Shown: positions 1 to 64,000 of the stretch, piece after piece
Numbering within the stretch: position 1 is the stretch's first letter
How the letters are laid out: each line of letters opens with the position of its first letter
Source: Geodermatophilus saharensis
GTDB taxonomy: Bacteria; Actinomycetota; Actinomycetes; Mycobacteriales; Geodermatophilaceae
Direction: 5' to 3'
Length of the DNA: 64,000 bases
Assembly: GCF_900188205.1 (NCBI RefSeq)
Contig: NZ_FZOH01000007.1
Location: 56,709-120,708, forward strand
Notes under the pieces: model-generated
Database searches by the model: none
The model's input: only the letters and a program-made list of their open reading frames with translations
Told to the model about the DNA's origin: nothing
Made by a program: the position numbers and the translations under genes

Positions 1-3000
1 GCCGGCCGGCTCGGCCCGCAGGTCGTCCACGCGGACCACCGAGGTGGCCGTCGCGCTGCCGGAGACGTAGGTCTCCAGCCCGACCGCACCCGGGCGCTGC
101 AGGGCCGCGGTGTCGTCGGTCCGGGTCAGGCCCCAGGCCGCCGGCTCGGCCGTGCCGGCCCGCCACACCTTGACCTTGAGGGTCGTCGGCGCGCCGCCGC
201 TGGTCTCGAACCGCACGGTCAGCGGGGTGCCCGCGGCGTAACCGCCGGGCAGCTGGTAGCCGCCGAGGATCGTCTCGGTGTCGGCCACCGTGCGGGCGAG
301 CATGACCTCGACCTGCCCGTCGGAGCGGTACCGCAGCTTGACCCGGTAGTCGTTGAGGCCGACCTTCTGCGTCACCAGGCTGACGTAGGTGCCGCCGCCG
401 GTGGCGAGCTGGGGCAGCGTCACGGCCGCCTGCACCGCCACGTCGGTCCGGTTGACGGCCGGCAGCACTGCCGAGGTGCTCTGCCCCGGGGCACCGCTGA
501 GCCGGCCGGCACCGCCGGTCACCGACGTGGTGCCCGTCGTCGCCCAGGCGCCGCCCCGCTCGGCGGTCCCCCAGCCGGAGGCCACCTCCCGGCCGAAGGA
601 GTCGGCCGCGACGGAGCCGGGGCCGGTGGGGGCCGCGGTGACGGTGACCGTCCGGGTCGTCGTGGCCGTCAGGCCGCCGCCGTCGGTGACGGTCAGCCGC
701 ACCGTGTAGGTGCCCGGCGTCGCGTAGGTGTGCGACGCGGTCACCCCGGTGGCGGTGGCGCCGTTCCCGAAGTCCCACGCGTAGGAGCGCAGGACGCCCT
801 CGGGGTCGGTGGAGCCGGCGGCGTCGACCCGCGCGGTGAGGTCGGCGACCTGGGTGGTGAAGGACGCGGTCGGGGCCTGGTTCTGCCCGCGGCCGAGCGC
901 GGTGTGGGTCGACACCTGCTGCAGCGAGAGCGCGGTGGGGTACACGGCGACCTCGTCGATGCGGCCGTTGAACCACGCGGCGCCGCCGGGGGTCCAGCCG
1001 TTCATGTTGTCCCCGCCGATCCGCCAGTAGCCGGTGAACTGCTGGGCGCGGAAGGAGCCGGCCTTGGTCCCGATCAGGGCGCCGTCGACGTAGAGGGAGA
1101 CGCCCGCGGGGCTCATCGTGCCGACCACGTGGTGCCAGCGGCCGTCGTTGTAGGCGCCCGGGCTGGTGACCAGCTGGGTGGCGCCGTTCCAGATGCCGAA
1201 GGTCACGCGCCCGGCCGTGTCCATGTAGACCTGCCGGTCGTAGAGACCGCTCAGGCCGCTGGTGCGGTCACCGAACCCGATGATCTTGCCGCCGGCGGTC
1301 GAGGTGGTCTGGAACCACGCCTCCACGCTGAAGACCTGCGGGGACGGCACGGCCGTGCCGGTGGACGCCGAGCCCGTGGAGGTGCCGTTGAAGGCCGACG
1401 CCGTGTTCGCGTCGCCCTGGATGGCGCCGGCCGCCTGGCGGGTGACGCCGCCACCGACGGTGAGGTCGCGCGGCCCGGCGTAGTCGTAGGCGATGTTGCC
1501 GGAGGCCTCACCGAGGTACCAGTGGTCCAGCGCGCCGTCGGCCGCGACCGAGCGGGCGTAGGGGCGGTTGGCGCCGCTGCTGGCGGCAGGCACCGTGGCC
1601 GTGACCCAGGACGAGGTGAGCCGGTTGCCGGCGGGGTCGCTGACCGTCACCAGCCAGCGGTGCGAGCCCGCCGCGGCGCCGGTGTCCACGCAGCCGAAGG
1701 TCGGCAGGTCCCACCAGCGCGTCGGCCGGGTCGCCTCGCAGACCGGCGCGGACGTGTCGGTGTCCCGGTGGACGCGGTAGGTGAGGTTCTCGTTGTCGCG
1801 GTCGGTCACCGACGGCCAGTTCAGCCGGACGGCGCCGGGCACCATGGTGGGGGTCAGGGTGAACGGCCGGCTGGTGGCCGGGCCGACCGTCTTGGGCGCC
1901 AGGGCCGGGACGGCGAAGCGGACCAGGCCCTGCTGGCCGACGCCGTTGACCACGGGGAACTCGCCGCCGTAGACGACGTAGTCGCCGTTGCCGCTGACCG
2001 ACCAGCCGGCCTGGAACTGGCCGGTGAAGGTGCCGGCCTGGAAGGCCGGGTCCCACGGGAGGAGGGAGGGGGCGGGCTGCCCGACGAGCCGGGTGTTGTT
2101 GCGCAGCTCGCTGATGCGCTGCACGGTCCCGGCCGCCGCCACGGACACCGCGTTGCCGAACATGTGCACCCGGTCGGGCGTCTGCTCGGGGAAGCCGCCG
2201 ATGTTGGCGCAGTCGTGGGCGTGCGAGGCCGTGTAGACCGCGCCGCCGGACACGTGCACGGAGTAGTGGTCACCGCGGCAGTCGGCGAACCAGACCGGCG
2301 TGCCGCCGTCGGCCCGCGCGGCGAAGGTGCCCTCGAGGTTGCCCGTGCCGAAGTAGTCGTAGCCGGTGCCGTAGACCACGCCGTTCGCGACCGTGAGGCT
2401 GTTGATCGCCCCGTTGGGCCCGTTGTTGGTGACCAGCTGGTTGACGGCGAAGGGCCGGGTGGCGCCGGTGGAGGTGCTGAGGGCGCCGACGCCGGTGGCC
2501 GCCTGGCCGTTGAGGGTGTTGAACCGGCCGGCGACGACGAGCTGGTCGGTGCCGGTGAGCACCATCGCCATGACGTGGTTGCTGGTCCCGGTGTTGGGGC
2601 CCGGCTGCGGGGCCCAGCTGAGGAGGGCGCCGGTGGCGGCGCTGACGGCGGCCAGGCGGGTGCGGGCGACCGAGCCCACGGCGGTCACGCTGCCGCCGAA
2701 GTACACCGTCGAGTTGGACGCGGCGATGGCCATGACCTGGCCGGAGACGGCCGGCCGGAACTCGGACACCAGCTGGCCGGTGGTGGTGCTGAAGGCCGCG
2801 ATCCGGGCGCGGACCTGGCCGTTGACCCGGCCGAAGTCGCCGCCGACGTAGATGCGCGAGCCGTCGGGCGAGGCGGTGATCGCCAGGACCTGGCCGTCGA
2901 GCGACGGGGCGAAGGAGGAGATGAGCTCCCCGGTGCGGATGTCGTAGGCCAGCAGGTAGCTGCGCGGGGTCTCCGACGTGCCGGGTGGGGCGCCGGCGGG

Positions 3001-3258
3001 ACGGGCCTGGGTGAAGTCGCCGCCGACGTAGACGGTGTTGCCCACGACCGCCTGGGCCCAGACGACGCCGTTGATCTGCACGGTGGGCAGCGCGTCGGCC
3101 GTCACGGTGGCCGGGGTGGCCGGCGCCGCCGGGTTCAGCGGCGCCCAGTCCGCCCGGGCGGTGGCCGGGACCACCCCGCCCAGGACACCGGCGAGGAGCA
3201 GGGTCGCGAGGAGGCCGGCGAGGAGTGCCCGCGGCGAGGCGGCCGTGCGTGCTGACAT
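1..3258 (-). CDS. Large secreted beta-propeller / LamG / PKD surface protein (3' end outside window)
   Basis: The reading frame runs from an ATG at 3258 to the window edge without a stop, giving at least 1086 residues; the C-terminus is missing. Residues 1-36 form a signal peptide with a hydrophobic core rich in Leu and Ala. Next come propeller-like repeats (about 45-460; recurring 'VYVGGDF', 'VYFGGS' blades), a fibronectin-III-like stretch (about 455-560), a concanavalin/LamG domain (about 575-770, 'VEAWFQTT', 'LYVDGALIG'), a PKD domain (about 790-870, 'WDFGNGATATG', 'YTVRLTVTD') and a second jelly-roll-like region. A GGGGGA ribosome-binding site precedes the ATG. It is probably a cell-surface adhesin or matrix protein. 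It lies beside exopolysaccharide genes; the link to them is inference. Confidence 0.85.
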   Translation of the reverse strand, partial: MSARTAASPRALLAGLLATLLLAGVLGGVVPATARADWAPLNPAAPATPATVTADALPTVQINGVVWAQAVVGNTVYVGGDFTQARPAGAPPGTSETPRSYLLAYDIRTGELISSFAPSLDGQVLAITASPDGSRIYVGGDFGRVNGQVRARIAAFSTTTGQLVSEFRPAVSGQVMAIAASNSTVYFGGSVTAVGSVARTRLAAVSAATGALLSWAPQPGPNTGTSNHVMAMVLTGTDQLVVAGRFNTLNGQAATGVGALSTSTGATRPFAVNQLVTNNGPNGAINSLTVANGVVYGTGYDYFGTGNLEGTFAARADGGTPVWFADCRGDHYSVHVSGGAVYTASHAHDCANIGGFPEQTPDRVHMFGNAVSVAAAGTVQRISELRNNTRLVGQPAPSLLPWDPAFQAGTFTGQFQAGWSVSGNGDYVVYGGEFPVVNGVGQQGLVRFAVPALAPKTVGPATSRPFTLTPTMVPGAVRLNWPSVTDRDNENLTYRVHRDTDTSAPVCEATRPTRWWDLPTFGCVDTGAAAGSHRWLVTVSDPAGNRLTSSWVTATVPAASSGANRPYARSVAADGALDHWYLGEASGNIAYDYAGPRDLTVGGGVTRQAAGAIQGDANTASAFNGTSTGSASTGTAVPSPQVFSVEAWFQTTSTAGGKIIGFGDRTSGLSGLYDRQVYMDTAGRVTFGIWNGATQLVTSPGAYNDGRWHHVVGTMSPAGVSLYVDGALIGTKAGSFRAQQFTGYWRIGGDNMNGWTPGGAAWFNGRIDEVAVYPTALSLQQVSTHTALGRGQNQAPTASFTTQVADLTARVDAAGSTDPEGVLRSYAWDFGNGATATGVTASHTYATPGTYTVRLTVTDGGGLTATTTRTVTVTAAPTGPGSVAADSFGREVASGWGTAERGGAWATTGTTSVTGGAGRLSGAPGQSTSAVLPAVNRTDVAVQAAVTLPQLATGGGTYVSLVTQKVGLNDYRVKLRYRSDGQVEVMLARTVADTETILGGYQLPGGYAAGTPLTVRFETSGGAPTTLKVKVWRAGTAEPAAWGLTRTDDTAALQRPGAVGLETYVSGSATATSVVRVDDLRAEPAG

Positions 3259-3479
3259 GAGTGGATCCCCCGTGTGTCGCGTGGAGCGCATGACCGTCCT
3301 CGGGCCAGGCGGATGAACACTAAGCGTGACGACGAGACGGCCCCATCCCCCGATACGGCGACAGAAGCGCAGCAGGGAGCGGATCGGACCGGATCTTCAT
3401 CACTGTGGGTGACGAGCGCCGGAACGCCGGACAGGGCCCCGGCCGGAGCCGGCGTCCTGTTGCGTCGGGGTGGGAGGCC
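3259..3479. promoter_or_regulatory. Intergenic region with probable promoter of the surface-protein gene
   Basis: The 221 bp between two minus-strand genes hold no convincing ORF. On the minus strand TAGTGT (about 3323-3318) could be a -10 box roughly 60 nt upstream of the surface-protein ATG, which has its own GGGGGA ribosome-binding site. No clear -35 box is visible. Confidence 0.3.
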
Positions 3480-4154
3480 TCAGCCGGCCGAGCCGGTGAA
3501 GACCATGAAGGGCGCGCCGGCGCGGTAGCCGACGGAGACCGTGACGGGGTCACGGTCGTCCGGCGGGACGCGGAAGACGTAGACGCCCTGCGCGGTCGCC
3601 CCCGGCTCCACCGAACCGGAGAAGGGCGCCTGCGACGGGTCGTCGAGCGGGGACGCCGGCACGGCGTCGCCGCCGTGGGTCAGGTCGACCGCCACGCCGC
3701 CGAGGTCGACCGCCGCGGGGGTGCCGTTGGTGATGCGCACCGTCACCCGCAGCGCCGGCCCGGACACGTTGCCCCGGCCCGCGCCGACGCCGTCGACGGC
3801 CTCGATCGAGGAGACCGTGGCGGTGACGCCGTCACCGGCCGCGGCCGGCTGGTCGAGGGGCACCGCCGGCAGACCGGGCGGCAGCTCGTCGACGACGGGC
3901 TGGGCGTCCTCGGTGGGCGCGCTCGCCTCCGCCCCGGGGACGGTGGCCTCCAGCGACGGCTCGGCCGCCGTCGACGACGACGGCGACGACGCCGACGACG
4001 ACGACCCGGCGGCGGACCCGCCCGGGTCGTCCCCGTCCCCGCCTCCGCGCACCAGCACCAGCACGGCGGCGAGGGCGACGAGGACCACCGCGGCCAGCGC
4101 GAGCACCAGCCGCCTGCGTGACGACGCCGCCGGACGCGGCTCCTTCTCCGACAC
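3480..4154 (-). CDS. Membrane-anchored extracytoplasmic protein, DUF4352-like beta domain
   Basis: A 224-residue protein from GTG 4154, chosen because a GGAGGAGGGGG ribosome-binding site lies upstream. A GTG at 4211 that overlaps the previous stop codon is the alternative. One transmembrane segment follows a short Arg-rich cytoplasmic end (VLALAAVVLVALAAVLVLV). Then comes a Ser/Pro/Ala-rich linker and a C-terminal beta-sandwich region (about 110-224) with 'RVTVRITNGT' and 'VYVFRVPPDDRD', typical of DUF4352-type telokin-like domains. It is probably an exported protein of the envelope cluster. No catalytic motif is seen and its role is unknown. Confidence 0.7.
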   Translation of the reverse strand: MSEKEPRPAASSRRRLVLALAAVVLVALAAVLVLVRGGGDGDDPGGSAAGSSSSASSPSSSTAAEPSLEATVPGAEASAPTEDAQPVVDELPPGLPAVPLDQPAAAGDGVTATVSSIEAVDGVGAGRGNVSGPALRVTVRITNGTPAAVDLGGVAVDLTHGGDAVPASPLDDPSQAPFSGSVEPGATAQGVYVFRVPPDDRDPVTVSVGYRAGAPFMVFTGSAG

Positions 4155-4207
4155 TGCGGTTCCCCCTCCTCCGCGCTCCCGCGGGAGCGCCTCCTGCTGT
4201 CCCCGGC

Positions 4208-5491
4208 TCACTGCTGCGCCGCCGGGAGGTGCTCGTCGTGTCCCCAGGGCCGCGACCGCGCCGGCGGGTGCAGGGGCACCACGTCGGCGGTCGGCGTCGC
4301 GGTGCCCGGCCGGCCGGCCGGTGAGTCCGCGTCGGTGGGGGTGCGCCGGCCGCTGGGCCGCCGGCGGGGCACGTCGCGCGCGGCGAGTCGCCGGGCGAGC
4401 CGCTCGTAGCCGTCGGCGACCTCGTCCCAGTCGTAGCGCCGGGCGAGGACGCGGGCGCGCTCGCCGGCCCGGCGGGTGCCCTCCGGGTCGGCCTCGACGG
4501 CGGCCAGCTGCCGGGCGACGTCCTGCGGCGTGCGGAAGAAGCGGCCCGAGTCGCGGACCACCTCGCGGTTGAAGTCGACGTCGAAGGCGGTGACCGCCGC
4601 GCCGGCGCCGATCGCGCGCAGCAGCGAGGGGTTGGTGCCGCCCACGGAGTGCCCGTGCAGGTAGGTGGCGCAGTGGGCGTAGAGCTGGTCGAGCAGCTCC
4701 TGGTCCCAGACGCCGCCGAGGAAGCGGACCCGCTCGTCGGCCAGCGCGTGCACCCGGCGGGTGTACTCGTCGGCGTAGGGCGCCGAGCCGACCACGACCA
4801 GCGGCTTGGCGGCGTCACTGGCGGCGTAGCCCTCGACGATGACGTCGACGTGGTTCTCCGGCTCGAACCGGGCCACGACCAGGTGGTAGCCGCCGGGCTC
4901 GAGCCCGGCCCCGGCCAGCCTGTCCGCGCCGGGCGCGATGAGCGGAGCGCCGTAGGTGAGCAGCGTCGTCGGGGCGGCGAAGGCCTCGCGGTAGTACTCG
5001 GCGATGCCCTCGGCGTCGGCGATGAGCACGTCCGACCAGCGGACCGCCAGCGACTCGGCGACGCGGTAGTAGCGGCGGCCCGCCGGGCCCCACTTGGCCC
5101 GCCGCCACTCCAGGCCGTCGACGTGGGTGGCGACGGGGATCCGGGCGGCGCGCAGGGCGGGCAGCAGCGGCGCGTTGGCCGCGTTGAAGACGATGGCGGC
5201 GTCGGTGCGGTGGGCGAGCAGGTGGCGCACCGACAGCGCGGTGTGGCTGAGCGTCTCCAGCGACCGGCGGCGCGCGGCGGGCAGGTGCACCAGCTCCATG
5301 CCGAGGTGCTCGGCCGGGGGGACCTCCTGGGCGCCGGGGGCGGTGCGGCAGTAGACGACGACCCGGTGGCCGCGGTCGGCGAGCCGGCGGCCCACCTCCT
5401 CGACCGCGGTCTCGAAGCCGCCGTAGCGCGCCGGCACCCCGCGGGTGCCCACGAGGGCGATGCTCACGCGGTCGGTGCTCGAGCGGTCCAT
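4208..5491 (-). CDS. GT4-family glycosyltransferase with DUF1972 N-terminal domain
   Basis: 427 residues from ATG 5491, which has AGGAGG about 9 nt upstream; an upstream start at 5539 lacks this. The N-terminus 'ALVGTRGVPARYGGFETAVEEV' carries the glycine-rich acceptor-domain loop of DUF1972 / rhamnosyltransferase-like GT4 enzymes. The C-terminal half has 'VVVGSAPYADEYTRRV', 'VRFLGGVWDQELLDQLYA' and 'GTNPSLLRAIGAGA', the nucleotide-sugar-binding half of a GT-B fold. The last 50 residues are a low-complexity tail. It probably adds a sugar to a lipid-linked exopolysaccharide unit in the cytoplasm, with the initiating transferase encoded just upstream. The donor sugar cannot be read from sequence. 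Confidence 0.88.
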   Translation of the reverse strand: MDRSSTDRVSIALVGTRGVPARYGGFETAVEEVGRRLADRGHRVVVYCRTAPGAQEVPPAEHLGMELVHLPAARRRSLETLSHTALSVRHLLAHRTDAAIVFNAANAPLLPALRAARIPVATHVDGLEWRRAKWGPAGRRYYRVAESLAVRWSDVLIADAEGIAEYYREAFAAPTTLLTYGAPLIAPGADRLAGAGLEPGGYHLVVARFEPENHVDVIVEGYAASDAAKPLVVVGSAPYADEYTRRVHALADERVRFLGGVWDQELLDQLYAHCATYLHGHSVGGTNPSLLRAIGAGAAVTAFDVDFNREVVRDSGRFFRTPQDVARQLAAVEADPEGTRRAGERARVLARRYDWDEVADGYERLARRLAARDVPRRRPSGRRTPTDADSPAGRPGTATPTADVVPLHPPARSRPWGHDEHLPAAQQ

Positions 5492-5630
5492 CGGTCCGTC
5501 CTCCTGTCGGTGCCACGGCGGTCGGCCGGTTCCACGCACGGGGCGCGGATCGACGCTAGAGAGCTGCGGGGTCGCTCCTCCTCCCCCGCCGGGGTGGCCT
5601 GGGGGTGAGAGGAGGGGGAGGCCGGCGCGG

Positions 5631-7136
5631 CTAGTAGGCGCCGGAGCGGCTGAGCACCGCGCGGAAGGTCTTGACGAGGATCAGCGTGTCGAGGGCCAGC
5701 GACCAGTTCTCGACGTAGCGCAGGTCGAGGCGGACCGACTCCTCCCACGACAGGTCGCTGCGCCCGGAGATCTGCCACAGGCCGGTGAGGCCGGGCCGCA
5801 CGAGCAGCCGCCGGCTGACCGAGGAGTCGTAGCGGGCGACCTCGCGCGGCAGCGGCGGCCGCGGCCCGACGAGGGACATCGAGCCGCCGAGGACGTTGAG
5901 CAGCTGGGGCAGCTCGTCGAGCGACAGGCGGCGCAGCCAGCGGCCGACGCGGGTGACCCGCGGGTCGGTGCGCATCTTGAACAGCAGCCCGTCGGAGATG
6001 TTCTCCGCCTGCAGCGCCTCCACGTGACGGTCGGCGTCGACCACCATGCTGCGGAACTTCAGCATCGTGAAGCGGCGGCCGTTCACCCCCACCCGCTCCT
6101 GGCGGTAGAGCACCGGGCCGGGGCTGTCCAGCCGCACGGCCAGGGCCAGGCCGAGCAGCAGCGGGGCCAGCACGACCAGCGCCAGGGCCGCGACGGCGCG
6201 GTCGACACCGCCCTTGACCAGCCGGCCCCAGCCGCCGAAGCGCGGCTGCTCGACCGACAGCAGCGGCAGTCCCTCGAACGGGCGGATGTGCAGCCGCGGG
6301 CCGGCGACCTCGATGAGGCCGGGCGCGACGAGCAGCTCGATGCCGGTGCCCTCCAGCTGCCAGGACAGCCGGCGCAGGTACTCGGCGGCGGTCTCGCTGG
6401 CCGAGGTGACCGCGACCGTGTCGGCGCCCAGCCGCTCGGCGGTCGCCGCGACGTCGTCGAGGCCGCTGACCGGGACGCCGAGCACCTCGGCGACGCGGGT
6501 CCGGCTCTCCGGGGTGACGCAGGCGCCGACGACCTCGAGCCCGGCGTAGTTCTCACGGGTCACGGCGGTGGCCAGCTCGACCACGGCCCCGCCACGGCCG
6601 ACGACGACGACCCGCTTGGTGCAGGCACCGCCCGCGCGCAGCCGGCGCAGCGTGCACCGGGCGGCGTAGCGGCCGACGAGGGTGAGCACGGTGAGCGCGG
6701 GCACCGCCGGCAGCACCAGCTCGCGGCTGAGCCCGAGGTCGCCGGCGAAGGCGGCGACGCTGGTGAGGGCCAGCAGCAGGAAGCCGGCCCGGCCGACCCG
6801 CCGGTACTCGTCGCTCCCGGTGCCGAACACCCGCTCCTCGTGGGCGCCGGTGGCCAGCAGCAGCAGGGGCCAGGCGAGCACGAGCGCGCCGGCGGTGAGG
6901 ACCGGCGGGGAGCCGGCGTCCGGGGTCGCCGGCGCGGCGAGCACCACGGCGGCGGTGGCCAGGGCGGCGGCCGCGACGTCGAGGACGTGCAGGGCGGCGG
7001 AGTAGCGGCCGACCCAGCGGCGGACGGGTGCCCGCCGGACGGCGCGCAGGCCGCCGGTGGGCTCGGGGGCCAGGCGTGGGACGGGCACTGCCCGTGTGGT
7101 GCTCCCCGGTCCGGAACCGCGGTGGTCCAGCAGCAC
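5631..7136 (-). CDS. Exopolysaccharide-initiating polyprenyl-phosphate sugar phosphotransferase
   Basis: 501 residues from GTG 7136, placed by a GAGGGGG ribosome-binding site 5-6 nt upstream; a GTG at 7166 is possible. About four N-terminal membrane helices are followed by a Rossmann-like CoA-binding-type region ('KRVVVVGRGGAVVEL', about 170-290), another helix near 320 and the C-terminal bacterial sugar-transferase domain ('FTMLKFRSMVVDAD', 'LDELPQLLNVLGGSMSLVGPRPPLP', 'RPGLTGLWQISGRSD'). This is the WbaP/WcaJ family, which moves a sugar-1-phosphate onto undecaprenyl phosphate at the cytoplasmic membrane. It starts the repeat unit that the downstream GT4 gene would extend. Confidence 0.92.
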   Translation of the reverse strand: MLLDHRGSGPGSTTRAVPVPRLAPEPTGGLRAVRRAPVRRWVGRYSAALHVLDVAAAALATAAVVLAAPATPDAGSPPVLTAGALVLAWPLLLLATGAHEERVFGTGSDEYRRVGRAGFLLLALTSVAAFAGDLGLSRELVLPAVPALTVLTLVGRYAARCTLRRLRAGGACTKRVVVVGRGGAVVELATAVTRENYAGLEVVGACVTPESRTRVAEVLGVPVSGLDDVAATAERLGADTVAVTSASETAAEYLRRLSWQLEGTGIELLVAPGLIEVAGPRLHIRPFEGLPLLSVEQPRFGGWGRLVKGGVDRAVAALALVVLAPLLLGLALAVRLDSPGPVLYRQERVGVNGRRFTMLKFRSMVVDADRHVEALQAENISDGLLFKMRTDPRVTRVGRWLRRLSLDELPQLLNVLGGSMSLVGPRPPLPREVARYDSSVSRRLLVRPGLTGLWQISGRSDLSWEESVRLDLRYVENWSLALDTLILVKTFRAVLSRSGAY

Positions 7137-7312
7137 GTCTTCCCCCTCGTCACTCCACGTGTGCACGGGGGGCGTCAGTCACGCACGGTGCGCCGTCGTG
7201 GCGCCTCTACCGGCTCGCGTCCCCCGAACGCACGGAGGACCCTCACAGAGAGTCACGGCCGGGTCAATGCGGAGCGTGATCGTTCACCCGATGGGGAGAC
7301 GGGGACGGGGAC

Positions 7313-7963
7313 TCAGGTGCGCGGGTGGACGACGTTCTGGGCCGCCTCCAGGCCGGAGGCCAGCAGTTCCTCGGCGGCGTCGGCGGCCTCGGCGACCAGC
7401 AGGTCGAGCTCCTTGCGCTCGGTCGCGGAGAAGTCCCGGAGGACGAAGTCGGCGGGGTCCTGGCGGCCGGGCGGCCGGCCGATGCCGACCCGCACCCGCA
7501 GGTACTCGCGGGTGCCGGTGGACCGGCTGATCGAGCGCAGGCCGTTGTGCCCGCCCTCGCCGCCACCGCGCTTGAGCCGCACCGCGGCGAAGGGGATGTC
7601 GAGCTCGTCGTGCACGACGACGAGGTCGGTCGCCGGGATGGAGTGGTAGTCGAGCAGCGCGCGCACCGGGCCACCGGACTCGTTCATGTAGGTCGTCGGC
7701 CGGGCGAGGACGACGCGGCGGCCGGCCAGCCGGCCCTCGCCGATCAGGGTGCGGGCGCGCTTGCCCTTGCCCGGGGAGAGCCGCACGCCGGCGCGGGCGG
7801 CGAGCTCGTCGAGCACCACGGCCCCCACGTTGTGCCGGTTGCCGGCGTAGCCCGGTCCGGGGTTGCCCAGCCCGACGACGAGGAAGGGGCCCGCGGAGGG
7901 GAGGGACGCCGCAGGGGCGCCGGCGGGTGCGCCGGCGCCCCTGCGGGACGTGCTCTCGGTCAG
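7313..7963 (-). CDS. pth: Peptidyl-tRNA hydrolase, apparent CTG start
   Basis: Pth cleaves peptidyl-tRNA released from stalled ribosomes. The conserved N-terminal core is present ('[18 protein letters not shown]'), as are '[10 protein letters not shown]' and 'GGHNGLRSI' with the catalytic His-Asp pair. Reading upstream from GTG 7828 there is no ATG, GTG or TTG before the stop of the preceding ctc gene, yet the core already starts near 7888. CTG at 7963 follows GAGGT by 6 nt and would begin M-TESTSRR, giving 216 residues. The annotation therefore depends on a CTG start. GTG 7828 would delete the active-site N-terminus. It lies 8 nt after ctc, as in other actinobacteria. Confidence 0.9.
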
Positions 7964-7971
7964 CGGGGACC

Positions 7972-8676
7972 TCAGCTGTTCTCGGTCGACTCGATCGACT
8001 CGCCGCCGCCCTGGGCCTGCGGCTCGGGGACGACGTCGCCCTCGCCGATGCCGCCCTCGGCAGGCGCGGACTCCTCGCGCTCGATGCCGGCCTCGGCCTC
8101 GGCCTCGGCGAGCTCGGCGTCGAGCTGCTCGGCGGTGGGGGCGCCCATCACGTTGATGACCAGCGCCTCGGGATCGGTGAGCAGGGTGGCCCCCGCGGGC
8201 AGGGGGAGGTCACCGGCGGTGACGCCCTCGCCGGCGCCGCGGCCGGTGATGTCGACCTCGATGCTCTCGGGGATCGCGGTGGCCTCGGCCTCCAGCGAGA
8301 CGGTGTTCAGCTCGACGCTGACCAGGGCCTCGGGGCCGGACTCGCCGACGGTGACGACCGGGACGTCGACGGTGACCCGCTCGCCGCGGCGGACGACGAG
8401 GAGGTCGACGTGCTCGTGCACGCGGGTCAGCGGGTCGCGCTGCACCGACTTGGTCAGCGCGAGCTGCTCGGTGCCGTCGAGGACGACGGTGATCAGGGCG
8501 TTGGTGCCGCCGTTGCGCAGGATCGCGGCGAACTCGCGGGCCGGCAGCGACAGGTGGACGACGTCCTGGCCGTGCCCGTACAGGACGGCCGGGATGCGGC
8601 CCGCGCGACGGGTCCGGCGGGCGCTGCCCTTGCCGAACTCGGTGCGGGCCTCGGCGACGAGGCGGAAGTCAGCCAC
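7972..8676 (-). CDS. rplY: 50S ribosomal protein L25 / general stress protein Ctc
   Basis: 234 residues from GTG 8676 with GAGGAG 8 nt upstream. The N-terminal L25 domain is evident ('[20 protein letters not shown]', 'VLYGHGQD'), which binds 5S rRNA, followed by the TL5/Ctc beta domain (about 95-190) and an acidic Glu/Ala-rich tail. It is the long Ctc type usual for actinobacteria. It sits between prs and pth in the conserved glmU-prs-rplY-pth order, and its TGA overlaps the presumed ribosome-binding site of pth. Confidence 0.95.
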
Positions 8677-8873
8677 GGTGTGCTCCTCAGGTGGATCGGC
8701 CGGTGTGCCGGCGGCCGCGCGCGGCACACCTCGGTCGGAGCACACGCACGTCGATCACGGAGTCGGACGGGCCGCTCCCTCGCCGGGCGGGAACGAGGAT
8801 ACGCGACCGGCCGCAGGGGACGTGCAACGGTCCCGGCCAGCGGGAACCGGAGGCTCCCCTGAGGTCGACGGTG

Positions 8874-9854
8874 CTACGACGCGCCGCCGAAGAGGCTGGT
8901 GACCGAGCCGTCCTCGAAGACCTCCTTGATCGCCCGCGCCAGCAGCGGCGCGATCGACAGGACGGTCAGCTTGTCGAACTGGCGCTCCGGCTCGATGGGC
9001 AGCGTGTTGGTCACGATGACCTCGCTCACCCTGCTGTTCTTCAGCCGGTCGACCGCGGGGCCGGAGAGCACGCCGTGCGTGGCGCAGACGATGACGTCGG
9101 CGGCGCCGGCCTCGAACAGCGTCTCGGCGGCCTTCACGATGGTGCCGCCGGTGTCGATCATGTCGTCGACCAGGATGCAGACCCGCCCCTCGACCTCGCC
9201 GACGACGCGGTTGGCGACCACCTCGTTGGGCTTCATCGGGTCGCGGGTCTTGTGGATGAAGGCCAGGGGCGTCCCGCCGAGCTTGTCGCTCCAGCGCTCC
9301 GAGACGCGCACCCGGCCGGAGTCCGGCGACACGACGGTGATGTCGCGGTCGCCCCAGCGCTCCTTGACGTGGTCGACGAGCAGGTCGAGGGCGAAGAGGT
9401 GGTCGACCGGGCCGTCGAAGAAGCCCTGGATCTGCGCGGTGTGCAGGTCGACGGTCATCAGCCGGTCGGCACCGGCGGTCTTGAACAGGTCGGCGACCAG
9501 CCGGGCGGAGATGGGCTCGCGGCCGCGGTGCTTCTTGTCCTGCCGCGCGTAGGGGAAGAACGGGACGACGACGGTGATCCGCTTGGCCGACGCGCGCTTG
9601 GCGGCGTCGACCATGAGCAGCTGCTCCATGAGCCAGGTGTTGATCGGCGCGGCGTGGCTCTGGACGATGAAGGCGTCGCAGCCGCGCACCGACTCCTCGA
9701 AGCGCACGAACAGCTCACCGTTGGCGAACTCGTAGGACGCCGTCGGCGTCGGTGTGACGCCGAGGTGACCGGCGATCTCGGCGGTCAGCTCCGGGTACGC
9801 CCGGCCGGAGAAGAGCATCAGGCTCTTGCTGGTGGTCTGCCGGATCGCGCTCAT
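8874..9854 (-). CDS. prs: Ribose-phosphate pyrophosphokinase
   Basis: 326 residues, the usual class I PRPP synthetase length. It makes PRPP from ribose-5-phosphate and ATP for nucleotide, His and Trp synthesis, and for the decaprenyl-phospho-arabinose route in those actinobacteria that have it. Signature segments are 'FVRFEESVRGCDAFIVQS', 'PYARQDKKHRGREPIS' (ATP-binding), 'VDLHTAQIQGFFDGPVDH' and the PRPP loop 'ILVDDMIDTGGTI'. The start ATG is followed directly by the conserved core. It lies 45 bp downstream of glmU and is probably co-transcribed with it, as in mycobacteria. Confidence 0.97.
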   Translation of the reverse strand: MSAIRQTTSKSLMLFSGRAYPELTAEIAGHLGVTPTPTASYEFANGELFVRFEESVRGCDAFIVQSHAAPINTWLMEQLLMVDAAKRASAKRITVVVPFFPYARQDKKHRGREPISARLVADLFKTAGADRLMTVDLHTAQIQGFFDGPVDHLFALDLLVDHVKERWGDRDITVVSPDSGRVRVSERWSDKLGGTPLAFIHKTRDPMKPNEVVANRVVGEVEGRVCILVDDMIDTGGTIVKAAETLFEAGAADVIVCATHGVLSGPAVDRLKNSRVSEVIVTNTLPIEPERQFDKLTVLSIAPLLARAIKEVFEDGSVTSLFGGAS

Positions 9855-9899
9855 CGGCTCGTCTACCCCTGGTCGTCGGATCTGTCGGGCCGGCGTGCC

Positions 9900-11369
9900 C
9901 TACTCGGAGGCGTCCGCACCCGTGTCGGCCGCCTCGGCCCCTTCGTGTCCGGCCGCTTCGGCGGCCCGGGCGGCGGCTGTCCCGGGACGGCGCCGCCGTA
10001 CCCAGCCTGCCACATTCCGCTGCCGGGCCCGTGCGACACCCATGGCGCCGGGGGGCACGTCCTGGGTGATCACCGACCCCGCCGCCGTGTACGCGCCGTC
10101 GCCCACGGTGACCGGTGCCACGAGCATCGTGTCGGACCCGACGCGCACCTCGTCGCCGATCGTGGTGTGGTGCTTGGCCACGCCGTCGTAGTTGACGAAC
10201 ACCGTGGCCGCGCCGATGTTGGCGCCGCGGCCGATGGTCGCGTCGCCGACGTAGGACAGGTGCGGCACCTTCGACCCCTCGCCCACCTGCACGTTCTTGG
10301 TCTCGACGAAGGCGCCCACCTTGGTGCCCGCGGCCAGCCGGGTGCCCGGCCGCAGGTAGCTGAACGGGCCCACCGAGGCCCGCGGGCCGACGACGGCGCC
10401 CTCGCAGTGCGACCGGACGACGCGCGCCCCCTCCTCCACGGTGCAGTCGGTGAGCGTGGTGTCGGGCCCCACGACGGCGCCGGCGGCCACCGCCGTCGTC
10501 CCGCGCAGCTGCACACCGGGCTCGAGCAGGGCGTCGGGGGCGACGTCGACGGTGACGTCGACCCAGGTGGTGGCGGGGTCGACGACGGTGACGCCGGCGC
10601 GCATCAGCGCGTCGAGCACCCGGTCGTTGAGGGTGCGGCGGCGGGCGGCGAGCTCGACGCGGTCGTTGCAGCCCAGCACGTCGGTGGGGTCCGCGGCGCG
10701 GACGGCGGCGACCGGCGCGCCGCCGTCGACCAGCGGCGCGAGGGCGTCGGTGAGGTACTGCTCCCCCTGCGCGTTGTCGGTGGCCAGCCCGGCGAGCACG
10801 CGCCGCAGCGTGCCGGCGTCGGCGACGTACACGCCCGCGTTGACCTCGCGCAGCGCCCGCTGCTCGGCGGTGGCGTCGCGCTCCTCGACGATCGCCCGGG
10901 GCGCGCCGCGCCCGTCGCGCACGATCCGCCCCAGCCCGGTCGGGTCGTCGACCTCCGCGGTGAGGACGGTGAAGACGCTGCCGGCCGCGGTGTGCGCCGC
11001 CACCAGCGACTCCAGCGTGCCGGCGGTGAGCAGCGGGGCGTCGCCGTTGACGACGAGGACCGGCCCCTCCAGGTCGGGGACGGCGTCCACGGCCACCCGG
11101 GCGGCGTGCCCGGACCCGAGCTGCTGCTCCTGCAGCACCGTCCGGGCGCCGGGCGCGACGGCGGCCAGGTGCTGCTCGACGGTCTCGCGGCCGGACCCGA
11201 CGACCACCAGCGTGGTGCCGGCGCCCAGCGGCGCGGCGGCGGCCAGCACGTGGCCGAGCATCGAGCGCCCGCCGAGCTCGTGCAGGACCTTCGGGGTGGC
11301 CGACCGCATCCGGGTGCCCTGACCCGCGGCCAGGACGACGACGGCGGCAACTGCCTGCTGGGGGCTCAC
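9900..11369 (-). CDS. glmU: Bifunctional GlcNAc-1-P uridyltransferase / GlcN-1-P acetyltransferase
   Basis: 489 residues from GTG 11369, which has GGAGGAG upstream; the open frame extends further but lacks homologous sequence. The N-terminal pyrophosphorylase domain begins 'VVLAAGQGTRMRSATPKVLH' and has 'VLVVNGDAPLL'. The C-terminal half is a left-handed beta-helix with hexapeptide repeats and the acetyltransferase motif 'RPGTRLAAGTKVGAFVETKN'. The protein makes UDP-GlcNAc for peptidoglycan and cell-wall linkers. The C-terminus is a low-complexity Ala/Glu tail, as in mycobacterial GlmU. The gene follows tRNA-Gln. Confidence 0.97.
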   Translation of the reverse strand: MSPQQAVAAVVVLAAGQGTRMRSATPKVLHELGGRSMLGHVLAAAAPLGAGTTLVVVGSGRETVEQHLAAVAPGARTVLQEQQLGSGHAARVAVDAVPDLEGPVLVVNGDAPLLTAGTLESLVAAHTAAGSVFTVLTAEVDDPTGLGRIVRDGRGAPRAIVEERDATAEQRALREVNAGVYVADAGTLRRVLAGLATDNAQGEQYLTDALAPLVDGGAPVAAVRAADPTDVLGCNDRVELAARRRTLNDRVLDALMRAGVTVVDPATTWVDVTVDVAPDALLEPGVQLRGTTAVAAGAVVGPDTTLTDCTVEEGARVVRSHCEGAVVGPRASVGPFSYLRPGTRLAAGTKVGAFVETKNVQVGEGSKVPHLSYVGDATIGRGANIGAATVFVNYDGVAKHHTTIGDEVRVGSDTMLVAPVTVGDGAYTAAGSVITQDVPPGAMGVARARQRNVAGWVRRRRPGTAAARAAEAAGHEGAEAADTGADASE

Positions 11370-11454
11370 GGATCTCCTCCGACGGGTGGGGCCGCCGGTG
11401 GACGCACCGGCGCTGCTCGGGGACGCTGCTGGGGACGGCGGCAGGGGGACGCTG

Positions 11455-11527
11455 CTGGGGGACTCGGACTCGAACCGAGACCTCCCGGCTCCAAAGGCCG
11501 GCGGGCTGCCGATTACCCCATCCCCCA
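11455..11527 (-). tRNA. tRNA-Gln (anticodon TTG)
   Basis: On the minus strand the acceptor arms TGGGGGA and TCCCCCA pair perfectly. The D-arm region reads TGGGGTAATCGGCA, the anticodon stem CCGGC/GCCGG encloses loop CTTTGGA (anticodon TTG, Gln), and the T-arm is CTCGG-TTCGAGT-CCGAG. The 73 nt include a G discriminator; the CCA end is not encoded. It precedes glmU in the same direction, an association also seen in mycobacteria. Confidence 0.95.
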
Positions 11528-11703
11528 CCGCGGCGCCGTCCTCGCACGGCACCGCCGGCCCGAGCCTAGGGGCCGGGCACGCCTCCCCGGACCGGGCCCG
11601 GGCGGCGCGTCTCCCTACGGTGACGTAGGTTACGCACCACCCAGCCGCCGGTCGTCCAGAGACGCGCGACCGGCGACGGACCACTCCTGGAGGCTCCCCG
11701 CCC
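11528..11703 (+). promoter_or_regulatory. Promoter region of the desaturase gene
   Basis: This 176 bp gap separates tRNA-Gln (minus) from the desaturase (plus). TAGGTT at 11626-11631 is a plausible -10 box about 70 nt before the GTG. A weak -35 cannot be assigned. The start itself has GGAG about 8 nt upstream. Confidence 0.3.
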
Positions 11704-12687
11704 GTGTCCGCCCCCTCCCTGACCCGGCCGACGGCCTTCCGACCCGCTGACCCCGACGCCGGCCTCCCGGCGAACGCCTACGGCAAGGAGAAGGGCCACC
11801 TCGAGCAGCTGGTCCTCTACGTCTTCGTCGTCGTCCCCTTCGTCGCGCTGGCCGCCGTCGTCCCGGTCGTGTGGGGCTGGGGGCTGTCCTGGCTCGACGT
11901 CGCGCTGTTCGCCGCCTTCTACTTCGTCCCGCTGCTCGGGGTGACGGTGGGCTACCACCGCTACTTCACCCACGGCTCGTTCAAGGCGAGGCGGCCGCTG
12001 CGCATCGCGCTGGCGATCGTCGGGTGCATGGCGATCCAGGGCCCGGTGGTGCAGTGGGTGGCCGACCACCGCCGGCACCACGCGTTCTCCGACCGCGAGG
12101 GCGACCCGCACTCGCCGTGGCGCTACGGCACCGACGCCCGGGCGCTGCTGCGGGGCATGTTCCACGCGCACCTGGGCTGGCTGTTCGACCGGCGGCAGAC
12201 CAACGCCGCCCGGTACGCCCCCGACCTGCTGAAGGACCGCGGCCTGCGGATCACCAGCCGGCTGTTCAGCCTGTGGGCCTTCCTGAGCCTCGCCCTGCCG
12301 GCCGTCATCGGTGGCCTGGTGACGCAGAGCTGGATCGGCGCCTGGAGCGCCTTCTTCTGGGCCGGCCTCGTGCGCACCGGGCTGCTGCACCACGTCACCT
12401 GGTCGATCAACTCGGTCTGCCACGTGGTGGGGAGCCGGCCCTTCGCCTCGCGCGACCGCGCCACCAACTTCTGGCCGCTGGCCGTCCTCAGCGCCGGGGA
12501 GTCCTGGCACAACCTGCACCACGCCGACCCCACCTGCGCCCGGCACGGCGTGCTGCGCGGGCAGGTCGACATCAGCGCCCGCGTCATCTGGGTGTTCGAG
12601 AAGCTGGGCTGGGCGCACTCGGTGAAGTGGCCCGACCCGGTGCGCCTGGCCGCCAAGCGGCAGGCACCCGAGCCGGCCGCGGCCTGA
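11704..12687 (+). CDS. Membrane acyl-CoA / acyl-lipid delta-9-type fatty acid desaturase
   Basis: 327 residues. The three His boxes of the membrane di-iron desaturases are all visible: 'HRYFTHGSF' (about 82), 'HRRHHAFSD' (about 122) and 'HNLHHADPT' (about 265). Four hydrophobic segments lie between them ('LVLYVFVVVPFVALAAVVPV' and others). The enzyme introduces a double bond into membrane fatty acids using O2 and reductant. The TetR gene follows 18 bp downstream on the same strand, suggesting an operon in which the regulator tunes desaturation. Confidence 0.93.
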   Translation: MSAPSLTRPTAFRPADPDAGLPANAYGKEKGHLEQLVLYVFVVVPFVALAAVVPVVWGWGLSWLDVALFAAFYFVPLLGVTVGYHRYFTHGSFKARRPLRIALAIVGCMAIQGPVVQWVADHRRHHAFSDREGDPHSPWRYGTDARALLRGMFHAHLGWLFDRRQTNAARYAPDLLKDRGLRITSRLFSLWAFLSLALPAVIGGLVTQSWIGAWSAFFWAGLVRTGLLHHVTWSINSVCHVVGSRPFASRDRATNFWPLAVLSAGESWHNLHHADPTCARHGVLRGQVDISARVIWVFEKLGWAHSVKWPDPVRLAAKRQAPEPAAA

Positions 12688-12705
12688 CGGGGCGGCAGGA
12701 CACCG

Positions 12706-13347
12706 GTGGTCCCCGGGGACCCCGTGCCCCGACCACGCGTACGGATGAGCGCAGCGCAGCGACGGGAGCAACTGGTCGCGGTCGGCCGTGCAGTGTTCGC
12801 CGAGCGCGGCTACGAGGCGACGTCGATCGAGGAGCTCGCGGTCCGCGCGGAGGTGAGCAAGCCGGTCGTCTACGAGCACTTCGGCGGCAAGGAGGGCCTC
12901 TACGCCGCCGTCGTCGACCGGGAGATGCAGCAGCTGCTGGGCCGGTTCACCGCGGCCCTGTCCGGCGACGGCGGGCCGCGGGCGCTGCTGGAGCGCGCGG
13001 CGCTGGTGCTGCTGGACTACGTCGAGGACGACACCGACGGCTTCCGGGTGCTCTCCCGCGACGTGCCGGACTCGGGCACCCACTCCTCGCTGCTCGGTGA
13101 GCTCGCCCGCCGGGTCGAGCACATCCTGGCCGGGCAGTTCACCGGCCGCGGCTACGACCCCGCGCTGGCCGGGCTCTACAGCTCCGCGCTGGTGGGCATG
13201 GTGGCGCTGGTCGGCCAGTGGTGGCTCGAGCACCGCTCCCCCGCGAAGGAGGAGGTCGCCGCGCGGCTGGTGGACCTCGCGTTCTCCGGCCTGTCCCGCC
13301 TCGACCCCTCCCCGACGCTGCGCACGACCGGCTCCGGCCGGGCCTGA
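12706..13347 (+). CDS. TetR-family transcriptional regulator
   Basis: 213 residues from GTG 12706; ATG 12745 is an alternative. The N-terminal helix-turn-helix reads 'REQLVAVGRAVFAERGYEATSIEELAVRAEVSKPVVYEHFGGKEGL' in family terms (segments at residues 20-65), a strong TetR_N match. The C-terminal ligand domain includes 'GMVALVGQWWLEHRSPAKEEVAARLVDLAF', like TetR proteins of actinobacterial fatty-acid loci. It lies immediately after the desaturase and probably regulates it. No operator palindrome was identified with confidence. Confidence 0.9.
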   Translation: MVPGDPVPRPRVRMSAAQRREQLVAVGRAVFAERGYEATSIEELAVRAEVSKPVVYEHFGGKEGLYAAVVDREMQQLLGRFTAALSGDGGPRALLERAALVLLDYVEDDTDGFRVLSRDVPDSGTHSSLLGELARRVEHILAGQFTGRGYDPALAGLYSSALVGMVALVGQWWLEHRSPAKEEVAARLVDLAFSGLSRLDPSPTLRTTGSGRA

Positions 13348-13356
13348 GCGGGCCCC

Positions 13357-14316
13357 TCAGCCGACCAGGCGCGCGCCCGGCACCGGGCCGTGCACCACCC
13401 GCACGGTGCGGAACACGCCCTCCCCCGCCAGGACGGCGGCCAGCCGCAGCGCCGCGTCCTCGTCGTCGGCGAGGGCGGCCACGGTCGGCCCGGAGCCGCT
13501 GACCAGCGCGGCCGCCGCGCCGGCGCCGGTGGCCGCCCGCAGCGCGCGCCGCAGCGACGGGCGCAGCGAGAGCGCCGCGGGCTGCAGGTCGTTGGCCAGC
13601 GCGGCGGCCAGCGCCGGTGTCGGCCCGCTGCGCAGCGCGGCGAGCACCGGCTCCGACGGGGGCGCCGTCGTCCCGTCGGGCACCCGGCCGGCGGCGCGCA
13701 GCCGGTCGAGCTCGGCGTAGACGGCCGGGGTGGACAGGCCGCCGTCGGCGATGCCGAGCACCCAGTGCCACTGCCGGCGGGCCAGCACGGGCGTGAGCAG
13801 CTCGCCGCGGCCGCTGCCCAGCGCGACCCCGCCGGCCAGGCTGAAGGGGACGTCGCTGCCGAGGCGGGCGGCCAGGCCGGTGAGGTCGCCGCGGGTGGCG
13901 TGGGTCCCCCACAGCGCGTCGAGCGCGACGAGGGTGGCTGCGGCGTCGGCGCTGCCGCCGGCCAGCCCGGCGGCGGCCGGGATGGTCTTGTGCACCTCGA
14001 TCGCGGCGTCGGCGGCCACGCCGGCGTGCTCGGCGAGCAACTCGGCGGCCTGCCAGACGAGGTTGCGCCGGTCGGTGGGCACCGGGTCCGGGCCGCCGGT
14101 GCCCTCGCCGCTCACCGTGACCGACAGCCCCTCGCCGCGCCGCACGGTGACGGTGTCCAGCAGCGACACGGCCAGGTACACCGTCTGCAGGTCGTGGAAC
14201 CCGTCGTCGCGCAGCGGGCCGACGGCGAGGGAGACGTTGACCTTGGCCGGCGCGTGGGCGGTGATCGCGCCGTCGACGCGGCTGTGCCCGGCGCCGCCGG
14301 GCGAGGACCAGCTCAC
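13357..14316 (-). CDS. ispE: 4-diphosphocytidyl-2-C-methyl-D-erythritol kinase
   Basis: 319 residues, a GHMP kinase. 'APAKVNVSLAVG' marks the N-terminus, 'PAAAGLAGGSADAAATLVAL' is the glycine-rich ATP loop, and 'LVSGSGPTVAAL' is the C-terminal GHMP motif. It phosphorylates CDP-methylerythritol in the non-mevalonate isoprenoid pathway. It follows rsmA with a 24 bp gap in the conserved order tatD-rpfB-rsmA-ispE. The N-terminal ~15 residues before the core are poorly conserved, so the exact start is uncertain. Confidence 0.95.
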   Translation of the reverse strand: MSWSSPGGAGHSRVDGAITAHAPAKVNVSLAVGPLRDDGFHDLQTVYLAVSLLDTVTVRRGEGLSVTVSGEGTGGPDPVPTDRRNLVWQAAELLAEHAGVAADAAIEVHKTIPAAAGLAGGSADAAATLVALDALWGTHATRGDLTGLAARLGSDVPFSLAGGVALGSGRGELLTPVLARRQWHWVLGIADGGLSTPAVYAELDRLRAAGRVPDGTTAPPSEPVLAALRSGPTPALAAALANDLQPAALSLRPSLRRALRAATGAGAAAALVSGSGPTVAALADDEDAALRLAAVLAGEGVFRTVRVVHGPVPGARLVG

Positions 14317-14340
14317 GTCGACCGGCTCACGACGACCGGC

Positions 14341-15195
14341 TCACGGTGCGGTCGCCGCCAGCCGGGCGAAGTCGGCCACCGACAGCCGCTCCCCGCGGGT
14401 GGCCGGGTCGATGCCGGCCGCGCGCAGCCGCGCCTCGGCGGCGGCCGGGCTGCCCGCCCAGCCGGCGAGGGCGGCGCGCAGCCCCTTGCGGCGCATGCCG
14501 AAGGCGGCGTCGACGACGGCGAAGGTGGCGGCGCGGTCGCCGGGCGGCGGGTCGTGCCGGTCGAGGGCGACCAGGCCGGAGTCGACGTTGGGCTCGGGCC
14601 AGAAGACGCGGCGGCCGACGTTGCCGGCGCGGCGGGCGGTGCCGTACCAGGCGGCCTTCACCGAGGGGACGCCGTAGGCGGGGCTGCCGGGCGGGGCGGC
14701 CAGCCGCTCGGCCACCTCGGCCTGCACGAGCACCAGGGCACGCCGCAGGGAGGGCAGCAGCTCCAGCAGGTGCAGCAGCACGGGCACTGCCACGTTGTAC
14801 GGCAGGTTGGCCACCAGCGCCGTGGGGAGGGGCCCGGGGAGGTCGGTCACGCGCAGCGCGTCGGCCTCGACGACGGTCAGCCGGCCGGCCAGGTCCGGCC
14901 TCCGCTCGGCCACCGTGGCCGGGAGCCGGGCGGCCAGCCGGGGGTCGATCTCCACGGCGGTGACGGCCGCGGCGGCGGGCAGCAGACCGAGGGTCAGCGA
15001 GCCGAGGCCGGGGCCGACCTCGAGGACGACGTCGTCGGGGTGCAGCTCGGCGGTCCGCACGATCCGCCGGATGGTGTTGGCGTCGTGCAGGAAGTTCTGC
15101 CCGAGGGTCTTGGTCGGGCGCAGGTCGAGCTGCTGGGCCAGGTCGCGGATGGCGGCCGGGCCCAGCAGCCCGTCGGTCTGCTCGGGGGTGCTCAG
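14341..15195 (-). CDS. rsmA: 16S rRNA (A1518/A1519) dimethyltransferase, apparent CTG start
   Basis: RsmA/KsgA dimethylates two adenines in helix 45. Motifs are '[17 protein letters not shown]', the SAM loop '[16 protein letters not shown]', and '[18 protein letters not shown]' (the catalytic NLPY). The conserved N-terminus '[20 protein letters not shown]' aligns with mycobacterial KsgA. Upstream of it, no ATG, GTG or TTG occurs in frame until deep inside rpfB. CTG 15195 lies 10 nt after the rpfB stop, preceded by GAGGT with 7 nt spacing, and would start M-STPEQTD (284 residues). This is the second such case in the window and closely resembles pth. Confidence 0.92.
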
Positions 15196-15205
15196 CGGAT
15201 GGACC

Positions 15206-16309
15206 TCAGCTGAACAGCCGCGACCCGCAGTGCGGCCACTGGCCGGCACCGGAGCGGGCGTAGAGCATCTGGGCGCGCATCGTCTGCTCCTCGGACGAGG
15301 CCTGCGAGGGCAGGCCGCTGCCGCCGACCGCCTGCCAGGTACCCACCGAGAACTGGTAGAGGCCGTGGTACTTGCCGGTGGAGCTGACCGCGTTCGGCCG
15401 GCCGCCGGACTCGCACTGCGCCAGGGCCGCCCAGTTGAGCCCGTCGGCGGTGGCCGGGACCCCGCCCGAGGGCGCCGGGCGCTCCTTGGTGCCGACGCTG
15501 ACCAGCTCGTCGACCGGCGGGACGGTGACGCTGGTGGCCAGCTGCTCGCGGGAGGTCTCCACGCCGTCGACGACGGTGACCCGGAAGGTGGTGGCCTGCT
15601 CACCGTCGACGCCCCGCTGGGTGATCGTCTCCTCGCCCTCGAGGGTCTCGGGGTCCTCGGTCTCGACGGTGCGGTGGGGCACGGGGCTGGTGACGACCTG
15701 CTCGGTGACCTGCACGCGGAAGACCTGCAGGCGCATGGCGGCCAGCAGCGGCTGGGTCGGGTAGAGGCTGGTGCGGTCGTGCTCGCCGAGGGTCACGCCC
15801 TGCTCGGCGAGGAGGTCGCCGGCGGTGGCGGCGGTGGTGGTGACCACGCGGGTGGTGCCGTCGACGACGAGGGTGACGTCCTTGGGGGTGCTGATCGACA
15901 GCGACATGCCGTCGAGGGGGAGCCGCTCGCTGCGGCTGGCCGACAGGACCATGCCCTCGGCGCGGTAGCCGAGCTGCTCGAGCGCCTCGTCGACCGACAG
16001 CGCGGTCACGTAGACCTCGCTGCTGACGCCGTCGACGGTGAGCTGCAGCGGGCGGGCGCGGTTGACCACCACGGTGTCGCCGTCGCCCACCTCGGCGTCG
16101 GCCGCGGGCAGGACGACGTCGTGCGACTGCGTCTCCAGGCCCTCCTCCGCCAGCACCTCGCCCACGGTGTCGGCGTACGTGCGGACCTCGCGGGCCTGCC
16201 CGTCGACGGTGAGGGTGAGCGACTTCTGCGCGGCGAACCACGCGAGCGAGCCGCCCACCAGTCCGGTCAGGACCAGGGCGAAGAGGGCGAGCTTCAGCGT
16301 TCGGGGCAC
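15206..16309 (-). CDS. rpfB: Resuscitation-promoting factor RpfB-type muralytic transglycosylase
   Basis: 367 residues from GTG 16309. An N-terminal membrane segment ([19 protein letters not shown]) is followed by three DUF348 repeats ('[20 protein letters not shown]', '[20 protein letters not shown]', '[20 protein letters not shown]'), a G5 domain (about 200-275) and the C-terminal Rpf lysozyme-like domain ('[20 protein letters not shown]', '[20 protein letters not shown]') with its catalytic Glu. It cleaves peptidoglycan and promotes exit from dormancy. The same tatD-rpfB-rsmA-ispE order occurs in mycobacteria. Confidence 0.95.
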
Positions 16310-16624
16310 GGTTCTCTCACGGGGAAGGGGCCCGGAGCGGCGATCCACGCGCAGGCGGCAGCCGGCGCCAGGGGGACCCCGGGGCCGTGGGAGCCGCCCG
16401 GGTGGGTCCCCATCCCGGAGGTCGGTCACGACACGATAACGAGCGTGGTGCGGGTGGCAACGGTGCGTGCGGAGTCAACCACCGAGGCGAGATGTCGATA
16501 CGGCGCCGCGCCGACACGGTCAGTGACGGGCGCGCCGGCCGTGACGCGTGTGACGACTGCGTTCACTGGGGCGACCGGGTGAGGGAACTCACCCGGTGTT
16601 CACCCGGTCGGGCGACCGGGGAGG
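16310..16624 (-). promoter_or_regulatory. rpfB leader and promoter region
   Basis: This 315 bp gap holds no gene. On the minus strand TATCGT (16438-16433) preceded 17 nt earlier by GTTGCC (16461-16456) could form a sigma-70-type promoter, leaving a leader of about 115 nt before rpfB. No riboswitch I recognise is present. The far end contains two terminator-like hairpins listed separately. Confidence 0.3.
16575..16620 (-). terminator. Tandem hairpins after the membrane-protein gene
   Basis: Two perfect hairpins sit back to back just after the stop of the minus-strand gene ending at 16625. The first has arms CCGGGTGAG / CTCACCCGG (16575-16583, 16588-16596) around a GGAA loop. The second has arms CCCGGTCG / CGACCGGG (16603-16610, 16613-16620). 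No U-tract follows, as is usual for high-GC actinobacterial terminators. Confidence 0.6.
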
Positions 16625-17464
16625 TCAGCCGGCGAGCGCGCGCTCGCTGATCTGCACCGGCCGCAGCCAGGTGAGCAGGAAGCCGGCGACGGCGAGACCC
16701 GCGGCCAGCCCGGCGAACCCGCCGGCCACCAGGGCGACGGGCACGAGGTCGACGCGCTCGGTCACCCGGTCGCCGAGGTCGATGCCCCCGACCAGCAGGA
16801 GCGTGCCCAGCGGCAGCAGGGCCAGCACGCTGGTCGCCGCGCTCACCAGGTGGGCCGTCCAGGTGCGCAGCGCCTCGTCGACGGGCACGTCGGCGCCGTC
16901 GGCGGGCAGCGGCCGCAGGAGCACGCGCAGCAGCGCCACCTCGGCGAGCAGCCAGGCGAGGAGCGGGACGGCGACGGCGGTCCAGCCGATCGGGTCGGAG
17001 AGCTCCCCGCGCTGCCACATGAACACCGCGACGGCGATCTCGGCCACGACGACGGCGCGCATCGTCCACAGCAGCCACAGCGAGATCTGCTCGCTGCGGC
17101 GCGGCCGGCGGGCGGGCTCGGACAGCCGCCAGCGCGGGCGCGGGCGGGTGGCCTCGGCGAGCACCACGCCGGCGAGCAGGCCGGCGACGAGGGCCGGCAG
17201 CCAGAGGAAGACCGACGCCTCGGCGAACACCACGACGCTGGCCCCGACGGCGACCAGCCCGAGGAGCAGGCCGACCCGACGCACCCGGCGCCCGTGCTGG
17301 GCCTGCCGCTGCACGGTGGCCACGCCCTCGCGGGTGGGGGTGGTGAAGTCGACGGCGGCCGAGGCGACCGCGCGGCGGCCCGCGGCCAGGGCCCACGCCC
17401 GCGCCAGCAGCACGCCGGGCACGAGGACGGCGATGAAGAGCACGACGGCGATGAGGCGGCCCAC
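16625..17464 (-). CDS. Multispanning integral membrane protein of unknown function
   Basis: 279 residues with about seven hydrophobic helices, e.g. 'LIAVVLFIAVLVPGVLLARA' at the N-terminus, 'VGLLLGLVAVGASVVVF', 'FLWLPALVAGLLAGVVLA' and 'VALVAGGFAGLAAGLAVAG' near the end. Short Arg-rich loops lie between helices. No enzymatic motif or transporter signature is apparent. It sits between tatD and rpfB, where other actinobacteria usually have tatD adjacent to rpfB, so it is a lineage-specific insertion. It is separated from tatD by the tandem repeat at 17474-17642. Confidence 0.7.
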   Translation of the reverse strand: MGRLIAVVLFIAVLVPGVLLARAWALAAGRRAVASAAVDFTTPTREGVATVQRQAQHGRRVRRVGLLLGLVAVGASVVVFAEASVFLWLPALVAGLLAGVVLAEATRPRPRWRLSEPARRPRRSEQISLWLLWTMRAVVVAEIAVAVFMWQRGELSDPIGWTAVAVPLLAWLLAEVALLRVLLRPLPADGADVPVDEALRTWTAHLVSAATSVLALLPLGTLLLVGGIDLGDRVTERVDLVPVALVAGGFAGLAAGLAVAGFLLTWLRPVQISERALAG

Positions 17465-17473
17465 ACAGACAGT

Positions 17474-17642
17474 GTGCCTCGCCGCTGTGCGTGTTGGCCG
17501 CGCTGCAGGGGCCCGATGCGAGCGCCAGCGAGCGTCGGGGGGCAGCGTGGTCCTTCCGGTGCCTCGCCGCTGTGCGTGTTGGCCGCGCTGCAGGGGCCCG
17601 ATGCGAGCGCCGGCGAGCGTCGGGGGCAGCGTGGTCCTTCCG
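17474..17642 (+). repeat. Tandem duplication (85 + 84 bp) carrying two copies of the dispersed hairpin repeat
   Basis: Units 17474-17558 and 17559-17642 are identical except for one A/G change and one G fewer in a G-run. Each carries one copy of the dispersed element (17498-17557 and 17583-17641), with arms CGCTGC / GCAGCG and inner CCCGA / TCGGG, ending in TCCTTCC. Each also includes a preceding ~24 bp segment, so the duplication is longer than the element. Confidence 0.9.
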
Positions 17643-17680
17643 GTGTGCCTCGCCTCGGGGCCGGACAGGTCCGGTCGGAG

Positions 17681-18553
17681 CTACCAGCTCCCGAAGACCC
17701 GCTCGGCGTTGCGGGTCAGGGCGTCGCACAGCTGCGCGACCTCCACGCCGGTGACCTCGGCCAGCGCCCGGACGGTGTGCGGCACCAGCCGGGAGGCGTT
17801 GGGCCGGCCGCGGTGCGGGACGGGCGTGAGGAACGGCGAGTCGGTCTCCACCAGCAGCTGGTCCAGCGGCGTCAGCGCCGCGGCCTCGCGCAGGTAGCCG
17901 GCGTTGCCGAAGGTCAGCGTACCGGCGAAGGACAGCACGTGGCCGCGCTCGACGCAGGCCCGCGCGAAGGCGGCGTCGCCGGAGAAGCAGTGGAAGACGG
18001 TGTGCTCGGGGGCGCCCTCGTCGTCCAGGACGCGGAGGATCTCCTCGTGGGCGTCGCGGTCGTGGACGACGAGCGCGACGCCGCGGTCCTTGGCGATCCG
18101 GACGTGCGCGCGGAACGACGCCTCCTGCGCCGCCCAGCCCTCGGGCCCGGTGCGGTACCGGTCGAGGCCGGTCTCCCCCACCGCGCGCACCCGCGGCAGC
18201 GCCGCGAGCCGGTCGATCTCGGCCAGGGCGTCGTCGGTCGCCGCTCCCGCGCCGGCCTCGTTGGGGTGCACGGCGACGGCGGCGAGCACGTTGCCGTGGC
18301 GCGCCGCGAGCCCCGCCGACCACCGCGAGGAGGGCACGTCGACACCGACCTGCACCAGCCGCGGCACCCCGACGGCGGCCGCTGCCGCGATCTCGGCGTC
18401 GACCGCGTCGTCGTCGACGGGCTCGTCGCTGCGGAAGCCGGACAGCACGATGTCGAGGTGGGTGTGGCTGTCCACCGCCGGCGCGGGCAGCGGCTCGGGG
18501 GAGGGCGGCGGCTCCCCCCGCCGGTTGGCGCGGGACGCGGCCGACCGGCTCAC
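17681..18553 (-). CDS. tatD: TatD-family metal-dependent deoxyribonuclease
   Basis: 290 residues from GTG 18553. The TIM-barrel metal ligands are in order: 'VDSHTHLDI' (about 27), the Glu in 'VRAVGETGLDRY' (about 124), His in 'ALVVHDRDAHEE' and 'VFHCFSGD', and Asp in 'LLVETDSPFLTPVPHRGRPN'. TatD proteins are 3'-5' exonucleases linked to DNA repair and quality control. The gene lies between metG and rpfB, as in mycobacteria. The first ~20 residues are low complexity and the start could lie downstream. Confidence 0.94.
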   Translation of the reverse strand: MSRSAASRANRRGEPPPSPEPLPAPAVDSHTHLDIVLSGFRSDEPVDDDAVDAEIAAAAAVGVPRLVQVGVDVPSSRWSAGLAARHGNVLAAVAVHPNEAGAGAATDDALAEIDRLAALPRVRAVGETGLDRYRTGPEGWAAQEASFRAHVRIAKDRGVALVVHDRDAHEEILRVLDDEGAPEHTVFHCFSGDAAFARACVERGHVLSFAGTLTFGNAGYLREAAALTPLDQLLVETDSPFLTPVPHRGRPNASRLVPHTVRALAEVTGVEVAQLCDALTRNAERVFGSW

Positions 18554-18576
18554 GCGTGCACTTCCGCGGACGTGCC

Positions 18577-18604
18577 CGGTGCGCGTCCGCGGACGCGCAC
18601 GGGC
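18577..18604. terminator. Perfect hairpin between metG and tatD
   Basis: Arms GTGCGCGTCC (18580-18589) and GGACGCGCAC (18592-18601) are exact complements around a 2-nt centre, with a further CC/GG pair after one mismatch. It lies in the 58 bp gap between the metG stop and the tatD start, so it may reduce read-through. Confidence 0.5.
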
Positions 18605-18611
18605 AGACGGC

Positions 18612-20405
18612 TCACCGGCCCTCCTCCAGCCGGGCCAGCTCCTCCTCGACGATCGACTCGTCGAGCTTGCGGAACACCGGGGTGGGCGGGCTCAGCGGCG
18701 TCCCCGGCGGCAGCGGCCGGGAGGTCCACACCGCCTGCCCCTGGTCGTAGTCGCCGGTGATGATCGGGTACGGCGAGCCGTCGTCGAGGTCGGTGACCTC
18801 GTCGACGCGCGGCGCCGGCGACCACACGCCGGTCCCGCCGAGCAGCTCGTGCACCTTCTGCGCCGAGTGCGGGAGGAAGGGGGTGAGCAACGCGTTGCAG
18901 TCGCTGACCGCCTGCAGAGCGGTGTGCAGCACGGTGTCGCGGCGGGCCGGGTCCTCCTTGAGCTTCCACGGCGCCTGGTCGGACAGGTACTTGTTGGCCT
19001 CGCCGACCACCCGCATGGCCTCGGTCGCCGCCGCCTTCTGCCGGTTGCGGGCCAGCAGCTCCCCGATCGGGGCGAACGCGCCCTGGGTGGCCTGCAGCAG
19101 CGCGCGGTCGGCGTCGGTCAGCTCACCCGGCGTGGGGACGGCGCCGACGTTCTTGGCCGCGAGCGACACGGTGCGGTTGACCAGGTTGCCCCAGCCGGCG
19201 ACCAGCTCGTCGTTGTTGCGGCGCTTGAACTCCGACCAGGTGAAGTCGGTGTCCTGCGTCTCGGGGCCGGCGACGGCGATGAAGTAGCGCAGCGCGTCGG
19301 CGTCGTAGCGGGCGAGGAAGTCGCGGACGTAGATGACCACCTGCCGCGAGGAGGAGAACTTGCGGCCCTCCATGGTGAGGAACTCGCTGGAGACCACCTC
19401 GGTGGGCAGGTTGAGCCGGCCCAGCGGGCCCGGTGAGCCGCCGCGGTCGCCCTCGCCGTTGTAGCCCAGCAGCTGCGCGGGCCAGATCTCGGCGTGGAAG
19501 ACGATGTTGTCCTTGCCCATGAAGTAGTAGGCGTCGGAGTCCGGCGTCTGCCACCACTGCCGCCACGCCTCGGGGTCGCCGGAGCGGCGGGCCCACTCGA
19601 TCGACGCCGACAGGTAGCCGACGACGGCGTCGAACCACACGTAGATGCGCTTGTCGGGCCGGTCGCGCCAGCCGTCGAGCGGCACCGGCACGCCCCAGTC
19701 GATGTCGCGGGTGTAGCTGCGCGGCTTGAGGTCCTCGAGCAGGTTGCGGCTGAAGTTGAGGACGTTGGGCCGCCAGCTGCCCCGGGTGGCCAGCCAGTCG
19801 CCGAGGGCCCGGGTGAAGGCGGGCAGGTCGAGGAAGTAGTGCTCGCTCTCGACGAAGCGCGGCGTCTCGCCGTTGATCCGGCTGACCGGGTTGATCAGGT
19901 CGGTGGGGTCGAGCTGGTTGCCGCAGTTGTCGCACTGGTCGCCGCGGGCGCCGTCGTAGCCGCAGATGGGGCAGGTGCCCTCGATGTAGCGGTCGGGCAG
20001 CGTGCGGCCGGTCGACGGGCTGATGGCGCCCAGCGTCGTCTGCGGGAAGACGTAGCCGTTCTTGAGCAGCCCGAGGAAGATCTCCTGGCTGACCCGCGCG
20101 TGGTTGACCGTGGTGGTGCGGGTGAACAGGTCGTAGGACAGGCCCAGCGCCTGCAGGTCGCCAACGATGACCCGGTTGTTGCGGTCGGCGATCTCGCGCG
20201 GCGTCACCCCCTCGGCGTCGGCGGCGACGGTGATCGGCGTCCCGTGCTCGTCGGTGCCGCTGACCATGAGGACCCGGTCACCGGCCATCCGGTGGTAGCG
20301 GCTGAAGACGTCGGAGGGGACGCCGAAGCCGGAGACGTGGCCGATGTGCCGGGGGCCGTTGGCGTAGGGCCAGGCCACCGCGGTCAGGATGTGCCGATCA
20401 CTCAC
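18612..20405 (-). CDS. metG: Methionyl-tRNA synthetase
   Basis: 597 residues. It charges initiator and elongator tRNA-Met. The class I signature HIGH is in '[14 protein letters not shown]' (about 17-22) and the KMSKS counterpart is 'GRKFSSSRQ'. A zinc knuckle '[18 protein letters not shown]' (about 145) marks a zinc-binding MetG. The anticodon-binding helical domain follows, and no C-terminal EMAP domain is present. The GTG start at 20405 has no ribosome-binding site but lies 7 nt after a TACGCT -10 box, pointing to a leaderless transcript that heads the metG-tatD genes. Confidence 0.97.
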
Positions 20406-20412
20406 ACCGCCG

Positions 20413-20418
20413 AGCGTA
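20413..20418 (-). promoter_or_regulatory. -10 box of leaderless metG
   Basis: TACGCT on the minus strand, separated from the GTG start by 7 nt, so transcription would begin at the start codon. No Shine-Dalgarno sequence is present. Confidence 0.5.
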
Positions 20419-20441
20419 GTGAGCGGCGTCGGGCGGGTCGG

Positions 20442-21053
20442 TCAGTGACCGGACACGGCGGCCGGAGCCGGCGGCTCGCCGCCCACCGGGGTGGTCAGGG
20501 CGAGGGCGCCGAGGGCCACGCCGATGAGGGCGACGGTCACCAGCCGCAGCCGCGGGTGGGCCACCGGGGCCGGCCGGGTGCGGCCCCGGGGCGGGGCGGC
20601 GGCCGCCCAGGCCACGGTCGTGGGCGCGGAGACCAGCAGCAGCTTGCCCACCGGGACGGCGAGGGCCAGCAGCGCCAGCGCGGGCAGCGGCAGCGTCGTC
20701 GGCGGGTCGAGGGACGTCGTCCCGGCGGCGACGGTGAGCCCGGCGACCAGCAGCAGCTCGGCGCCGGCGACGCCGGCCGGGAGCCGCCGGCCGGAGCCGT
20801 CGAGGACGGCCAGCCCGCCGGCCGCGCACAGCACGATCCAGCCGGCCAGCCCGCCGAGGACGGCGGCGACGAGCACCCCGGAGGGCCGCGGGGTCGCCGT
20901 CATCAGCCCGTCGAGGCCGGTGAGCCCCGCGGCGAGCAGGGCGAGGGCCTGCAGGACCGAGACGGCCGCCAGCAGCAGGACCGTCGCGGGCCACCGGGCG
21001 GGGTGTCCGGGCACGCGGGTCGGGAGGGGGGCGTCGAGGACGCTGGTCGCCAC
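20442..21053 (-). CDS. Small multispanning membrane protein, unknown function
   Basis: 203 residues with about five hydrophobic helices ('WPATVLLLAAVSVLQALALL', 'VLVAAVLGGLAGWIVLCAAG', 'LLLVAGLTVAAG', 'LPLPALALLALAVPVGKLLL', 'LVTVALIGVALGALAL'). A basic Pro/Arg loop precedes the last helix. No recognised domain. It sits 36 bp from metG on the same strand and 94 bp after the permease. Function cannot be assigned. Confidence 0.65.
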   Translation of the reverse strand: MATSVLDAPLPTRVPGHPARWPATVLLLAAVSVLQALALLAAGLTGLDGLMTATPRPSGVLVAAVLGGLAGWIVLCAAGGLAVLDGSGRRLPAGVAGAELLLVAGLTVAAGTTSLDPPTTLPLPALALLALAVPVGKLLLVSAPTTVAWAAAAPPRGRTRPAPVAHPRLRLVTVALIGVALGALALTTPVGGEPPAPAAVSGH

Positions 21054-21147
21054 GGATCTGCTCCTGGCCGGGGACGTCGGTCACCGGTCAGGTCGTCGCG
21101 CGCGCCCGCGCGCTGGAGTCCGGGCGGAGTAGCCTCACCCCTCCGGG

Positions 21148-22668
21148 TCAGCGGACGCTGCGGCGGGCCTCCCGGTCGGCGGCGGCCCGCACGGCGGCGG
21201 CCTCGCCCTCGGCGCCGGCCAGGCGGCTGTGCCGGCGCCCGTAGGCGTAGTAGATGACGAAGCCCAGCGCCATCCAGACGGCGAACCGCACCCAGGTGTC
21301 GGCCGGGAGGTTGAGCATCAAGTAGACGCAGGCCACCGCCGAGAGGATCGGCACGAAGGGCACCAGCGGCACGCGGAAGGCGCGGTGCAGGTCGGGCCGG
21401 GTGCGCCGCAGGACGATGACGGCGATCGAGACCAGGACGAAGGCGAACAGCGTGCCGATGTTGACCAGCTCGGCCAGCGTGCCCAGCGGCAGGAACCCGG
21501 CGAGCAGGGCGACGAAGATCCCGGTGCCGATGCTGATCTTGTACGGGGTGCCGTAGCGGGGGTGGACGGTGGCCATCGCCGGCGGCAGCAGGTGGTCCCG
21601 GCTCATGGCGAACAGCACCCGCGACTGGCCGAGCATGAGGATCATGACGACCGACGTCAGGCCGGCGAGGGCGCCCAGCGAGATGACGCTGGAGACGAAG
21701 GAGAGCCCCACGCTGCTGAAGGCCTCGGCCAGCGGGGCCGAGGTGGACAGCTCGGAGTAGGGCTGCATGCCGACGACGACCAGCGAGACCGCGACGTAGA
21801 GCAGCGTGCAGATCAGCAGCGAGCCGATGATGCCGCGGGGCAGGTCCTTGCGCGGGTTCTTGGTCTCCTCGGCCGCGGTGGCGACGATGTCGAAGCCGAT
21901 GAAGGCGAAGAACACGATCGACGCGCCGGCGATGACCCCGCCCCAGCCGAAGCTGCCCTGGGTGAAGCCCAGGAGCTGGATGAGCGGGGCGTGCCAGCCG
22001 CCCTCCCCCTCGGCCGCGGGCTCGGCCGGCGGGACGAAGGGCGTGTAGTTGTCCGCCGTCAGGTAGAAGAGGCCGAGCACGATGACCAGCAGGACGATCG
22101 CGACCTTGATCGCCACGATCACGCTGGTCACCCGGGACGACAGCTTGATGCCCAGGACCAGCACCGCGGTCATCAGCAGGGCGATGAAGATCGCCGGGAT
22201 GTTGACCGTCGCCGTCTCCCCCGCGATGGAGGTGGGCAGCGGGATGCCGAGGTCGCCGAGCAGCTGGTTGAGGTAGCCCGACCAGCCGACCGAGACCGTC
22301 GCCGCGCCGAGCGCGAGCTCCAGCACCAGGTCCCAGCCGATGATCCAGGCCACCAGCTCGCCCATCGTGGCGTAGGAGAACGTGTAGGCCGACCCCGCCA
22401 CCGGGACCGTCGAGGCGAACTCCGCGTAGCAGATGGCCGCGAGCCCGCAGACGACGCCGGCGATGACGAACGAGATCGCCACGGCCGGCCCGGCGGTGGT
22501 CCTCGCGACCTCGCCGGTGAGCACGAAGATCCCGGTCCCGATGATGACGCCGACGCCGAAGACGGCGAGGTCGAGACCCGAGAGGTTCTTCTTCAGCCGG
22601 TGTTCGGGTTCCTCGGTGTCGCGGATGGAGTCCTCGACGGACTTGATCCGGCGTGCGGTGTCGGCCAC
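21148..22668 (-). CDS. Amino acid permease (APC superfamily, cationic/YfnA-like)
   Basis: 506 residues from GTG 22668 with AGGGGG upstream. The APC signature 'GLDLAVFGVGVIIGTGIFVL' opens helix 1, and 'EFASTVPVAGSAYTFSYATMGELVAWIIGW' covers helices 2-3. About 12-14 helices are predicted. 'FFAFIGFDIVATAAEETKNPRKDLPRGI' is the conserved helix 6-7 region of the CAT-like subfamily. It imports an amino acid with a proton; the substrate is not determined. It is divergent from corA across a 128 bp spacer. Confidence 0.9.
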   Translation of the reverse strand: MADTARRIKSVEDSIRDTEEPEHRLKKNLSGLDLAVFGVGVIIGTGIFVLTGEVARTTAGPAVAISFVIAGVVCGLAAICYAEFASTVPVAGSAYTFSYATMGELVAWIIGWDLVLELALGAATVSVGWSGYLNQLLGDLGIPLPTSIAGETATVNIPAIFIALLMTAVLVLGIKLSSRVTSVIVAIKVAIVLLVIVLGLFYLTADNYTPFVPPAEPAAEGEGGWHAPLIQLLGFTQGSFGWGGVIAGASIVFFAFIGFDIVATAAEETKNPRKDLPRGIIGSLLICTLLYVAVSLVVVGMQPYSELSTSAPLAEAFSSVGLSFVSSVISLGALAGLTSVVMILMLGQSRVLFAMSRDHLLPPAMATVHPRYGTPYKISIGTGIFVALLAGFLPLGTLAELVNIGTLFAFVLVSIAVIVLRRTRPDLHRAFRVPLVPFVPILSAVACVYLMLNLPADTWVRFAVWMALGFVIYYAYGRRHSRLAGAEGEAAAVRAAADREARRSVR

Positions 22669-22796
22669 GGCGTCCCCCTGCTGGTGCGGCGGTCGGTGCG
22701 GTTCCGTGCTCCGGCGAGCGTGGCACGGGGCGCGGGTGCCCGCACGCCTACGCTTCCCTCGCCCGCCGTCGCGGGCGGATCGGAGGAGGTGCGCCC

Positions 22797-23891
22797 GTGT
22801 CCGACCCACGTCCGGCGGGGCCGCTGGGGCCGCCGCTGCCCATGGCACGGCCGCGGCCGATGGGGGCGCCGCGCGAGGGAACCGCCCGGCCGGCGGGTGT
22901 CCCGGCGGTCGTCGACTGCGCCGTCTACGTCGACGGCCACCGCGAGCCGCCGGTCGACCCGGGCGAGGCGCTGGCGGCCGCCGCCGAGCGCGGCGGCTTC
23001 GTGTGGCTGGGGCTGTTCGAGCCGACCGAGGACGAGCTGGGGCGCATCGCCGAGCGCTACGGGCTGCACCCGCTGGCGGTGGAGGACGCCGTCTACGCCC
23101 ACCAGCGCCCCAAGCTCGAGCGCTACGACGACGACCTGTTCATGGTGCTCAAGACGGCGACCTACGTGGAGCACGAGGAGCTGACCTCGACCAGCGAGGT
23201 GGTCGGGACCGGCGAGGTGATGGTCTTCCTCGGCCGCGACTACGTGATCACCGTGCGGCACGGCGAGCACGGCGACCTGGCCGACCTGCGGCACCGGATG
23301 GAGGAGCAGCGTGACCTGCTCTGCCTCGGCCCGGCCGCGGTCCTCTACGCGGTCGCCGACCTCGTCGTCGACGCCTTCGTCGAGGTGGTGGCCGCGATGC
23401 AGGACGACGTCGACGAGCTCGAGGCGTCCGTGTTCAGCCCGCAGCGCACCGACGACATCGGCCGGCTCTACCAGCTCAAGCGCGAGCTGATGTCGCTGCG
23501 CCGCGCGGTGGCCCCGCTGGAGGTGCCGCTGGCGAAGCTGGCCGAGCGGCCGGTCCAGGTCGTGCCCGACGCCATGCGCTCCTACTTCCGCGACGTGCAG
23601 GACCACGCCATCCGGGTGCGCGACCAGCTCGGCGCGCTCGACGAGCTGCTGTCGTCGATCCTGCAGGCCTCGCTGGCCCGCACGTCGATGGCCGACAACG
23701 AGGACATGCGGAGGATCTCGGCGTGGGCCGGGATCATCGCCGTCCCGACCGCGATCGCCGGCATCTACGGGATGAACTTCGAGTACATCCCCGAGCTGCG
23801 CTGGCGCTACGGCTACTTCCTGGTGCTGGCCGTCATCGCGGTCACCTGCGTCCTGCTCTACCGCGGCTTCAAGCGCAACGGCTGGCTGTAG
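22797..23891 (+). CDS. corA: CorA-family magnesium/divalent cation channel
   Basis: 364 residues from GTG 22797, fixed by a perfect GGAGGAGG ribosome-binding site. A long cytoplasmic alpha/beta domain is followed by two C-terminal membrane helices. The loop between them carries the selectivity motif GMN ('IAGIYGMNFEYIPEL', about 322-336), and a basic C-terminus follows ('GFKRNGWL'). CorA pentamers admit Mg2+ (also Co2+/Ni2+). The N-terminal ~40 residues are Pro-rich and not conserved. Confidence 0.93.
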   Translation: MSDPRPAGPLGPPLPMARPRPMGAPREGTARPAGVPAVVDCAVYVDGHREPPVDPGEALAAAAERGGFVWLGLFEPTEDELGRIAERYGLHPLAVEDAVYAHQRPKLERYDDDLFMVLKTATYVEHEELTSTSEVVGTGEVMVFLGRDYVITVRHGEHGDLADLRHRMEEQRDLLCLGPAAVLYAVADLVVDAFVEVVAAMQDDVDELEASVFSPQRTDDIGRLYQLKRELMSLRRAVAPLEVPLAKLAERPVQVVPDAMRSYFRDVQDHAIRVRDQLGALDELLSSILQASLARTSMADNEDMRRISAWAGIIAVPTAIAGIYGMNFEYIPELRWRYGYFLVLAVIAVTCVLLYRGFKRNGWL

Positions 23892-23908
23892 GAGCCGCGG
23901 CGGGACGC

Positions 23909-23965
23909 GGTTCGTGCACGCAGCGCGGTGCGGACCGTGCCACGACCGCGCTGCGTGCACGAACC
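23909..23965. terminator. Long perfect inverted repeat between convergent corA and the DUF559 gene
   Basis: Arms of 21 bp (23909-23929 and 23945-23965) are exact complements around a 15 nt loop; each arm contains TTCGTGCACGCAGCG or its complement. It lies between two convergent stop codons, so it can act as a bidirectional terminator. Part of the arm (GGTTCGTGCAC) recurs at 24892-24902. Confidence 0.7.
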
Positions 23966-23966
23966 C

Positions 23967-24836
23967 TCAGCGGCGCAGCGCCGCGCGGATCGTCGCGAGG
24001 AGCCGCACGGGGTCGTGCAGGTCGGCCGCCGTGACGTGGACGACGGTCCAGCCCGCCGCCTGCAGCCGGTTGAGCCGCTGCCGGTCCCGGGAGAACTGCC
24101 CCGGCTCGGCGTGCCAGGCCCCGTCGTACTCGACGGCGACCCGCAGCTCGGGCCAGGCGAGGTCGACCCGCGCGACGAAGCGGCCCTGAGCCACGACGAC
24201 GTGCTGGGCCGCCGGCGCGGGCAGCCCGCCGTCCACGACCAGCAGGCGCAGCCGGGTCTCCTGCGGCGACTCCGCCAGCCCGTCGGCCCGCCGGCAGGCC
24301 CGGCGCACGCGGGCAGACGCCGCACCGGGCACCGCCACCCGGGCCCGCACCGTGTCGAGGTCGACGACGCCGGCGTTCACCAGCCGGTCGATCGCCACGA
24401 CGGCCTCGTCGCCGTCGAGCAGGGCCGCCACCCGCACCGTGGCCGCGACCGGGGCCAGGACCGGCACCCTGTCGAGGACGCGGACGTCGGCCGGGTCGAG
24501 CGTCGCCCGCCGGACCCGCACCCCGGGGACCCGCCGCGGGTGCGCGCCCGGGGGCAGGACCAGCTCGACGTCGTCCTGCTCGTCGGCGAGGTCGACGCCC
24601 CACAGCACGGCCGCGCTCAGCCCGGAGACGACGGCCCCGGGGAGCAGCAGCCGCGCCGCTGCCCGCGCCCGGACCCGGTGGGAGTCGGGTACCCGGGCGT
24701 CGACGTAGACGTCGCGGAACAGGCGCCGGCAGGACGGGCCGCGCAGCCGGGCAGGGGTGAGCAGGCCCCGGCGGACGGCGTCGGTGCCGCGGAAGGCGCG
24801 GGAGCGGAGGGCAGCGGGCAGGGCGGTCGTCGGCAC
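23967..24836 (-). CDS. DUF559-domain protein with N-terminal AbiEi-like region
   Basis: 289 residues from GTG 24836, chosen because a CAGCGT -10 box lies 7 nt upstream (leaderless). The N-terminus 'FRGTDAVRRGLLTPARLRGP' and 'RDVYVD' resemble the winged-helix/AbiEi-type start common in this actinobacterial family. The C-terminal ~90 residues form a DUF559 / very-short-patch-repair-like nuclease fold ('RVDLAWPELRVAVEYDGAWH', then a basic helix and 'VVHVTAADLHDP'). The Asp-Glu-Asp spacing of the restriction-like active site is visible. The role is not established; such genes are abundant and variable in actinobacteria. Confidence 0.75.
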   Translation of the reverse strand: MPTTALPAALRSRAFRGTDAVRRGLLTPARLRGPSCRRLFRDVYVDARVPDSHRVRARAAARLLLPGAVVSGLSAAVLWGVDLADEQDDVELVLPPGAHPRRVPGVRVRRATLDPADVRVLDRVPVLAPVAATVRVAALLDGDEAVVAIDRLVNAGVVDLDTVRARVAVPGAASARVRRACRRADGLAESPQETRLRLLVVDGGLPAPAAQHVVVAQGRFVARVDLAWPELRVAVEYDGAWHAEPGQFSRDRQRLNRLQAAGWTVVHVTAADLHDPVRLLATIRAALRR

Positions 24837-24843
24837 GGGGCGC

Positions 24844-24849
24844 ACGCTG
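24844..24849 (-). promoter_or_regulatory. -10 box of the leaderless DUF559 gene
   Basis: CAGCGT on the minus strand lies 7 nt before the GTG at 24836. The spacing matches the other leaderless genes in this window. Confidence 0.4.
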
Positions 24850-24926
24850 ACCCGGCGGACCGACGCGGTGCCCCCGCGACGTCCACAGGCGCCGGTTCGT
24901 GCACAGGTCGCGACCCGGGGCGCCTG

Positions 24927-24958
24927 CCGGGCGCGTCGTGTGCACACAACGCGCCCGG
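24927..24958. repeat. Near-perfect palindrome between rsmI and the DUF559 gene
   Basis: Arms CCGGGCGCGT and ACGCGCCCGG flank a core containing the palindrome TGTGCACA; only one internal C/A mismatch breaks the dyad. It lies just after the rsmI stop (24970) and is a candidate terminator or protein-binding site. Confidence 0.55.
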
Positions 24959-24969
24959 GCGGCCGCGGG

Positions 24970-25809
24970 TCAGCTGGGCTTGGCGGCGACGACGGCGTCG
25001 TAGACGGTCCGCCGCGGCAGGCCGGTGCGGGTGACCACGGCGCGGATGGCGTCCTTGCGACCGGCCCCCGCGGCCTCCTCCTCGGCCACCAGCGCGGCGA
25101 GCTCGGCGGGCGAGAGCGACACCGGCCGCGGTACCGCGCCGGCCACCACGACGGTGATCTCCCCGCGCACGCCGTCGGCCGCCCACGCGGCGAGCTCGGC
25201 GAGGGACCCGCGGCGGACCTCCTCGTGCGTCTTGGTCAGCTCCCGGCACACCGCGGCCGCCCGGTCCCCGCCCAGGGCCTCCGCGGCGTCGGCCAGCGCG
25301 TCGGCGAGCCGGTGCGGGGACTCGAAGAAGACCATCGTGCGGCGCTCGTCGGCCAGCCCCGCCAGCCGCGCGCGGCGCTCCCCCGCCTTCCGCGGCAGGA
25401 AGCCCTCGAAGCAGAACCGGTCCACCGGCAGGCCCGACACCGCCAGCGCCGTGGTCACCGCCGTGGGCCCGGGCACCGAGGTGACCTCGATGCCGGCGTC
25501 GACCGCCGCCCGCACCAGCGTGTAGCCGGGGTCGGAGACCGAGGGCATCCCCGCGTCGGTGAGCAGCAGCACGGTGGCGCCGTCGGCCAGCGCCGCGAGC
25601 AGCCCGGGCAGCCGCGCGCGCTCCACCGACTCGTGGAAGGTGACCACCCGGCCGGTCACCGTGACCTCCAGGTCGGTGGCCAGCCGGTGCAGCCGCCGGG
25701 TGTCCTCCACCGCCAGGACGTCGGCCGAGGCCATCACCTGCCGCAGCCGCGGGCCCACGTCGCCGGGCTGGCCGAGGGGGGCGCCACCGAGCACGAGCCG
25801 TCCGGTCAC
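24970..25809 (-). CDS. rsmI: 16S rRNA 2'-O-ribose C1402 methyltransferase
   Basis: 279 residues. It has the tetrapyrrole-methylase (SPOUT-unrelated) fold: 'GRLVLGGAPLGQPGDVGPRL' at the N-terminus, 'ADVLAVEDTRRLHRLATDL', 'VLLLTDAGMPSVSDPGYTLV' and 'FEGFLPRKAGERRARLAGL'. It methylates C1402 in the ribosomal decoding centre. A CAGGCT -10 box 7 nt before the GTG suggests a leaderless mRNA. It is divergent from pmt, an arrangement conserved in mycobacteria. Confidence 0.95.
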   Translation of the reverse strand: MTGRLVLGGAPLGQPGDVGPRLRQVMASADVLAVEDTRRLHRLATDLEVTVTGRVVTFHESVERARLPGLLAALADGATVLLLTDAGMPSVSDPGYTLVRAAVDAGIEVTSVPGPTAVTTALAVSGLPVDRFCFEGFLPRKAGERRARLAGLADERRTMVFFESPHRLADALADAAEALGGDRAAAVCRELTKTHEEVRRGSLAELAAWAADGVRGEITVVVAGAVPRPVSLSPAELAALVAEEEAAGAGRKDAIRAVVTRTGLPRRTVYDAVVAAKPS

Positions 25810-25816
25810 GGCGTCG

Positions 25817-25822
25817 AGCCTG
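25817..25822 (-). promoter_or_regulatory. -10 box of leaderless rsmI
   Basis: CAGGCT on the minus strand with a 7 nt spacer to the GTG start. Confidence 0.4.
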
Positions 25823-25839
25823 TCACGCCGGCCCCCGTC

Positions 25840-25894
25840 GGCCCGCCTGCAGGGGCCCGGCGCGAGCGCGCGAGTGCCGGGGGGCAGGCGGGCC
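25840..25894 (+). repeat. Dispersed hairpin repeat, copy C
   Basis: Outer arms GGCCCGCCTGC / GCAGGCGGGCC pair over 11 bp without mismatch; inner CCCGG / CCGGG; loop contains GCGAGCGCGCGAG. It ends 7 nt before the pmt -10 box and so occupies the -35 region of that promoter. Confidence 0.85.
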
Positions 25895-25901
25895 CTTCAA
25901 A

Positions 25902-25907
25902 TACCCT
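25902..25907 (+). promoter_or_regulatory. -10 box of leaderless pmt
   Basis: TACCCT lies 7 nt before the ATG at 25915; there is no ribosome-binding site. The upstream -35 position falls within repeat copy C. Confidence 0.5.
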
Positions 25908-25914
25908 GGCGGCC

Positions 25915-27441
25915 ATGGCGGTCCTGGCTCCCGAGCGCGCCGACGCCGGGCCGCCGCAGGACCCGCCGCGCCCGGCCCGGCGCCGGCCGGTCCCGCGCCC
26001 GCGGGTCGACCGCGTCCCGCCGCTGCCCGGCGACCGCCTGCTGTCCTGGCTGCTCGCGCTGGGGCTGGGCCTGCTGACGCTGGTCAGCCGCCTGGTGGGC
26101 ATCAGCTACCCCGACACCCTGCTGTTCGACGAGGCGTACTACCCGCCCGAGGCCTGGGACCTGCTGACGTGGGGCCACGAGTACAACCGCGGCTACACGT
26201 TCATCGTCCACCCGCCGCTGGGCAAGTGGATGATCGCCGGCGGCGAGGCCCTGTTCGGCTACACCAGCCTGGGCTGGCGGTTCCCGTCCGCGGTGGCCGG
26301 GGCGGTCGCCGTCGTCCTGCTGGTCCGCCTGGCCCGGCGGGTCACCGGCTCCACGCTGCTGGGCGTCACCGCCGGTCTGCTGCTGGCCCTCGACGGCCTG
26401 GCGTTCACGCTGTCGCGGATCGGCCTGCTCGACGTCTTCCTGCAGGTGTTCGTCCTCGCCGCCGTCGCCTGCCTGGTTGTCGACCGCGACCGGGTGCGCG
26501 AGCGGGTGCGCCGGCACCGGCCGGTCCCGGCCACGGGCTTCCGGCTCGGCCCCCGCGGCTGGCGGATCGCCGCCGGCCTGCTGTTCGGCTGCGCCTGCGC
26601 GGTGAAGTGGAGCGGCCTGTACTTCCTCGCCTTCGCCGCCGTCCTGTCGTTGTTCTGGGACCGCGCGGCCTGGCAGGAGGCCGGCGTCCCCCGCCCGACG
26701 GCGACCGCGCTGCGCCGCGGCCTGCCCGGCGCCACCTGGGCGCTGGCCGCGGTGCCGGTGCTCACCTACCTCGCCAGCTTCGCCGGGTGGTTCCTCGGCG
26801 AGACCGCGCAGGGGCGCTGGTGGGCGCAGCGCAACCCCGAGACGGCGTTCCCGTGGATCCCCGGCGCGCTGCGCTCCTGGTGGCACATGCACGTGGAGTG
26901 GTGGACGTTCCACAACGGCCTGTCCACGCCGCACCCGTGGGAGTCGGGCCCCTGGACCTGGCTGGTCAACGGCCGGCCGATCCTGCTGTGGAACCCCCAG
27001 GGCCTCACCGACGCCGCCGGCGAGCAGGTGGTCCGCTACGTCCTCATGGTCGGGACGCCGACCCTCTGGCTGGCGTTCGCACCGGCGCTGGTGTGGGCCG
27101 CCTGGCGCATCGTCGCCCGCCGCGACCCCGCCGCCGTCCTGGTCGCCGTCATGGTCGCCGCGGGCTGGGGCACCTGGTTCCTCAACCCCGAGCGCACGAT
27201 GTTCGTCTTCTACACCGCACCGGTGCTGCCGTTCTTCGTGCTCGCCGTCGTCCTCGTGCTGCAGGACGTCCTCGGCCGGGCGACGGACCCGCCGTGGCGC
27301 CGCACCGCGGGCCTGGCCGCGGTCAGCGGCTACGTGGCGGTGGTGGCCGGCACGTTCGCCTTCTTCTACCCGGTGCTCACCGGGCAGCCGCTGACGCACG
27401 CCGAGTGGCTCACCCGGATGTGGTTCCCGTCCTGGTACTGA
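25915..27441 (+). CDS. pmt: Dolichyl/polyprenyl-phosphate-mannose:protein mannosyltransferase
   Basis: 508 residues, GT39/GT-C fold with about ten membrane helices. The catalytic Asp-Glu is in the first external loop ('YPDTLLFDEAYYPPEAWDLL'), followed by 'FIVHPPLGKWMIAGGE'. Further conserved parts are 'LLDVFLQVFVLAA', 'KWSGLYFLAFAAV' and the C-terminal 'NPERTMFVFYTAPVLPFF'. It transfers mannose from polyprenyl-phospho-mannose to secreted proteins during Sec export. It is the counterpart of the mycobacterial Pmt next to rsmI. The ATG is leaderless by the -10 spacing. Confidence 0.95.
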   Translation: MAVLAPERADAGPPQDPPRPARRRPVPRPRVDRVPPLPGDRLLSWLLALGLGLLTLVSRLVGISYPDTLLFDEAYYPPEAWDLLTWGHEYNRGYTFIVHPPLGKWMIAGGEALFGYTSLGWRFPSAVAGAVAVVLLVRLARRVTGSTLLGVTAGLLLALDGLAFTLSRIGLLDVFLQVFVLAAVACLVVDRDRVRERVRRHRPVPATGFRLGPRGWRIAAGLLFGCACAVKWSGLYFLAFAAVLSLFWDRAAWQEAGVPRPTATALRRGLPGATWALAAVPVLTYLASFAGWFLGETAQGRWWAQRNPETAFPWIPGALRSWWHMHVEWWTFHNGLSTPHPWESGPWTWLVNGRPILLWNPQGLTDAAGEQVVRYVLMVGTPTLWLAFAPALVWAAWRIVARRDPAAVLVAVMVAAGWGTWFLNPERTMFVFYTAPVLPFFVLAVVLVLQDVLGRATDPPWRRTAGLAAVSGYVAVVAGTFAFFYPVLTGQPLTHAEWLTRMWFPSWY

Positions 27442-27673
27442 CGCCGCCCGGCCGGCACACCCAGCGGTAGACCTGGCCGTCGCGCAGCTCCACGGCCGCC
27501 GGCGGCCCCGGGACCGCGTCGGTGGCGAGGAGGGCGAGCACCCGGGTCCGGCCGCGGGTCACCGCGCCGTCGGGCCCGGTCCAGTGCAGGTACGGGTGCA
27601 GCAGCGGGCGCAGCCGCTCGGGATCCCGCCCGGCCGCCAGCACGGCAGCGACGACGTCGGCGGCCTCAGGCAC
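27410..27673 (-). CDS. Small SnoaL/NTF2-like protein
   Basis: 87 residues. 'LRPLLHPYLHWTGPDGAVTRGRTRVLALL' resembles the helix-plus-strand start of SnoaL/NTF2-like domains, and 'AAVELRDGQVYRWVC' the later sheet. It is shorter than a full NTF2 fold. Its GTG overlaps the stop of the PPK2-like gene by 8 nt, implying translational coupling. Its 3' end overlaps the pmt 3' end by 32 bp tail to tail. The reading frame is plausible but the function is unknown. Confidence 0.6.
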   Translation of the reverse strand: MPEAADVVAAVLAAGRDPERLRPLLHPYLHWTGPDGAVTRGRTRVLALLATDAVPGPPAAVELRDGQVYRWVCRPGGVSTRTGTTSG

Positions 27674-28781
27674 CGGCGAGGGCGGCGTCGGGCACGGCGG
27701 CCGGCACGACGACCAGCGGGTCGGGCGGACCGACGCCGTCGTCGTGGCGGCCGGGGTGGTCGAGCACCGACAGCAGGTGCCGCAGGCCCTCGAGGCGGGC
27801 GCGCCGCCGGTCGTTGGCCCGGACCACCGTCCACGGCGCGGACGGCGTCGAGGTCGTGCCGAGCACCGCCTGCTCGGCCCCGGTGTGGTCGTCCCAGCGG
27901 TCGAGGACGGCGAGGTCGCCGGCCGTGAGCGCCGGCGGGTCCCGGCGCAGCGCGAGGCGGGTCCGCTGCTCGCCGCGGGACACGGCGAACCACAGCTTGA
28001 CCAGGTGCAGGCCGCCGGCCACGAGCAGCTGCTCCGACGCGGCCGCCGCCGGCAGGGCGTCGCCGGTCCCCGCCTCCACGGCGGGCCGGCCGAACCAGGA
28101 CCGGTCGAACAGCACGATCTCCCCGGCGGCCGGCAGGTGCGCGAGCGAGAGCCGCGCCGGCCCCTGCGGCCGCTCCGGCGCGGCGACCACCCGGACGGTG
28201 CGCGGGTCGAGGTGCTCGGTGGCGCACCGGACGAACCCGCTCGTGCCCGCGGCGTCGCGGCCCTCGACCACGATCGCCACCCGTCGGCGGTGCTCCTCGA
28301 CCTGCCGCTGCAGCTTGAGCAGCTCCAGCTGCAGGCGGCACAGCTGTGGCTCGTAGTCGCGGCGGCGCAGCAGCTCGGGGTACGGGTGGTCCTCGCGCCA
28401 GGTCCCCGGCCGCTGCGGCGTGCGGGTCCCCTCCGGCACCGCCCGACCCAGCGTCCACCGGCCGGCGTCGGCGCTCCCCGTGCCGCGGGGGCGCGAGGCG
28501 GGCGCGGCGGCCCGGTGCGGCGGCGGCAGGGACCCCCGCGGGACCGGCACCACGACGTCGGGCCGCGCGGCCGGCGCGGGCCCGGGCAGCCGCAGCAGCT
28601 CCAGCGGCGCCCAGACCACGCGCGGCACGCCCGCCCGCGCGACCCGGACCCGCACCCGGCAGCGCCCGTCGGCGTCGTGCCGCCAGCCCAGCAGCGCGGC
28701 GGCCCGCCAGGCGCCGTCGAGGTGCAGCTCCACCGGCTGGGCCTCCGCGAGGGAGGCGACCGGGGTCCGCTGCGCCGCCAT
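27666..28781 (-). CDS. PPK2-family polyphosphate-kinase-like protein lacking the Walker A lysine
   Basis: 371 residues from ATG 28781, 7 nt after a TAGCGT -10 box. The N-terminal ~125 residues form an unassigned domain ('VELHLDGAWRAAALLGWRHD'). The PPK2 core begins 'YEPQLCRLQLELLKLQRQVEE', then the P-loop region 'IVVEGRDAAGTSGFVRCATEHL', where the family has GRDAAGKGG: the invariant Lys is Thr here. Walker B 'IVLFDRSWFGRPAVE' is kept. The lid segment is shortened before 'LAHLPAAGE'. 'RWDDHTGAEQAVLGTTSTPSAPW' matches the C-terminus. It may be catalytically dead or altered, perhaps a polyphosphate- or nucleotide-binding protein. Confidence 0.8.
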   Translation of the reverse strand: MAAQRTPVASLAEAQPVELHLDGAWRAAALLGWRHDADGRCRVRVRVARAGVPRVVWAPLELLRLPGPAPAARPDVVVPVPRGSLPPPHRAAAPASRPRGTGSADAGRWTLGRAVPEGTRTPQRPGTWREDHPYPELLRRRDYEPQLCRLQLELLKLQRQVEEHRRRVAIVVEGRDAAGTSGFVRCATEHLDPRTVRVVAAPERPQGPARLSLAHLPAAGEIVLFDRSWFGRPAVEAGTGDALPAAAASEQLLVAGGLHLVKLWFAVSRGEQRTRLALRRDPPALTAGDLAVLDRWDDHTGAEQAVLGTTSTPSAPWTVVRANDRRRARLEGLRHLLSVLDHPGRHDDGVGPPDPLVVVPAAVPDAALAGA

Positions 28782-28788
28782 GCCGGTC

Positions 28789-28794
28789 ACGCTA
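28789..28794 (-). promoter_or_regulatory. -10 box of the leaderless PPK2-like gene
   Basis: TAGCGT on the minus strand, 7 nt before ATG 28781. It supports ATG 28781 over the GTG at 28790. Confidence 0.45.
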
Positions 28795-28914
28795 GGACCA
28801 CCGGCGGCCGGCCCGGCTGCGCACGTGTGACGAAGTCGCGGACCCCGCGCTGGCGAAGCCGCCCAGGAACGGCCGACGCCGCCGGGGCGGGTGCCCCGAC
28901 GGCGTCGGTCTCAG

Positions 28915-28990
<76 letters not shown>

Positions 28991-29070
28991 TGACGGAGGA
29001 CGAGAGTACCTGCCGCGGCCCCGGGTGCCGCCGATGGGGGGTGGCTCCCATCGGCGAGTGTCGGGAACGG

Positions 29071-29129
29071 CCCCCGTGCAGGGTCCCGGCCCGAGCGGAG
29101 CGAGGGTCGGGGGGCGCGGGGGTCCTTCC
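29071..29129 (+). repeat. Dispersed hairpin repeat, copy D
   Basis: Arms CCCCCGTGC / GCGCGGGGG (one G-T wobble) surround a loop with CGAGCGGAGCGAG; the trailing TCCTTCC is present. It lies just after the stop of the minus-strand glpR/sepX gene, between it and tRNA-Ala. Confidence 0.75.
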
Positions 29130-29828
29130 TCAGCCGTTGACGACGCGCGGCTGGTAGTAGTCGATCTCGGCGAACCCGATGTCGTCGTCGTCCAGGCCCA
29201 CGACGGCGCTGTCCTGCCAGCCGGCCGGCGCCGGGGTGCGGGCGGCCACCACGCGCGCGGGGCGCAGCGGGTGCACCGGCGCGAGCGGCAGGCTCGGGTG
29301 CGGCAGGCCGACGGTGGAGTGCACCGGCTCCTCGGCGACGGGCGCCGGGGCGGGACGCGCCTCCGGGGCCCGGCGCGGGGCGGGGGCCGGGCGGGCGGCC
29401 GAGCGGGCCGCGGCACGGGCCGCGCGGCGGGCGGCGGCCTGCTCGCGGCGCACCGCGGCGCGCAGCACCACCAGGTAGGCGACGACGGCGACGTCGAGCA
29501 GCCCCTGCGCCACCCACAGCCACGGCGTGAGGGTCAGGGCGCCGACCAGCGCCAGCAGCGTGAGCGCTCCCAGGCCGGCCAGCGTGCGGCGCCGGACGGC
29601 GTGCACGTCGACCCGCAGCTCGCCGGTGCTGCGCAGCAGCTCACGGTCCACCGCCACCCGCTCGGTCTCCGCCGAGCGCACCGGGTCACCCCCCCGGCGC
29701 CGCTGCAGCGTCCGGCCGGGGGTGACCTCGGCGCGCGCCGTCGAGGAGTCACCGCGGGTCACCACCATGGGCACCAGCACCACGAACCAGAGCACGACCA
29801 GCGCGGCGAGCAGCACGCCTGACCCCAT
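29130..29828 (-). CDS. Divisome membrane protein GlpR/SepX family
   Basis: 232 residues from ATG 29828; GTG 29840 is an alternative. One N-terminal helix 'LLAALVVLWFVVLVPMVVTR' is followed by a cytoplasmic basic stretch and a pair of helices ('LAGLGALTLLALVGALTLTP', 'WLWVAQGLLDVAVVAYLVVL'). A long Ala/Arg/Pro-rich region and an acidic end 'DDDDIGFAEIDYY' complete it. Topology and the position next to a MoeA-like gene match GlpR of corynebacteria (receptor of the gephyrin-like Glp at the septum) and SepX of Streptomyces. The family assignment rests on topology and synteny. Confidence 0.75.
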   Translation of the reverse strand: MGSGVLLAALVVLWFVVLVPMVVTRGDSSTARAEVTPGRTLQRRRGGDPVRSAETERVAVDRELLRSTGELRVDVHAVRRRTLAGLGALTLLALVGALTLTPWLWVAQGLLDVAVVAYLVVLRAAVRREQAAARRAARAAARSAARPAPAPRRAPEARPAPAPVAEEPVHSTVGLPHPSLPLAPVHPLRPARVVAARTPAPAGWQDSAVVGLDDDDIGFAEIDYYQPRVVNG

Positions 29829-29985
29829 CGAGAACACCACCCGTCACACGAGTCACTTGCCGCGGCAGGTTATGCAGGCAGATCCCCAGGAAGAGGGAGG
29901 CGCGCGGGCGTGTCGCCGGAGTGTTGTGGGACGGGAGTGGCGGGGACGGCGGCGTGTCGACATGGAGCCGACCGGTCACCGAGCG

Positions 29986-30612
29986 TCAGCGTGGTAGGCC
30001 GGGCGCTCCGGACCGCCAGCGGCCGAGCACCCCGCCGGGGACGTCCTCGGCCAGCAGCGCGTAGGACCAGTGGTCCCGCCAGTCACCGTCGATGTCGAGG
30101 TAGCGGCGCAGCAGGCCCTCGCGGGCGAACCCGAGCCGCTCCACCAGCCGCTGGCTGGGCCGGTTCTCCGGCCGGATGTCGGCCTGCAGCCGGTGCAGGC
30201 CGCCGGCGCCGAACGCGTGGTCGCACACCAGCGCCACGGCCAGCGAGGCCATCCCCCGGCCGGCGACGGCGCGGTCGATCCAGTAGCCCAGCGACCCCGA
30301 GCGCAGCGCGCCGCGGACGATGTTGTCCACGGTCACCTGCCCGGCCAGCCGGCCCTCGACCCGGACGGCGAACGGCAGCGACGTCCCCGCCCGGGCGCGG
30401 CGGGCCAGCGACCGGCGCATCGCCCGGTAGGCCGCCGGCGTGTGCCGGACCGACCAGGCCACCGGCGCGGTCGGCTCCCACGGCCGCAGCCAGGACTCGT
30501 TGGCCAGCCGCAGCCGGCTCCACTCCACGGCGTCGCCGCGCCCGAGCGGGTCCAGCTCGACCGGACCGTAGGCCAGCCGGGCCGGCCAGCCGGGGTGGGG
30601 CGCGGGTTCCAG
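29986..30612 (-). CDS. RimJ-like GNAT acetyltransferase, apparent CTG start
   Basis: Ribosomal-protein-alanine N-acetyltransferase family. The first GNAT strand 'YGPVELDPLGRGDAVEWSRL' is encoded upstream of the only in-frame GTG (30528). Between the in-frame stop inside the glp 3' end and this strand there is no ATG, GTG or TTG. CTG 30612, 1 nt after the glp stop, would start M-EPAPHPGWPARLAYG (208 residues), matching the typical N-terminus. Acetyl-CoA loop: 'VAGRGMASLAVAL'; later 'RLQADIRPENRPSQRLVERL' and 'GFAREGLLRRYL'. Starting at 30528 would remove strand 1. Confidence 0.85.
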   Translation of the reverse strand: MEPAPHPGWPARLAYGPVELDPLGRGDAVEWSRLRLANESWLRPWEPTAPVAWSVRHTPAAYRAMRRSLARRARAGTSLPFAVRVEGRLAGQVTVDNIVRGALRSGSLGYWIDRAVAGRGMASLAVALVCDHAFGAGGLHRLQADIRPENRPSQRLVERLGFAREGLLRRYLDIDGDWRDHWSYALLAEDVPGGVLGRWRSGAPGLPR

Positions 30613-30613
30613 C

Positions 30614-32008
30614 TCAGCCGCCCAGCAGCAGCGGCATGACCGTCACCAGCCCGCCCTCGGCGACCTCGGTGACGTCCTCGTCCACGACGACCAGGCAGTT
30701 GGCGCGCGCCATCCGGGCGAGCATCGCCTCGTCGCCGTCGCCGAGCGGCTCGACGACGTAGCCGCCGTCGGGGTGGCGCATGACCTGGCCGTGCAGGTAC
30801 TGCCGGTAGCCCAGCGGCGAGAGCAGCCGCTCGGCGGAGATCGCCTGCACGGTGCGGCGGAACAGCTGCCGCTTGCCGAGCATCGAGCGGATCGCCGGCC
30901 GGACGAAGACCTCGAAGGACACCAGCGCCGCGACCGGCTCGCCGGGCACGCAGATCACCGGGACGCCGTCGCGGCCCAGCCTGCCGAAGCCCTGCACGGC
31001 ACCGGGGTGCATGGTCACCTGACGGAAGTGCATCGGGCCGAGCTCGGCGAGCACCTCCTGCACCAGGTCGCCCTCGGTGGCGAAGGTGCCGGCGACGAGC
31101 ACCAGGTCGCTGCGCAGCAGCTGGCTCTCCAGCACCTCGGTCAGCCGGCGCCGCTCGGTGGGCAGGATCCCCCACCGGTAGGCGGCGGCCCCGGCGTCGC
31201 GGGCGGCGGCGGCCAGCGCGTAGCTGTTGACGTCGACCACCTGCCCGGGCGCCGGCTGGGTGGTGATGTCGACCAGCTCGGTGCCGGCGGAGAGCACGGC
31301 GACCCGCGGCCGCGGCCGCACCTGCACCCGGTCGCGGCCCACCGCGGCCAGCAGGCTGATCTGCGCCGGCCCGATGGGCGTGCCCACCGAGACCGCGGCG
31401 GTGCCGGGCGAGACGTCGTCGCCGGTGCGGCGGACGTAGCTGCCGGCCTCCGGGCCGGCGTGCACCTGCACCCGCACCACGCCGCCGTCGGTCCACACAC
31501 CGGGGACGACGACGTCGGCGCCGGTGGGCAGCATCGCGCCGGCGCTCACCTTCTGCGCCAGCCCGGGCGCGAGCGCGGCGGGCGCGGCAGCGCCGGCGAC
31601 GGTCTCGCCGACGACGGCGAGCTCGACCGGCGCGTCGGGGGTCGCGGCGGCGACGTCCTCGGCGCGGGCGGCGTAGCCGTCGAGGGCGGCCTGGTCGAAG
31701 GCCGGCAGCGCGCGGGCGCTGACCACGTCCTCGGCGCACAGCAGGCCCTGCGCGTCGAGGACGGCGAGCTCGATCGGCTCGGGCTGGGGCACCGCGGCGA
31801 GGATCTCGTCGAGGTGGGCCTCCACCGTCCGCAGCGCCGGCGTCTCCGGCTCGGCCGGCCCGGGCGGCGGCGGCACGGCGCCGCGGTCGATCTGCGCGGT
31901 GGCGTGCGCCGGCGGGCCCGGGGACGTCGGCGGGTCGACGACGGCCCCGCTGCGGAGGTCCAGCGCCGTCGTGTCCCGGGGCCCCCGGCCCGCGCCGTTC
32001 TCGGTCAT
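30614..32008 (-). CDS. glp: MoeA/gephyrin-like protein (Glp type)
   Basis: 464 residues: a ~60-residue variable N-terminus, then the MoeA domains I-II ('ARALPAFDQAALDGYAARAE', 'VSAGAMLPTGADVVVPGVWT'), the MogA-like domain III ('VAVLSAGTELVDI', 'DVNSYALAAAARDAG') and C-terminal domain IV. At the position of the usual TGGVSxGxxD motif the protein has 'VAGTFATEGDLVQEVL', so the Gly-Gly-Val-Ser loop is lost although the Asp remains. The location in galU-moeA-rimJ-glpR matches Glp of corynebacteria, a MoeA paralogue that binds FtsZ. A division role is therefore more likely than molybdenum insertion. Confidence 0.85.
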   Translation of the reverse strand: MTENGAGRGPRDTTALDLRSGAVVDPPTSPGPPAHATAQIDRGAVPPPPGPAEPETPALRTVEAHLDEILAAVPQPEPIELAVLDAQGLLCAEDVVSARALPAFDQAALDGYAARAEDVAAATPDAPVELAVVGETVAGAAAPAALAPGLAQKVSAGAMLPTGADVVVPGVWTDGGVVRVQVHAGPEAGSYVRRTGDDVSPGTAAVSVGTPIGPAQISLLAAVGRDRVQVRPRPRVAVLSAGTELVDITTQPAPGQVVDVNSYALAAAARDAGAAAYRWGILPTERRRLTEVLESQLLRSDLVLVAGTFATEGDLVQEVLAELGPMHFRQVTMHPGAVQGFGRLGRDGVPVICVPGEPVAALVSFEVFVRPAIRSMLGKRQLFRRTVQAISAERLLSPLGYRQYLHGQVMRHPDGGYVVEPLGDGDEAMLARMARANCLVVVDEDVTEVAEGGLVTVMPLLLGG

Positions 32009-32040
32009 CGCCCCCGATCGTCCCCCCTGCGGGGACGGGC

Positions 32041-32955
32041 TCAGGCCTGCGACGCGCCCTCGGCGGGCAGGTCGGCCACGAACTCGGTGAGCCAGGAGCG
32101 CAGCGCCGGCCCGAGGTCCTCCCGCTCGGAGGCCAGCCGGATGACCGCCTTGAGGTAGTCGAGCTTGTCGCCGGTGTCGTAGCGGCGGCCGGCGAAGACG
32201 ACGCCGTGCAGCGGGTGCCCGCGCTCGACCAGCGTGGCCAGCGCGTCGGTCAGCTGGATCTCCCCGCCGCGGCCGGGGGCGGTCTCGCGCAGCACGCCGA
32301 AGACCTCCGGCGAGAGCACGTAGCGGCCGATGACCGCCAGGCTCGAGGGCGCCTCGTCGACCGGCGGCTTCTCCACCAGGCCGGTGATGGCGACGACGTC
32401 GCCGGTCGCGCCGGGCTCGACCGCCACCGCGCCGTACTTGTCGATGTTCTCCCGGCCGACGTCGAGCAGCGCGATCACCGAGCCGCCGTGCTGGGCCTGC
32501 ACCGCCAGCATCTGCTCGAGCAGGTGGTCGCGGGCGTCGATGAGGTCGTCGCCGAGCAGGACGGCGAAGGGCTCCTCGCCGACGAAGGCGGCCGCCTGCA
32601 GCACCGCGTGCCCCAGGCCGCGCGCCTCGCCCTGCCGGACGAAGTGCACCTGGGCGACGTCGGTGGACTCCTGGACGGCGGCCAGCCGGCCGGCGTCACC
32701 CTTCTTCTCCAGCGCCGTCTCGAGCTCGGGGGTGCGGTCGAAGAAGTCCTCGATCGCGGCCTTGTTGCGGCCGGTGACCATGAGCACCTCGGCGAGGCCG
32801 GCGCGGGCGGCCTCCTCGACGATGTACTGCAGCGCCGGGCGGTCGACGACCGGCAGCAGCTCCTTGGGCACCGCCTTGGTCGCCGGCAGGAACCGGGTGC
32901 CCATCCCGGCGACGGGGATGACGGCCTTGCGCGCCGGGCGCTGCGGGGTCGACAT
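32041..32955 (-). CDS. galU: UTP-glucose-1-phosphate uridylyltransferase
   Basis: 304 residues. The N-terminal nucleotidyltransferase signature 'KAVIPVAGMGTRFLPATKAV' with 'PKELLPVVDRPALQYIVEEA' is followed by 'GEARGLGHAVLQAAAFVGEE', 'VLLGDDLIDA' and 'GLVEKPPVDEAPSSLAVIGRY'. It produces UDP-glucose for glycolipids and polysaccharides. The ATG is 7 nt after a TAGGCT -10 box and has no ribosome-binding site, so the operon transcript is probably leaderless. It is divergent from the cyclo-ligase gene. Confidence 0.96.
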   Translation of the reverse strand: MSTPQRPARKAVIPVAGMGTRFLPATKAVPKELLPVVDRPALQYIVEEAARAGLAEVLMVTGRNKAAIEDFFDRTPELETALEKKGDAGRLAAVQESTDVAQVHFVRQGEARGLGHAVLQAAAFVGEEPFAVLLGDDLIDARDHLLEQMLAVQAQHGGSVIALLDVGRENIDKYGAVAVEPGATGDVVAITGLVEKPPVDEAPSSLAVIGRYVLSPEVFGVLRETAPGRGGEIQLTDALATLVERGHPLHGVVFAGRRYDTGDKLDYLKAVIRLASEREDLGPALRSWLTEFVADLPAEGASQA

Positions 32956-32962
32956 GCGCGGC

Positions 32963-32968
32963 AGCCTA
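32963..32968 (-). promoter_or_regulatory. -10 box of leaderless galU
   Basis: TAGGCT on the minus strand with a 7 nt spacer to the ATG; it heads galU-glp-rimJ-glpR. Confidence 0.5.
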
Positions 32969-33024
32969 ACCAGGGGCCACGCGCCGGACGATCTCGTACC
33001 GGCCCCCGGCGGCGGCCGCGGCTC

Positions 33025-33030
33025 TAGCCT
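33025..33030 (+). promoter_or_regulatory. -10 box of leaderless 5-FTHF cyclo-ligase gene
   Basis: TAGCCT followed by six C residues and then GTG 33037. The spacer of 6 nt and lack of a ribosome-binding site point to a leaderless mRNA. Confidence 0.5.
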
Positions 33031-33036
33031 CCCCCC

Positions 33037-33630
33037 GTGAGCGCACCGTCCGACGCGGAGGCGGCCAAGTCCGTCCTGCGGGACCGGATCATGGCCGGCC
33101 GCCGGCACCGCACCCCCGCCGCGCGCGCCACGGCCGCGGCGGCGGTGGCCACCACGCTGCTCGCGCGCCTCGCGCGGGTGCGCGTCCTCGCGGCCTTCGT
33201 GCCGGAGGACACCGAGCCCGGGTCCGGCCGGCTGCCGGCCGCGTTCACCCAGCTCAGTGCCCGGGTGCTGCTCCCGGTCGTGCCCGAGTCGGGCACCGAC
33301 CTGCGCTGGGCGGTCGACACCGGCCGGCTGGTGCCGGGCCGCTACGGGATCCTGGAGCCGGCCGGCCCGCGGCTGGGGCCGACGGCGGTGGGGACGGCGG
33401 AGGTCGTCGTGGTGCCGGCGCTGGCCGTCGACCGCGACGGCACCCGGCTCGGCCGCGGCGGGGGCTGGTACGACCGGGCCCTGCAGCACGTGCGCCCGGG
33501 CGCGGTGGTGGTGGCGCTGGTCTTCGACGACGAGCTGGTCGACCGGTTGCCGGCCCTGGCCCACGACCGCCCGGTGACCGCCGTCGTCACCCCCTCCGGC
33601 GGCTGGCAGGAGATACCCGCCGGTAGGTGA
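33037..33630 (+). CDS. 5-formyltetrahydrofolate cyclo-ligase
   Basis: 197 residues. Basic N-terminus 'KSVLRDRIMAGRRHRTPAAR', substrate region 'VLLPVVPESGTDLRWAVDTG', and the ATP-site signature 'DRDGTRLGRGGGWYDRALQH' are typical of the YgfA/MTHFS family. It converts 5-formyl-THF to 5,10-methenyl-THF, recycling folate. The head-to-head pairing with galU is conserved in actinobacteria. The MatC operon begins 38 bp downstream on the same strand. Confidence 0.94.
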   Translation: MSAPSDAEAAKSVLRDRIMAGRRHRTPAARATAAAAVATTLLARLARVRVLAAFVPEDTEPGSGRLPAAFTQLSARVLLPVVPESGTDLRWAVDTGRLVPGRYGILEPAGPRLGPTAVGTAEVVVVPALAVDRDGTRLGRGGGWYDRALQHVRPGAVVVALVFDDELVDRLPALAHDRPVTAVVTPSGGWQEIPAGR

Positions 33631-33668
33631 CACGGTGGGCCGGTCGGCGCCGTCGAGGGGAGCCCGCC

Positions 33669-35009
33669 GTGTCTCCGGAGATCGTCTCGATCCTGGCGCT
33701 GGTCGCCATCTTCGCCATCGCCACGTTCCTGCCCATCAACATGGGCGCGCTGGCCTTCGTCGCCGCCTTCCTCGTGGGCACGCTGTCGGTCGGGCTGAGC
33801 GCCGAGGACATCCTCGGCGGCTTCCCCGCCGAGCTGGTGCTGACCCTGATCGGCGTCACGTACCTGTTCGCCATCGCGCAGAACAACGGGACCGTCGACC
33901 TGCTGGTCCGCGGCGCGGTGCGGCTGGTCGGCGGCCACGTCGCGGCGATCCCGTGGATCATGTTCGCCGTCACCGCGCTGCTCACCGCGATCGGCGCCCT
34001 CTCCCCCGCCGCGGTCGCGATCATCGCGCCGATCGCGCTGACCTTCGCCGCGCGGCACGGGATCAGCCCCCTGCTGATGGGCATGATGGTCATCCACGGC
34101 GCCCAGGGCGGCGGCTTCTCGCCGATCAGCGTCTACGGCGTCACGGTGAACACGATCGTCGAGGACGAGGGCCTGCCGAGCAGCCCGCTCGCGGTCTTCC
34201 TCGGCGCCCTGTTCTTCAACCTGGCCATCGCGCTGGCGCTGTTCCTCGTCCTGGGCGGCCGGCAGCTGCTCGGCCGGAAGGTGGCCGCCGCGCCGCTGGC
34301 CCACGTCGAGCACGCCCACGGCACCGTCGTCCGGGGACACGGCGCCGCCCCCGGGCCCGGCGTCGGAGGGGACGACGACGAGCACGTGCACCCCGAGGTC
34401 GCCCGGCCCGTGGGCTTCGAGCAGGTCCTCACCCTGGTCGGGCTGGCCGTCGTCGCGGTCCTGGCCCTCGCCTTCGACCTCGACATCGGGTTCGTCTCGA
34501 TCACCGTCGCCGTCGTCCTGGCGCTGTTCTCCGCGCAGAAGCACAAGGGCGCGGTCACCCAGATCAGCTGGTCCACCGTCCTGCTCATCGCCGGCGTCCT
34601 GACCTTCGTCTTCGTCCTGCAGGAGGCCGGCACGATCGACTACGTCGGCGAGGCGGTCATCGGGCTCGGCATGCCCCTGCTCATCGCGCTGCTGCTCTGC
34701 TACATCGGCGGGGTGGTGTCGGCCTTCGCGTCGTCGACCGCCATCATCGGCGTCGCCATCCTGCTCGCGGTGCCGTTCCTGGAGTCCGGGGACATCGGCG
34801 CGGTGGGTGTGGTGGTCGCCCTGTCCGTGGCCTCGACCATCGTGGACGTCAGCCCGTTCTCGACGAACGGCGCGCTGGTCCTGGCCAACGCGCAGGACGT
34901 CGACCGGGACCGCTTCTACAAGCAGATCCTGGCCTACTCCGGGATCGTCGTCGCCGTCGGGCCGCTGCTGGCCTGGCTGGTCTTCGTCGTCGTCCCGAGC
35001 TGGCTGTGA
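33669..35009 (+). CDS. MatC-type dicarboxylate (malonate-like) carrier, SLC13-like
   Basis: 446 residues from GTG 33669 with GAGGGGAG upstream. Around a dozen helices in two halves are separated by a cytoplasmic, His-rich loop (about 205-245: 'HVEHAHGTVV', 'DDDEHVHPEVARP'). The N-terminal half ('FLPINMGALAFVAAFLVGTL', 'ILGGFPAELVLTLIGVTYLF', 'GALSPAAVAIIAPIALTFA') matches the MatC N-terminal family. It probably imports malonate or a related dicarboxylate; the following two genes metabolise acyl-CoAs. The substrate is inferred from family and context. Confidence 0.82.
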   Translation: MSPEIVSILALVAIFAIATFLPINMGALAFVAAFLVGTLSVGLSAEDILGGFPAELVLTLIGVTYLFAIAQNNGTVDLLVRGAVRLVGGHVAAIPWIMFAVTALLTAIGALSPAAVAIIAPIALTFAARHGISPLLMGMMVIHGAQGGGFSPISVYGVTVNTIVEDEGLPSSPLAVFLGALFFNLAIALALFLVLGGRQLLGRKVAAAPLAHVEHAHGTVVRGHGAAPGPGVGGDDDEHVHPEVARPVGFEQVLTLVGLAVVAVLALAFDLDIGFVSITVAVVLALFSAQKHKGAVTQISWSTVLLIAGVLTFVFVLQEAGTIDYVGEAVIGLGMPLLIALLLCYIGGVVSAFASSTAIIGVAILLAVPFLESGDIGAVGVVVALSVASTIVDVSPFSTNGALVLANAQDVDRDRFYKQILAYSGIVVAVGPLLAWLVFVVVPSWL

Positions 35010-35025
35010 GACAGGAGAGGGACAC

Positions 35026-36213
35026 ATGACCGGACCACTCGACGGGATCCTCGTCGTCGACCTGACCCGCGCGCTGGCCGGACCGCACGCGGGGATGATG
35101 CTCGGCGACCTCGGCGCCCGAGTGATCAAGGTGGAGAGCCCCGGCAGCGGGGACGACACCCGCGGCTGGGGGCCGCCGTTCGTGCAGCCGGAGGGGGCCG
35201 CCCGGGAGTCGACGTACTTCCTGTCGACCAACCGCAACAAGGAGTCGGTCACCCTCGACCTGAAGGACGACGGCGACAAGGAGCTGCTGCGCGAGCTGGT
35301 GCGCCGCGCCGACGTGCTGCTGGAGAACTTCCGCCCCGGCACGCTGGCCCGCCTCGGCTTCGGCACCGACGTGCTCGCCGACCTCAACCCGCGGCTGGTC
35401 ACCCTCTCGATCAGCGGGTTCGGCCACGACGGCCCGGAGGGCAGCCGCGCCGGGTACGACCAGATCGCGCAGGGCGAGGGCGGGCTGATGTCGCTGACGG
35501 GGTCCGGTCCCGACGACCCGCAGCGGGTCGGCGTGCCGATCGGGGACCTGCTGGCCGGCATGTACGGCGCCTACGGCGTGCTGGCCGCGCTGGTCGAGCG
35601 GGAGCGCACCGGCCGCGGCCAGGTCGTGCGCACGTCGCTGCTGGCCGCGATCGTCGGCGTGCACGCCTTCCAGGGCACGCGCTGGACGGTGGCGGGCGAG
35701 GTCGGCCGCGCGCAGGGCAACCACCACCCCTCGATCACGCCCTACGGGCTGTTCCACTGCAAGGGCGGCAGCATCCAGCTGTCCTGCGGGTCGGAGGGGC
35801 TGTGGCGGCGGCTGTGCGCCGAGTTCGGCCTCGACCCCGAGGCGCCGGGGATGGCCACCAACGGCGACCGGGTGGGCAACCGGGAGCAGGTCGTCGAGCT
35901 GCTGGAGCGCACCTTCGCCGACACCCCCGCCGAGGAGCTGCTCGCCCGGCTGGCCGCGGCCGGCGTCCCGGCCGGCAAGGTGCGCACGCTCGACGAGGTC
36001 TACGGCTGGGACCAGACCCTGTCGCAGGGCCTGCTGATCGACGTCGAGCACGCCACCCTGGGCCGGCTGCAGCTGCCCGGCCCGCCGCTGCGGTTCTTCA
36101 CCGCCACCCCCGACGGCGAGACCGAGACCACCCGCCGCGAGCACGCCGCGCCCCCGGTGCTGGGCGGCTCGGACGCGGAGATCCGCGCCTGGCTGTCCGG
36201 GCCGGAGGCGTGA
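35026..36213 (+). CDS. Class III CoA-transferase (CaiB/BaiF family)
   Basis: 395 residues from ATG 35026 with AGGAGAGG upstream. 'LDGILVVDLTRALAGPHAGMMLGDLGARVIKVE' is the classic N-terminus. 'FLSTNRNKESVTLDLKD', 'LLENFRPGTLARLGFG' and 'ISGFGHDGPEGSRAGYDQIAQGEGGLMSLTG' follow, with the catalytic Asp in 'GVPIGDLLAGMYGAYGVLAAL'. These enzymes move CoA between carboxylic acids. It is flanked by a dicarboxylate carrier and a carboxyltransferase, and overlaps the latter by GTGA, so it may activate the imported acid. Confidence 0.9.
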   Translation: MTGPLDGILVVDLTRALAGPHAGMMLGDLGARVIKVESPGSGDDTRGWGPPFVQPEGAARESTYFLSTNRNKESVTLDLKDDGDKELLRELVRRADVLLENFRPGTLARLGFGTDVLADLNPRLVTLSISGFGHDGPEGSRAGYDQIAQGEGGLMSLTGSGPDDPQRVGVPIGDLLAGMYGAYGVLAALVERERTGRGQVVRTSLLAAIVGVHAFQGTRWTVAGEVGRAQGNHHPSITPYGLFHCKGGSIQLSCGSEGLWRRLCAEFGLDPEAPGMATNGDRVGNREQVVELLERTFADTPAEELLARLAAAGVPAGKVRTLDEVYGWDQTLSQGLLIDVEHATLGRLQLPGPPLRFFTATPDGETETTRREHAAPPVLGGSDAEIRAWLSGPEA

Positions 36214-37742
36214 CCGGGCGCCTCGACGCCCGAGCGCTGCGCGACCTCGTCCTCGACCCGGGGTCCTGGACGAGCTGGGACACCCCGATCGGCCCCCGCG
36301 ACGTCGACCCGGGCTACGCCGCGGAGCTGCGCGCGGCCGCCGAGCGGTCCCGGCAGGACGAGGCCGTCGTCACCGGGGAGGGCCGGCTGCGCGGGCGGCG
36401 GGTGGCCGTCGTCGCCGGGGAGTTCGGCTTCCTCGCCGGCTCGATCGGGGTGGCCACCGCTGAGCGGCTGGTCGCCGCCGTCGAGCGGGCCACCGACGAG
36501 GGGCTGCCGCTGCTGGCCGCGCCGGTGTCGGGCGGCACGCGGATGCAGGAGGGCACGGTGGCCTTCCTGCAGATGATCGGCATCACCGCCGCGATCGCCC
36601 GGCACAAGGCCGCGGGCCTGCCCTACCTGGTGTACCTGCGCGACCCGACCTTCGGCGGCGTGCTCGCCTCGTGGGGGTCGCTCGGGCACGTGACCATCGC
36701 CGAGCCGGGTGCCGCGATCGGCTTCCTCGGGCCGCGGGTGTACGCGGCGCTGCACGGCGAGCCGTTCCCCGAGGGCGTGCAGACCGCCGAGCACCTGGCC
36801 CGCCGCGGGCTCATCGACGCCGTCGTCGCCCACGAGGACGTCGCCGACCTCGCCGACCGGGCGCTGTCGGTGCTCTCGGCGCGGCGGACGTGGCACCTGG
36901 ACGTCCGCGACGCGGAGCGGCCGACGCCCGAGGACGGCACCGACGCGGGGCTGGTCGGGGTGGACGGTGCAGACGGGCGCACCGCCTGGGACGTCGTCAC
37001 CGCCTCCCGGCGCCGCGACCGGCCCGGCGTGCGGCGGCTGCTGCGGACGGCGGCCACCGACATCGTCGGCCTGTCCGGGACGGGGGCCGGCGAGAAGGAC
37101 CCCGGCCTGCTGCTGGCGCTGGCCCGCTTCGGCGGCGCGCCGTGCGTCGTGCTCGGGCAGGACCGGCGCGGGCAGTCGCTGTCGGCGCCGCTGGGCCCGG
37201 CCGCGCTGCGGGAGGCGCGGCGCGGCATGCGGCTGGCCGCCGAGCTGCACCTGCCGCTGGTCACGCTCATCGACACCCCCGGCGCGGCGCTCTCCCGGGA
37301 GGCGGAGGAGGGCGGGCTGGCCGCCGAGATCGCCCGCTGCCTCGAGGACCTGGTGACGCTGCGGGCGCCGACGCTGGCGGTGCTGCTCGGCCAGGGCACC
37401 GGCGGCGGCGCGCTGGCGCTGGTGCCGGCCGACCGGGTGCTCGCCGCGGCCAACGGCTGGCTGGGCCCGCTGCCGCCGGAGGGCGCCGCGGCGATCGTGC
37501 ACCGCACCGTCGACCGGGCGCCGGAGATGGCCGCCGAGCAGGGCGTGCGGGCGACCGACCTGTGGCGGGCGGGGATCGTCGACCGGGTGGTGCCCGAGCG
37601 GCCCGACGCGGCCGACGAGCCGGTGGAGTTCTGCCGGAGGCTGGGGCGGGTGCTCGGCGACGAGCTGGCCGGCCTGCTGGGTCGCGAGGACGCCGAGCGG
37701 CACCGCAGCCGGCTGCACCGGTACCGCCACCTCGGCCGCTGA
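36210..37742 (+). CDS. Fused beta-alpha carboxyltransferase / malonate-decarboxylase-like protein
   Basis: 510 residues; GTG 36210 overlaps the CoA-transferase stop (GTGA). The first half is AccD/MdcD-like ('LPLLAAPVSGGTRMQEGTVA', 'YLRDPTFGGVLASWGSLGHV', 'AEPGAAIGFLGPRV') without an N-terminal zinc finger. The second half is AccA/MdcE-like ('LHLPLVTLIDTPGAALSREA', 'LLGQGTGGGALALVPADRVL'). Both oxyanion-hole regions look intact. No biotin carboxylase or biotin carrier gene is nearby. Candidates are a propionyl/acyl-CoA carboxylase subunit or a biotin-independent (malonyl-CoA) decarboxylase. The context with a malonate-type carrier favours the latter. Confidence 0.8.
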   Translation: MTGRLDARALRDLVLDPGSWTSWDTPIGPRDVDPGYAAELRAAAERSRQDEAVVTGEGRLRGRRVAVVAGEFGFLAGSIGVATAERLVAAVERATDEGLPLLAAPVSGGTRMQEGTVAFLQMIGITAAIARHKAAGLPYLVYLRDPTFGGVLASWGSLGHVTIAEPGAAIGFLGPRVYAALHGEPFPEGVQTAEHLARRGLIDAVVAHEDVADLADRALSVLSARRTWHLDVRDAERPTPEDGTDAGLVGVDGADGRTAWDVVTASRRRDRPGVRRLLRTAATDIVGLSGTGAGEKDPGLLLALARFGGAPCVVLGQDRRGQSLSAPLGPAALREARRGMRLAAELHLPLVTLIDTPGAALSREAEEGGLAAEIARCLEDLVTLRAPTLAVLLGQGTGGGALALVPADRVLAAANGWLGPLPPEGAAAIVHRTVDRAPEMAAEQGVRATDLWRAGIVDRVVPERPDAADEPVEFCRRLGRVLGDELAGLLGREDAERHRSRLHRYRHLGR

Positions 37743-38013
37743 GGGGCGCGCGGGGGCGCGGTGAGGGAGGACGCCGTCACGGCACCGTCCGCGCGGTCGC
37801 CGGTCCTGTCCGGCGCGTCTCACCCGTCCGCGCAGGTCACCGCCCCCCCGAGGTGGTACGCAGGGTGAGCCATCGACGACCTGGCGTCACCTGACGGGGG
37901 CACGAGGGACACCCGGTCGAACTGTGAGCACACCCACCGTTGACGCACAGTGACGACGGCGGTGAGGGTGGCTCGCCGCCGGACCTGCCGGCGCCCGACC
38001 GAACGGAGCCCCC

Positions 38014-39306
38014 GTGCACGACGCCCCGACCCCCGGCCCGCATCCCGGTCGGGACCCCGGGAGCGGCCGGCGCGACGCCTTCGCCCCGCTGCTGCACGAC
38101 CCCCTCGCCGCGATGTTCCGGGAGCACGGCCGCACCGGCATCCCCACGCACGGCGTCCCGACCGCCGGCGCGCCCGAGCCGGTCACCGTCTACGACGACG
38201 GCGTGCCGCGGGTGAACCTGGGCAGCAACAACTACCTCGGCCTGGCCGGGGACCCGCGGGTGGTCGAGGCCGCCGTCGACGCGGTGCGCCGCTACGGCAC
38301 CAGCACGTCCGGCAGCCGGGTCCTCAACGGCACCACCCGGCTGCACCTGCAGCTGGAAGAGGAGCTCGCCGACCACTACGGCGTCGAGGCCGCGGTGCTC
38401 ACCTCCTCGGGCGTCAACGCCAACACGGCGCTGCTGTCGACCGCCTGCGGCCCCGGCGACGCGCTGCTGGTCGACGCCCACGCGCACGCCAGCGTGCACG
38501 CCGGCGCGGCCGCCAGCCGCGGCACGACGATCCGCTTCCGGCACAACAGCGTCGAGTCCCTGGCGCGGCGGCTGGAGCGGCTCGACCCGCGGGCCGGCGC
38601 CGTGGTGGTCGTCGACGGCGTCTACTCGATGACCGGCGAGACCGCGCCGCTGGCCGCGATCGCCGACCTGTGCGCCGCGTACGGCGCCCGGCTGGTCGTC
38701 GACGAGGCGCACGGCCTGGGGGTGCTCGGCGAGCGGGGGCGCGGCGCCGCCGAGCACACCGGCGCCCTGGACCGGGTCGACGCGGTGACCATCGCCTTCA
38801 GCAAGTCGCTGGCCAGCGTCGGGGGCGCGGTCCTCACCAGCCACCGGGTGGCCGACGGCATCCGCGCGAGCGCCGTCCCCTATGTGTTCAGCGCCGCCAA
38901 CGAGCCGGCCGGCGTCGGCGCGGCCCTGGCCGCCCTGCGCATCCTGCGGGCCGAGCCCGAGCGCCGGACGCGGCTGCAGGAGAACGGCCGGCGGCTGCGC
39001 GTCGAGCTCAGCGCCGCGGGCACGCCCCCGCTGCCCGGCAGCGGCGCGGTGATCGCCGTGCCGACCGGCAGCCCGGAGGCGACCGTGGCGGCGTGGCGGG
39101 CGGCCTACGAGGCCGGCGTCTACTGCAACGCAGTCGGCTACCCCGCCGTCCCGCGGGGCAAGGGGGTGCTGCGGCTGTCGGTCATGGCCACGCACACCGC
39201 CGAGCAGCTGCAGGCCGCCGCCGGCTCGGTGGCCGCCGCGGTGCTCTCCACCCGGGACGCCGAGGAGGCCGGGCAGGGGGTCGGCGGGCAGCTGGCCGTC
39301 GCCTGA
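38014..39306 (+). CDS. PLP-dependent alpha-oxoamine synthase (BioF/Kbl/SPT family)
   Basis: 430 residues. 'VNLGSNNYLGLAGDPRVVEA', 'YGTSTSGSRVLNGTTRLHLQ', 'VVVDGVYSMTGETAPLAAIA', the PLP Asp in 'LVVDEAHGLGVLGERGRGAA', and the Schiff-base Lys in 'VTIAFSKSLASVGGAVL' are all present. The family condenses an amino acid with an acyl-CoA: 8-amino-7-oxononanoate synthase, 2-amino-3-ketobutyrate CoA ligase or serine palmitoyltransferase. No biotin, threonine-degradation or sphingolipid genes are adjacent, so specificity is open. A 271 bp gap separates it from the carboxyltransferase. Confidence 0.88.
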   Translation: MHDAPTPGPHPGRDPGSGRRDAFAPLLHDPLAAMFREHGRTGIPTHGVPTAGAPEPVTVYDDGVPRVNLGSNNYLGLAGDPRVVEAAVDAVRRYGTSTSGSRVLNGTTRLHLQLEEELADHYGVEAAVLTSSGVNANTALLSTACGPGDALLVDAHAHASVHAGAAASRGTTIRFRHNSVESLARRLERLDPRAGAVVVVDGVYSMTGETAPLAAIADLCAAYGARLVVDEAHGLGVLGERGRGAAEHTGALDRVDAVTIAFSKSLASVGGAVLTSHRVADGIRASAVPYVFSAANEPAGVGAALAALRILRAEPERRTRLQENGRRLRVELSAAGTPPLPGSGAVIAVPTGSPEATVAAWRAAYEAGVYCNAVGYPAVPRGKGVLRLSVMATHTAEQLQAAAGSVAAAVLSTRDAEEAGQGVGGQLAVA

Positions 39307-39357
39307 GCCCTCGCCCGACGATGGTCGTCGGGGGTGCGGTACCCGGGAGGAGGCGCG

Positions 39358-39765
39358 GTGCCCGACTGGGCGTGGACGCTGACCGGGGTCGCGGGCGGCC
39401 TGCTGCTGTGCTGGGGAGCGCTCGTGGCGGCGCTGTGGCGAGCCCGGCCCGACGAGCTGCGGGCCCGTGAGCTGCTGCGGCTGCTGCCCGACGTCGTCCG
39501 CCTGGTCCGCCGGCTGGCCGCCGACCGGACCCTGCCCCGCGGGGTCCGCGTGCGGCTGTGGCTGCTGCTGGGCTACCTGGCGCTGCCGGTGGACCTCGTG
39601 CCCGACGTCATCCCGGTGATCGGCTTCGCCGACGACGCCGTCGCCGTCGCCGTGGTGCTGCGCTCGGTGGTCCGCCGGGCCGGGGCCGGCGCGGTCGACC
39701 GGCACTGGCCGGGAACGGCGGCGGGCCTGGCGGCACTGCGCCGGGCCACCCGGCTACCGGGGTGA
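39358..39765 (+). CDS. DUF1232 (YkvA-like) membrane protein
   Basis: 135 residues from GTG 39358 with GGAGGAGG upstream. An N-terminal helix 'LTGVAGGLLLCWGALVAALW' precedes the DUF1232 core 'LGYLALPVDLVPDVIPVIGFADDAVAVAVVL'. The last part is amphipathic. The family is common in bacteria and its function is unknown. It converges with the metallo-beta-lactamase gene; the stop codons are one base apart. Confidence 0.85.
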   Translation: MPDWAWTLTGVAGGLLLCWGALVAALWRARPDELRARELLRLLPDVVRLVRRLAADRTLPRGVRVRLWLLLGYLALPVDLVPDVIPVIGFADDAVAVAVVLRSVVRRAGAGAVDRHWPGTAAGLAALRRATRLPG

Positions 39766-39766
39766 G

Positions 39767-40345
39767 TCAGCGCGGCGTCGACGCCCCCGGGCGGAACGGC
39801 GCGCCGTGCGCGCAGACGACGAGCGTGGCGAGGTCCAGCACCCGCTCGCGCTGCTCGCGCAGCTGGTCGCGGTCGGGCGCGTAGGGGTCGTCGGCCGGGC
39901 CCTCGCCGGTCCACCACAGGTGGGTCAGCGCGACGACGTCGTCGGGCGTGCCGACCAGCGTGGTGACGTCCTGCGGCGTGTGCCCCGGCGTGGCCAGCAG
40001 CCGGACGGCGGGGGTGAGCTGCACGCCGTCGGCCGGGCGGCGGGTGAAGACGTCGCCCTCGATCACCGACTGGAAGTCGTGCACCGGGACCACGGGGAAC
40101 AGCGCCACGTTGAGCGTGTGGTCGAGGTGGTGGTGGCTCAGCACGACGTCGGTCACGTCTCCGGGCGCGACGCCGAGCTCGCGCAGGGGACCGAGGATCT
40201 GCTCCCGGTCGGCCACCATCCCCGGGTCGACGACGATCGTCCGGCCGGCGTCGCGGACGAGGGTGACCGTGCCGGCCACGTGCGGCAGCCGGGCGTAGCC
40301 CTCGACCAGGACGTCGACGCGGGCGGTGCGGGAGAGGTCGGCCAT
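39767..40345 (-). CDS. Metallo-beta-lactamase-fold hydrolase
   Basis: 192 residues. Metal ligands are visible in 'DVVLSHHHLDHTLNVALFP' (HxHxDH type), 'LLATPGHTPQDVT' and a final His near 'VVCAHGAPFRPG'. Size and motif spacing resemble MBLAC1-like/glyoxalase-II-like hydrolases. The ATG at 40345 is 6 nt after a TAGCGT -10 box, suggesting a leaderless mRNA. The substrate is unknown. Confidence 0.88.
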   Translation of the reverse strand: MADLSRTARVDVLVEGYARLPHVAGTVTLVRDAGRTIVVDPGMVADREQILGPLRELGVAPGDVTDVVLSHHHLDHTLNVALFPVVPVHDFQSVIEGDVFTRRPADGVQLTPAVRLLATPGHTPQDVTTLVGTPDDVVALTHLWWTGEGPADDPYAPDRDQLREQRERVLDLATLVVCAHGAPFRPGASTPR

Positions 40346-40351
40346 GCGGGC

Positions 40352-40357
40352 ACGCTA
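40352..40357 (-). promoter_or_regulatory. -10 box of the leaderless metallo-hydrolase gene
   Basis: TAGCGT on the minus strand, 6 nt before ATG 40345. Confidence 0.45.
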
Positions 40358-40391
40358 GGGCGGGGCACCGCTCCCCGCAGAGCGCCGGCGC

Positions 40392-40706
40392 TCAGGCCGG
40401 CTGCAGGTCACCCCCGGTCACCGCGGTGGCGGCCTCGTCGACCGCCCAGTCGCGCACGGTGAGCCCCTCGATGTGCGGATGCCGCGCCAGCCCCGCACCG
40501 AGATCGCTGGCCAGGAAGGCCCGGTAGGCCGCCTCGTCCTCCCACAGGTAGACGCCGCCGGCCCCGCCGTCGGCCGAGCGCAGCCAGATCTTGCTGCGCA
40601 GGCCCGGGACCTCGGCGAAGACGGGGGCCAGCTCCTCGGCGCAGACCCGGCCCCACTCCGCCGGGTCCATCCCGCGGACGCGGTACTCGAAGACCGACAC
40701 GTGCAC
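40392..40706 (-). CDS. Antibiotic-biosynthesis-monooxygenase-like (ABM/YdhR) small protein
   Basis: 104 residues from GTG 40706 with GGGGAGGT upstream. The ferredoxin-like dimeric alpha/beta barrel pattern is visible: a first strand 'VSVFEYRVRGMDP', helix 'EWGRVCAEELAPVFAEVPG', strand 'LRSKIWLRS', then 'GGVYLWEDEAAYRAFLAS'. This fits the YdhR/ABM group of monooxygenases or heme-fold proteins. It is followed by the metallo-hydrolase on the same strand. No cofactor site can be seen. Confidence 0.75.
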   Translation of the reverse strand: MHVSVFEYRVRGMDPAEWGRVCAEELAPVFAEVPGLRSKIWLRSADGGAGGVYLWEDEAAYRAFLASDLGAGLARHPHIEGLTVRDWAVDEAATAVTGGDLQPA

Positions 40707-40980
40707 GTGACCTCCCCGGATCAGCGGCCGCGGTCGCCCGGACCGGTGCCGCGATGCTCCCCATCCCCCCGTCGGGCCGGGAGGTCCCGCCGCACGGGCG
40801 GGAGGGCGGACCGCGTGCCGTCACCGAGGGCCGTCCGCCGGACGCGGGCGGGGATCGCGTCGTCCGACCGCCCCCACATCGACGTCGCGGCGCGCTGACC
40901 CTTGCGTCCGGCAACCACCTGGCGGGAGCCTGCCCCCGGTCGGCACCTGCAGGCGCGGGCGCGGACCGGCGGGGTGGGAC

Positions 40981-41933
40981 GTGGACCTGGACCTGGGCTG
41001 TGTCGCCGACCTCCTCGTGCTGCTCGAGGAGGGCGGCTACCACCGCGCAGCGGCGCGACTGCACCTGTCGACCTCGGCGCTGTCCCGCCGGGTGCAGCGG
41101 CTGGAGCGCCAGGTCGGAGTGCCACTGCTGGTCCGGGGCCCGACGGGCACGGTGGGACCGACGGCGGCCGGACTGGCCTTCGTCGAGGCCGCTGGGCCGC
41201 TGCTGAGAGCTGCGCGCAGGGCCCGGACGCTGGCCCGTGAGGCGTCGGCGCCCGTGGTGCGACTGGGGCTGCCGGGTGGACCACAGGGGCTGCCGGGTGG
41301 GCTGGGACTGCCCGACGTGGGCCGTGCGGTGCGGGCGAGGGTGCCGGGTGTGCGGCTGGTCGGTGTGCCGCTCCCGTTCCCGGCCATGTGCACCGCGCTG
41401 CTCGACGGCGAGGTCGACGTGGTGTGGGGCGCGATCGGGGAGACGCCACCGGCGTTGGAGCTGGTCCCGGCCGGCGTCTTCGACCGGGTGGCGGTGCTGC
41501 CGCTCCACCATCCCCTGGGCCACGCCGGCCGGCTCGGCGTCGCCGACGTGCTCGACCTGCCCCTGCAGTACAACCCGGCCATCCCCGCCGGGTGGATTGG
41601 GCGTTCCTGCTCGACGACGTCCGGCCGGTCCGGGAGGCCCGGCTGGTGCAGGTCGAGTCCGACTCCCTGCCCGCCCTGTGGCAGCGATCGGTGCGTGAGC
41701 AGGCCGTCCACGTCGCGGTCGCCTGGAACGAGCTGCGGCTGCGTCCGGGCTTCCGGGTCGTGCCGATCGACGGCCTGGTGCCGTGTCCGCAGTGGGTCAC
41801 CCGTCGCCGCACCGACCGCCGCGGACCCGTCCGCGCGCTCGCCGAGGCGCTGGCCGCTCTCGCGGCCGCCGAGACCGTCGACCACCGGCGTGGTCTCCTC
41901 CACCGCATCGCCGGCAACGGCGCACCGGTCTGA
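40981..41933 (+). pseudogene. LysR-family regulator broken by a frameshift near 41590
   Basis: The first frame encodes a LysR helix-turn-helix ('HRAAARLHLSTSALSRRVQRLERQVGVPLL') and part of the effector domain to 'LPLQYNPAIPAGW' (about 41594). From there the homologous sequence continues in the frame one base back: 'VDWAFLLDDVRPVREARLVQ' to 'HRIAGNGAPV' and a TGA at 41933. In the original frame the ORF instead runs on into the next gene as a non-homologous reading. A single-base deletion explains it. It could also be a sequencing error or programmed slippage, but no slippery heptamer is evident. Confidence 0.8.
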
Positions 41934-42132
41934 CCTCCCCGCCCGCAGGACGCGTCAGCCCGCCGGGCGCTCGTCCCGGACCAGCGGAGGAGTGCGGTGG
42001 AGGCCGGCTCCCCTGCCGTGCGGGGACGTGCGCGTCAAGCCCCCTTGCCCGAACCGCAACGGGGGTGGCCGCCCGCTCCACGGGTGCCCGACGCTCGTGC
42101 GACTGCGGAGACGGGATCGGAGGTGCGTGCAG

Positions 42133-42645
42133 ATGCGTCGGACGACGGGACTGCGGCGGGGACTCGTCCGGACTTTCGCCGGGGCCGGTGGGGCTGCCCT
42201 CGTGCTGGCCGCGGCCGGACCGGCCGCGGCCGCTCCGGCGAGCGTGGAGCGGGGCACCCTCCCGCCGGACGACGTCCGACTCGTGGAGACCGAGCTGTGT
42301 CCCTTCCCGATCGAGATCCACGAGGTCCTGACGGGCACCTACACGGTCCACCTGGACGCCGACGGCGACTTCGTGCGGGCGGAGGTGCACATCGCCTACG
42401 ACGCCGATCTCAGCGCCAACGGGATCACGCTGCACGAGTCCGACCGGTGGACCGACTTCTACTTCCCCGGCGGCACCCACCGCAAGGTCGGCCAGCTGGC
42501 GCACGTCTCGGGGCCCGGGGGCCTGGTGGTCAACGACGCCGGCATCCTCTTCACGGTGGGGGGCGACGACGTCGTGGTCGACCACCACGGCCGCGTCACC
42601 GAGTTCATCGGTGAGGTCCTCTGCCCTGCTCTGCAAGGAGGCTGA
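42133..42645 (+). CDS. Secreted protein of unknown function
   Basis: 170 residues from ATG 42133. A Sec signal peptide (basic 'MRRTTGLRRGLVRTF', hydrophobic Ala/Leu core, cleavage near 'AAAAPA') is followed by a mature domain with two Cys residues ('ETELCPFPIEIHEVLTGTYT' and 'IGEVLCPALQ'), probably one disulfide. The pattern is beta-rich ('TYTVHLDADGDFVRAEVHIA', 'DAGILFTVGGDDVVVDHHGR'). It resembles in design, though not closely in sequence, the secreted protein at 54652-55278. The open frame upstream belongs to the LysR remnant. Confidence 0.75.
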   Translation: MRRTTGLRRGLVRTFAGAGGAALVLAAAGPAAAAPASVERGTLPPDDVRLVETELCPFPIEIHEVLTGTYTVHLDADGDFVRAEVHIAYDADLSANGITLHESDRWTDFYFPGGTHRKVGQLAHVSGPGGLVVNDAGILFTVGGDDVVVDHHGRVTEFIGEVLCPALQGG

Positions 42646-42745
42646 ACCCCGAACCGTCGCGGCGCCCGAGCAGCCGGCCGCGGGTCCACGCACCGACGGC
42701 ACGGGTGCCGGGCGCGGCGTCGGGGTGTCTCCGGTGGGAGACGTC

Positions 42746-42875
42746 GTCGGCGAGCGTCATGTTCGCGCGCCTCGTGAGGGCGGCCGCGGAGTCGGTGTGT
42801 GGAGCACTGCGTCGGCGAGGACGTGACTGCGCCGGTGCGAGGGTGACCATGCGGGGCGCGAGGGTGACTCTGCGG
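42746..42875 (+). repeat. Degenerate repeat array, left arm (inverted partner at 45666-45765)
   Basis: Segment 42746-42768 matches the reverse complement of 45743-45765 at 20 of 23 positions (shared GTCGGCGAG and GCGC ends). Further units follow at about 21-24 bp steps: GTCGGCGAGGACGTGACTGC, GTGCGAGGGTGACCATGCGG and GCGCGAGGGTGACTCTGCGG. Confidence 0.65.
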
Positions 42876-43155
42876 CATCCCTTCGGGGGCAGGCTCGACG
42901 AGGGCCGGGACCGGCGGTCTCATCGGCTCGGCCACGGCCGGGCAGGTCCGGGGCTGGCCACGCTGAGGGACACGCGATCCGGGGCGGCCGCGTGATGGCG
43001 GCGCCGTCGGCGCTGCCGAGGGTGTACGCCCGCCGGGCTCGCTCAGTCCGGGACATCGCGGCGGAGGCTGTCGAGGACGGCAGGAGATGTCGGCGAGCTG
43101 CTGGACCTGCGGGGCGTGAGCTGATCGAACACCGATCGCCGGCCTCACGGCGGCA

Positions 43156-43176
43156 TGAGTTCGGCAGCAAGGTGTG
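43156..43176 (-). repeat. Inverted-repeat arm (partner 44061-44081)
   Basis: The reverse complement of this segment reads CACACCTTGCTGCCGAACTC plus A and matches 44061-44081 at 20 of 21 positions. The two arms enclose the maleylpyruvate-isomerase-like gene. Confidence 0.6.
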
Positions 43177-43335
43177 CCTGATGTGCGTGAGTCCGTGCGT
43201 GGCGGGGCCGGTACGGATCCTCTGTACGGGTGAGACTCTGCGCCAGCGATGACTCCTGGCACCGACGGCCGTCCTTCCCCTGGACGGCGAGGACCCGGCG
43301 TCGGCGGGCCGGCGAGGGCAACGAGAGGAATCCAG

Positions 43336-43989
43336 GTGACCGAGATCCAGCAGGACGTGGACGCGCGCGTCCAGACCGAGCGCACCCGGCTGCTCCGCGT
43401 GCTCGACGGGCTCGACGGGCTCGACGGGCTCGACGAGGAGCAGTGGGACACCCCCAGCCTGTGCGCAGGCTGGTCGGTGCGAGACCTGGTCGTGCACGTG
43501 CTCATGCCGTACGAGGTCTCGACGCCCCGGTTCCTGCTGACGATGCTGCGCGCACGGTTCGACTTCGACCGCGCCGCCGACCGTTGGGCGACCACGGACA
43601 CACGGACACCGGCCGAGGTGGTCGCCGGCCTGCGGAGGACCGAGCACCGCACCTTCAACGTGCCCGGTGCGCCGGTCGAGGCGCCGTTGAGTCACCTGGT
43701 CATCCACGCCCAGGACGTCTACCGGCCGCTCGGGGTGCCATCCCCGACCGACCCGGAGAACGCCCGGGTCGCCCTCGAGCAGCTGACCAGCCCCCGCGCC
43801 CGTCGCTCGCTGCCGCCGGGCATCCTCGACGGGCTGGCGTTCTCGGCCACCGACACCGACTGGCACCACGGCGAGGGCGCCCAGGTCTCCGGACCGGCCA
43901 CCGCGCTCCTCACCACCCTCTCCGGCCGAACCGCCGCCCTGCCCGAGCTCGCCGGTGCAGGCGTGGCAGATGTGCGAGCGCGCCTGTAG
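43336..43989 (+). CDS. Mycothiol-dependent maleylpyruvate isomerase-family (DinB-like) protein
   Basis: 217 residues from GTG 43336 with AGAGGA upstream. The DinB-like four-helix bundle start 'ERTRLLRVLDGLDGLDGLDE' is followed by 'WDTPSLCAGWSVRDLVVHVL', the MDMPI N-terminal signature with the first metal His. Later 'LSHLVIHAQDVYRPLGVP' supplies the second His pair. The family uses mycothiol or acts as an unknown thiol transferase. A perfect 9 bp triplication (CTCGACGGG) encodes the GLDGLDGLD run. It is enclosed by the inverted repeats 43156-43176 and 44061-44081. Confidence 0.85.
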   Translation: MTEIQQDVDARVQTERTRLLRVLDGLDGLDGLDEEQWDTPSLCAGWSVRDLVVHVLMPYEVSTPRFLLTMLRARFDFDRAADRWATTDTRTPAEVVAGLRRTEHRTFNVPGAPVEAPLSHLVIHAQDVYRPLGVPSPTDPENARVALEQLTSPRARRSLPPGILDGLAFSATDTDWHHGEGAQVSGPATALLTTLSGRTAALPELAGAGVADVRARL

Positions 43990-44313
43990 CCGCCGAGCGC
44001 GAGAGCGCCGATGCGCACCACACCGCTCACATCGGGTAGCCGCACTGACGCACGGAGGATCACACCCTGCTGCCGAACTCACGGCGGCAGGACACCGGTG
44101 TTCTGCGCATCAGAGGTCTGGCCTCCCGCAGCCGCGGGACGCGGGTGGGGATGTCCGCGCGGGCCTGCGGGCGCGTAGCGTGGTGGTCAGGCGCTGGGAC
44201 GGACCGGCGTTGATCGTGCGTCCGGCAGTGGCGTAGTGCGCGAGCGCGGGCTCCAGATCGGAGTACGCAGCCGAGGTCACTCCCCCCTGTACAGAGCAGA
44301 CCGGAGGCCGTGC
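43990..44313. other. Gene-free region with inverted-repeat arm and possible promoter of the ANTAR gene
   Basis: The 324 bp contain the right arm of the inverted repeat (44061-44081), itself followed by CGGCGGCAG that can fold back on CTGCTGCCG. TTGATC (about 44212) and TAGTGC about 18 nt later form a weak promoter candidate for the GAF-ANTAR gene. No ORF is supported. Confidence 0.35.
44061..44081 (+). repeat. Inverted-repeat arm (partner 43156-43176)
   Basis: CACACCCTGCTGCCGAACTC plus A, 20 of 21 matches to the reverse complement of 43156-43176. Confidence 0.6.
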
Positions 44314-45042
44314 GTGGCCGGCGACGAGAACCCGCAGCCCGCGAACGCCGTCGAGGCGTTGGAGCGCCTGGGTCGGTTGTCCCTGCGGGAGCTGTCGATG
44401 GACAGCCTGCTGCAGACGGTGGCCGACCTGAGCAGGGCCGTGCTGCCCGGCCGGCCCGAGACGTCGGTGACCCTGCTGGTCAGGGACAAGCCCACCTTGA
44501 TGGCGAGCACCGGACAGTTGGCCGTCGACCTCGACGAGCGCCAGTACGAACGCGATCACGGCCCGTGCCTGCACGCCGCCCGCTCCGGCGAGGTGACCGA
44601 GGTCGCCGACACCCGCACCGATCCCCGCTGGCGGGACTACCTGTCCCGGGCAGTCGAGCGCGGCTGCCTCAGCTCCCTGTCGATCCCGCTGCGCATCGAC
44701 GAGGACCACCAGGTCAGTGGGGCGCTGAACATCTACGCCCGGGACGCCGACGCCTTCGACGAGGACAGCCGCTCGGCCGCCACCCGGTTCGGCCCGTACG
44801 CCGCGGTCGCGGCCGGCAACCTGTACGCCTACCAGAGCGCAAGGGACATGGCCGACAACCTGCAGCGGGCTCTGGAGTCCCGGGCGGTGATCGACCAGGC
44901 CAAGGGCGTGCTCGTCGAGCGCTACAAGATCACGCCCGACCAGGCCTTCCAGTTGCTGGCCCAGGCGTCGATGCACGCCAACCGGAAGGTGCGCGACATC
45001 GCCGACCACCTCGTGCACACCGGCGAGTTCCCCCTCCGGTAG
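44314..45042 (+). CDS. GAF-ANTAR RNA-binding transcription antiterminator
   Basis: 242 residues from GTG 44314 with GGAGG upstream. The GAF domain covers about 35-165 ('VTLLVRDKPTLMASTGQLAV', 'DHGPCLHAARSGEVTEVADT', 'SSLSIPLRIDEDHQVSGALN'). The C-terminal ANTAR domain is clear: 'ALESRAVIDQAKGVLVERYKITPDQAFQLLAQ', 'ASMHANRKVRDIADHLV'. Such proteins sense a small molecule or redox state and bind paired RNA hexaloops to prevent termination. No target stem-loop pair was recognised nearby. It stands alone in a gene-poor region. Confidence 0.9.
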   Translation: MAGDENPQPANAVEALERLGRLSLRELSMDSLLQTVADLSRAVLPGRPETSVTLLVRDKPTLMASTGQLAVDLDERQYERDHGPCLHAARSGEVTEVADTRTDPRWRDYLSRAVERGCLSSLSIPLRIDEDHQVSGALNIYARDADAFDEDSRSAATRFGPYAAVAAGNLYAYQSARDMADNLQRALESRAVIDQAKGVLVERYKITPDQAFQLLAQASMHANRKVRDIADHLVHTGEFPLR

Positions 45043-45878
45043 CTCCGCCGCAGCGGCCGTCGTCGGCACCGGATCGAGCCGGGTCACCCGGGGAGCAGGT
45101 GCCCCGGACACTGGAGACAGCCACCGCGACTCCCCGGGGGGCTGCGGTGGTCAGGTCCCGCTGCTCGAGAACCCACGGGCGGCGGGGCCGCCTCAGCGGG
45201 GCCGCGTACCCGCCGACCCCGGAGGTGCGTCTCACAGGCCACCCGGGCGTCGAGTTCCTGCCGGCCGCGGCCTGGCCACCTTCGACGGCATCCAGGTCGA
45301 CGCGCGGCCGGCACGTCCGGGCCGCTCTCGTCGGCGGCGAACGCCTCGGCGCTCCGGGCGATCACGGCGGCGATTCCTCGTCGGTGAGCCCGGCGAGCCT
45401 GTCGCCGCGGCCCGCAGGACCGGCGGTCGCTCGCTCATGACGCCTCGTCGCCCGGCCGGGTCCGCGGTCTACCGGCCGGTGGTCAGCAGTGCGCGGGTCC
45501 GGCCGGGCGCGGCGCACACCTGAGGTGCGCGGCCCCTGCGAAACGAGCTGTTGCGCGATGGCAGCCAGCGCCGGCGCTACGGGCCAGATCTGCGCGACCG
45601 GAGCACCCGCCAGGCAGGGCTGAAGACCGCGAGTCGGCATCAGCGGCGTCGCATCGACCGCAAAGCCGCCCTCATGACCGCAGAGCCGACCCTCGCCTGC
45701 GCAGAGCCACCCAGGGCGAGACCACGATCCCGCCCTCGCGCGGCGCAAACGTGACCCTCGCCGACAAGCGTGGACGCCGGGGCGCAGCGTGGCGCATCAT
45801 TGGCAGTCGAAGGCCCCGAGTGCCAGCCTCCGCCGGCACCGGCCCCGTCCGACCCCGCTCGACCAGGAGTGCCGCCCC
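45043..45878. other. Long gene-free tract ending in the right repeat array
   Basis: This 836 bp stretch has no ORF with credible composition or motifs. Composition is slightly less extreme than in neighbours. The right repeat array (45666-45765) occupies part of the end, followed by the fmdB leader. It is probably remnant DNA. Confidence 0.5.
45666..45765 (-). repeat. Degenerate repeat array, right arm (inverted partner at 42746-42875)
   Basis: On the plus strand about five units follow each other at 20-24 bp steps: ACCGCAAAGCCGCCCTCATG, ACCGCAGAGCCGACCCTCGC, CGCAGAGCCACCCAGGGCGA, then ACGATCCCGCCCTCGCGC and CGCAAACGTGACCCTCGCCG. Read on the minus strand they align with the left array. Confidence 0.65.
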
Positions 45879-46226
45879 GTGCCCACGTACCAGTACGCCT
45901 GCACCAACCCCGAGGGCAAGCACGAGTTCGAGGTGGTGCAGTCCTTCTCCGACGCCCCGGTGGCCGAGTGCCCGACCTGCGGCGTGCCCGTGCGCAAGGT
46001 CTACGGCTCGATCGGCGTGGTCTTCAAGGGCTCGGGCTTCTACCGCACCGACAGCCGCTCGAGCTCCACCTCCGGCGAGACCGCCAAGGCGTCCGCCTCC
46101 TCCGACTCGTCGTCGGGCACGCCGTCCACGGGGTCGTCGTCGAAGGAGTCGTCCTCTTCGTCGTCGGGTACCTCGACGTCCTCGAGCAGCTCCTCCGGGA
46201 GCGGCAGCAAGGCCGCCGCGGGCTGA
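45879..46226 (+). CDS. FmdB-family zinc-ribbon protein
   Basis: 115 residues from GTG 45879 with AGGAG upstream. The FmdB zinc ribbon occupies residues 1-45: 'PTYQYACTNPEGKHEFEVVQ' (Cys about 7, with no second Cys in the first knuckle), 'ECPTCGVPVRKVY', then 'GVVFKGSGFYRTDSR'. The remainder is a Ser-rich low-complexity tail of about 60 residues. The first knuckle normally has CxxC; here Asn-Pro replaces it. In actinobacteria this gene usually precedes an SAF protein and mscL, as here. Confidence 0.9.
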   Translation: MPTYQYACTNPEGKHEFEVVQSFSDAPVAECPTCGVPVRKVYGSIGVVFKGSGFYRTDSRSSSTSGETAKASASSDSSSGTPSTGSSSKESSSSSSGTSTSSSSSSGSGSKAAAG

Positions 46227-46310
46227 CGCCGGCCGTCCACACCCGGGCGGCGCTTCCACAGGGCCTGCGCGCGGACCCCGCAGCTGGTCCGGGGCGGTCA
46301 GCCTGGGCCG

Positions 46311-46925
46311 GTGCCGCGCCTGCGTCGTCCCCGCTCCCCCGCCGTCCTGCTGCGCCGCTGCCTGGCCGCGCTGCTGGCCACCGGTGCCCTCGTGCTCGCC
46401 CTGCGCCCACCGGCGGTCCCCCCGGCGGAACCGCCGCCGGGCACCCCGGTGGTCACCGCGGCCGCCGACCTGCCGGCGGGCACGGTGCTGACCGGCGCGT
46501 CCCTCACGGTCACCGAGCTGCCCACGGCCCCCACCGGGTCGGCGCCCGACCCCGCCGCACTCACCGGGCGGGTGCTCGCCGCGCCGCTGCGGGCCGGTGA
46601 ACCCGTCACCGACGTGCGGCTGGTCGGCCCGGGCCTGACCGCGCTGCTGCCGGCCGGCCAGGTGGCCGTCCCGGTGCGGCCGGCCGACCTCGCCGTGGCC
46701 GGGCTCGCCACGCCCGGGGACCGGGTCGACGTCCTGGCCACCGCCCCCGACGCGGCGCAGGCCGGGGTGGTGGCACGGGCCGCGCTCGTCCTGGCGGTCC
46801 CGGGACCCGACGACGGCGGGCTGCTGGTGCTCGCCGTCGACGAGGCCACCGCATCGGCCCTGGCCGCGGCGGCGGCCACGGCCACTCTCACGCTGAGTCT
46901 CACCCCGCCTGCGGGCCGTGACTGA
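46311..46925 (+). CDS. SAF-domain (CpaB/FlgA-like) membrane-anchored protein
   Basis: 204 residues. A basic N-terminus and one helix ('RCLAALLATGALVLALRPP') are followed by an SAF domain 'TPVVTAAADLPAGTVLTGASLTVTELP' and an RcpC/CpaB-like second domain ('VAVPVRPADLAVAGLATPGDRVDVLAT'). It faces outward. The equivalents lie between fmdB and mscL in many actinobacteria and have no assigned function. Start GTG 46311. Confidence 0.85.
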   Translation: MPRLRRPRSPAVLLRRCLAALLATGALVLALRPPAVPPAEPPPGTPVVTAAADLPAGTVLTGASLTVTELPTAPTGSAPDPAALTGRVLAAPLRAGEPVTDVRLVGPGLTALLPAGQVAVPVRPADLAVAGLATPGDRVDVLATAPDAAQAGVVARAALVLAVPGPDDGGLLVLAVDEATASALAAAAATATLTLSLTPPAGRD

Positions 46926-46957
46926 CCTCTGGACCGGCCGGGGATGGTCGTGAGTGC

Positions 46958-47228
46958 ATGAGGGCCGTGCTGAGGGGATTCAAGGACTTCCTGCTGCGCG
47001 GCAACCCAGGTGATCACGTTCCTGCTCACCGCCGCGGTCGTCTACTTCGTCGTGGTGCTCCCGCTGCAGAAGATCGCCGAGCGGCGGCGGCGCGGCGAGG
47101 AGGCCGGGCCCGTGGCGCCCACCGAGGTGGAGCTGCTCGCCGAGATCCGCAACCTGCTGCGCAACGGCCCCGTCCAGGGCGCCGCCCCGAGCGAGCGAGG
47201 GGTGGGGAGGACGGGGTCCTTCACCTAG
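46958..47228 (+). pseudogene. mscL: mscL remnant: central deletion plus frameshift
   Basis: The start 'MRAVLRGFKDFLLRGN' is the invariant MscL N-terminus. One base later, in another frame, the sequence resumes with 'QVITFLLTAAVVYFVVVLPLQKIAERR' (transmembrane helix 2) and 'APTEVELLAEIRNLLRNG' (C-terminal bundle). About 60 residues covering helix 1 and the periplasmic loop are missing, and the junction (about 47005-47007) is out of frame. The channel cannot be made. The 3' end merges into repeat copy E and overlaps the convergent YbaK gene stop by 4 bp. Confidence 0.88.
47168..47223 (+). repeat. Dispersed hairpin repeat, copy E
   Basis: Arms CCCCGTCC / GGACGGGG (47168-47175, 47209-47216) around inner GCCCC/GGGGT and a loop with CGAGCGAGCGAG, followed by TCCTTC. 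It covers the end of the mscL remnant and lies between convergent genes. Confidence 0.75.
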
Positions 47229-47917
47229 TCGGTGCCCCAGTGCGGCGGCCGGTCCTCCAGCCAGCGCCGGTCGGGGTCGCGCTCGTCGGGCCGCTCCCCC
47301 CAGCCGACGTCGCCGTCGTCGGGCGCCCGCTCCACCGGTGCGGGCGGGGCCGGCTGCGGGGGCTGCTCGACCGGCAGGCCGAGGTCCTGGAGGACCTCGG
47401 CGGCGGGCAGCGCGGCGAGCGCGGCACCGGGCAGCGCCAGCTTGGCGCCGCGGGTGCCCGAGCCGACGACGACGAGGCCGGCAGCGGCGACGGCGGCGTC
47501 GACCAGCACCGGCCACGACGGCGGCAGCCCGATCGGGGTGATGCCGCCGTAGGCCATGCCGGACTCCGCCACCGCCACGTCCTGCGGTGCGAAGGACGCC
47601 TTGCGCGCCCCCAGGTGCCGGCGCACCAGGCCGTTGACGTCGGCGCGGGTGGTGGCCAGCACGACGCAGGCGGCGAGCGCGGTCTGCCCGGCCCGGCGCG
47701 TGGCGACGACGACGCAGTTGGCCGACGCCGCGAGCGGGACGCCGTAGGCCTCGGTGAAGGCCGCGGTGTCGGCCAGGTCGTCGTCGACCGGCGCGACCCA
47801 GACCGGCCCGGGCAGCGACGGCAGGGCGGCCGCCACCGGCCCACCGAGCAGGTCGGGCCGCTCGGCGGCGGGCACCCAGGTCAGCGAGCCGAGCACGGGA
47901 GGGGGCGGGGTCGTCAC
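47225..47917 (-). CDS. YbaK/ProX-type aminoacyl-tRNA deacylase
   Basis: 230 residues from GTG 47917, 6 nt after a CAGGAT -10 box (leaderless). The YbaK/EbsC core lies at about 45-180: 'AYGVPLAASANCVVVATRRA', 'LRR-HLGARKASFAPQDVAV' region with the conserved Lys, and 'SGMAYGGITPIGLPPSWPVL' with the GxxP-type loop. These proteins hydrolyse misacylated tRNA-Pro or related tRNAs in trans. The ~45 residue C-terminal tail is Pro/Asp-rich. It is divergent from the VOC gene, each with its own CAGGAT box. Confidence 0.87.
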   Translation of the reverse strand: MTTPPPPVLGSLTWVPAAERPDLLGGPVAAALPSLPGPVWVAPVDDDLADTAAFTEAYGVPLAASANCVVVATRRAGQTALAACVVLATTRADVNGLVRRHLGARKASFAPQDVAVAESGMAYGGITPIGLPPSWPVLVDAAVAAAGLVVVGSGTRGAKLALPGAALAALPAAEVLQDLGLPVEQPPQPAPPAPVERAPDDGDVGWGERPDERDPDRRWLEDRPPHWGTD

Positions 47918-47923
47918 GCCCCG

Positions 47924-47929
47924 ATCCTG
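47924..47929 (-). promoter_or_regulatory. -10 box of the leaderless ybaK-like gene
   Basis: CAGGAT on the minus strand, 6 nt before GTG 47917. Confidence 0.4.
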
Positions 47930-47993
47930 CCTCCCGGCGGGAACGCGGCGGCGGACGGCCGGATCCCGGCGGGTGCCGCCGCCCGACGGCGGC

Positions 47994-47999
47994 CAGGAT
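47994..47999 (+). promoter_or_regulatory. -10 box of the leaderless VOC gene
   Basis: CAGGAT, 7 nt before ATG 48007; supports that start over the ATG at 47998, which overlaps the box. Confidence 0.4.
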
Positions 48000-48006
48000 G
48001 GGTCGC

Positions 48007-48366
48007 ATGATCGGCCAGTTGCACTCCGTCGTCCTCGACGCGCCCGACGCGCACGCGCTCGCCACCTTCTACGCCGACCTGCTCGGGATGGAGGTGAGCA
48101 AGGGCGGCCCGGGCGACGACTGGGTCGTGGTGACCGGCAAGGGGTACCGGCTGGCGTTCCAGCAGGCGCCCGACCTGGTCCCGCCCGACTGGCCCGACCC
48201 GGCACGGCCGCAGCAGTTCCACCTCGACGTTCAGGTCGCCGACGTCGACGAGGCCGAGCCGCGGGTGCTCGCGCTCGGCGCCCGGAGGCTCCCCGGCGGG
48301 GGCGGGGACTTCCGCGTCTACGCCGACCCGGTCGGCCACCCCTTCTGCCTGGTGTGGGACGCGTGA
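48007..48366 (+). CDS. VOC (glyoxalase/bleomycin-resistance) family protein
   Basis: 119 residues. 'IGQLHSVVLDAPDAHALATFYADLLGMEV' is the first beta-alpha-beta module with the metal His, 'FHLDVQVADVDEAEPRVLAL' begins the second, and 'VYADPVGHPFCLVWD' gives the conserved end with Glu replaced by Cys. The last metal ligand is usually a Glu in this position, so activity is uncertain. It overlaps the hotdog gene by GTGA and probably shares its transcript. Confidence 0.88.
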   Translation: MIGQLHSVVLDAPDAHALATFYADLLGMEVSKGGPGDDWVVVTGKGYRLAFQQAPDLVPPDWPDPARPQQFHLDVQVADVDEAEPRVLALGARRLPGGGGDFRVYADPVGHPFCLVWDA

Positions 48367-48782
48367 GCGACGGCCTGCCCGCCGTCGACCGGGCCTCCGC
48401 CAGCGCCTTCGTCGCCGCCACCGGGTTCGACGTCACCGAGGCCAGCGGCACGCGGGTCGCCGGAACCGTCGACCTCGGGCCCGACCACCACACGCCGTGG
48501 GGCGTCGTGCACGGCGGGGTCCACTGCGCGGTGGTCGAGTCCGCGGCATCGATCGGCGCGAGTCTCGCCGTCGCCGACCGGGGTCAGTTCGCCGTCGGCG
48601 TCAACAACAGCACCGACTTCCTCCGGCCGGTCACCGCCGGCCGGGTCGACGTCGTCGCCGAGCCGGTGCAGCAGGGCCGCACCCTGCAGCTGTGGCAGGT
48701 GCTCATCACCCGCGCCGAGGACGGCAAGCTCGTCGCCCGCGGGCAGGTGCGCCTGCAGAACGTCCCGCTGCCCGGGGCGTGA
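48363..48782 (+). CDS. PaaI-type hotdog-fold thioesterase
   Basis: 139 residues from GTG 48363, overlapping the VOC stop. 'VAGTVDLGPDHHTPWGVVHGGVHCAVVESAAS' contains the hotdog signature with HGG and a following Glu, the usual catalytic residues. Later 'GVNNSTDFLRPVTAGRVDVV' and 'GRTLQLWQVLITRAEDGKLV' are typical. It hydrolyses an acyl- or aryl-CoA thioester. Confidence 0.9.
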   Translation: MSDGLPAVDRASASAFVAATGFDVTEASGTRVAGTVDLGPDHHTPWGVVHGGVHCAVVESAASIGASLAVADRGQFAVGVNNSTDFLRPVTAGRVDVVAEPVQQGRTLQLWQVLITRAEDGKLVARGQVRLQNVPLPGA

Positions 48783-48798
48783 CCGCGCGCCGGGCGGT

Positions 48799-49761
48799 TC
48801 ACACCAGCGGCAGCGCGGGCTCCCGGTAGGTGGTGCCGGCCAGCGACGGCGGCAGCACGTCGGGGTCGACGACGACGGAGAACAGCGCGCGCGGGTCCTG
48901 CAGCGTCGCGGGCGGGCGGGCAGCCGCACGGGGGACGACGCGGTCCCAGCGGGCCGGGCGGCGGTGCGGCAGCAGCTCGCGGGCGTCGAACTGGTAGTCG
49001 CCGAGCACCTCCCCCACCAGCAGCCCGGCGCCGTGCTCGATCGGCAGCGCCACGGGGTCGCCGGGGCGGATCTCGTCGAGGAAGGTCGACAGCTGCCGCA
49101 GGTCCTTGCTCGGCCGCCGTCCCGAGAGCTCCTTGGCCAGCGCGCGCAGCTCGGCCTGCGACAGCCCGGTCGCGTCGACGTCGACCCCCGACTGGGTGCC
49201 CAGGCCGACGACGCCGGCGGCGAGGCACGCACCGAGCTCGTTGTGCGCCCGCGGCCGCACGACCCACACCCGCGTGCCCTCGGGCTCGGGCGCGGGCGGG
49301 ACGTCGTCGGCACCGGGCCACAGGTAGGGCAGGTCGTCGGGCTCGGACCCGAACAGCGGCGCGAACAGCGGCCGGTAGAAGTCCGGGTCCTTGGCCAGCA
49401 GGTTCGACCGGTGCGACCGGTGCAGCGCCTCGTCGCCCACCCACGAGGGCAGCAGCCCGCCGCGGGCGAGCTCCTCCTGCGCGGCGCCGGCGACGTCGGG
49501 GGCGAACTCGGCGATCAGCGTCTGGGTGCTGTCGGCGAACCCCCGCTCGCGCCACACCTGGACCATCGCCAGCCCGTAGACGACCAGCGCGGCGGTGCGC
49601 CCGCGCCACATGTGCACGACCGGGTGCGAGGCCCAGCCGTAGTCGGGCAGCTCGAGGGCGCGCAGCACCTGCAGCGTCTCCACGCGCTGCTTGCCCAGCC
49701 GCGGCGAGTCCAGCAGGCGGGCGCTCTCGACGAAGTCGGGCACCGGCAGGAAGGTCTGCAT
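48799..49761 (-). CDS. Pyrimidine-dimer DNA glycosylase-like (MSMEG_6728) domain fused to a PUA-like/Mrr-N domain
   Basis: 320 residues. The N-terminal ~130 residues match the MSMEG_6728 family of UV-endonuclease-like proteins: 'QTFLPVPDFVESARLLDSPRLGKQRVET', 'YGWASHPVVHMWRGRTAALVVYGLAMV'. The C-terminal part ('TRVWVVRPRAHNELGACLAAGVVGLGTQSG', 'FLDEIRPGDPVALPIEHGAGLLVGEVLGDYQF') resembles the EVE/PUA-like N-terminal domain of Mrr-type restriction enzymes, which reads modified bases. The fusion suggests a glycosylase guided by a base-reader domain; this is inference. It is followed downstream (lower coordinates) by an unrelated convergent gene. Confidence 0.78.
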   Translation of the reverse strand: MQTFLPVPDFVESARLLDSPRLGKQRVETLQVLRALELPDYGWASHPVVHMWRGRTAALVVYGLAMVQVWRERGFADSTQTLIAEFAPDVAGAAQEELARGGLLPSWVGDEALHRSHRSNLLAKDPDFYRPLFAPLFGSEPDDLPYLWPGADDVPPAPEPEGTRVWVVRPRAHNELGACLAAGVVGLGTQSGVDVDATGLSQAELRALAKELSGRRPSKDLRQLSTFLDEIRPGDPVALPIEHGAGLLVGEVLGDYQFDARELLPHRRPARWDRVVPRAAARPPATLQDPRALFSVVVDPDVLPPSLAGTTYREPALPLV

Positions 49762-49792
49762 CGCGGGGGTTCCTGCCCGGGCCGGCGCGGGG

Positions 49793-50146
49793 TCAACCGC
49801 CGAGCGCCTCCAGCGCGGCCTCCCAGCGGGCGCGGCGGGCGTCGTCGTCCTGGTCCCACCACGCCGGGCCCCGCTCCCCCAGCCCGGTCTTGGCCAGCTG
49901 CACCCGGTCGCGGGCGGCGCGCCGGGCCGCCTCGTCGGGCGCCGTGCGCACCGCCGCGCGCGCGGCGCCCAGGTGCGACAGCAGCCGGGCGCGGACGTCG
50001 TCGGGCAGCGCGGGGTCGGCCGTCCGCCACCGCCGCCCGTCCACGACGACCCAGCGGCCGTCGTCGGTGAACTGGCCTCGCTGCAGGGGCCCGGCGCGAG
50101 CCTGCGAGCGCTGGGGGGCAGGGAGGTCCTTCCGGTCCCGGCTCAT
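49793..50146 (-). CDS. Small conserved actinobacterial protein with a repeat-derived N-terminus
   Basis: 117 residues. ATG 50146 overlaps the sirtuin stop (ATGA). Residues 4-23 ('RKDLPAPQRSQARAGPLQRG') are encoded by dispersed repeat copy F read in antisense. The conserved part follows: 'DDGRWVVVDGRRWRTADPAL', then a helical region ending 'WDQDDDARRARWEAALEAL'. Proteins of this type are often annotated 'biopolymer transporter Tol', without experimental support. The function is unknown. It is translationally coupled to the sirtuin. Confidence 0.78.
   Translation of the reverse strand: MSRDRKDLPAPQRSQARAGPLQRGQFTDDGRWVVVDGRRWRTADPALPDDVRARLLSHLGAARAAVRTAPDEAARRAARDRVQLAKTGLGERGPAWWDQDDDARRARWEAALEALGG
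50076..50132 (+). repeat. Dispersed hairpin repeat, copy F (inside a coding sequence)
   Basis: Arms CCTCGCTGC / GCAGGGAGG with a single mismatch (50076-50084, 50118-50126), loop with GCGAGCCTGCGAGCG, trailing TCCTTCC. The whole element is read in frame as the N-terminus of the minus-strand gene. Confidence 0.85.
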
Positions 50147-50994
50147 GCCCCGCAGCGGCGGGCCAGCTCGGGCAACACCTCGCCGAGCGGGGCGTCGACC
50201 TTGACGTCGACCCTCGCGTCGCCGCGGGTCGGCCCGAGGTTGACCACGCCGACCGGGATGCCGAGCTCGGCGGCGCGCAGCACGAACCGGTAGCCGCTCA
50301 TGACCGTCAGCGAGGAGCCGAGGACGAGCAGGCTCGCGGACTCCTCGAGCAGGCGGAAGCAGGCCTCCACGCGGTCGCGCGGCACCGTCTCGCCGAAGAA
50401 CACGACGTCGGGCTTGAGCGGGCCGGCCCCGCAGACGCGGCAGTCGACCATGACGAAGCCGTCGAGCACGTCGTCGGGCAGCTCGGCGTCGCCGTCGGGG
50501 TTCACCTCGTCGGCGCGCGGGCCGAAGGTCGGGTTGGCCGCCCGCAGCCGGCGGTGCAGCTCCGCGCGCGGGGCGACGTCGCCGCAGGCCAGGCAGACGG
50601 TGCGGTCGAGGCCGCCGTGCAGCTCGACGACGTCACGGGCGCCGGCGGCCTGGTGCAGCCCGTCGACGTTCTGGGTGACGACGCCGCCGAGCAGGCCGGC
50701 GCGCTGCAGCCGGGCGACCGCGGAGTGGCCGGCGTTGGGGCGGGCGGCGGCCATCTGCGGCCAGCCGACGAAGCTGCGCGCCCAGTAGCGGTGCCGGCCG
50801 CGCGGGTCGCGGCGGAAGGTCTGCCAGGTCATGGGCGTGTGCCGGCGCAGCGAGCCGGTGGCGCCGCGGTAGTCGGGGATGCCGGAGTCGGTGGACAGGC
50901 CGGCGCCGGAGAGGACGAGGACGTCGCCGTCGGCGACCAGGCCGGCCAGCTCGTCGAGGGCCGCGGGCTCGACGGCGGGGAGGGCGGCGGTCAC
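50143..50994 (-). CDS. Sir2-family NAD-dependent protein deacylase (sirtuin)
   Basis: 283 residues from GTG 50994. The Sir2 core is complete: 'VLVLSGAGLSTDSGIPDYRG', 'GGVVTQNVDGLHQAAGARDVVELHG' with the catalytic His, zinc cysteines 'CLACG' and 'CRVCG', and 'LKPDVVFFGETVP', 'SLLVLGSSLTVMSGYRFV'. It removes acyl groups from lysines using NAD. A small conserved gene overlaps its stop. A SRPBCC gene lies upstream on the same strand. Confidence 0.94.
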   Translation of the reverse strand: MTAALPAVEPAALDELAGLVADGDVLVLSGAGLSTDSGIPDYRGATGSLRRHTPMTWQTFRRDPRGRHRYWARSFVGWPQMAAARPNAGHSAVARLQRAGLLGGVVTQNVDGLHQAAGARDVVELHGGLDRTVCLACGDVAPRAELHRRLRAANPTFGPRADEVNPDGDAELPDDVLDGFVMVDCRVCGAGPLKPDVVFFGETVPRDRVEACFRLLEESASLLVLGSSLTVMSGYRFVLRAAELGIPVGVVNLGPTRGDARVDVKVDAPLGEVLPELARRCGA

Positions 50995-51035
50995 CGGACC
51001 ATCGTCCACCGCGACGGCGCGCCGCGCCGCCGCCG

Positions 51036-51473
51036 TCAGGTGAGCTCGCGCTCCAGCCGGCCGAGCAGGTCGTCGTAGACCCGCCGCAGACCGCGCGGGG
51101 CGAAGGTGCGCTCGAAGAAGCCGCCGACGCCGCCCGCGCCGTCCCAGGTGGTGCGCACCCGCACGGTGCTGCGGCCGCCGTCGGCCGGGGCGACCGTCCA
51201 GGTGGTGACCATCGAGGAGCGGGTGTCGCGCTCGACGAGGGTCCCGTCGGGCTCGGTGACCTCGACATCCTGCTCGCGCGCCCGCTTCGACGTCGCGGCG
51301 AAGCGCCAGTGCACCCGGGTGCCCGAGCCCTGCCCGCCGGCCTCGACGCGGTAGTCGCTGAACTGCTTGGGCAGCACCCGCGGGCGGGTGCCGGCGTAGT
51401 CGGCCAGGGCGGCGCGCACCCGCTCGGCGGGGGCGGCGACGACGCGTTCGGCGGTGGCCACGACCTGTCCCAT
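51036..51473 (-). CDS. SRPBCC-fold lipid/ligand-binding protein
   Basis: 145 residues from ATG 51473, 7 nt after a CAGGAT -10 box (leaderless); ATG 51482 overlaps that box. 'VVATAERVVAAPAERVRAALADYAGTRP' is the first strand and helix of the START-like fold; 'GTRVHWRFAATSKRAREQDVEVTEPDGTLV' and the C-terminal helix 'GLRRVYDDLLGRLEREL' complete it. The family binds hydrophobic ligands. The partner is unknown. Confidence 0.87.
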   Translation of the reverse strand: MGQVVATAERVVAAPAERVRAALADYAGTRPRVLPKQFSDYRVEAGGQGSGTRVHWRFAATSKRAREQDVEVTEPDGTLVERDTRSSMVTTWTVAPADGGRSTVRVRTTWDGAGGVGGFFERTFAPRGLRRVYDDLLGRLERELT

Positions 51474-51480
51474 ACCGGTC

Positions 51481-51486
51481 ATCCTG
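51481..51486 (-). promoter_or_regulatory. -10 box of the leaderless SRPBCC gene
   Basis: CAGGAT on the minus strand, 7 nt before ATG 51473. Confidence 0.4.
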
Positions 51487-51565
51487 CCCTCGGCGCCGAA
51501 CCGCTGCCGCCGACGTGACCCGGTTCACCGGTCGAGGTGCGGCGCGGCCGGGTACCCAGGAGGCG

Positions 51566-52420
51566 ATGGACGCACCGCTCTCGTACACCCGCACCGGCTC
51601 CGGTGAGCCCCTCCTGCTGCTGCACGGCATGGGCAGCTCGCACCGCGACTTCGCCGCCGTGCTCCCGCTGCTCGCCGCCCGCTTCGACGTGATCGACGTC
51701 GACCTGCCCGGGGTCGGCCGGTCACCGGCCCTCCAGGAGCGCCCGACCGTCGCCGCGATCACCGACGCCGTCGAGCGGACCCTCGACGTCGAGGGCGTCG
51801 CCGGGGTGCACGTCCTGGGCAACTCGCTGGGCGCCCGGGTCGCGCTGGAGCTGGCCCGCCGCGGCCGCGCGCGGTCGGTGGTCGCCATCGCGCCGTCGGG
51901 CCTGAACGTGCCGCCGGAGCGCGTCTACCAGGGCAGCGGGATGGCGCTGGCGCGGGTCATGATGCGGACCGGTGCCCCGCTGGTCGGCCCGCTGTCGCGC
52001 TCGGCGCTCGGCCGGGCCGCGCTGCTGGCGCCGCTGAAGGCCCGGCCGTGGTCGACCTCCCCCGACGAGGCCCTCGGCGCGCGGGAGGGGTTCGCCGACT
52101 CCCGCGACTTCTGGCGCACGCTGCTGTGGGGGCTGCTGCTCGACGTCCCGCGCGGCCTGGACCGCATCGACTGCCCGGTCACCCTCGTGCAGGGTGTGGC
52201 CGACTGGATCGCCTCGGGGCAGACGGTCCGCTACCTGCCGCTGGTCCCGGGCTCCCGGTTCGTCCCGCTGCTCTGGGCCGGCCACGCGCCGCAGTCGGAC
52301 CGGCCGCGCACGATCGTGCGCCTGGTCGAGGAGGCGGCCCGCCAGGCCGACACCGACCTGCTGGCCGAGGTCAGCGCCCCTCCTCGGCGTTCAGGTACCC
52401 GCACCGGAACCGCGCGCTAG
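51566..52420 (+). CDS. Alpha/beta-fold hydrolase
   Basis: 284 residues from ATG 51566. 'LLLLHGMGSSHRDFAAVLPL' holds the oxyanion region, 'VHVLGNSLGARVALELARRG' the nucleophile elbow (G-N-S-L-G), 'LVQGVADWIA' the Asp and 'LLWAGHAPQSDRPRTIVRLV' the catalytic His. The cap region is short. TACCCA 7 nt before the ATG may be a -10 box; AGGAGG is too close to act as a normal ribosome-binding site. Its 3' end overlaps a convergent gene by 50 bp. Confidence 0.9.
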   Translation: MDAPLSYTRTGSGEPLLLLHGMGSSHRDFAAVLPLLAARFDVIDVDLPGVGRSPALQERPTVAAITDAVERTLDVEGVAGVHVLGNSLGARVALELARRGRARSVVAIAPSGLNVPPERVYQGSGMALARVMMRTGAPLVGPLSRSALGRAALLAPLKARPWSTSPDEALGAREGFADSRDFWRTLLWGLLLDVPRGLDRIDCPVTLVQGVADWIASGQTVRYLPLVPGSRFVPLLWAGHAPQSDRPRTIVRLVEEAARQADTDLLAEVSAPPRRSGTRTGTAR

Positions 52421-52697
52421 CCATGGCCTCGGTGAAGCGGGCCTCCCAGGCGGGGTCGTCGGCCGGGAACGCGGTGAGGACGCGGTCCTCCAGCACCACC
52501 GGCAGGCCGTCGCCGCCGGTGTAGGAGCGCCGCAGCAGCACCCGGGTCTCGCCGTCGACCTCCTCGTGCGCCGGCGCCCAGGCCGCCCGGACCGGCACCG
52601 GGCGCGGGTCCCGCGGCGCCGCGGACAGCACGCCGAGCCGCGACAGCAGCAGCCCGAGGACCACCAGCAGCACCACGATCTCGACCACCGCGAGCAT
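52371..52697 (-). CDS. Small single-helix membrane protein
   Basis: 108 residues from ATG 52697 with GGAG a few bases upstream. An N-terminal helix 'LAVVEIVVLLVVLGLLLSRL' is followed by an extracytoplasmic or cytoplasmic domain with 'VPVRAAWAPAHEEVDGETRVLLRRS' and 'VLEDRVLTAFPADDPAWEARFTEAMASARFR'. No known function. It overlaps the hydrolase 3' end tail to tail. Confidence 0.7.
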   Translation of the reverse strand: MLAVVEIVVLLVVLGLLLSRLGVLSAAPRDPRPVPVRAAWAPAHEEVDGETRVLLRRSYTGGDGLPVVLEDRVLTAFPADDPAWEARFTEAMASARFRCGYLNAEEGR

Positions 52698-52794
52698 CAC
52701 GCTCCGACGGTAGCCACCGGGGACGCTGCGCGGGCGGGGTCGGGTCGCCCCGGTAGCCTCGTCGCGCACGCCCCGGTCGGCCTCCTGCCGACGA

Positions 52795-52867
52795 GCCCCC
52801 GTAGCTCAGGGGATAGAGCATCGGTTTCCTAAACCGTGTGTCGCAGGTTCGAATCCTGCCGGGGGCA
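52795..52867 (+). tRNA. tRNA-Arg (anticodon CCT)
   Basis: Acceptor GCCCCCG pairs with CGGGGGC. The D-arm is AGCTC-AGGGGATA-GAGC. The anticodon loop is TTCCTAA (anticodon CCT, Arg AGG) within stem TCGGT/ACCGT, and the T-arm is GCAGG-TTCGAAT-CCTGC. Discriminator A; CCA is not encoded. No duplicated 3' end or integrase was found beside it. Confidence 0.95.
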
Positions 52868-52885
52868 CCCAGGAGCGCGCTGGCC

Positions 52886-53617
52886 TCACCTCAGGTGCCG
52901 CGCGAAGAACCGGTTCGCGTCGTCGCCCTCGAACGACGGGACGCCGGTGTGCCCGCCGGTGTTGGCGTGCAGCGTTTTCTCCGCGGAGCCGAGGGCGTCG
53001 AACAGGTCCAGCGCCTCCTGGCGGTCGTTCCCCTCGTCGTCCCACTGCAGCAGGACCAGCAGCGGGACGGTGACGCGCCGGGCCTCCTCGAACACGGCGC
53101 GGGGCACCCGGCTCCCGGCGAACAGCAGCGCGGCCGCGATGCGCGGCTCGACCACCGCCAGCCGGACGCCGATGGCGATCACCCCTCCCGAGTACCCGAC
53201 CGGTCCGCCGATCTCCGGGAGCGCGAGGAGGGCGTCCAGGGCGGCCCGCCACTCCGGCACCGCCTGCTCGACCAGCGGCAGGACGAGCCGGTCGACGACC
53301 TCGGCGTCGACCGGCTCGCCGGCCGCCAGTGCCCGCCGCAGGTCGGCGCGGGCCCCCTCGGCGTCGGCGGAGCGGGGCCGGTCCCCGCTGCCGGGGAGCT
53401 CGAGGGTGGCCGCGGCGAAGCCCGCCGCCACGGAGTGCCGGGCCCGGGCCACCAGGCGGGGGTACACCGCCTGCAGCCCGCCGGGGTGGCCGAGCAGGAC
53501 GAGCGGGACGGGAGCGGTCGGGGACCCGGGCGTCCACAGGACGCCGGGGACGTCGCCGAGGGTGAAGGAACGTTCGAGGACACCGTCGTCGAGGTGTCGT
53601 GCTGCGGTGACGTGCAC
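52886..53617 (-). CDS. Dienelactone-hydrolase-like alpha/beta hydrolase
   Basis: 243 residues from GTG 53617. 'VPLVLLGHPGGLQAVYPRLV' covers the oxyanion strand; the nucleophile elbow is 'GPVGYSGGVIAIGVRLAV' (G-Y-S-G-G); 'LLVLLQWDDEGNDRQEALDL' supplies the acid and 'HANTGGHTGVPSFEGDDANRF' the His. The fold is that of DLH-like esterases. It converges on tRNA-Arg. The substrate is unknown. Confidence 0.87.
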   Translation of the reverse strand: MHVTAARHLDDGVLERSFTLGDVPGVLWTPGSPTAPVPLVLLGHPGGLQAVYPRLVARARHSVAAGFAAATLELPGSGDRPRSADAEGARADLRRALAAGEPVDAEVVDRLVLPLVEQAVPEWRAALDALLALPEIGGPVGYSGGVIAIGVRLAVVEPRIAAALLFAGSRVPRAVFEEARRVTVPLLVLLQWDDEGNDRQEALDLFDALGSAEKTLHANTGGHTGVPSFEGDDANRFFARHLR

Positions 53618-53854
53618 GGTCGTGCCTCTCGGGAGAGCTCCTGGACGGCGCTCCCGGGCGACCTACCGCCCGACCGTGACCCCGGAGGGGAGCACCCACG
53701 TCGATGCGTCCACGGGTACCACCTCCTCCGTCTCTGGCACGGCGTCCGGAAGGTAGCAGCGGCCGGCGTGCCGGGCGAGCTCCGGCGGGACCGATGAGAT
53801 CGTGCGCGTCCGCCGGTCCCAGCTCGCGGACCGGCCCGTGGACCAGGAGGACGC

Positions 53855-54436
53855 ATGCGGAAGATCGTCGTGCAGATGATGCTGTCGCTGGACGGGTACT
53901 TCGAGGGTCCCGACCACGACCTGAGCTGGCACCGCGTCGACGAGGAACTGCACGGGCACTTCAACGAGCACCTCGCGACCATGAGCGCCTTCCTGGAGGG
54001 CCGGGTCACCTACGAGCTGATGGAGGCGGTCTGGCCGACCGCCGACCAGGACCCGGACCTCCCGCCGGTCATGCACGAGTTCGCCGGCATCTGGCGGTCG
54101 GTGCCGAAGATCGTGTTCTCCCGGACGCTGCAGCAGGTCGGCCCCAACGCCTCGCTGCGGACCGCGGTCGACCCCGACCAGATCCGCGCACTCAAGGACC
54201 AGCCCGGCGGGGACATGACGCTCGGCGGGGCCGACCTGGTGGAGACCTTCCGCCGGCTGGACCTGGTCGACGAGTACCGGCTCTACGTCAACCCGGTCGT
54301 CGTCGGCCGCGGGCGGCAGCTGTTCGGGACCGCCGACTCCCCGACGGACCTGGAGCTGGTGGAGACCCGGCGGTTCGGCAACGGCGTCGTCCTGCTGCGG
54401 CACGCCGTCCGGCGGTCGCAGGACCCGGGCACGTGA
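53855..54436 (+). CDS. RibD-C / dihydrofolate-reductase-fold protein
   Basis: 193 residues. 'RKIVVQMMLSLDGYFEGPDH' is the typical N-terminus of the YyaP/YwjB-like RibD C-terminal family; 'FLEGRVTYELMEAVWPT', 'KIVFSRTLQ', 'GGDMTLGGADLVETFRRLDL' and 'LYVNPVVVGRGRQLF' follow. These are NADPH-dependent reductases of undefined substrate. A 43-codon ORF overlaps its stop. Confidence 0.9.
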   Translation: MRKIVVQMMLSLDGYFEGPDHDLSWHRVDEELHGHFNEHLATMSAFLEGRVTYELMEAVWPTADQDPDLPPVMHEFAGIWRSVPKIVFSRTLQQVGPNASLRTAVDPDQIRALKDQPGGDMTLGGADLVETFRRLDLVDEYRLYVNPVVVGRGRQLFGTADSPTDLELVETRRFGNGVVLLRHAVRRSQDPGT

Positions 54437-54564
54437 CCACCGTCGCGCGGGCGGTCGTCGAGGAGATTGCGGACCCTCGTCGCGGCCGGTTCGACACCGG
54501 CCGCCTGGGTGCGCTCGCCGTCCCGGTGTGGTTCCTGCGCCTCGGCCGGGCGCCGTCCTCCTGA
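54433..54564 (+). CDS. Possible small coupled ORF (43 residues)
   Basis: GTG 54433 overlaps the stop of the preceding gene (GTGA), a typical coupling arrangement here. The product contains 'AVVEEIADPRRGRFDTGRLGALAVPVWFLRLG', which has a plausible protein composition and could be a truncated remnant. A terminator hairpin follows 32 bp later. No family recognised. Confidence 0.3.
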   Translation: MTTVARAVVEEIADPRRGRFDTGRLGALAVPVWFLRLGRAPSS

Positions 54565-54596
54565 CGACGCGCGGCCGCCGGAATGGCGCGCAGAAC

Positions 54597-54632
54597 GGGA
54601 GTGCCCGGCCCCCTGAGGCGCCGGGCACTCCC
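54597..54632. terminator. 13 bp perfect hairpin between convergent genes
   Basis: Arms GGGAGTGCCCGGC (54597-54609) and GCCGGGCACTCCC (54620-54632) around a 10 nt loop. It lies between the reductase operon (+) and the secreted-protein gene (-), so it can serve both. Confidence 0.75.
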
Positions 54633-54651
54633 GCCAGGAAAGGGGCAGGGA

Positions 54652-55278
54652 TCACCACCCACGCGCGGCGTGCGCGCGGCCTCGGTCGTGGTCGCGCGCA
54701 TTCCCGCGGTCGAACCAGCGGCACAGGTCGATGATCCGCGCGTCCAGCCGGACCCACTCCTCCGACACCGGGACACCCTCGGCGTCGACGGTCACCCGCA
54801 CCTGGACCTCACCTCTCTTGACGTAGGCGAGGTCCCCCTCCGGCAGGCCCGCGGCGTCCCACGCGGCCTGCTGGACCTCGTCGATCGGGAAGAGCAGCGA
54901 CGGGCCGCCCAGGGTGATCGTCGCCCCGGTCGGGCCGGAGACCTCGACCCCAGGCCCCGAGATGTCCAGCTCGTCGATCACCGCACCGTCGGCGCGGGTG
55001 AGGTCGACCGTCCAGGCGCCGCGGAACTCCGTCGTCGTCGTGCCGTCCGGGTTCTCCGTCACGCGCACCTCGACCTCGCGCACGTCCCCGCTCTCCAGGG
55101 TGACGGTGCTGTCGCACGCCTGGAACGAGACGGGCGCGTAGTAGTCCGGGATGACCTCCTCGACCGGGACGAATCCGGCGTCGTCGGCTCCGTCGGGACC
55201 ACCGTCGGCCAGTGCCGGAGTGGCACCCACCCCGACGACGACGGCTGCCAGGACACCGATCGTGGAAGTGCATCGCAT
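54652..55278 (-). CDS. Secreted protein of unknown function
   Basis: 208 residues from ATG 55278 with GGGGAGAAG upstream. A signal peptide ('RCTSTIGVLAAVVVGVGATPALA', cleavage near 'ALA-DGG') is followed by a beta-rich domain with two Cys ('YYAPVSFQACDSTVTLESGD' and 'ARIIDLCRWFDRG'). Mid-sequence 'TEFRGAWTVDLTRADGAVID' and 'ATITLGGPSLLFPIDE' are similar in layout to the secreted protein at 42133-42645. The Arg/His-rich C-terminal tail is odd for an exported protein. Function unknown. Confidence 0.75.
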   Translation of the reverse strand: MRCTSTIGVLAAVVVGVGATPALADGGPDGADDAGFVPVEEVIPDYYAPVSFQACDSTVTLESGDVREVEVRVTENPDGTTTTEFRGAWTVDLTRADGAVIDELDISGPGVEVSGPTGATITLGGPSLLFPIDEVQQAAWDAAGLPEGDLAYVKRGEVQVRVTVDAEGVPVSEEWVRLDARIIDLCRWFDRGNARDHDRGRAHAARGW

Positions 55279-55455
55279 CGTCTTCTCCCCGTCATTCCCG
55301 AAAGACACCGGCCCCGCTTTTCTCCCACGCCTGTCAACAGTGACGAAGGTCCCCGATCCGCTCCATTTCCGTGACGGCTCGTTGCCATTCCTGTGCATTC
55401 CGCAGCACTTCTCCACACGCGGTGATCCCGGCCGTACGGCGGGTACGGGCATCGA

Positions 55456-55752
55456 ATGGCACTGCGCAACGCGGCGGTCGCGGCGACCGGCCGCTGGACC
55501 GACCCCGACGACGGCATCCGCTACCCCTCCGGCGAGGTGCACGCCTGGGAGCAGGGACGCAACGAGACCGTCTGCGGCCTGTCGCTGTCGCGGTCGCGGC
55601 TCGCCCGCTTCCCGCACGTCGGCTGGGCCGACGTCCAGCCCGAGTCCGGCCGGCACGCGGAGGAGGTGCAGGAGGTCTGCCGCCGCTGCCGCGCCGGGCT
55701 CGGCGCCCGCCGCGACGACCGCGGCTGGACCCGCACGAACCCCCGCCCCTGA
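55456..55752 (+). CDS. Small Cys-rich (putative zinc-binding) protein
   Basis: 98 residues. 'VHAWEQGRNETVCGLSLSRSRLARFPHVGWADV' and 'EEVQEVCRRCRAGL' give Cys and His residues spaced as in a small actinobacterial zinc-binding family. No ribosome-binding site is seen; TACGGG 6 nt before the ATG could be a -10 box. It precedes the GPP34-like gene on the same strand. The function is unknown. Confidence 0.65.
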   Translation: MALRNAAVAATGRWTDPDDGIRYPSGEVHAWEQGRNETVCGLSLSRSRLARFPHVGWADVQPESGRHAEEVQEVCRRCRAGLGARRDDRGWTRTNPRP

Positions 55753-55768
55753 CCGGCATCGTCCCGGC

Positions 55769-56386
55769 GTGGACGACTGGGACGGGTCGACGTCGATGCG
55801 CCTGGCCTGCCTGGCTCTCGACGGCCGCGGCCGGCTGACCGACGACCTCGTCACCGCCCTCGCCGTCCGCGGGACGCTGCTGGTCGACCTCGCGCTCCGG
55901 GACCGCCTCGCCGAGACCGAGGACGCCGTGGGTCTCGACGGCCGGCCGACCGGCTTCCCGCCCGCCGACCGGCTGCTCGCCGGGGCGGCCGGATCCCCCG
56001 GGTCCCTGGCCGACCTCCTGCGCCGCGGCCGCGTCGACCAGCACGACCTCGCCGCCGAGCACCTGCGCCGGGGCAGCTGGACCCGCAGAGGGCGGTGGTC
56101 GCGCCGGTACGTCGACCACCGCGCGGCCCGCACCCGCGACGACGAGCGCGCGATGACCGCGGGCCCCGACCACGCCTGGTCCCCCGACGACGCCGCTCTC
56201 GCCGCGGTGGCGAGCACGCTCGGCGTCCTGGCCACCGACCGCGCCCTGCCCACCGAGGCGCTGCTGGCGGCGGCCGGCCCGGTGCGGTGGGTGGTGGAGG
56301 TCGTGGTGGCCGAGGTCGACCGGGCGCTGGCCCGCGGCCGGGCGCTGCGCCGCGCCGTCACCTCGGCCGACGGGACACCCGGATGA
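55769..56386 (+). CDS. GOLPH3/VPS74 (GPP34)-like protein
   Basis: 205 residues from GTG 55769. 'LACLALDGRGRLTDDLVTALAVRGTLLVDLALRDRL' resembles the N-terminal repeat of the GPP34 family ('LLLALDDxxG', 'AGALLLDLALxGRV'), and 'ALAAVASTLGVLATDRALPTEALLAAAGP' the later helices. Actinobacteria have many such paralogues; eukaryotic members bind phosphoinositides at the Golgi, whereas the bacterial role is unknown. Assignment is by pattern, with moderate certainty. Confidence 0.6.
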   Translation: MDDWDGSTSMRLACLALDGRGRLTDDLVTALAVRGTLLVDLALRDRLAETEDAVGLDGRPTGFPPADRLLAGAAGSPGSLADLLRRGRVDQHDLAAEHLRRGSWTRRGRWSRRYVDHRAARTRDDERAMTAGPDHAWSPDDAALAAVASTLGVLATDRALPTEALLAAAGPVRWVVEVVVAEVDRALARGRALRRAVTSADGTPG

Positions 56387-56498
56387 GGGCGGCACACCGG
56401 TCAGCGGGAAGTGTCCCCGGCTCCGAGGCGTTACCGTTCCAGATGCACGACGGAACCCCGGCAACGGCGCCGGGGCGATGCGGAGGTGGCACAGCACG

Positions 56499-56819
56499 AT
56501 GGAGACCACGGTGGTCGACGTCCCGGAACGGGGACGGTTCGAGGTGCGGGTCGGCGAGCGCGTCGTCGGACTGGCCAGCTACCACGTCGAGGACGGCACG
56601 ATGGCCCTGCCGCACACCGAGGTGGACCCGTCCATGGGTGGCCGCGGGCTCGGCACGGTCCTGGTGGCCGGCGTCCTCGACGCCGTCCGCGAGCGGGGAC
56701 TGACCGTCCTCCCCTACTGCTCCTTCGTCCGCCACTACATCCAGCAGCACCCGGAGACGCTGGACCTGGTCGCCGACGAGGACAAGCCCCGGTTCGGGTT
56801 GGCCACCGCCGACCACTGA
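56499..56819 (+). CDS. YjdJ-type (Gcn5-related) N-acetyltransferase
   Basis: 106 residues from ATG 56499 with GGAGGT upstream; ATG 56478 is an alternative. It is the short GNAT type: 'RFEVRVGERVVGLASYHVED', acetyl-CoA loop 'MGGRGLGTVLVAGVLDAVRE', and 'VLPYCSFVRHYIQQHPETLDLV', which closely matches the YjdJ/Gtnat family end. Substrate unknown. Repeat copy G follows. Confidence 0.9.
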   Translation: METTVVDVPERGRFEVRVGERVVGLASYHVEDGTMALPHTEVDPSMGGRGLGTVLVAGVLDAVRERGLTVLPYCSFVRHYIQQHPETLDLVADEDKPRFGLATADH

Positions 56820-56841
56820 CCGGCCGCTGACCTGCGGCTGG

Positions 56842-56892
56842 CCTCGGTGCAGGGGCCCGCGGCGAGCGTGCGAGTCGCGGGGGGCACCGAGG
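56842..56892 (+). repeat. Dispersed hairpin repeat, copy G
   Basis: Arms CCTCGGTGC / GCACCGAGG pair perfectly over 9 bp; inner CCCGCG / CGCGGG; loop with GCGAGCGTGCGAG; followed by TCCTCC. It ends 9 nt before the photolyase -10 box, as copy C does relative to pmt. Confidence 0.85.
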
Positions 56893-56901
56893 TCCTCCGA
56901 C

Positions 56902-56907
56902 TAGCCT
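56902..56907 (+). promoter_or_regulatory. -10 box of leaderless phr
   Basis: TAGCCT, 7 nt before GTG 56915; no ribosome-binding site. Confidence 0.5.
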
Positions 56908-56914
56908 GGGGCGG

Positions 56915-58288
56915 GTGCCGACCGCTCTGCTCTGGTTCCGCCGCGACCTCCGGCTCGGCGACCACCCGGCTCTGCTGGCCGCGGTCGACGCCGCCGGTCC
57001 CGACGGCACGGTGGTGCCCGTCTTCGTCGTCGACCCGCGGCTGTGGGAGCCCTCGGGGCGGCCGCGCCGGGAGTTCCTGCGCGGCTGCCTGGCCGACCTG
57101 CGCGAGCAGACCGGCGGGGCGCTGGTCATCCGCTCCGGCGACCCCGCGCGCGTGCTCCCCGACCTGGTCCGCGAGACCGCGGCGGGGAGCGTGCACGTCT
57201 CGGCCGACGCGGGCGTCTACGGCCGGGCCCGCGACGCCGCCGTCGAGCGGGCACTCGGCGAGGTCCCGCTCGTGTGCACCGGGTCGCCCTACGGCGTCGC
57301 CCCCGGCCGCCTGCTCAAGGACGACGGCACGCCGTTCAAGGTCTACTCACCCTTCGCCCGGGTGTGGCGCGCCCGCGGCGTCCACTCCCCCGCCGCCCGC
57401 CCCGACCGCCTCGTCTGGGCCGACGGCGTCCGCACCGAGGACCTGCCGCCGGCCCAGGACCTCGGCGGCACGGTGCTCCCCCCGGCCGGCGAGCAGGCCG
57501 GCCTGGACGCGTGGACGCTGTTCCGCGACCAGCGGCTCCTCGGCTACGCCACCGGCCGCAACACCCCCGGCACCGACGGCACCAGCCGGCTCTCGGCGCA
57601 CCTGAGGTACGGCACCGTCCACCCCCGGACGCTGGTCGCCGAGGCACAGGCGCTCGGCGAGGACTCCGCCGGGGCGGTGGACAAGTTCGTCGGCGAGCTG
57701 ATCTGGCGCGACTTCTACGCCGACGTCCTCTGGCACCGCCCGGAGACCGCGCGCGAGCCGTTCGACCCCGAGATGCGGCGGATGGAGTACGACTCCGGCC
57801 CGGTCGCCGACGAGCACTTCGCCGCGTGGGCGGAGGGCCGCACCGGCTACCCGATCGTCGACGCCGGGATGCGGCAGCTGCACGGTGAGGCCTACGTGCA
57901 CAACCGGGTGCGGATGGTCGTCGCCTCGTTCCTGTGTAAGGACCTGCACATCGACTGGCGGCGCGGGGCGCGGTACTTCTTCGACCACCTGGTCGACGGC
58001 GACCTGGCGAGCAACCAGCACGGCTGGCAGTGGGTGGCCGGTACCGGCACCGACCCCTCGCCGTACCACCGGGTGTTCAACCCGACCCGGCAGGGCCAGC
58101 AGTTCGACCCCGACGGCACCTACGTGCGGCGCTGGGTACCCGAGCTGCGCGACGTCCCCGACCGGTACGTGCACGAGCCGTGGACCATGCCCGGCGGTCC
58201 GCCCGAGGGCTACCCCGCGCCGGTCGTCGACCACGCCGAGGAGCGCCAGGTGGCGCTGGCCCGCTACCAGGCGGTGCGGGGTGCCTGA
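56915..58288 (+). CDS. phr: Deoxyribodipyrimidine photolyase
   Basis: 457 residues. N-terminal photolyase domain 'ALLWFRRDLRLGDHPALLAA', 'VYGRARDAAVERAL', 'LKDDGTPFKVYSPFARVWRA'. The FAD domain has 'GTSRLSAHLRYGTVHPRTLV', 'ELIWRDFYADVLWHRPETAR', 'GYPIVDAGMRQLHGEAYVHNRVRM' and 'LASNQHGWQWVAGTGTDPSPYHRVFNP', with the Trp/Asn residues that contact the CPD. It repairs UV-induced cyclobutane dimers with light. nei follows with an 8 bp overlap, so the two form an operon. Confidence 0.96.
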   Translation: MPTALLWFRRDLRLGDHPALLAAVDAAGPDGTVVPVFVVDPRLWEPSGRPRREFLRGCLADLREQTGGALVIRSGDPARVLPDLVRETAAGSVHVSADAGVYGRARDAAVERALGEVPLVCTGSPYGVAPGRLLKDDGTPFKVYSPFARVWRARGVHSPAARPDRLVWADGVRTEDLPPAQDLGGTVLPPAGEQAGLDAWTLFRDQRLLGYATGRNTPGTDGTSRLSAHLRYGTVHPRTLVAEAQALGEDSAGAVDKFVGELIWRDFYADVLWHRPETAREPFDPEMRRMEYDSGPVADEHFAAWAEGRTGYPIVDAGMRQLHGEAYVHNRVRMVVASFLCKDLHIDWRRGARYFFDHLVDGDLASNQHGWQWVAGTGTDPSPYHRVFNPTRQGQQFDPDGTYVRRWVPELRDVPDRYVHEPWTMPGGPPEGYPAPVVDHAEERQVALARYQAVRGA

Positions 58289-59090
58289 GGGCCACACCCT
58301 GTACCGGCTGGCGCGGGAGCAGTCGGAGCTGTTCGCCGGCCGCCCGGTGCACGTGACCAGCCCGCAGGGCCGCTTCGCCGCCGGTGCCGCGCTGCTCGAC
58401 GGCCGCGTGCTCGAGGAGGTCACCAGCTACGGCAAGCACCTGTTCGCCGACTTCGGCGGCCCCGTCCTGCACGTGCACCTGGGCCTCTACGGCACCTACA
58501 CCACCGGCCTCGGCGACCCACCGCCCCCGCGCGGTGCGCTGCGGATGCGGTGGACCGCCGACGGGCCCAAGGGCGAGGGCGTGTGGACCGACCTGCGCGG
58601 CGCGACCGCCTGCGACGTCCTCACCCAGCCCGAGGTCGACGCTGTCCTCGACCGGCTGGGCCCCGACCCGCTGCGCACCCGCCGCGGCGGGCCGCTGTCG
58701 TACGCGAGGGTCGGCCGCAGCCGGACGGCGGTCGGCGCGCTGCTGATGGACCAGTCGGTGCTGGCCGGCGTCGGCAACGTCTACCGCGCCGAGATCCTCT
58801 TCCGCCACCGGATCTCGCCGTTCCGCCCGGGCCGCGACGTCGGCGAGCCGGAGTGGCAGGCGCTGTGGGACGACCTGGTGGTGCTCATGCGCGCCGGCGT
58901 CCGGATGGGCCGGATCGTCACCACCTCCCCGGCCGACCGCTCCCGCCGGTCGGGTGCGGTGCGCCGGGAGGACGCGCACTACGTCTACCGGCGCACCGGC
59001 CTGCCCTGCCGCCTCTGCGGCACCGAGGTGCGCACCGAGGAGATGGTCGGCCGCAACCTCTACTGGTGCCCCGTCTGCCAGGCCGCCTAG
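58281..59090 (+). CDS. nei: Fpg/Nei-family DNA glycosylase/AP lyase
   Basis: 269 residues; GTG 58281 overlaps the photolyase stop. The catalytic N-terminus after Met is 'PEGHTLYRLAREQSELFAG' (Pro1-Glu2; PEGH marks the actinobacterial Nei2 type). 'VLHVHLGLYGTYTTGLG', 'LLMDQSVLAGVGNVYRAEIL' (H2TH) and the zinc finger 'CRLCGTEVRTEEMVGRNLYWCPVCQ' are all there. It excises oxidised pyrimidines. It is paired with photolyase. Confidence 0.95.
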   Translation: MPEGHTLYRLAREQSELFAGRPVHVTSPQGRFAAGAALLDGRVLEEVTSYGKHLFADFGGPVLHVHLGLYGTYTTGLGDPPPPRGALRMRWTADGPKGEGVWTDLRGATACDVLTQPEVDAVLDRLGPDPLRTRRGGPLSYARVGRSRTAVGALLMDQSVLAGVGNVYRAEILFRHRISPFRPGRDVGEPEWQALWDDLVVLMRAGVRMGRIVTTSPADRSRRSGAVRREDAHYVYRRTGLPCRLCGTEVRTEEMVGRNLYWCPVCQAA

Positions 59091-59097
59091 CTCTCCT

Positions 59098-59119
59098 GCC
59101 GAGATCACGTGATCTCGGC
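59098..59119. repeat. Perfect 22 bp palindrome after nei
   Basis: Centre GAGATCACGTGATCTC with GCC/GGC ends; each arm 11 bp. It lies between convergent nei (+) and the monooxygenase gene (-). The core GAGATCACG recurs in the adjacent hairpin. Confidence 0.75.
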
Positions 59120-59130
59120 GCGCAGAGGGG

Positions 59131-59168
59131 CCTCCGCCGTCGAGATCACGGGATCTCGACGGAGGAGG
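59131..59168. terminator. 17 bp-arm hairpin, one mismatch, related to the preceding palindrome
   Basis: Arms 59131-59147 and 59152-59168 share CGTCGAGATC / GATCTCGACG around an ACGG loop and extend with one mismatch. It immediately precedes the stop of the minus-strand gene (59174), so it can act as its terminator. Confidence 0.65.
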
Positions 59169-59173
59169 TAGGC

Positions 59174-59485
59174 CTAGAGGGCGCCCTTGGCCGGGTCGCC
59201 GGCGGGCAGCGCGTCGAGCACGGTCACCGACGGCGGGCCGGTCAGCTTGCCCTCCAGCCGGCCCGACAGCTCGCTGAGCGGATCGGCCTTCCCGTGGGCG
59301 GCCAGCGCCTCCGGGCTCTCCCACTTCTCCACCATGACCAGGGCACCGTCGGAGCCCTCGTGCAGGGAGTAGCGCTCGCACCCCGGCTCCTCGTGCACCC
59401 TCGGCACCGTCTCGAGCACCGCCTGGCGGACCTCCTCGGCGTGCTCGGCCTTCGGGCTGATGGTGGCGACGACGACGACGGACAC
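59174..59485 (-). CDS. Putative quinol monooxygenase (ABM family)
   Basis: 103 residues with GGGGGGA upstream of GTG 59485. 'SVVVVATISPKAEHAEEVRQ', 'VHEEPGCERYSLHEGSDGAL', 'MVEKWESPEALAAHGKADPL' are the classic YgiN/ABM strands and helices, including the conserved EPGC. It probably acts on a quinone or is a heme-fold protein; dimeric. Confidence 0.9.
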   Translation of the reverse strand: MSVVVVATISPKAEHAEEVRQAVLETVPRVHEEPGCERYSLHEGSDGALVMVEKWESPEALAAHGKADPLSELSGRLEGKLTGPPSVTVLDALPAGDPAKGAL

Positions 59486-59553
59486 GGGCGGTCCCCCCTG
59501 CTCTCGCGATCGGGTTGCGGACGGTGATCTGGCGCACCACTACCCGGGCGGGC

Positions 59554-59559
59554 CAGGAT
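59554..59559 (+). promoter_or_regulatory. -10 box of leaderless fprA
   Basis: CAGGAT, 7 nt before GTG 59567. Confidence 0.4.
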
Positions 59560-59566
59560 CCCAGTC

Positions 59567-60958
59567 GTGTCGGACGAGACTGATCCGGGAGACGGCCGGC
59601 CGCTGCGGGTGGCCGTGATCGGCGCCGGCCCGGCCGGCATCTACACCGCCGAGGCCCTCACCCGCCGCGCGCCGGTCCCGGTGACCGTCGACCTGCTCGA
59701 CCGGCTGCCGACCCCCTTCGGCCTGGTCCGGCACGGCATCGCCCCCGACCACCCGAAGATGCGCGCGATCCGCGACACCCTGCACCGGGCACTCGACGAC
59801 CCCGGCGTGCGGTTCGTCGGCAACGTCGAGGTGGGCACCGACATCACCCTCGACGACCTGCGCGCGCACGTCGACGCCGTCGTCTACACCTACGGCGCGG
59901 CGCTGGACCGCCCGCTGTCCATCGACGGGGAGGACCTGCCCGGCAGCCTCGCCGCCACCGACCTCGTCGCCTGGTACTGCGGCCACCCCGACGCCGACCG
60001 GGCGCGGGTCGAGGCCTCGCTGGAGGGAGTGCGCCGCGCCGTCGTCGTCGGCGTCGGCAACGTCGCCCTCGACGTCGCCCGGGTGCTGGCCCGCGCGCCG
60101 CAGGAGCTCGAGCCCACCGACATGCCGCAGCACGTCCTCGACGCCCTGGCCGCGGCACCGGTCGAGGAGGTCACCGTGCTCGGCCGCCGCGGCCCGGCCC
60201 AGGCCTCCTTCACCACCATGGAGCTGCGCGAGCTCGACGGCCTCGAGCAGGCCACGGTGCTGGTCGACCCCGCCGACCTGGAGCTGAGCCCGGCCGCCGA
60301 GGAGCGCATCGCCGGCGACCGCAACGCCACCCGCAACCTCGCCGTGCTGCGGGAGTGGACCGGGCACCGGCCCGAGCCCGACCGGGTGCGGCTGCACCTG
60401 CGGTTCCACCGCCGGCCGGTGCGGCTGCTCGGCGCCGACCGGGTCACCGGCGTGGAGGTCGAGCGGACCACGGTCGACGACGAGGGCCGCGCCGTGGGCA
60501 CCGGGGAGTACGAGGTGCTGCCCGCCGACCTGGTGGTGCGCTCGGTCGGCTACCGCGGGCAGGGCCTGCCCGGGCTGCCGGTCGACCAGCGCAGCGGCAC
60601 CGTGCCCAACGAGGACGGCCGGGTGCTGCGCGACGGCGCCCCGTCGGCCGGGGAGTACGTGGCGGGCTGGATCAAGCGCGGGCCCACCGGCGTCGTCGGC
60701 ACCAACAAGCACGACGCCCGGGAGACGGTCGCGTCGCTGCTGGCCGACGCCGAGGCCGGGGTGATCCGCCCGTCGGGCGACCGCGACGACCTGGTGCAGA
60801 CGCTGCGGGCCCGTGGCGCCGAGCCGGTGCTGCTGGAGGACTGGCGGGCCATCGACGCCGCCGAGGTCGCCCTCGGCGCCACCCGCGGCCGGGCGCGCAC
60901 CACCCTGCACGAACGGGAGTCGCTGCTGTCGGCCGTGCGCGCCGCAGCGGGTCGCTAG
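59567..60958 (+). CDS. fprA: NADPH-ferredoxin reductase (adrenodoxin-reductase-like, FprA)
   Basis: 463 residues. FAD loop 'RVAVIGAGPAGIYTAEALTR', 'LPTPFGLVRHGIAPDHPKMR', NADPH loop 'AVVVGVGNVALDVARVLARA', 'VTVLGRRGPAQASFTTMELR', and C-terminal 'VAGWIKRGPTGVVGTNKHDA' are the FprA/FdxR signature set. It passes electrons from NADPH to ferredoxin for P450s and other enzymes. It overlaps the IMPase-family gene by 4 bp tail to tail. Confidence 0.95.
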   Translation: MSDETDPGDGRPLRVAVIGAGPAGIYTAEALTRRAPVPVTVDLLDRLPTPFGLVRHGIAPDHPKMRAIRDTLHRALDDPGVRFVGNVEVGTDITLDDLRAHVDAVVYTYGAALDRPLSIDGEDLPGSLAATDLVAWYCGHPDADRARVEASLEGVRRAVVVGVGNVALDVARVLARAPQELEPTDMPQHVLDALAAAPVEEVTVLGRRGPAQASFTTMELRELDGLEQATVLVDPADLELSPAAEERIAGDRNATRNLAVLREWTGHRPEPDRVRLHLRFHRRPVRLLGADRVTGVEVERTTVDDEGRAVGTGEYEVLPADLVVRSVGYRGQGLPGLPVDQRSGTVPNEDGRVLRDGAPSAGEYVAGWIKRGPTGVVGTNKHDARETVASLLADAEAGVIRPSGDRDDLVQTLRARGAEPVLLEDWRAIDAAEVALGATRGRARTTLHERESLLSAVRAAAGR

Positions 60959-62016
60959 GCGACCGCGGCGATCAGGTCGCGCGCGGCCCGGTCGGTGGCC
61001 GCGGCGGCGAAGCGGATCAGCGTCCCGGTGTCCGGCCGCAGCCGCAGCGGCGCCCCGTCGGGGGTCAGCGCCACCCCGCCGGCCCCGGCCAGCACCGCCA
61101 GCCCCCCGGCGACGTCGTGCACGTGCGTCCCGCTGCGGTCGAGGTCGTGCCAGGCGCCGGCCGACCCGTCGGCGACCAGGCACAGGTCGACGGCGGTGCA
61201 GCCGGTGACCCGCACCCGCGCCGCCGTCGACGGGACCCGCACCACCCGGCCCGACGGCGCGACGACGGTGCTGCCCTCGCGCACCCGCGCCGGCACCCCG
61301 TCGCGCCAGGCGCCGACGCCCGCCGTCCCGGACCAGCGCCGGCCCGAGGACAGGTCGACCACCAGCCCGGCCACCGCCTGCCCGCGGTCGACCAGCGCGG
61401 CGGAGAACGCCCACGGCGGCAGCCCGGCGCGGAAGTTGCCGGTGCCGTCGAGCGGGTCGAGCACCACCCACGGCCGGTCCTCGGGCACCGAGGGGTCGGC
61501 CCGCTCCTCGGAGAGCACCGGCACCCCGAGCGGGGCCAGCACCTCCACCGCGGCGGCGTGCGCGGCCTCGTCGGCGGCGATCGACCAGCTGCCGTCGTCC
61601 TTGCGGTGGTCCCGACCGGTGTCACGGGCGAGCGCGACCGCCATCTCCACCCGGGTGGCGGCCAGCGCGGCCAGGTGCGCGAAGCGCTCGGTGAGCGGCG
61701 CGTCCTCCGGCGGGGGCTCGACGTCGAGCACCCGGCCGGTCCCGGTGTCGCGGACGCTCGAGCAGCCCCAGGCCGAGGCGACGGCGAGCAGCGCGGTGCG
61801 CCCGGTCACGTGGGTCGAGCGGTGCAGGACGACGGCCTCGGTGGTGCCCTCGTCGGTCCAGCGGCGGCGCAGGTGGGCCGCGGCGTCGTCGGCGACCAGC
61901 AGCCGGGCCCCCGGGTCGAGCAGCTCGGCGGCCAGCGCGGGCGGGCCGACGCCCAGCAGCCGGGCCACGGCGCGCAGGTCCTCCCCCGACGCCGCCACCC
62001 ACATCGTCTCCGTCAC
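60955..62016 (-). CDS. Inositol-monophosphatase-family protein with an extra N-terminal domain
   Basis: 353 residues from GTG 62016 with GGGGGGA upstream. The C-terminal ~240 residues are an IMPase fold: 'SWSIAADEAAHAAAVEVLAP', 'PVLSEERADPSVPEDRPW', metal site 'VVLDPLDGTGNFRAGLPPWA' (DPxDGT), and 'LDRSGTHVHDVAGGLAVLAG' where WDxxAG is expected (Trp-Asp replaced by His-Asp). The first ~105 residues ('MWVAASGEDLRAVARLLGVG', 'AVVLHRSTHVTGRTALLAVA') form a separate unassigned domain. The likely substrate is an inositol or nucleotide phosphate. Confidence 0.83.
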   Translation of the reverse strand: MTETMWVAASGEDLRAVARLLGVGPPALAAELLDPGARLLVADDAAAHLRRRWTDEGTTEAVVLHRSTHVTGRTALLAVASAWGCSSVRDTGTGRVLDVEPPPEDAPLTERFAHLAALAATRVEMAVALARDTGRDHRKDDGSWSIAADEAAHAAAVEVLAPLGVPVLSEERADPSVPEDRPWVVLDPLDGTGNFRAGLPPWAFSAALVDRGQAVAGLVVDLSSGRRWSGTAGVGAWRDGVPARVREGSTVVAPSGRVVRVPSTAARVRVTGCTAVDLCLVADGSAGAWHDLDRSGTHVHDVAGGLAVLAGAGGVALTPDGAPLRLRPDTGTLIRFAAAATDRAARDLIAAVA

Positions 62017-62070
62017 GGTCCCCCCGCCGTCCGCCCTGACCGGCACGGTAGGCCACCGCGGCCGGGCGGG

Positions 62071-62076
62071 TAGGGC
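62071..62076 (+). promoter_or_regulatory. -10 box of the leaderless GT2 gene
   Basis: TAGGGC, 6 nt before GTG 62083. Confidence 0.35.
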
Positions 62077-62082
62077 GCCACG

Positions 62083-63003
62083 GTGACCGTCTCCGCGCGC
62101 ACCGGCCTCGACGACGTCGACGTCGTCCTCCTCGTGCACCGCGAGCCCCCCGAGCTGCTCGCTCGCCACCACGCGGCGCTCGCCGCGGCCACCGGCCCGG
62201 GCTGGCGCGGCCGGGCGCTGCTGGTGGAGAACGACCCCGCGCCGCGCACCTCCGCCGCGGCGCGGGCCCTCCTGCGCCGGCGCTACCCGGACGCCGACCG
62301 GTGGGTGCTGCGGGCGCCGCGCAACCTCGGCTTCGCCCGCGCCATGGACCTCGCCGTCGACGCCTGCCGCGGCCGCTACGTGGCGCTGGTCAACTCCGAC
62401 GGCGAGCCCGAGCCGGGGATGCTGCACCGGCTGGCCGAGGTCCTCGACGCCGAGCCGGCCGCGGTGTGGGCGGCGCCGGCCGTCGAGGGCCCGGGCGAGG
62501 AGGACCACCCGCCCGGCCCGCCGTTCGCCGCCGACGACCTGCCCGGCACCGCGCTGCTCCTCCGCCGGGAGGAGTTCCTCGCCGCCGGCGGCTTCGACCC
62601 GCTGTACTTCTTCTACAACGAGGACCGCGACGCCTCCCGGCGGCTGCGCGCCGCCGGGCACCTGCTGCTGCGCGTCCCCGGCACCCGCTTCCGGCACGGC
62701 AAGGACGGCCCCCGCGCCGGGCTGCTGCGCGAGTGGCACTACGCCCGGACGGCGCAGGTGCTCGTCCCGCAGCACGCCCGCCGCCCGGTCCGGGAGACGG
62801 CGGCCTTCCTCGCCCGCCGGCCGCTGGCCGTGGCCCGGCACCTGCGCGACGGCGACCCGGCCGGCGCCGCCGGCATCGCGCTGGCCCTGCTCGAGCTGCC
62901 GCGCTCGCTGGCGCTGGCCGCCGCCCGCCGCCGCCGGCCCTGGGACGGCGACCGGCTGGCGGCCTGGCTCGACCGGCACCGGCTGCCGGTCACCCCCCCC
63001 TAA
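62083..63003 (+). CDS. Family-2-like glycosyltransferase
   Basis: 306 residues. '[42 protein letters not shown]' carries the GT-A 'N-x-GFA' motif and a DxD-like 'NSDGEPEP'. '[38 protein letters not shown]' is the conserved ED segment of rhamnosyl/galactofuranosyl-type transferases. The C-terminus lacks clear helices. It overlaps the end of ppc by 4 bp. The donor and acceptor are unknown. Confidence 0.88.
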
Positions 63004-64000
63004 CCGCTGTTGCGCAGCGCGGTGGCGATCCCGTTGATGGTCAGCTGGATGTTGCGGCGCACCAGCTCGTCGTCGTCGCCGGTGCGGCGGCGGCGCAGCA
63101 TCTCCACCTGCAGGTGGTGCAGCGGCTCCAGGTAGGGGAAGCGGTTGCGGATCGAGCGCACCAGCGACGGGTTGTCGGCGAGCAGGTGGTCGTCGCCGGT
63201 GACGGCCAGCAGCACCCGGCAGGAGCGCTCGTGCTCGGCGGTGATCTGGTCGAACACCCGCGCCCGCAGCTCCTCGTCGGGCACCAGCCCGGCGTAGCGG
63301 GCGGCCAGGTCGAGGTCGGTCTTGGCCAGCACCATCCCCATGTTCGACAGCACGGTGCGCAGGAACGGCCAGCGCCGGTGCAGCTCCTGCAGCCGGGCCA
63401 GTCGCGCTGCGCTGTTCCCGGGACCGTCGCCGTCGATCCACGACTCCAGCGCCGTCCCGGTGCCGTACCAGCCGGGCAGCATGATCCGCGCCTGCGACCA
63501 GCTGAACACCCAGGGGATGGCGCGCAGGTCGGCGATGCGGTCGCCGGCCTTGCGGGAGGGCGGGCGGCTGCCGATGTTGAGCTCGGCGAGCTCCCGGATT
63601 GGCGTCGCGGCGCGGAACCACTCCACGAACCCCGGGGTCTCGTGCACCAGCGCCCGGTAGGCGGCCTGCGCGCGGGCGGCGAGGTCGTCGAGCAGCGCGT
63701 AGGCGTCCTCGGCGTCGTCGCCGAGCCCCTCGACGTCGAGCAGCGTGGCCTCCAGGGTGGCCGCGACCAGCGCCTCGAGGTTGCGCCGCGCGAGGTCCGG
63801 CTCGCCGTACTTGGCCGCGATCACCTCGCCCTGCTCGGTGATCCGCAGCGCGCCGGCCACCGCACCCGGCGGCTGGGCGCGGATCGCCTCGTAGCTCGGC
63901 CCGCCGCCGCGGCCGACCGTGCCCCCGCGGCCGTGGAAGAGCCGCAGCCGCACGCCCTCCCGCCGCGCCACCTCCACCAGCGCCAGCTCGGCCCGGTACA
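63000..64000 (-). CDS. ppc: Phosphoenolpyruvate carboxylase, C-terminal part (5' end outside window)
   Basis: The C-terminal 333 residues are in the window, open to the edge. '[28 protein letters not shown]' is the PEPC active-site loop (FHGRGG), followed by '[43 protein letters not shown]' and the C-terminal '[15 protein letters not shown]', ending in the invariant RNTG-like tail with Ser-Gly. The enzyme makes oxaloacetate from PEP and bicarbonate (anaplerosis). Confidence 0.97.

Follow-up and report, generated by a model that had tools for sequence, protein, structure and literature searches.

The hairpin repeat described here is dispersed, copied and structure-conserving, and it is tied to gene boundaries. 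Its seven copies in the window (the whole stretch of 64,000 nt of Geodermatophilus saharensis DNA that was analysed) probably belong to a REP/MITE-like family of mobile elements that are small, palindromic and non-autonomous.

The sequence-only reading had placed seven copies of a hairpin repeat on the forward strand, and a check of the sequence found all seven where they had been reported. The loop pattern CGAGC-N(1-6)-GCGAG-N(2-4)-YGGGG matched the window seven times, always on the forward strand (0.20 matches expected on both strands), and seven matches were reached in none of 100 shuffles. A covariance model (R2, built from 43 training sequences) detected the copies at E values from 4e-18 to 3e-13, with the next match in the window at E 0.12; because all seven were among the training sequences, these scores are partly given by construction. 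An Rfam search of the window returned three tRNAs only, the hairpin having no match at gathering score.

Copies 1 (17494..17556; 73.8 bits, E 7.7e-17) and 2 (17579..17640; 65.2 bits, E 1.4e-14) are units of a tandem duplication of 85 bp, with 99% identity across 68 nt. To their right lies a reverse-strand gene for a TatD-related DNase (17681..18553; PF01026, E 1.9e-69), which served as the site of a presence/absence survey and whose stop is about 40 nt from copy 2 (42 nt after GGTCC). Copy 4 (29067..29128; 72.4 bits, E 1.8e-16) abuts the TGA stop of a called reverse-strand gene without Pfam match (29130-29840), copy 5 (47164..47222; 60.1 bits, E 2.9e-13) abuts the TAG stop of a reverse-strand gene with an aminoacyl-tRNA editing domain (47225-47896; PF04073, E 2e-17), and the stop nearest to copy 6 (50072..50132; 78.7 bits, E 4.1e-18), about 12 nt away, is that of a reverse-strand Sir2-family gene (50143-50994; PF02146, E 3.9e-37). 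Copies 3 (25838..25898; 71.5 bits, E 3.1e-16) and 7 (56838..56898; 77.1 bits, E 1e-17) are immediately followed by the -10-like boxes TACCCT and TAGCCT, respectively. Copy 3, flanked by divergent genes, lies 18 nt ahead of the start of forward-strand gene 25915-27441, and a forward-strand DNA photolyase gene (56915-58288; PF03441, E 4.9e-83; PF00875, E 2.2e-37) starts 18 nt after copy 7. On the forward strand, copy 5 is also read through by an MscL-like frame, for which an MscL match was found.

Each copy is a two-tier hairpin, approximately 60 nt long, with the layout CGGCC-arm-AGGGN-CCCGNNNC-GAGC-NN-GCGA-GNNNYGGG-GG-arm-GGTCCTTC. Its outer arm is variable (57 distinct 9-mers among 130 copies), and a conserved AGGGN/GG internal loop separates the outer stem from an 8-bp inner stem (CCCGNNNC/GNNNYGGG), which is closed by GAGC-NN-GCGA, where two G.A pairs could form. 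On the 3' side, the unit terminates in GGTCCTTC. About a third of the copies carry a 16-nt 5' extension, roughly GGTGACGTGCTGGAAC, that ends in CTGGAAC; GAAC, the end of this conserved extension, stood immediately before GGCC in 73 of 227 copies.

Outer arms that vary between copies and pair within each copy, as had been claimed from the window, were recovered in alignment A2, made from a set of 43 copies selected to be diverse, in which 93.3% of the cells were paired. The covariation score was 0.360, versus 0.129 in shuffled alignments and 0.041-0.084 with the arms slid by 1-3 columns; for one of five measures, the number of pairs changed on both sides, the values were 10 and 8.5, and 47 of 500 shuffles reached the observed one. 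Outer-arm pairing above that of shuffled controls was accompanied by longer perfect outer stems: among 130 pattern matches, at least two of which (L052 and L067) are not from Geodermatophilaceae, the longest perfect stem averaged 7.69 bp, versus 5.05 bp when partners were swapped (no higher than 5.30 bp in any of 50 swaps). The inner stem, absent from the sequence-only reading, covaries more clearly than the outer stem, its pairs 2-4 being standard in 121, 126 and 124 of 130 copies, versus approximately 64, 73 and 95 with swapped partners. Six of the window copies folded with z scores of -2.5 to -3.1 relative to shuffles; the copy at 50076, which has a G/G mismatch in the outer stem, folded little better than its own shuffles (z -0.98).

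Wobble pairs were informative on the folding strand. When 130 copies were lined up by their conserved loop alone, their inner pairs 2-5 comprised 135 G.T and no A.C combinations. A fold on the other strand would favour A.C over G.T, and these wobbles therefore indicate that the strand whose fold is conserved is the element strand, which is antisense to the abutting gene. Outer pair 10 was G.T in 62 of 95 copies from the own genome. Outer pairs 1-8 showed no clear excess of G.T over A.C (about 21 versus 10 in the own genome; 6 versus 10 in genome G003), so that it is the inner stem, together with the fixed wobbles, that supports the assignment of the folding strand.

Further copies were abundant in the genome from which the window was taken (G000; 4.89 Mb, 20 contigs), where the core was found 123 times (70 forward, 53 reverse), while a reversed-pattern control gave no matches. 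Neither an absence of further copies nor outer-arm pairing at the shuffled level, the two outcomes set to refute the sequence-only reading, was observed. The core was present in all 26 genomes of the genus, at 7 (G020) to 217 (G003) copies each, in 7 of 11 genomes from the rest of the family and, as a single match each, in 3 of 24 genomes from the rest of the order; across this survey, the reversed-pattern control matched once in each of two genomes. Named records among the matches listed were mostly from Geodermatophilus, Blastococcus, Modestobacter and Trujillonella, together with Arthrobacter (a member of the Micrococcaceae) and scattered singles. An Arthrobacter-type variant with the same core occurred at 2 to 38 copies (control, 0) in each of ten genomes, which were reached via Arthrobacter, Pseudarthrobacter and Specibacter loci and picked because matches were present. 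A scan of the class with R2 yielded 3 of 393 other genomes (one from the same family and two from one other genus), and a scan of the phylum with an earlier model, R1, whose outer arms were one column out of register, yielded 3 of 395; both scans applied strict filters, at which weak matches were lost. A literature search, which left most subscription papers outside its reach, found no title describing this hairpin family.

The genes around the copies come from a home-made caller based on codon usage. In the own genome, the right-hand gene was on the opposite strand in 86 of the 98 copies examined (of 123), and among the 130 copies in 111. The stop codons of these genes were mostly found in fixed registers. 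For the 86 copies of the own genome, TGA was at 4 nt in 46, TAG at 5 nt in 11, TGA at 1 nt in 5 and TAG at 2 nt in 4; among the 130 copies, distances after GGTCC were 4 nt to TGA in 51, 5 nt to TAG in 10 and 1 nt to TGA in 8. The TGA and TAG registers thus differ by one nucleotide. A plain TGA trinucleotide as target could be ruled out, because all 46 own-genome copies with TCA in register were at called stops even though comparable intergenic DNA of this genome holds 195 non-stop TGA versus 244 TGA stops; given equal access, the chance of this outcome is about 2e-12. The lock was weaker in G003 (65 of 217 copies examined), where 19 copies had TCA in register, 16 of them at called stops, and 46 had neither. 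Among 15 matches of the Arthrobacter-type variant, only 3 showed an opposite-strand stop right behind the hairpin, 18-19 nt after the core, and the register therefore appears less general in those genomes, as judged with the home-made caller.

A smaller group of copies is placed at gene starts. In 9 of 128 copies, two of them in the window (25838 and 56838), a same-strand gene start lies downstream instead, and 8 of these 9 have TANNNT beginning at position 7, versus 2 of the other 119. 

The tight register to stop codons and the strength and conservation of the hairpin would also fit a functional 3'-end element, either a terminator or a stabiliser of mRNA ends, that is kept by selection and whose presence/absence pattern reflects loss and recombination. 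Same-site copies in several species point the same way, as does a share of convergent gene pairs slightly above background (38 of 85 own-genome copies with known left gene, versus 108 of 328 background pairs). Against such a function stand the post-hairpin consensus, TTCNN, in which base counts revealed no T run, the better pairing of the inner stem on the antisense strand, the 9 copies that precede a same-strand gene and the patchy occurrence inside one bacterial family. Moreover, where the right-hand gene was on the opposite strand in the own genome (86 copies), the left gene was on the opposite strand in 47, on the same strand in 38 and of unknown strand in 1. A terminator family, one of the identities first proposed for the repeat, finds no support as the main reading; like the broader 3'-end function, it is considered possible but rather unlikely, also in view of the copying described below.

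Near-identical copies were found at unrelated loci. In the closest pairs, the elements are 96-98% identical and their flanks 17-38% identical, and three of four near-identical pairs have the 5' extension in common, at 88-94%. The proposal that structure was selected, rather than simply copied, thus held for the conservation of structure; it did not hold for copying, which occurs as well. Among close paralogs in the own genome, 16 of 57 outer-arm changes were compensatory and 25 of 57 pair-breaking, in pairs that are not independent of each other. All 98 copies examined in the own genome differ from one another, some by just 1-2 bases, and so do all 65 examined in G003, which speaks against a burst of identical copies. 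In loci L167 and L179, elements with matching arms lie inside other elements, and L188 holds an array of 5' halves. A permissive nesting rule was satisfied by 16 of 249 copies, versus 7.5 in a swapped control, and about a dozen of these cases were clean by eye; in nested cases, the older copy is interrupted in the loop or in the 3' inner arm. Neither near-identical copies at unrelated loci nor nesting would be expected of terminators.

Comparison with four complete relatives identified empty sites for copies 3, 4, 6 and 7, in one or two relatives each. The empty site of copy 3 in G017 has kept TACCCT, and those of copy 7 in G023 and G013 have both retained the TANCNT box. At the site of copy 6, G013 and G024 also have a copy, and G017 and G023 have none. 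These comparisons revealed no target duplication, and the left junction was not sharp. At the tatD site, a copy was present in 11 of 25 genomes of the genus. On a tatD tree (26 rows including one outgroup, with a bootstrap that had not settled), 8 gains or losses were needed, at least 4 of them forced by well-supported branches, and the carrier label clustered no more strongly than when shuffled. The sister genomes G010/G002 and G005/G006 differ at this site, and a flanking insertion is common to G002 and G006. The pattern at tatD would fit gain as well as loss or recombination. Taken together, near-identical copies with unrelated flanks, nesting and presence/absence suggest, at the level of sequence comparison, that the hairpin is mobile.

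The tatD site also bears on whether an element that inserts into the final codons of a gene supplies the stop itself, in which case the register would express the end of the element plus the reading frame instead of targeting. All 11 carriers stop directly after a conserved Trp, and 13 of 14 non-carriers in the genus read on by one or more residues past it. Such an origin of the stop would also accommodate the spacing of the registers, since the two TGA registers are 3 nt apart and the two TAG registers likewise, as in one frame; the termini of GTAG REPs, according to PMC3733652, often provide a TAG stop. However, the tatD gene ends Trp-stop in the absence of a copy in G007 and at G044 and G051, the two out-of-genus loci in which the Trp could be located, and gene 29130-29840 has the identical stop in both non-carriers, G023 and G017. 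Furthermore, TCA is missing from the stop register in copies away from gene ends, and the stops beside copies resemble the background (TGA 730, TAG 117, TAA 20). At tatD, copy and stop go together, whichever came first, and the evidence on the copy bringing the stop is mixed; as a general account of the register, this origin is regarded as distinctly improbable.

Folded single-strand recombination sites of the attC type, located behind cassette-like genes and used by a tyrosine recombinase, share several of the features reported above: they are palindromic, keep their structure while their arms vary, fold on one strand and lie behind stops on the antisense strand. The present hairpin, however, has chromosomal genes of an ordinary kind as neighbours, among them those for TatD, Sir2 and photolyase; gene-free tandem and nested copies are common, and no attC-type core sites were seen in the consensus. 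An attC-type site, considered by analogy alone, would be a very unlikely identity.

All seven window copies being on one strand, an oriented chromosome-architecture signal had also been proposed. A chromosome-architecture or segregation signal aligned with the replication arms would fit the one-orientation runs on two contigs (C10, 20 of 26 reverse; C11, 17 of 21 forward) and the counts in two complete genomes, with dnaA placed in five genomes and the terminus assumed to lie opposite the origin. In these two, the strand of the abutting gene was co-directional with the fork for 61 of 91 copies among the matches listed for G023 (104 in all) and for 38 of 58 in G013. The corresponding counts were 26 of 47 in G017 and 38 of 77 in G024, giving 163 of 273 for the four complete genomes, among the matches listed; for G024 and G013 they refer to the AGGGTCCCG subset only. 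Near tandem copies on one strand were merged in the counts. A total of 163 of 273 is what ordinary gene bias could give, and the KOPS-like consistent orientation on both arms was absent from the four complete genomes, as G024 and G017 illustrate. The arm-orientation reading is further opposed by the setting of copy orientation by the adjacent gene, and the claim was dropped as extremely improbable. The same-strand run of the seven window copies is in need of no further cause. A lagging-strand-template bias of the IS200/IS605 type would draw on the same 163 of 273, in which genomes differ and which is inseparable from gene strand bias.

A search for a Y1 (RAYT-type) transposase (PF01797) gave no match in the own genome and none in the 24 genus genomes searched (of 26); elsewhere, 5 of 14 control genomes gave a match, as did 2 genomes belonging to other families. 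Y2_Tnp (PF04986) was found in none of 38 genomes, the control genomes being likewise silent. An autonomous copy, with an open reading frame between matching half-elements, was absent from the sequences examined. Far-apart half-elements with common arms in L240, L253 and L257 were considered as such a copy and judged to be chance. Among tetranucleotide tags, GTAG/GTRG within 9 nt of the foot was not a rule: of 241 copies, 22 had GTRG there on the element strand and 26 on the opposite one. For a terminal CGTC tag, the corresponding numbers among the 241 copies were 17 and 1.

Of the REP-like character that had been suggested for the repeat, one part stood and one did not. A high-copy extragenic palindrome mainly downstream of coding regions is what was found (123 copies, 86 of 98 behind a gene, covarying stems), whereas the GTAG tag and the Y1/RAYT transposase are absent as a rule. 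GTAG REPs are mobilised by RAYT, as described in PMC3733652, and TnpA-REP and the guide tetranucleotide are set out in PMC6006769. As characterised there, GTAG REPs resemble the present hairpin in being short palindromes of high copy number that mostly lie downstream of coding sequences, with one folded strand and both isolated and clustered copies, and in having ends near or overlapping stop codons. The present hairpin, in contrast, has as a rule no guide tag, and all 24 genus genomes searched were without a Y1 transposase match; it is also two-tier, about 60 nt long and nests in its own loop. CGTC REPs are described in PMC3733652 as having no dedicated transposase; the hairpin is likewise a palindromic family without known transposase, and differs in lacking the CGTC tag and in its stem and loop. 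Its best reading is that of a new variant of REP-like mobile hairpin, not a member of the GTAG/RAYT family. To our knowledge, a strongly covarying hairpin is not a defining feature of MIRU units. These units of Mycobacterium tuberculosis are 40-100 bp long, interspersed, sometimes tandem and intergenic according to PMC2734929, and the present units, in another actinobacterium, are like them in these respects. E. coli REPs at most 15 nt from a stop, cited in PMC12306157 as stalling ribosomes, offer the parallel of a hairpin just behind a stop codon; about 11% of predicted E. coli REPs are within 15 nt of a stop by that source, whereas here most own-genome copies lie within that distance, in fixed registers.

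For REP/MITE-kind elements with these properties, we infer movement in single-stranded form, the element strand (the one antisense to the abutting gene) being folded; an enzyme acting in trans, other than a Pfam-detectable Y1 transposase, would carry it. The hairpin would settle directly behind stops, immediately ahead of -10-like boxes or within copies already present. Once placed, a hairpin 1-5 nt behind a stop might affect the end of translation or the 3' end of the mRNA, by analogy with the stop-proximal E. coli REPs cited in PMC12306157. A bolder version, in which the hairpin targets gene ends with a register exact to 1 nt, the edges of -10 boxes and its own loops, by way of translation termination or single-stranded DNA and with an enzyme class new to REPs, is speculative and we would not expect it to hold in full.

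The usual explanation of REP-type repeats invokes RAYT transposases. With 7-217 copies per genome, a fold that is kept, self-nesting, positions behind stops and no Y1 transposase detected, the present family points to another way of spreading hairpins. The exact tie to stop codons is its most interesting point. For an effect on the host gene, ribosome stalling at the stop would be the most natural guess, and the patchy distribution of copies among related species constitutes a natural experiment on a hairpin placed directly behind a stop codon.

Copy 5 of the repeat (47164..47222) was read through by an MscL-like frame on the + strand (46974-47228), which matched PF01741 over model residues 76-122, the C-terminal part of MscL, and ended at a TAG behind the copy. 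This frame was open from 46974 only, its upstream portion being absent or out of frame. In the G013 homologue, the stop preceded that genome's own element copy. Near the site of copy 4 (29067..29128), a GC-rich inverted repeat distinct from the element, CCGGGTGCC...GGCACCCGG, was found in the 28995-29066 region of the window and in the homologues of G023 and G017. In these two relatives, which lacked the element at this locus, it lay before the stop-proximal site and may represent a native terminator. Copies 6 (50072..50132) and 7 (56838..56898) had a pyrimidine-dimer glycosylase-like gene (48799-49761, - strand) and a photolyase gene (56915-58288, + strand) nearby.

Tandem arrays of 5' half-elements occurred at loci L188 (12230, in G013), L105, and L029; their units carried a GGTGAC...CTGGAAC extension, and only the last unit included the 3' half. 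In Arthrobacter-type records (G453, G454, G460, G461, and others), many variant copies with the same core were arranged in tandem at a spacing of approximately 55-57 nt.

At the site beside the TatD-related DNase gene (17681..18553, - strand), genome G014 contained several elements nested inside one another, one of them inverted, with arms matching in Russian-doll order (locus L167, 1235-1500). Genomes G006 and G002 shared approximately 29 additional bases beside their copies at this site (loci L161 and L164, respectively). The sister genomes G005 and G010 lacked both the copy and these bases, a pattern that points to recombination or repeated loss.
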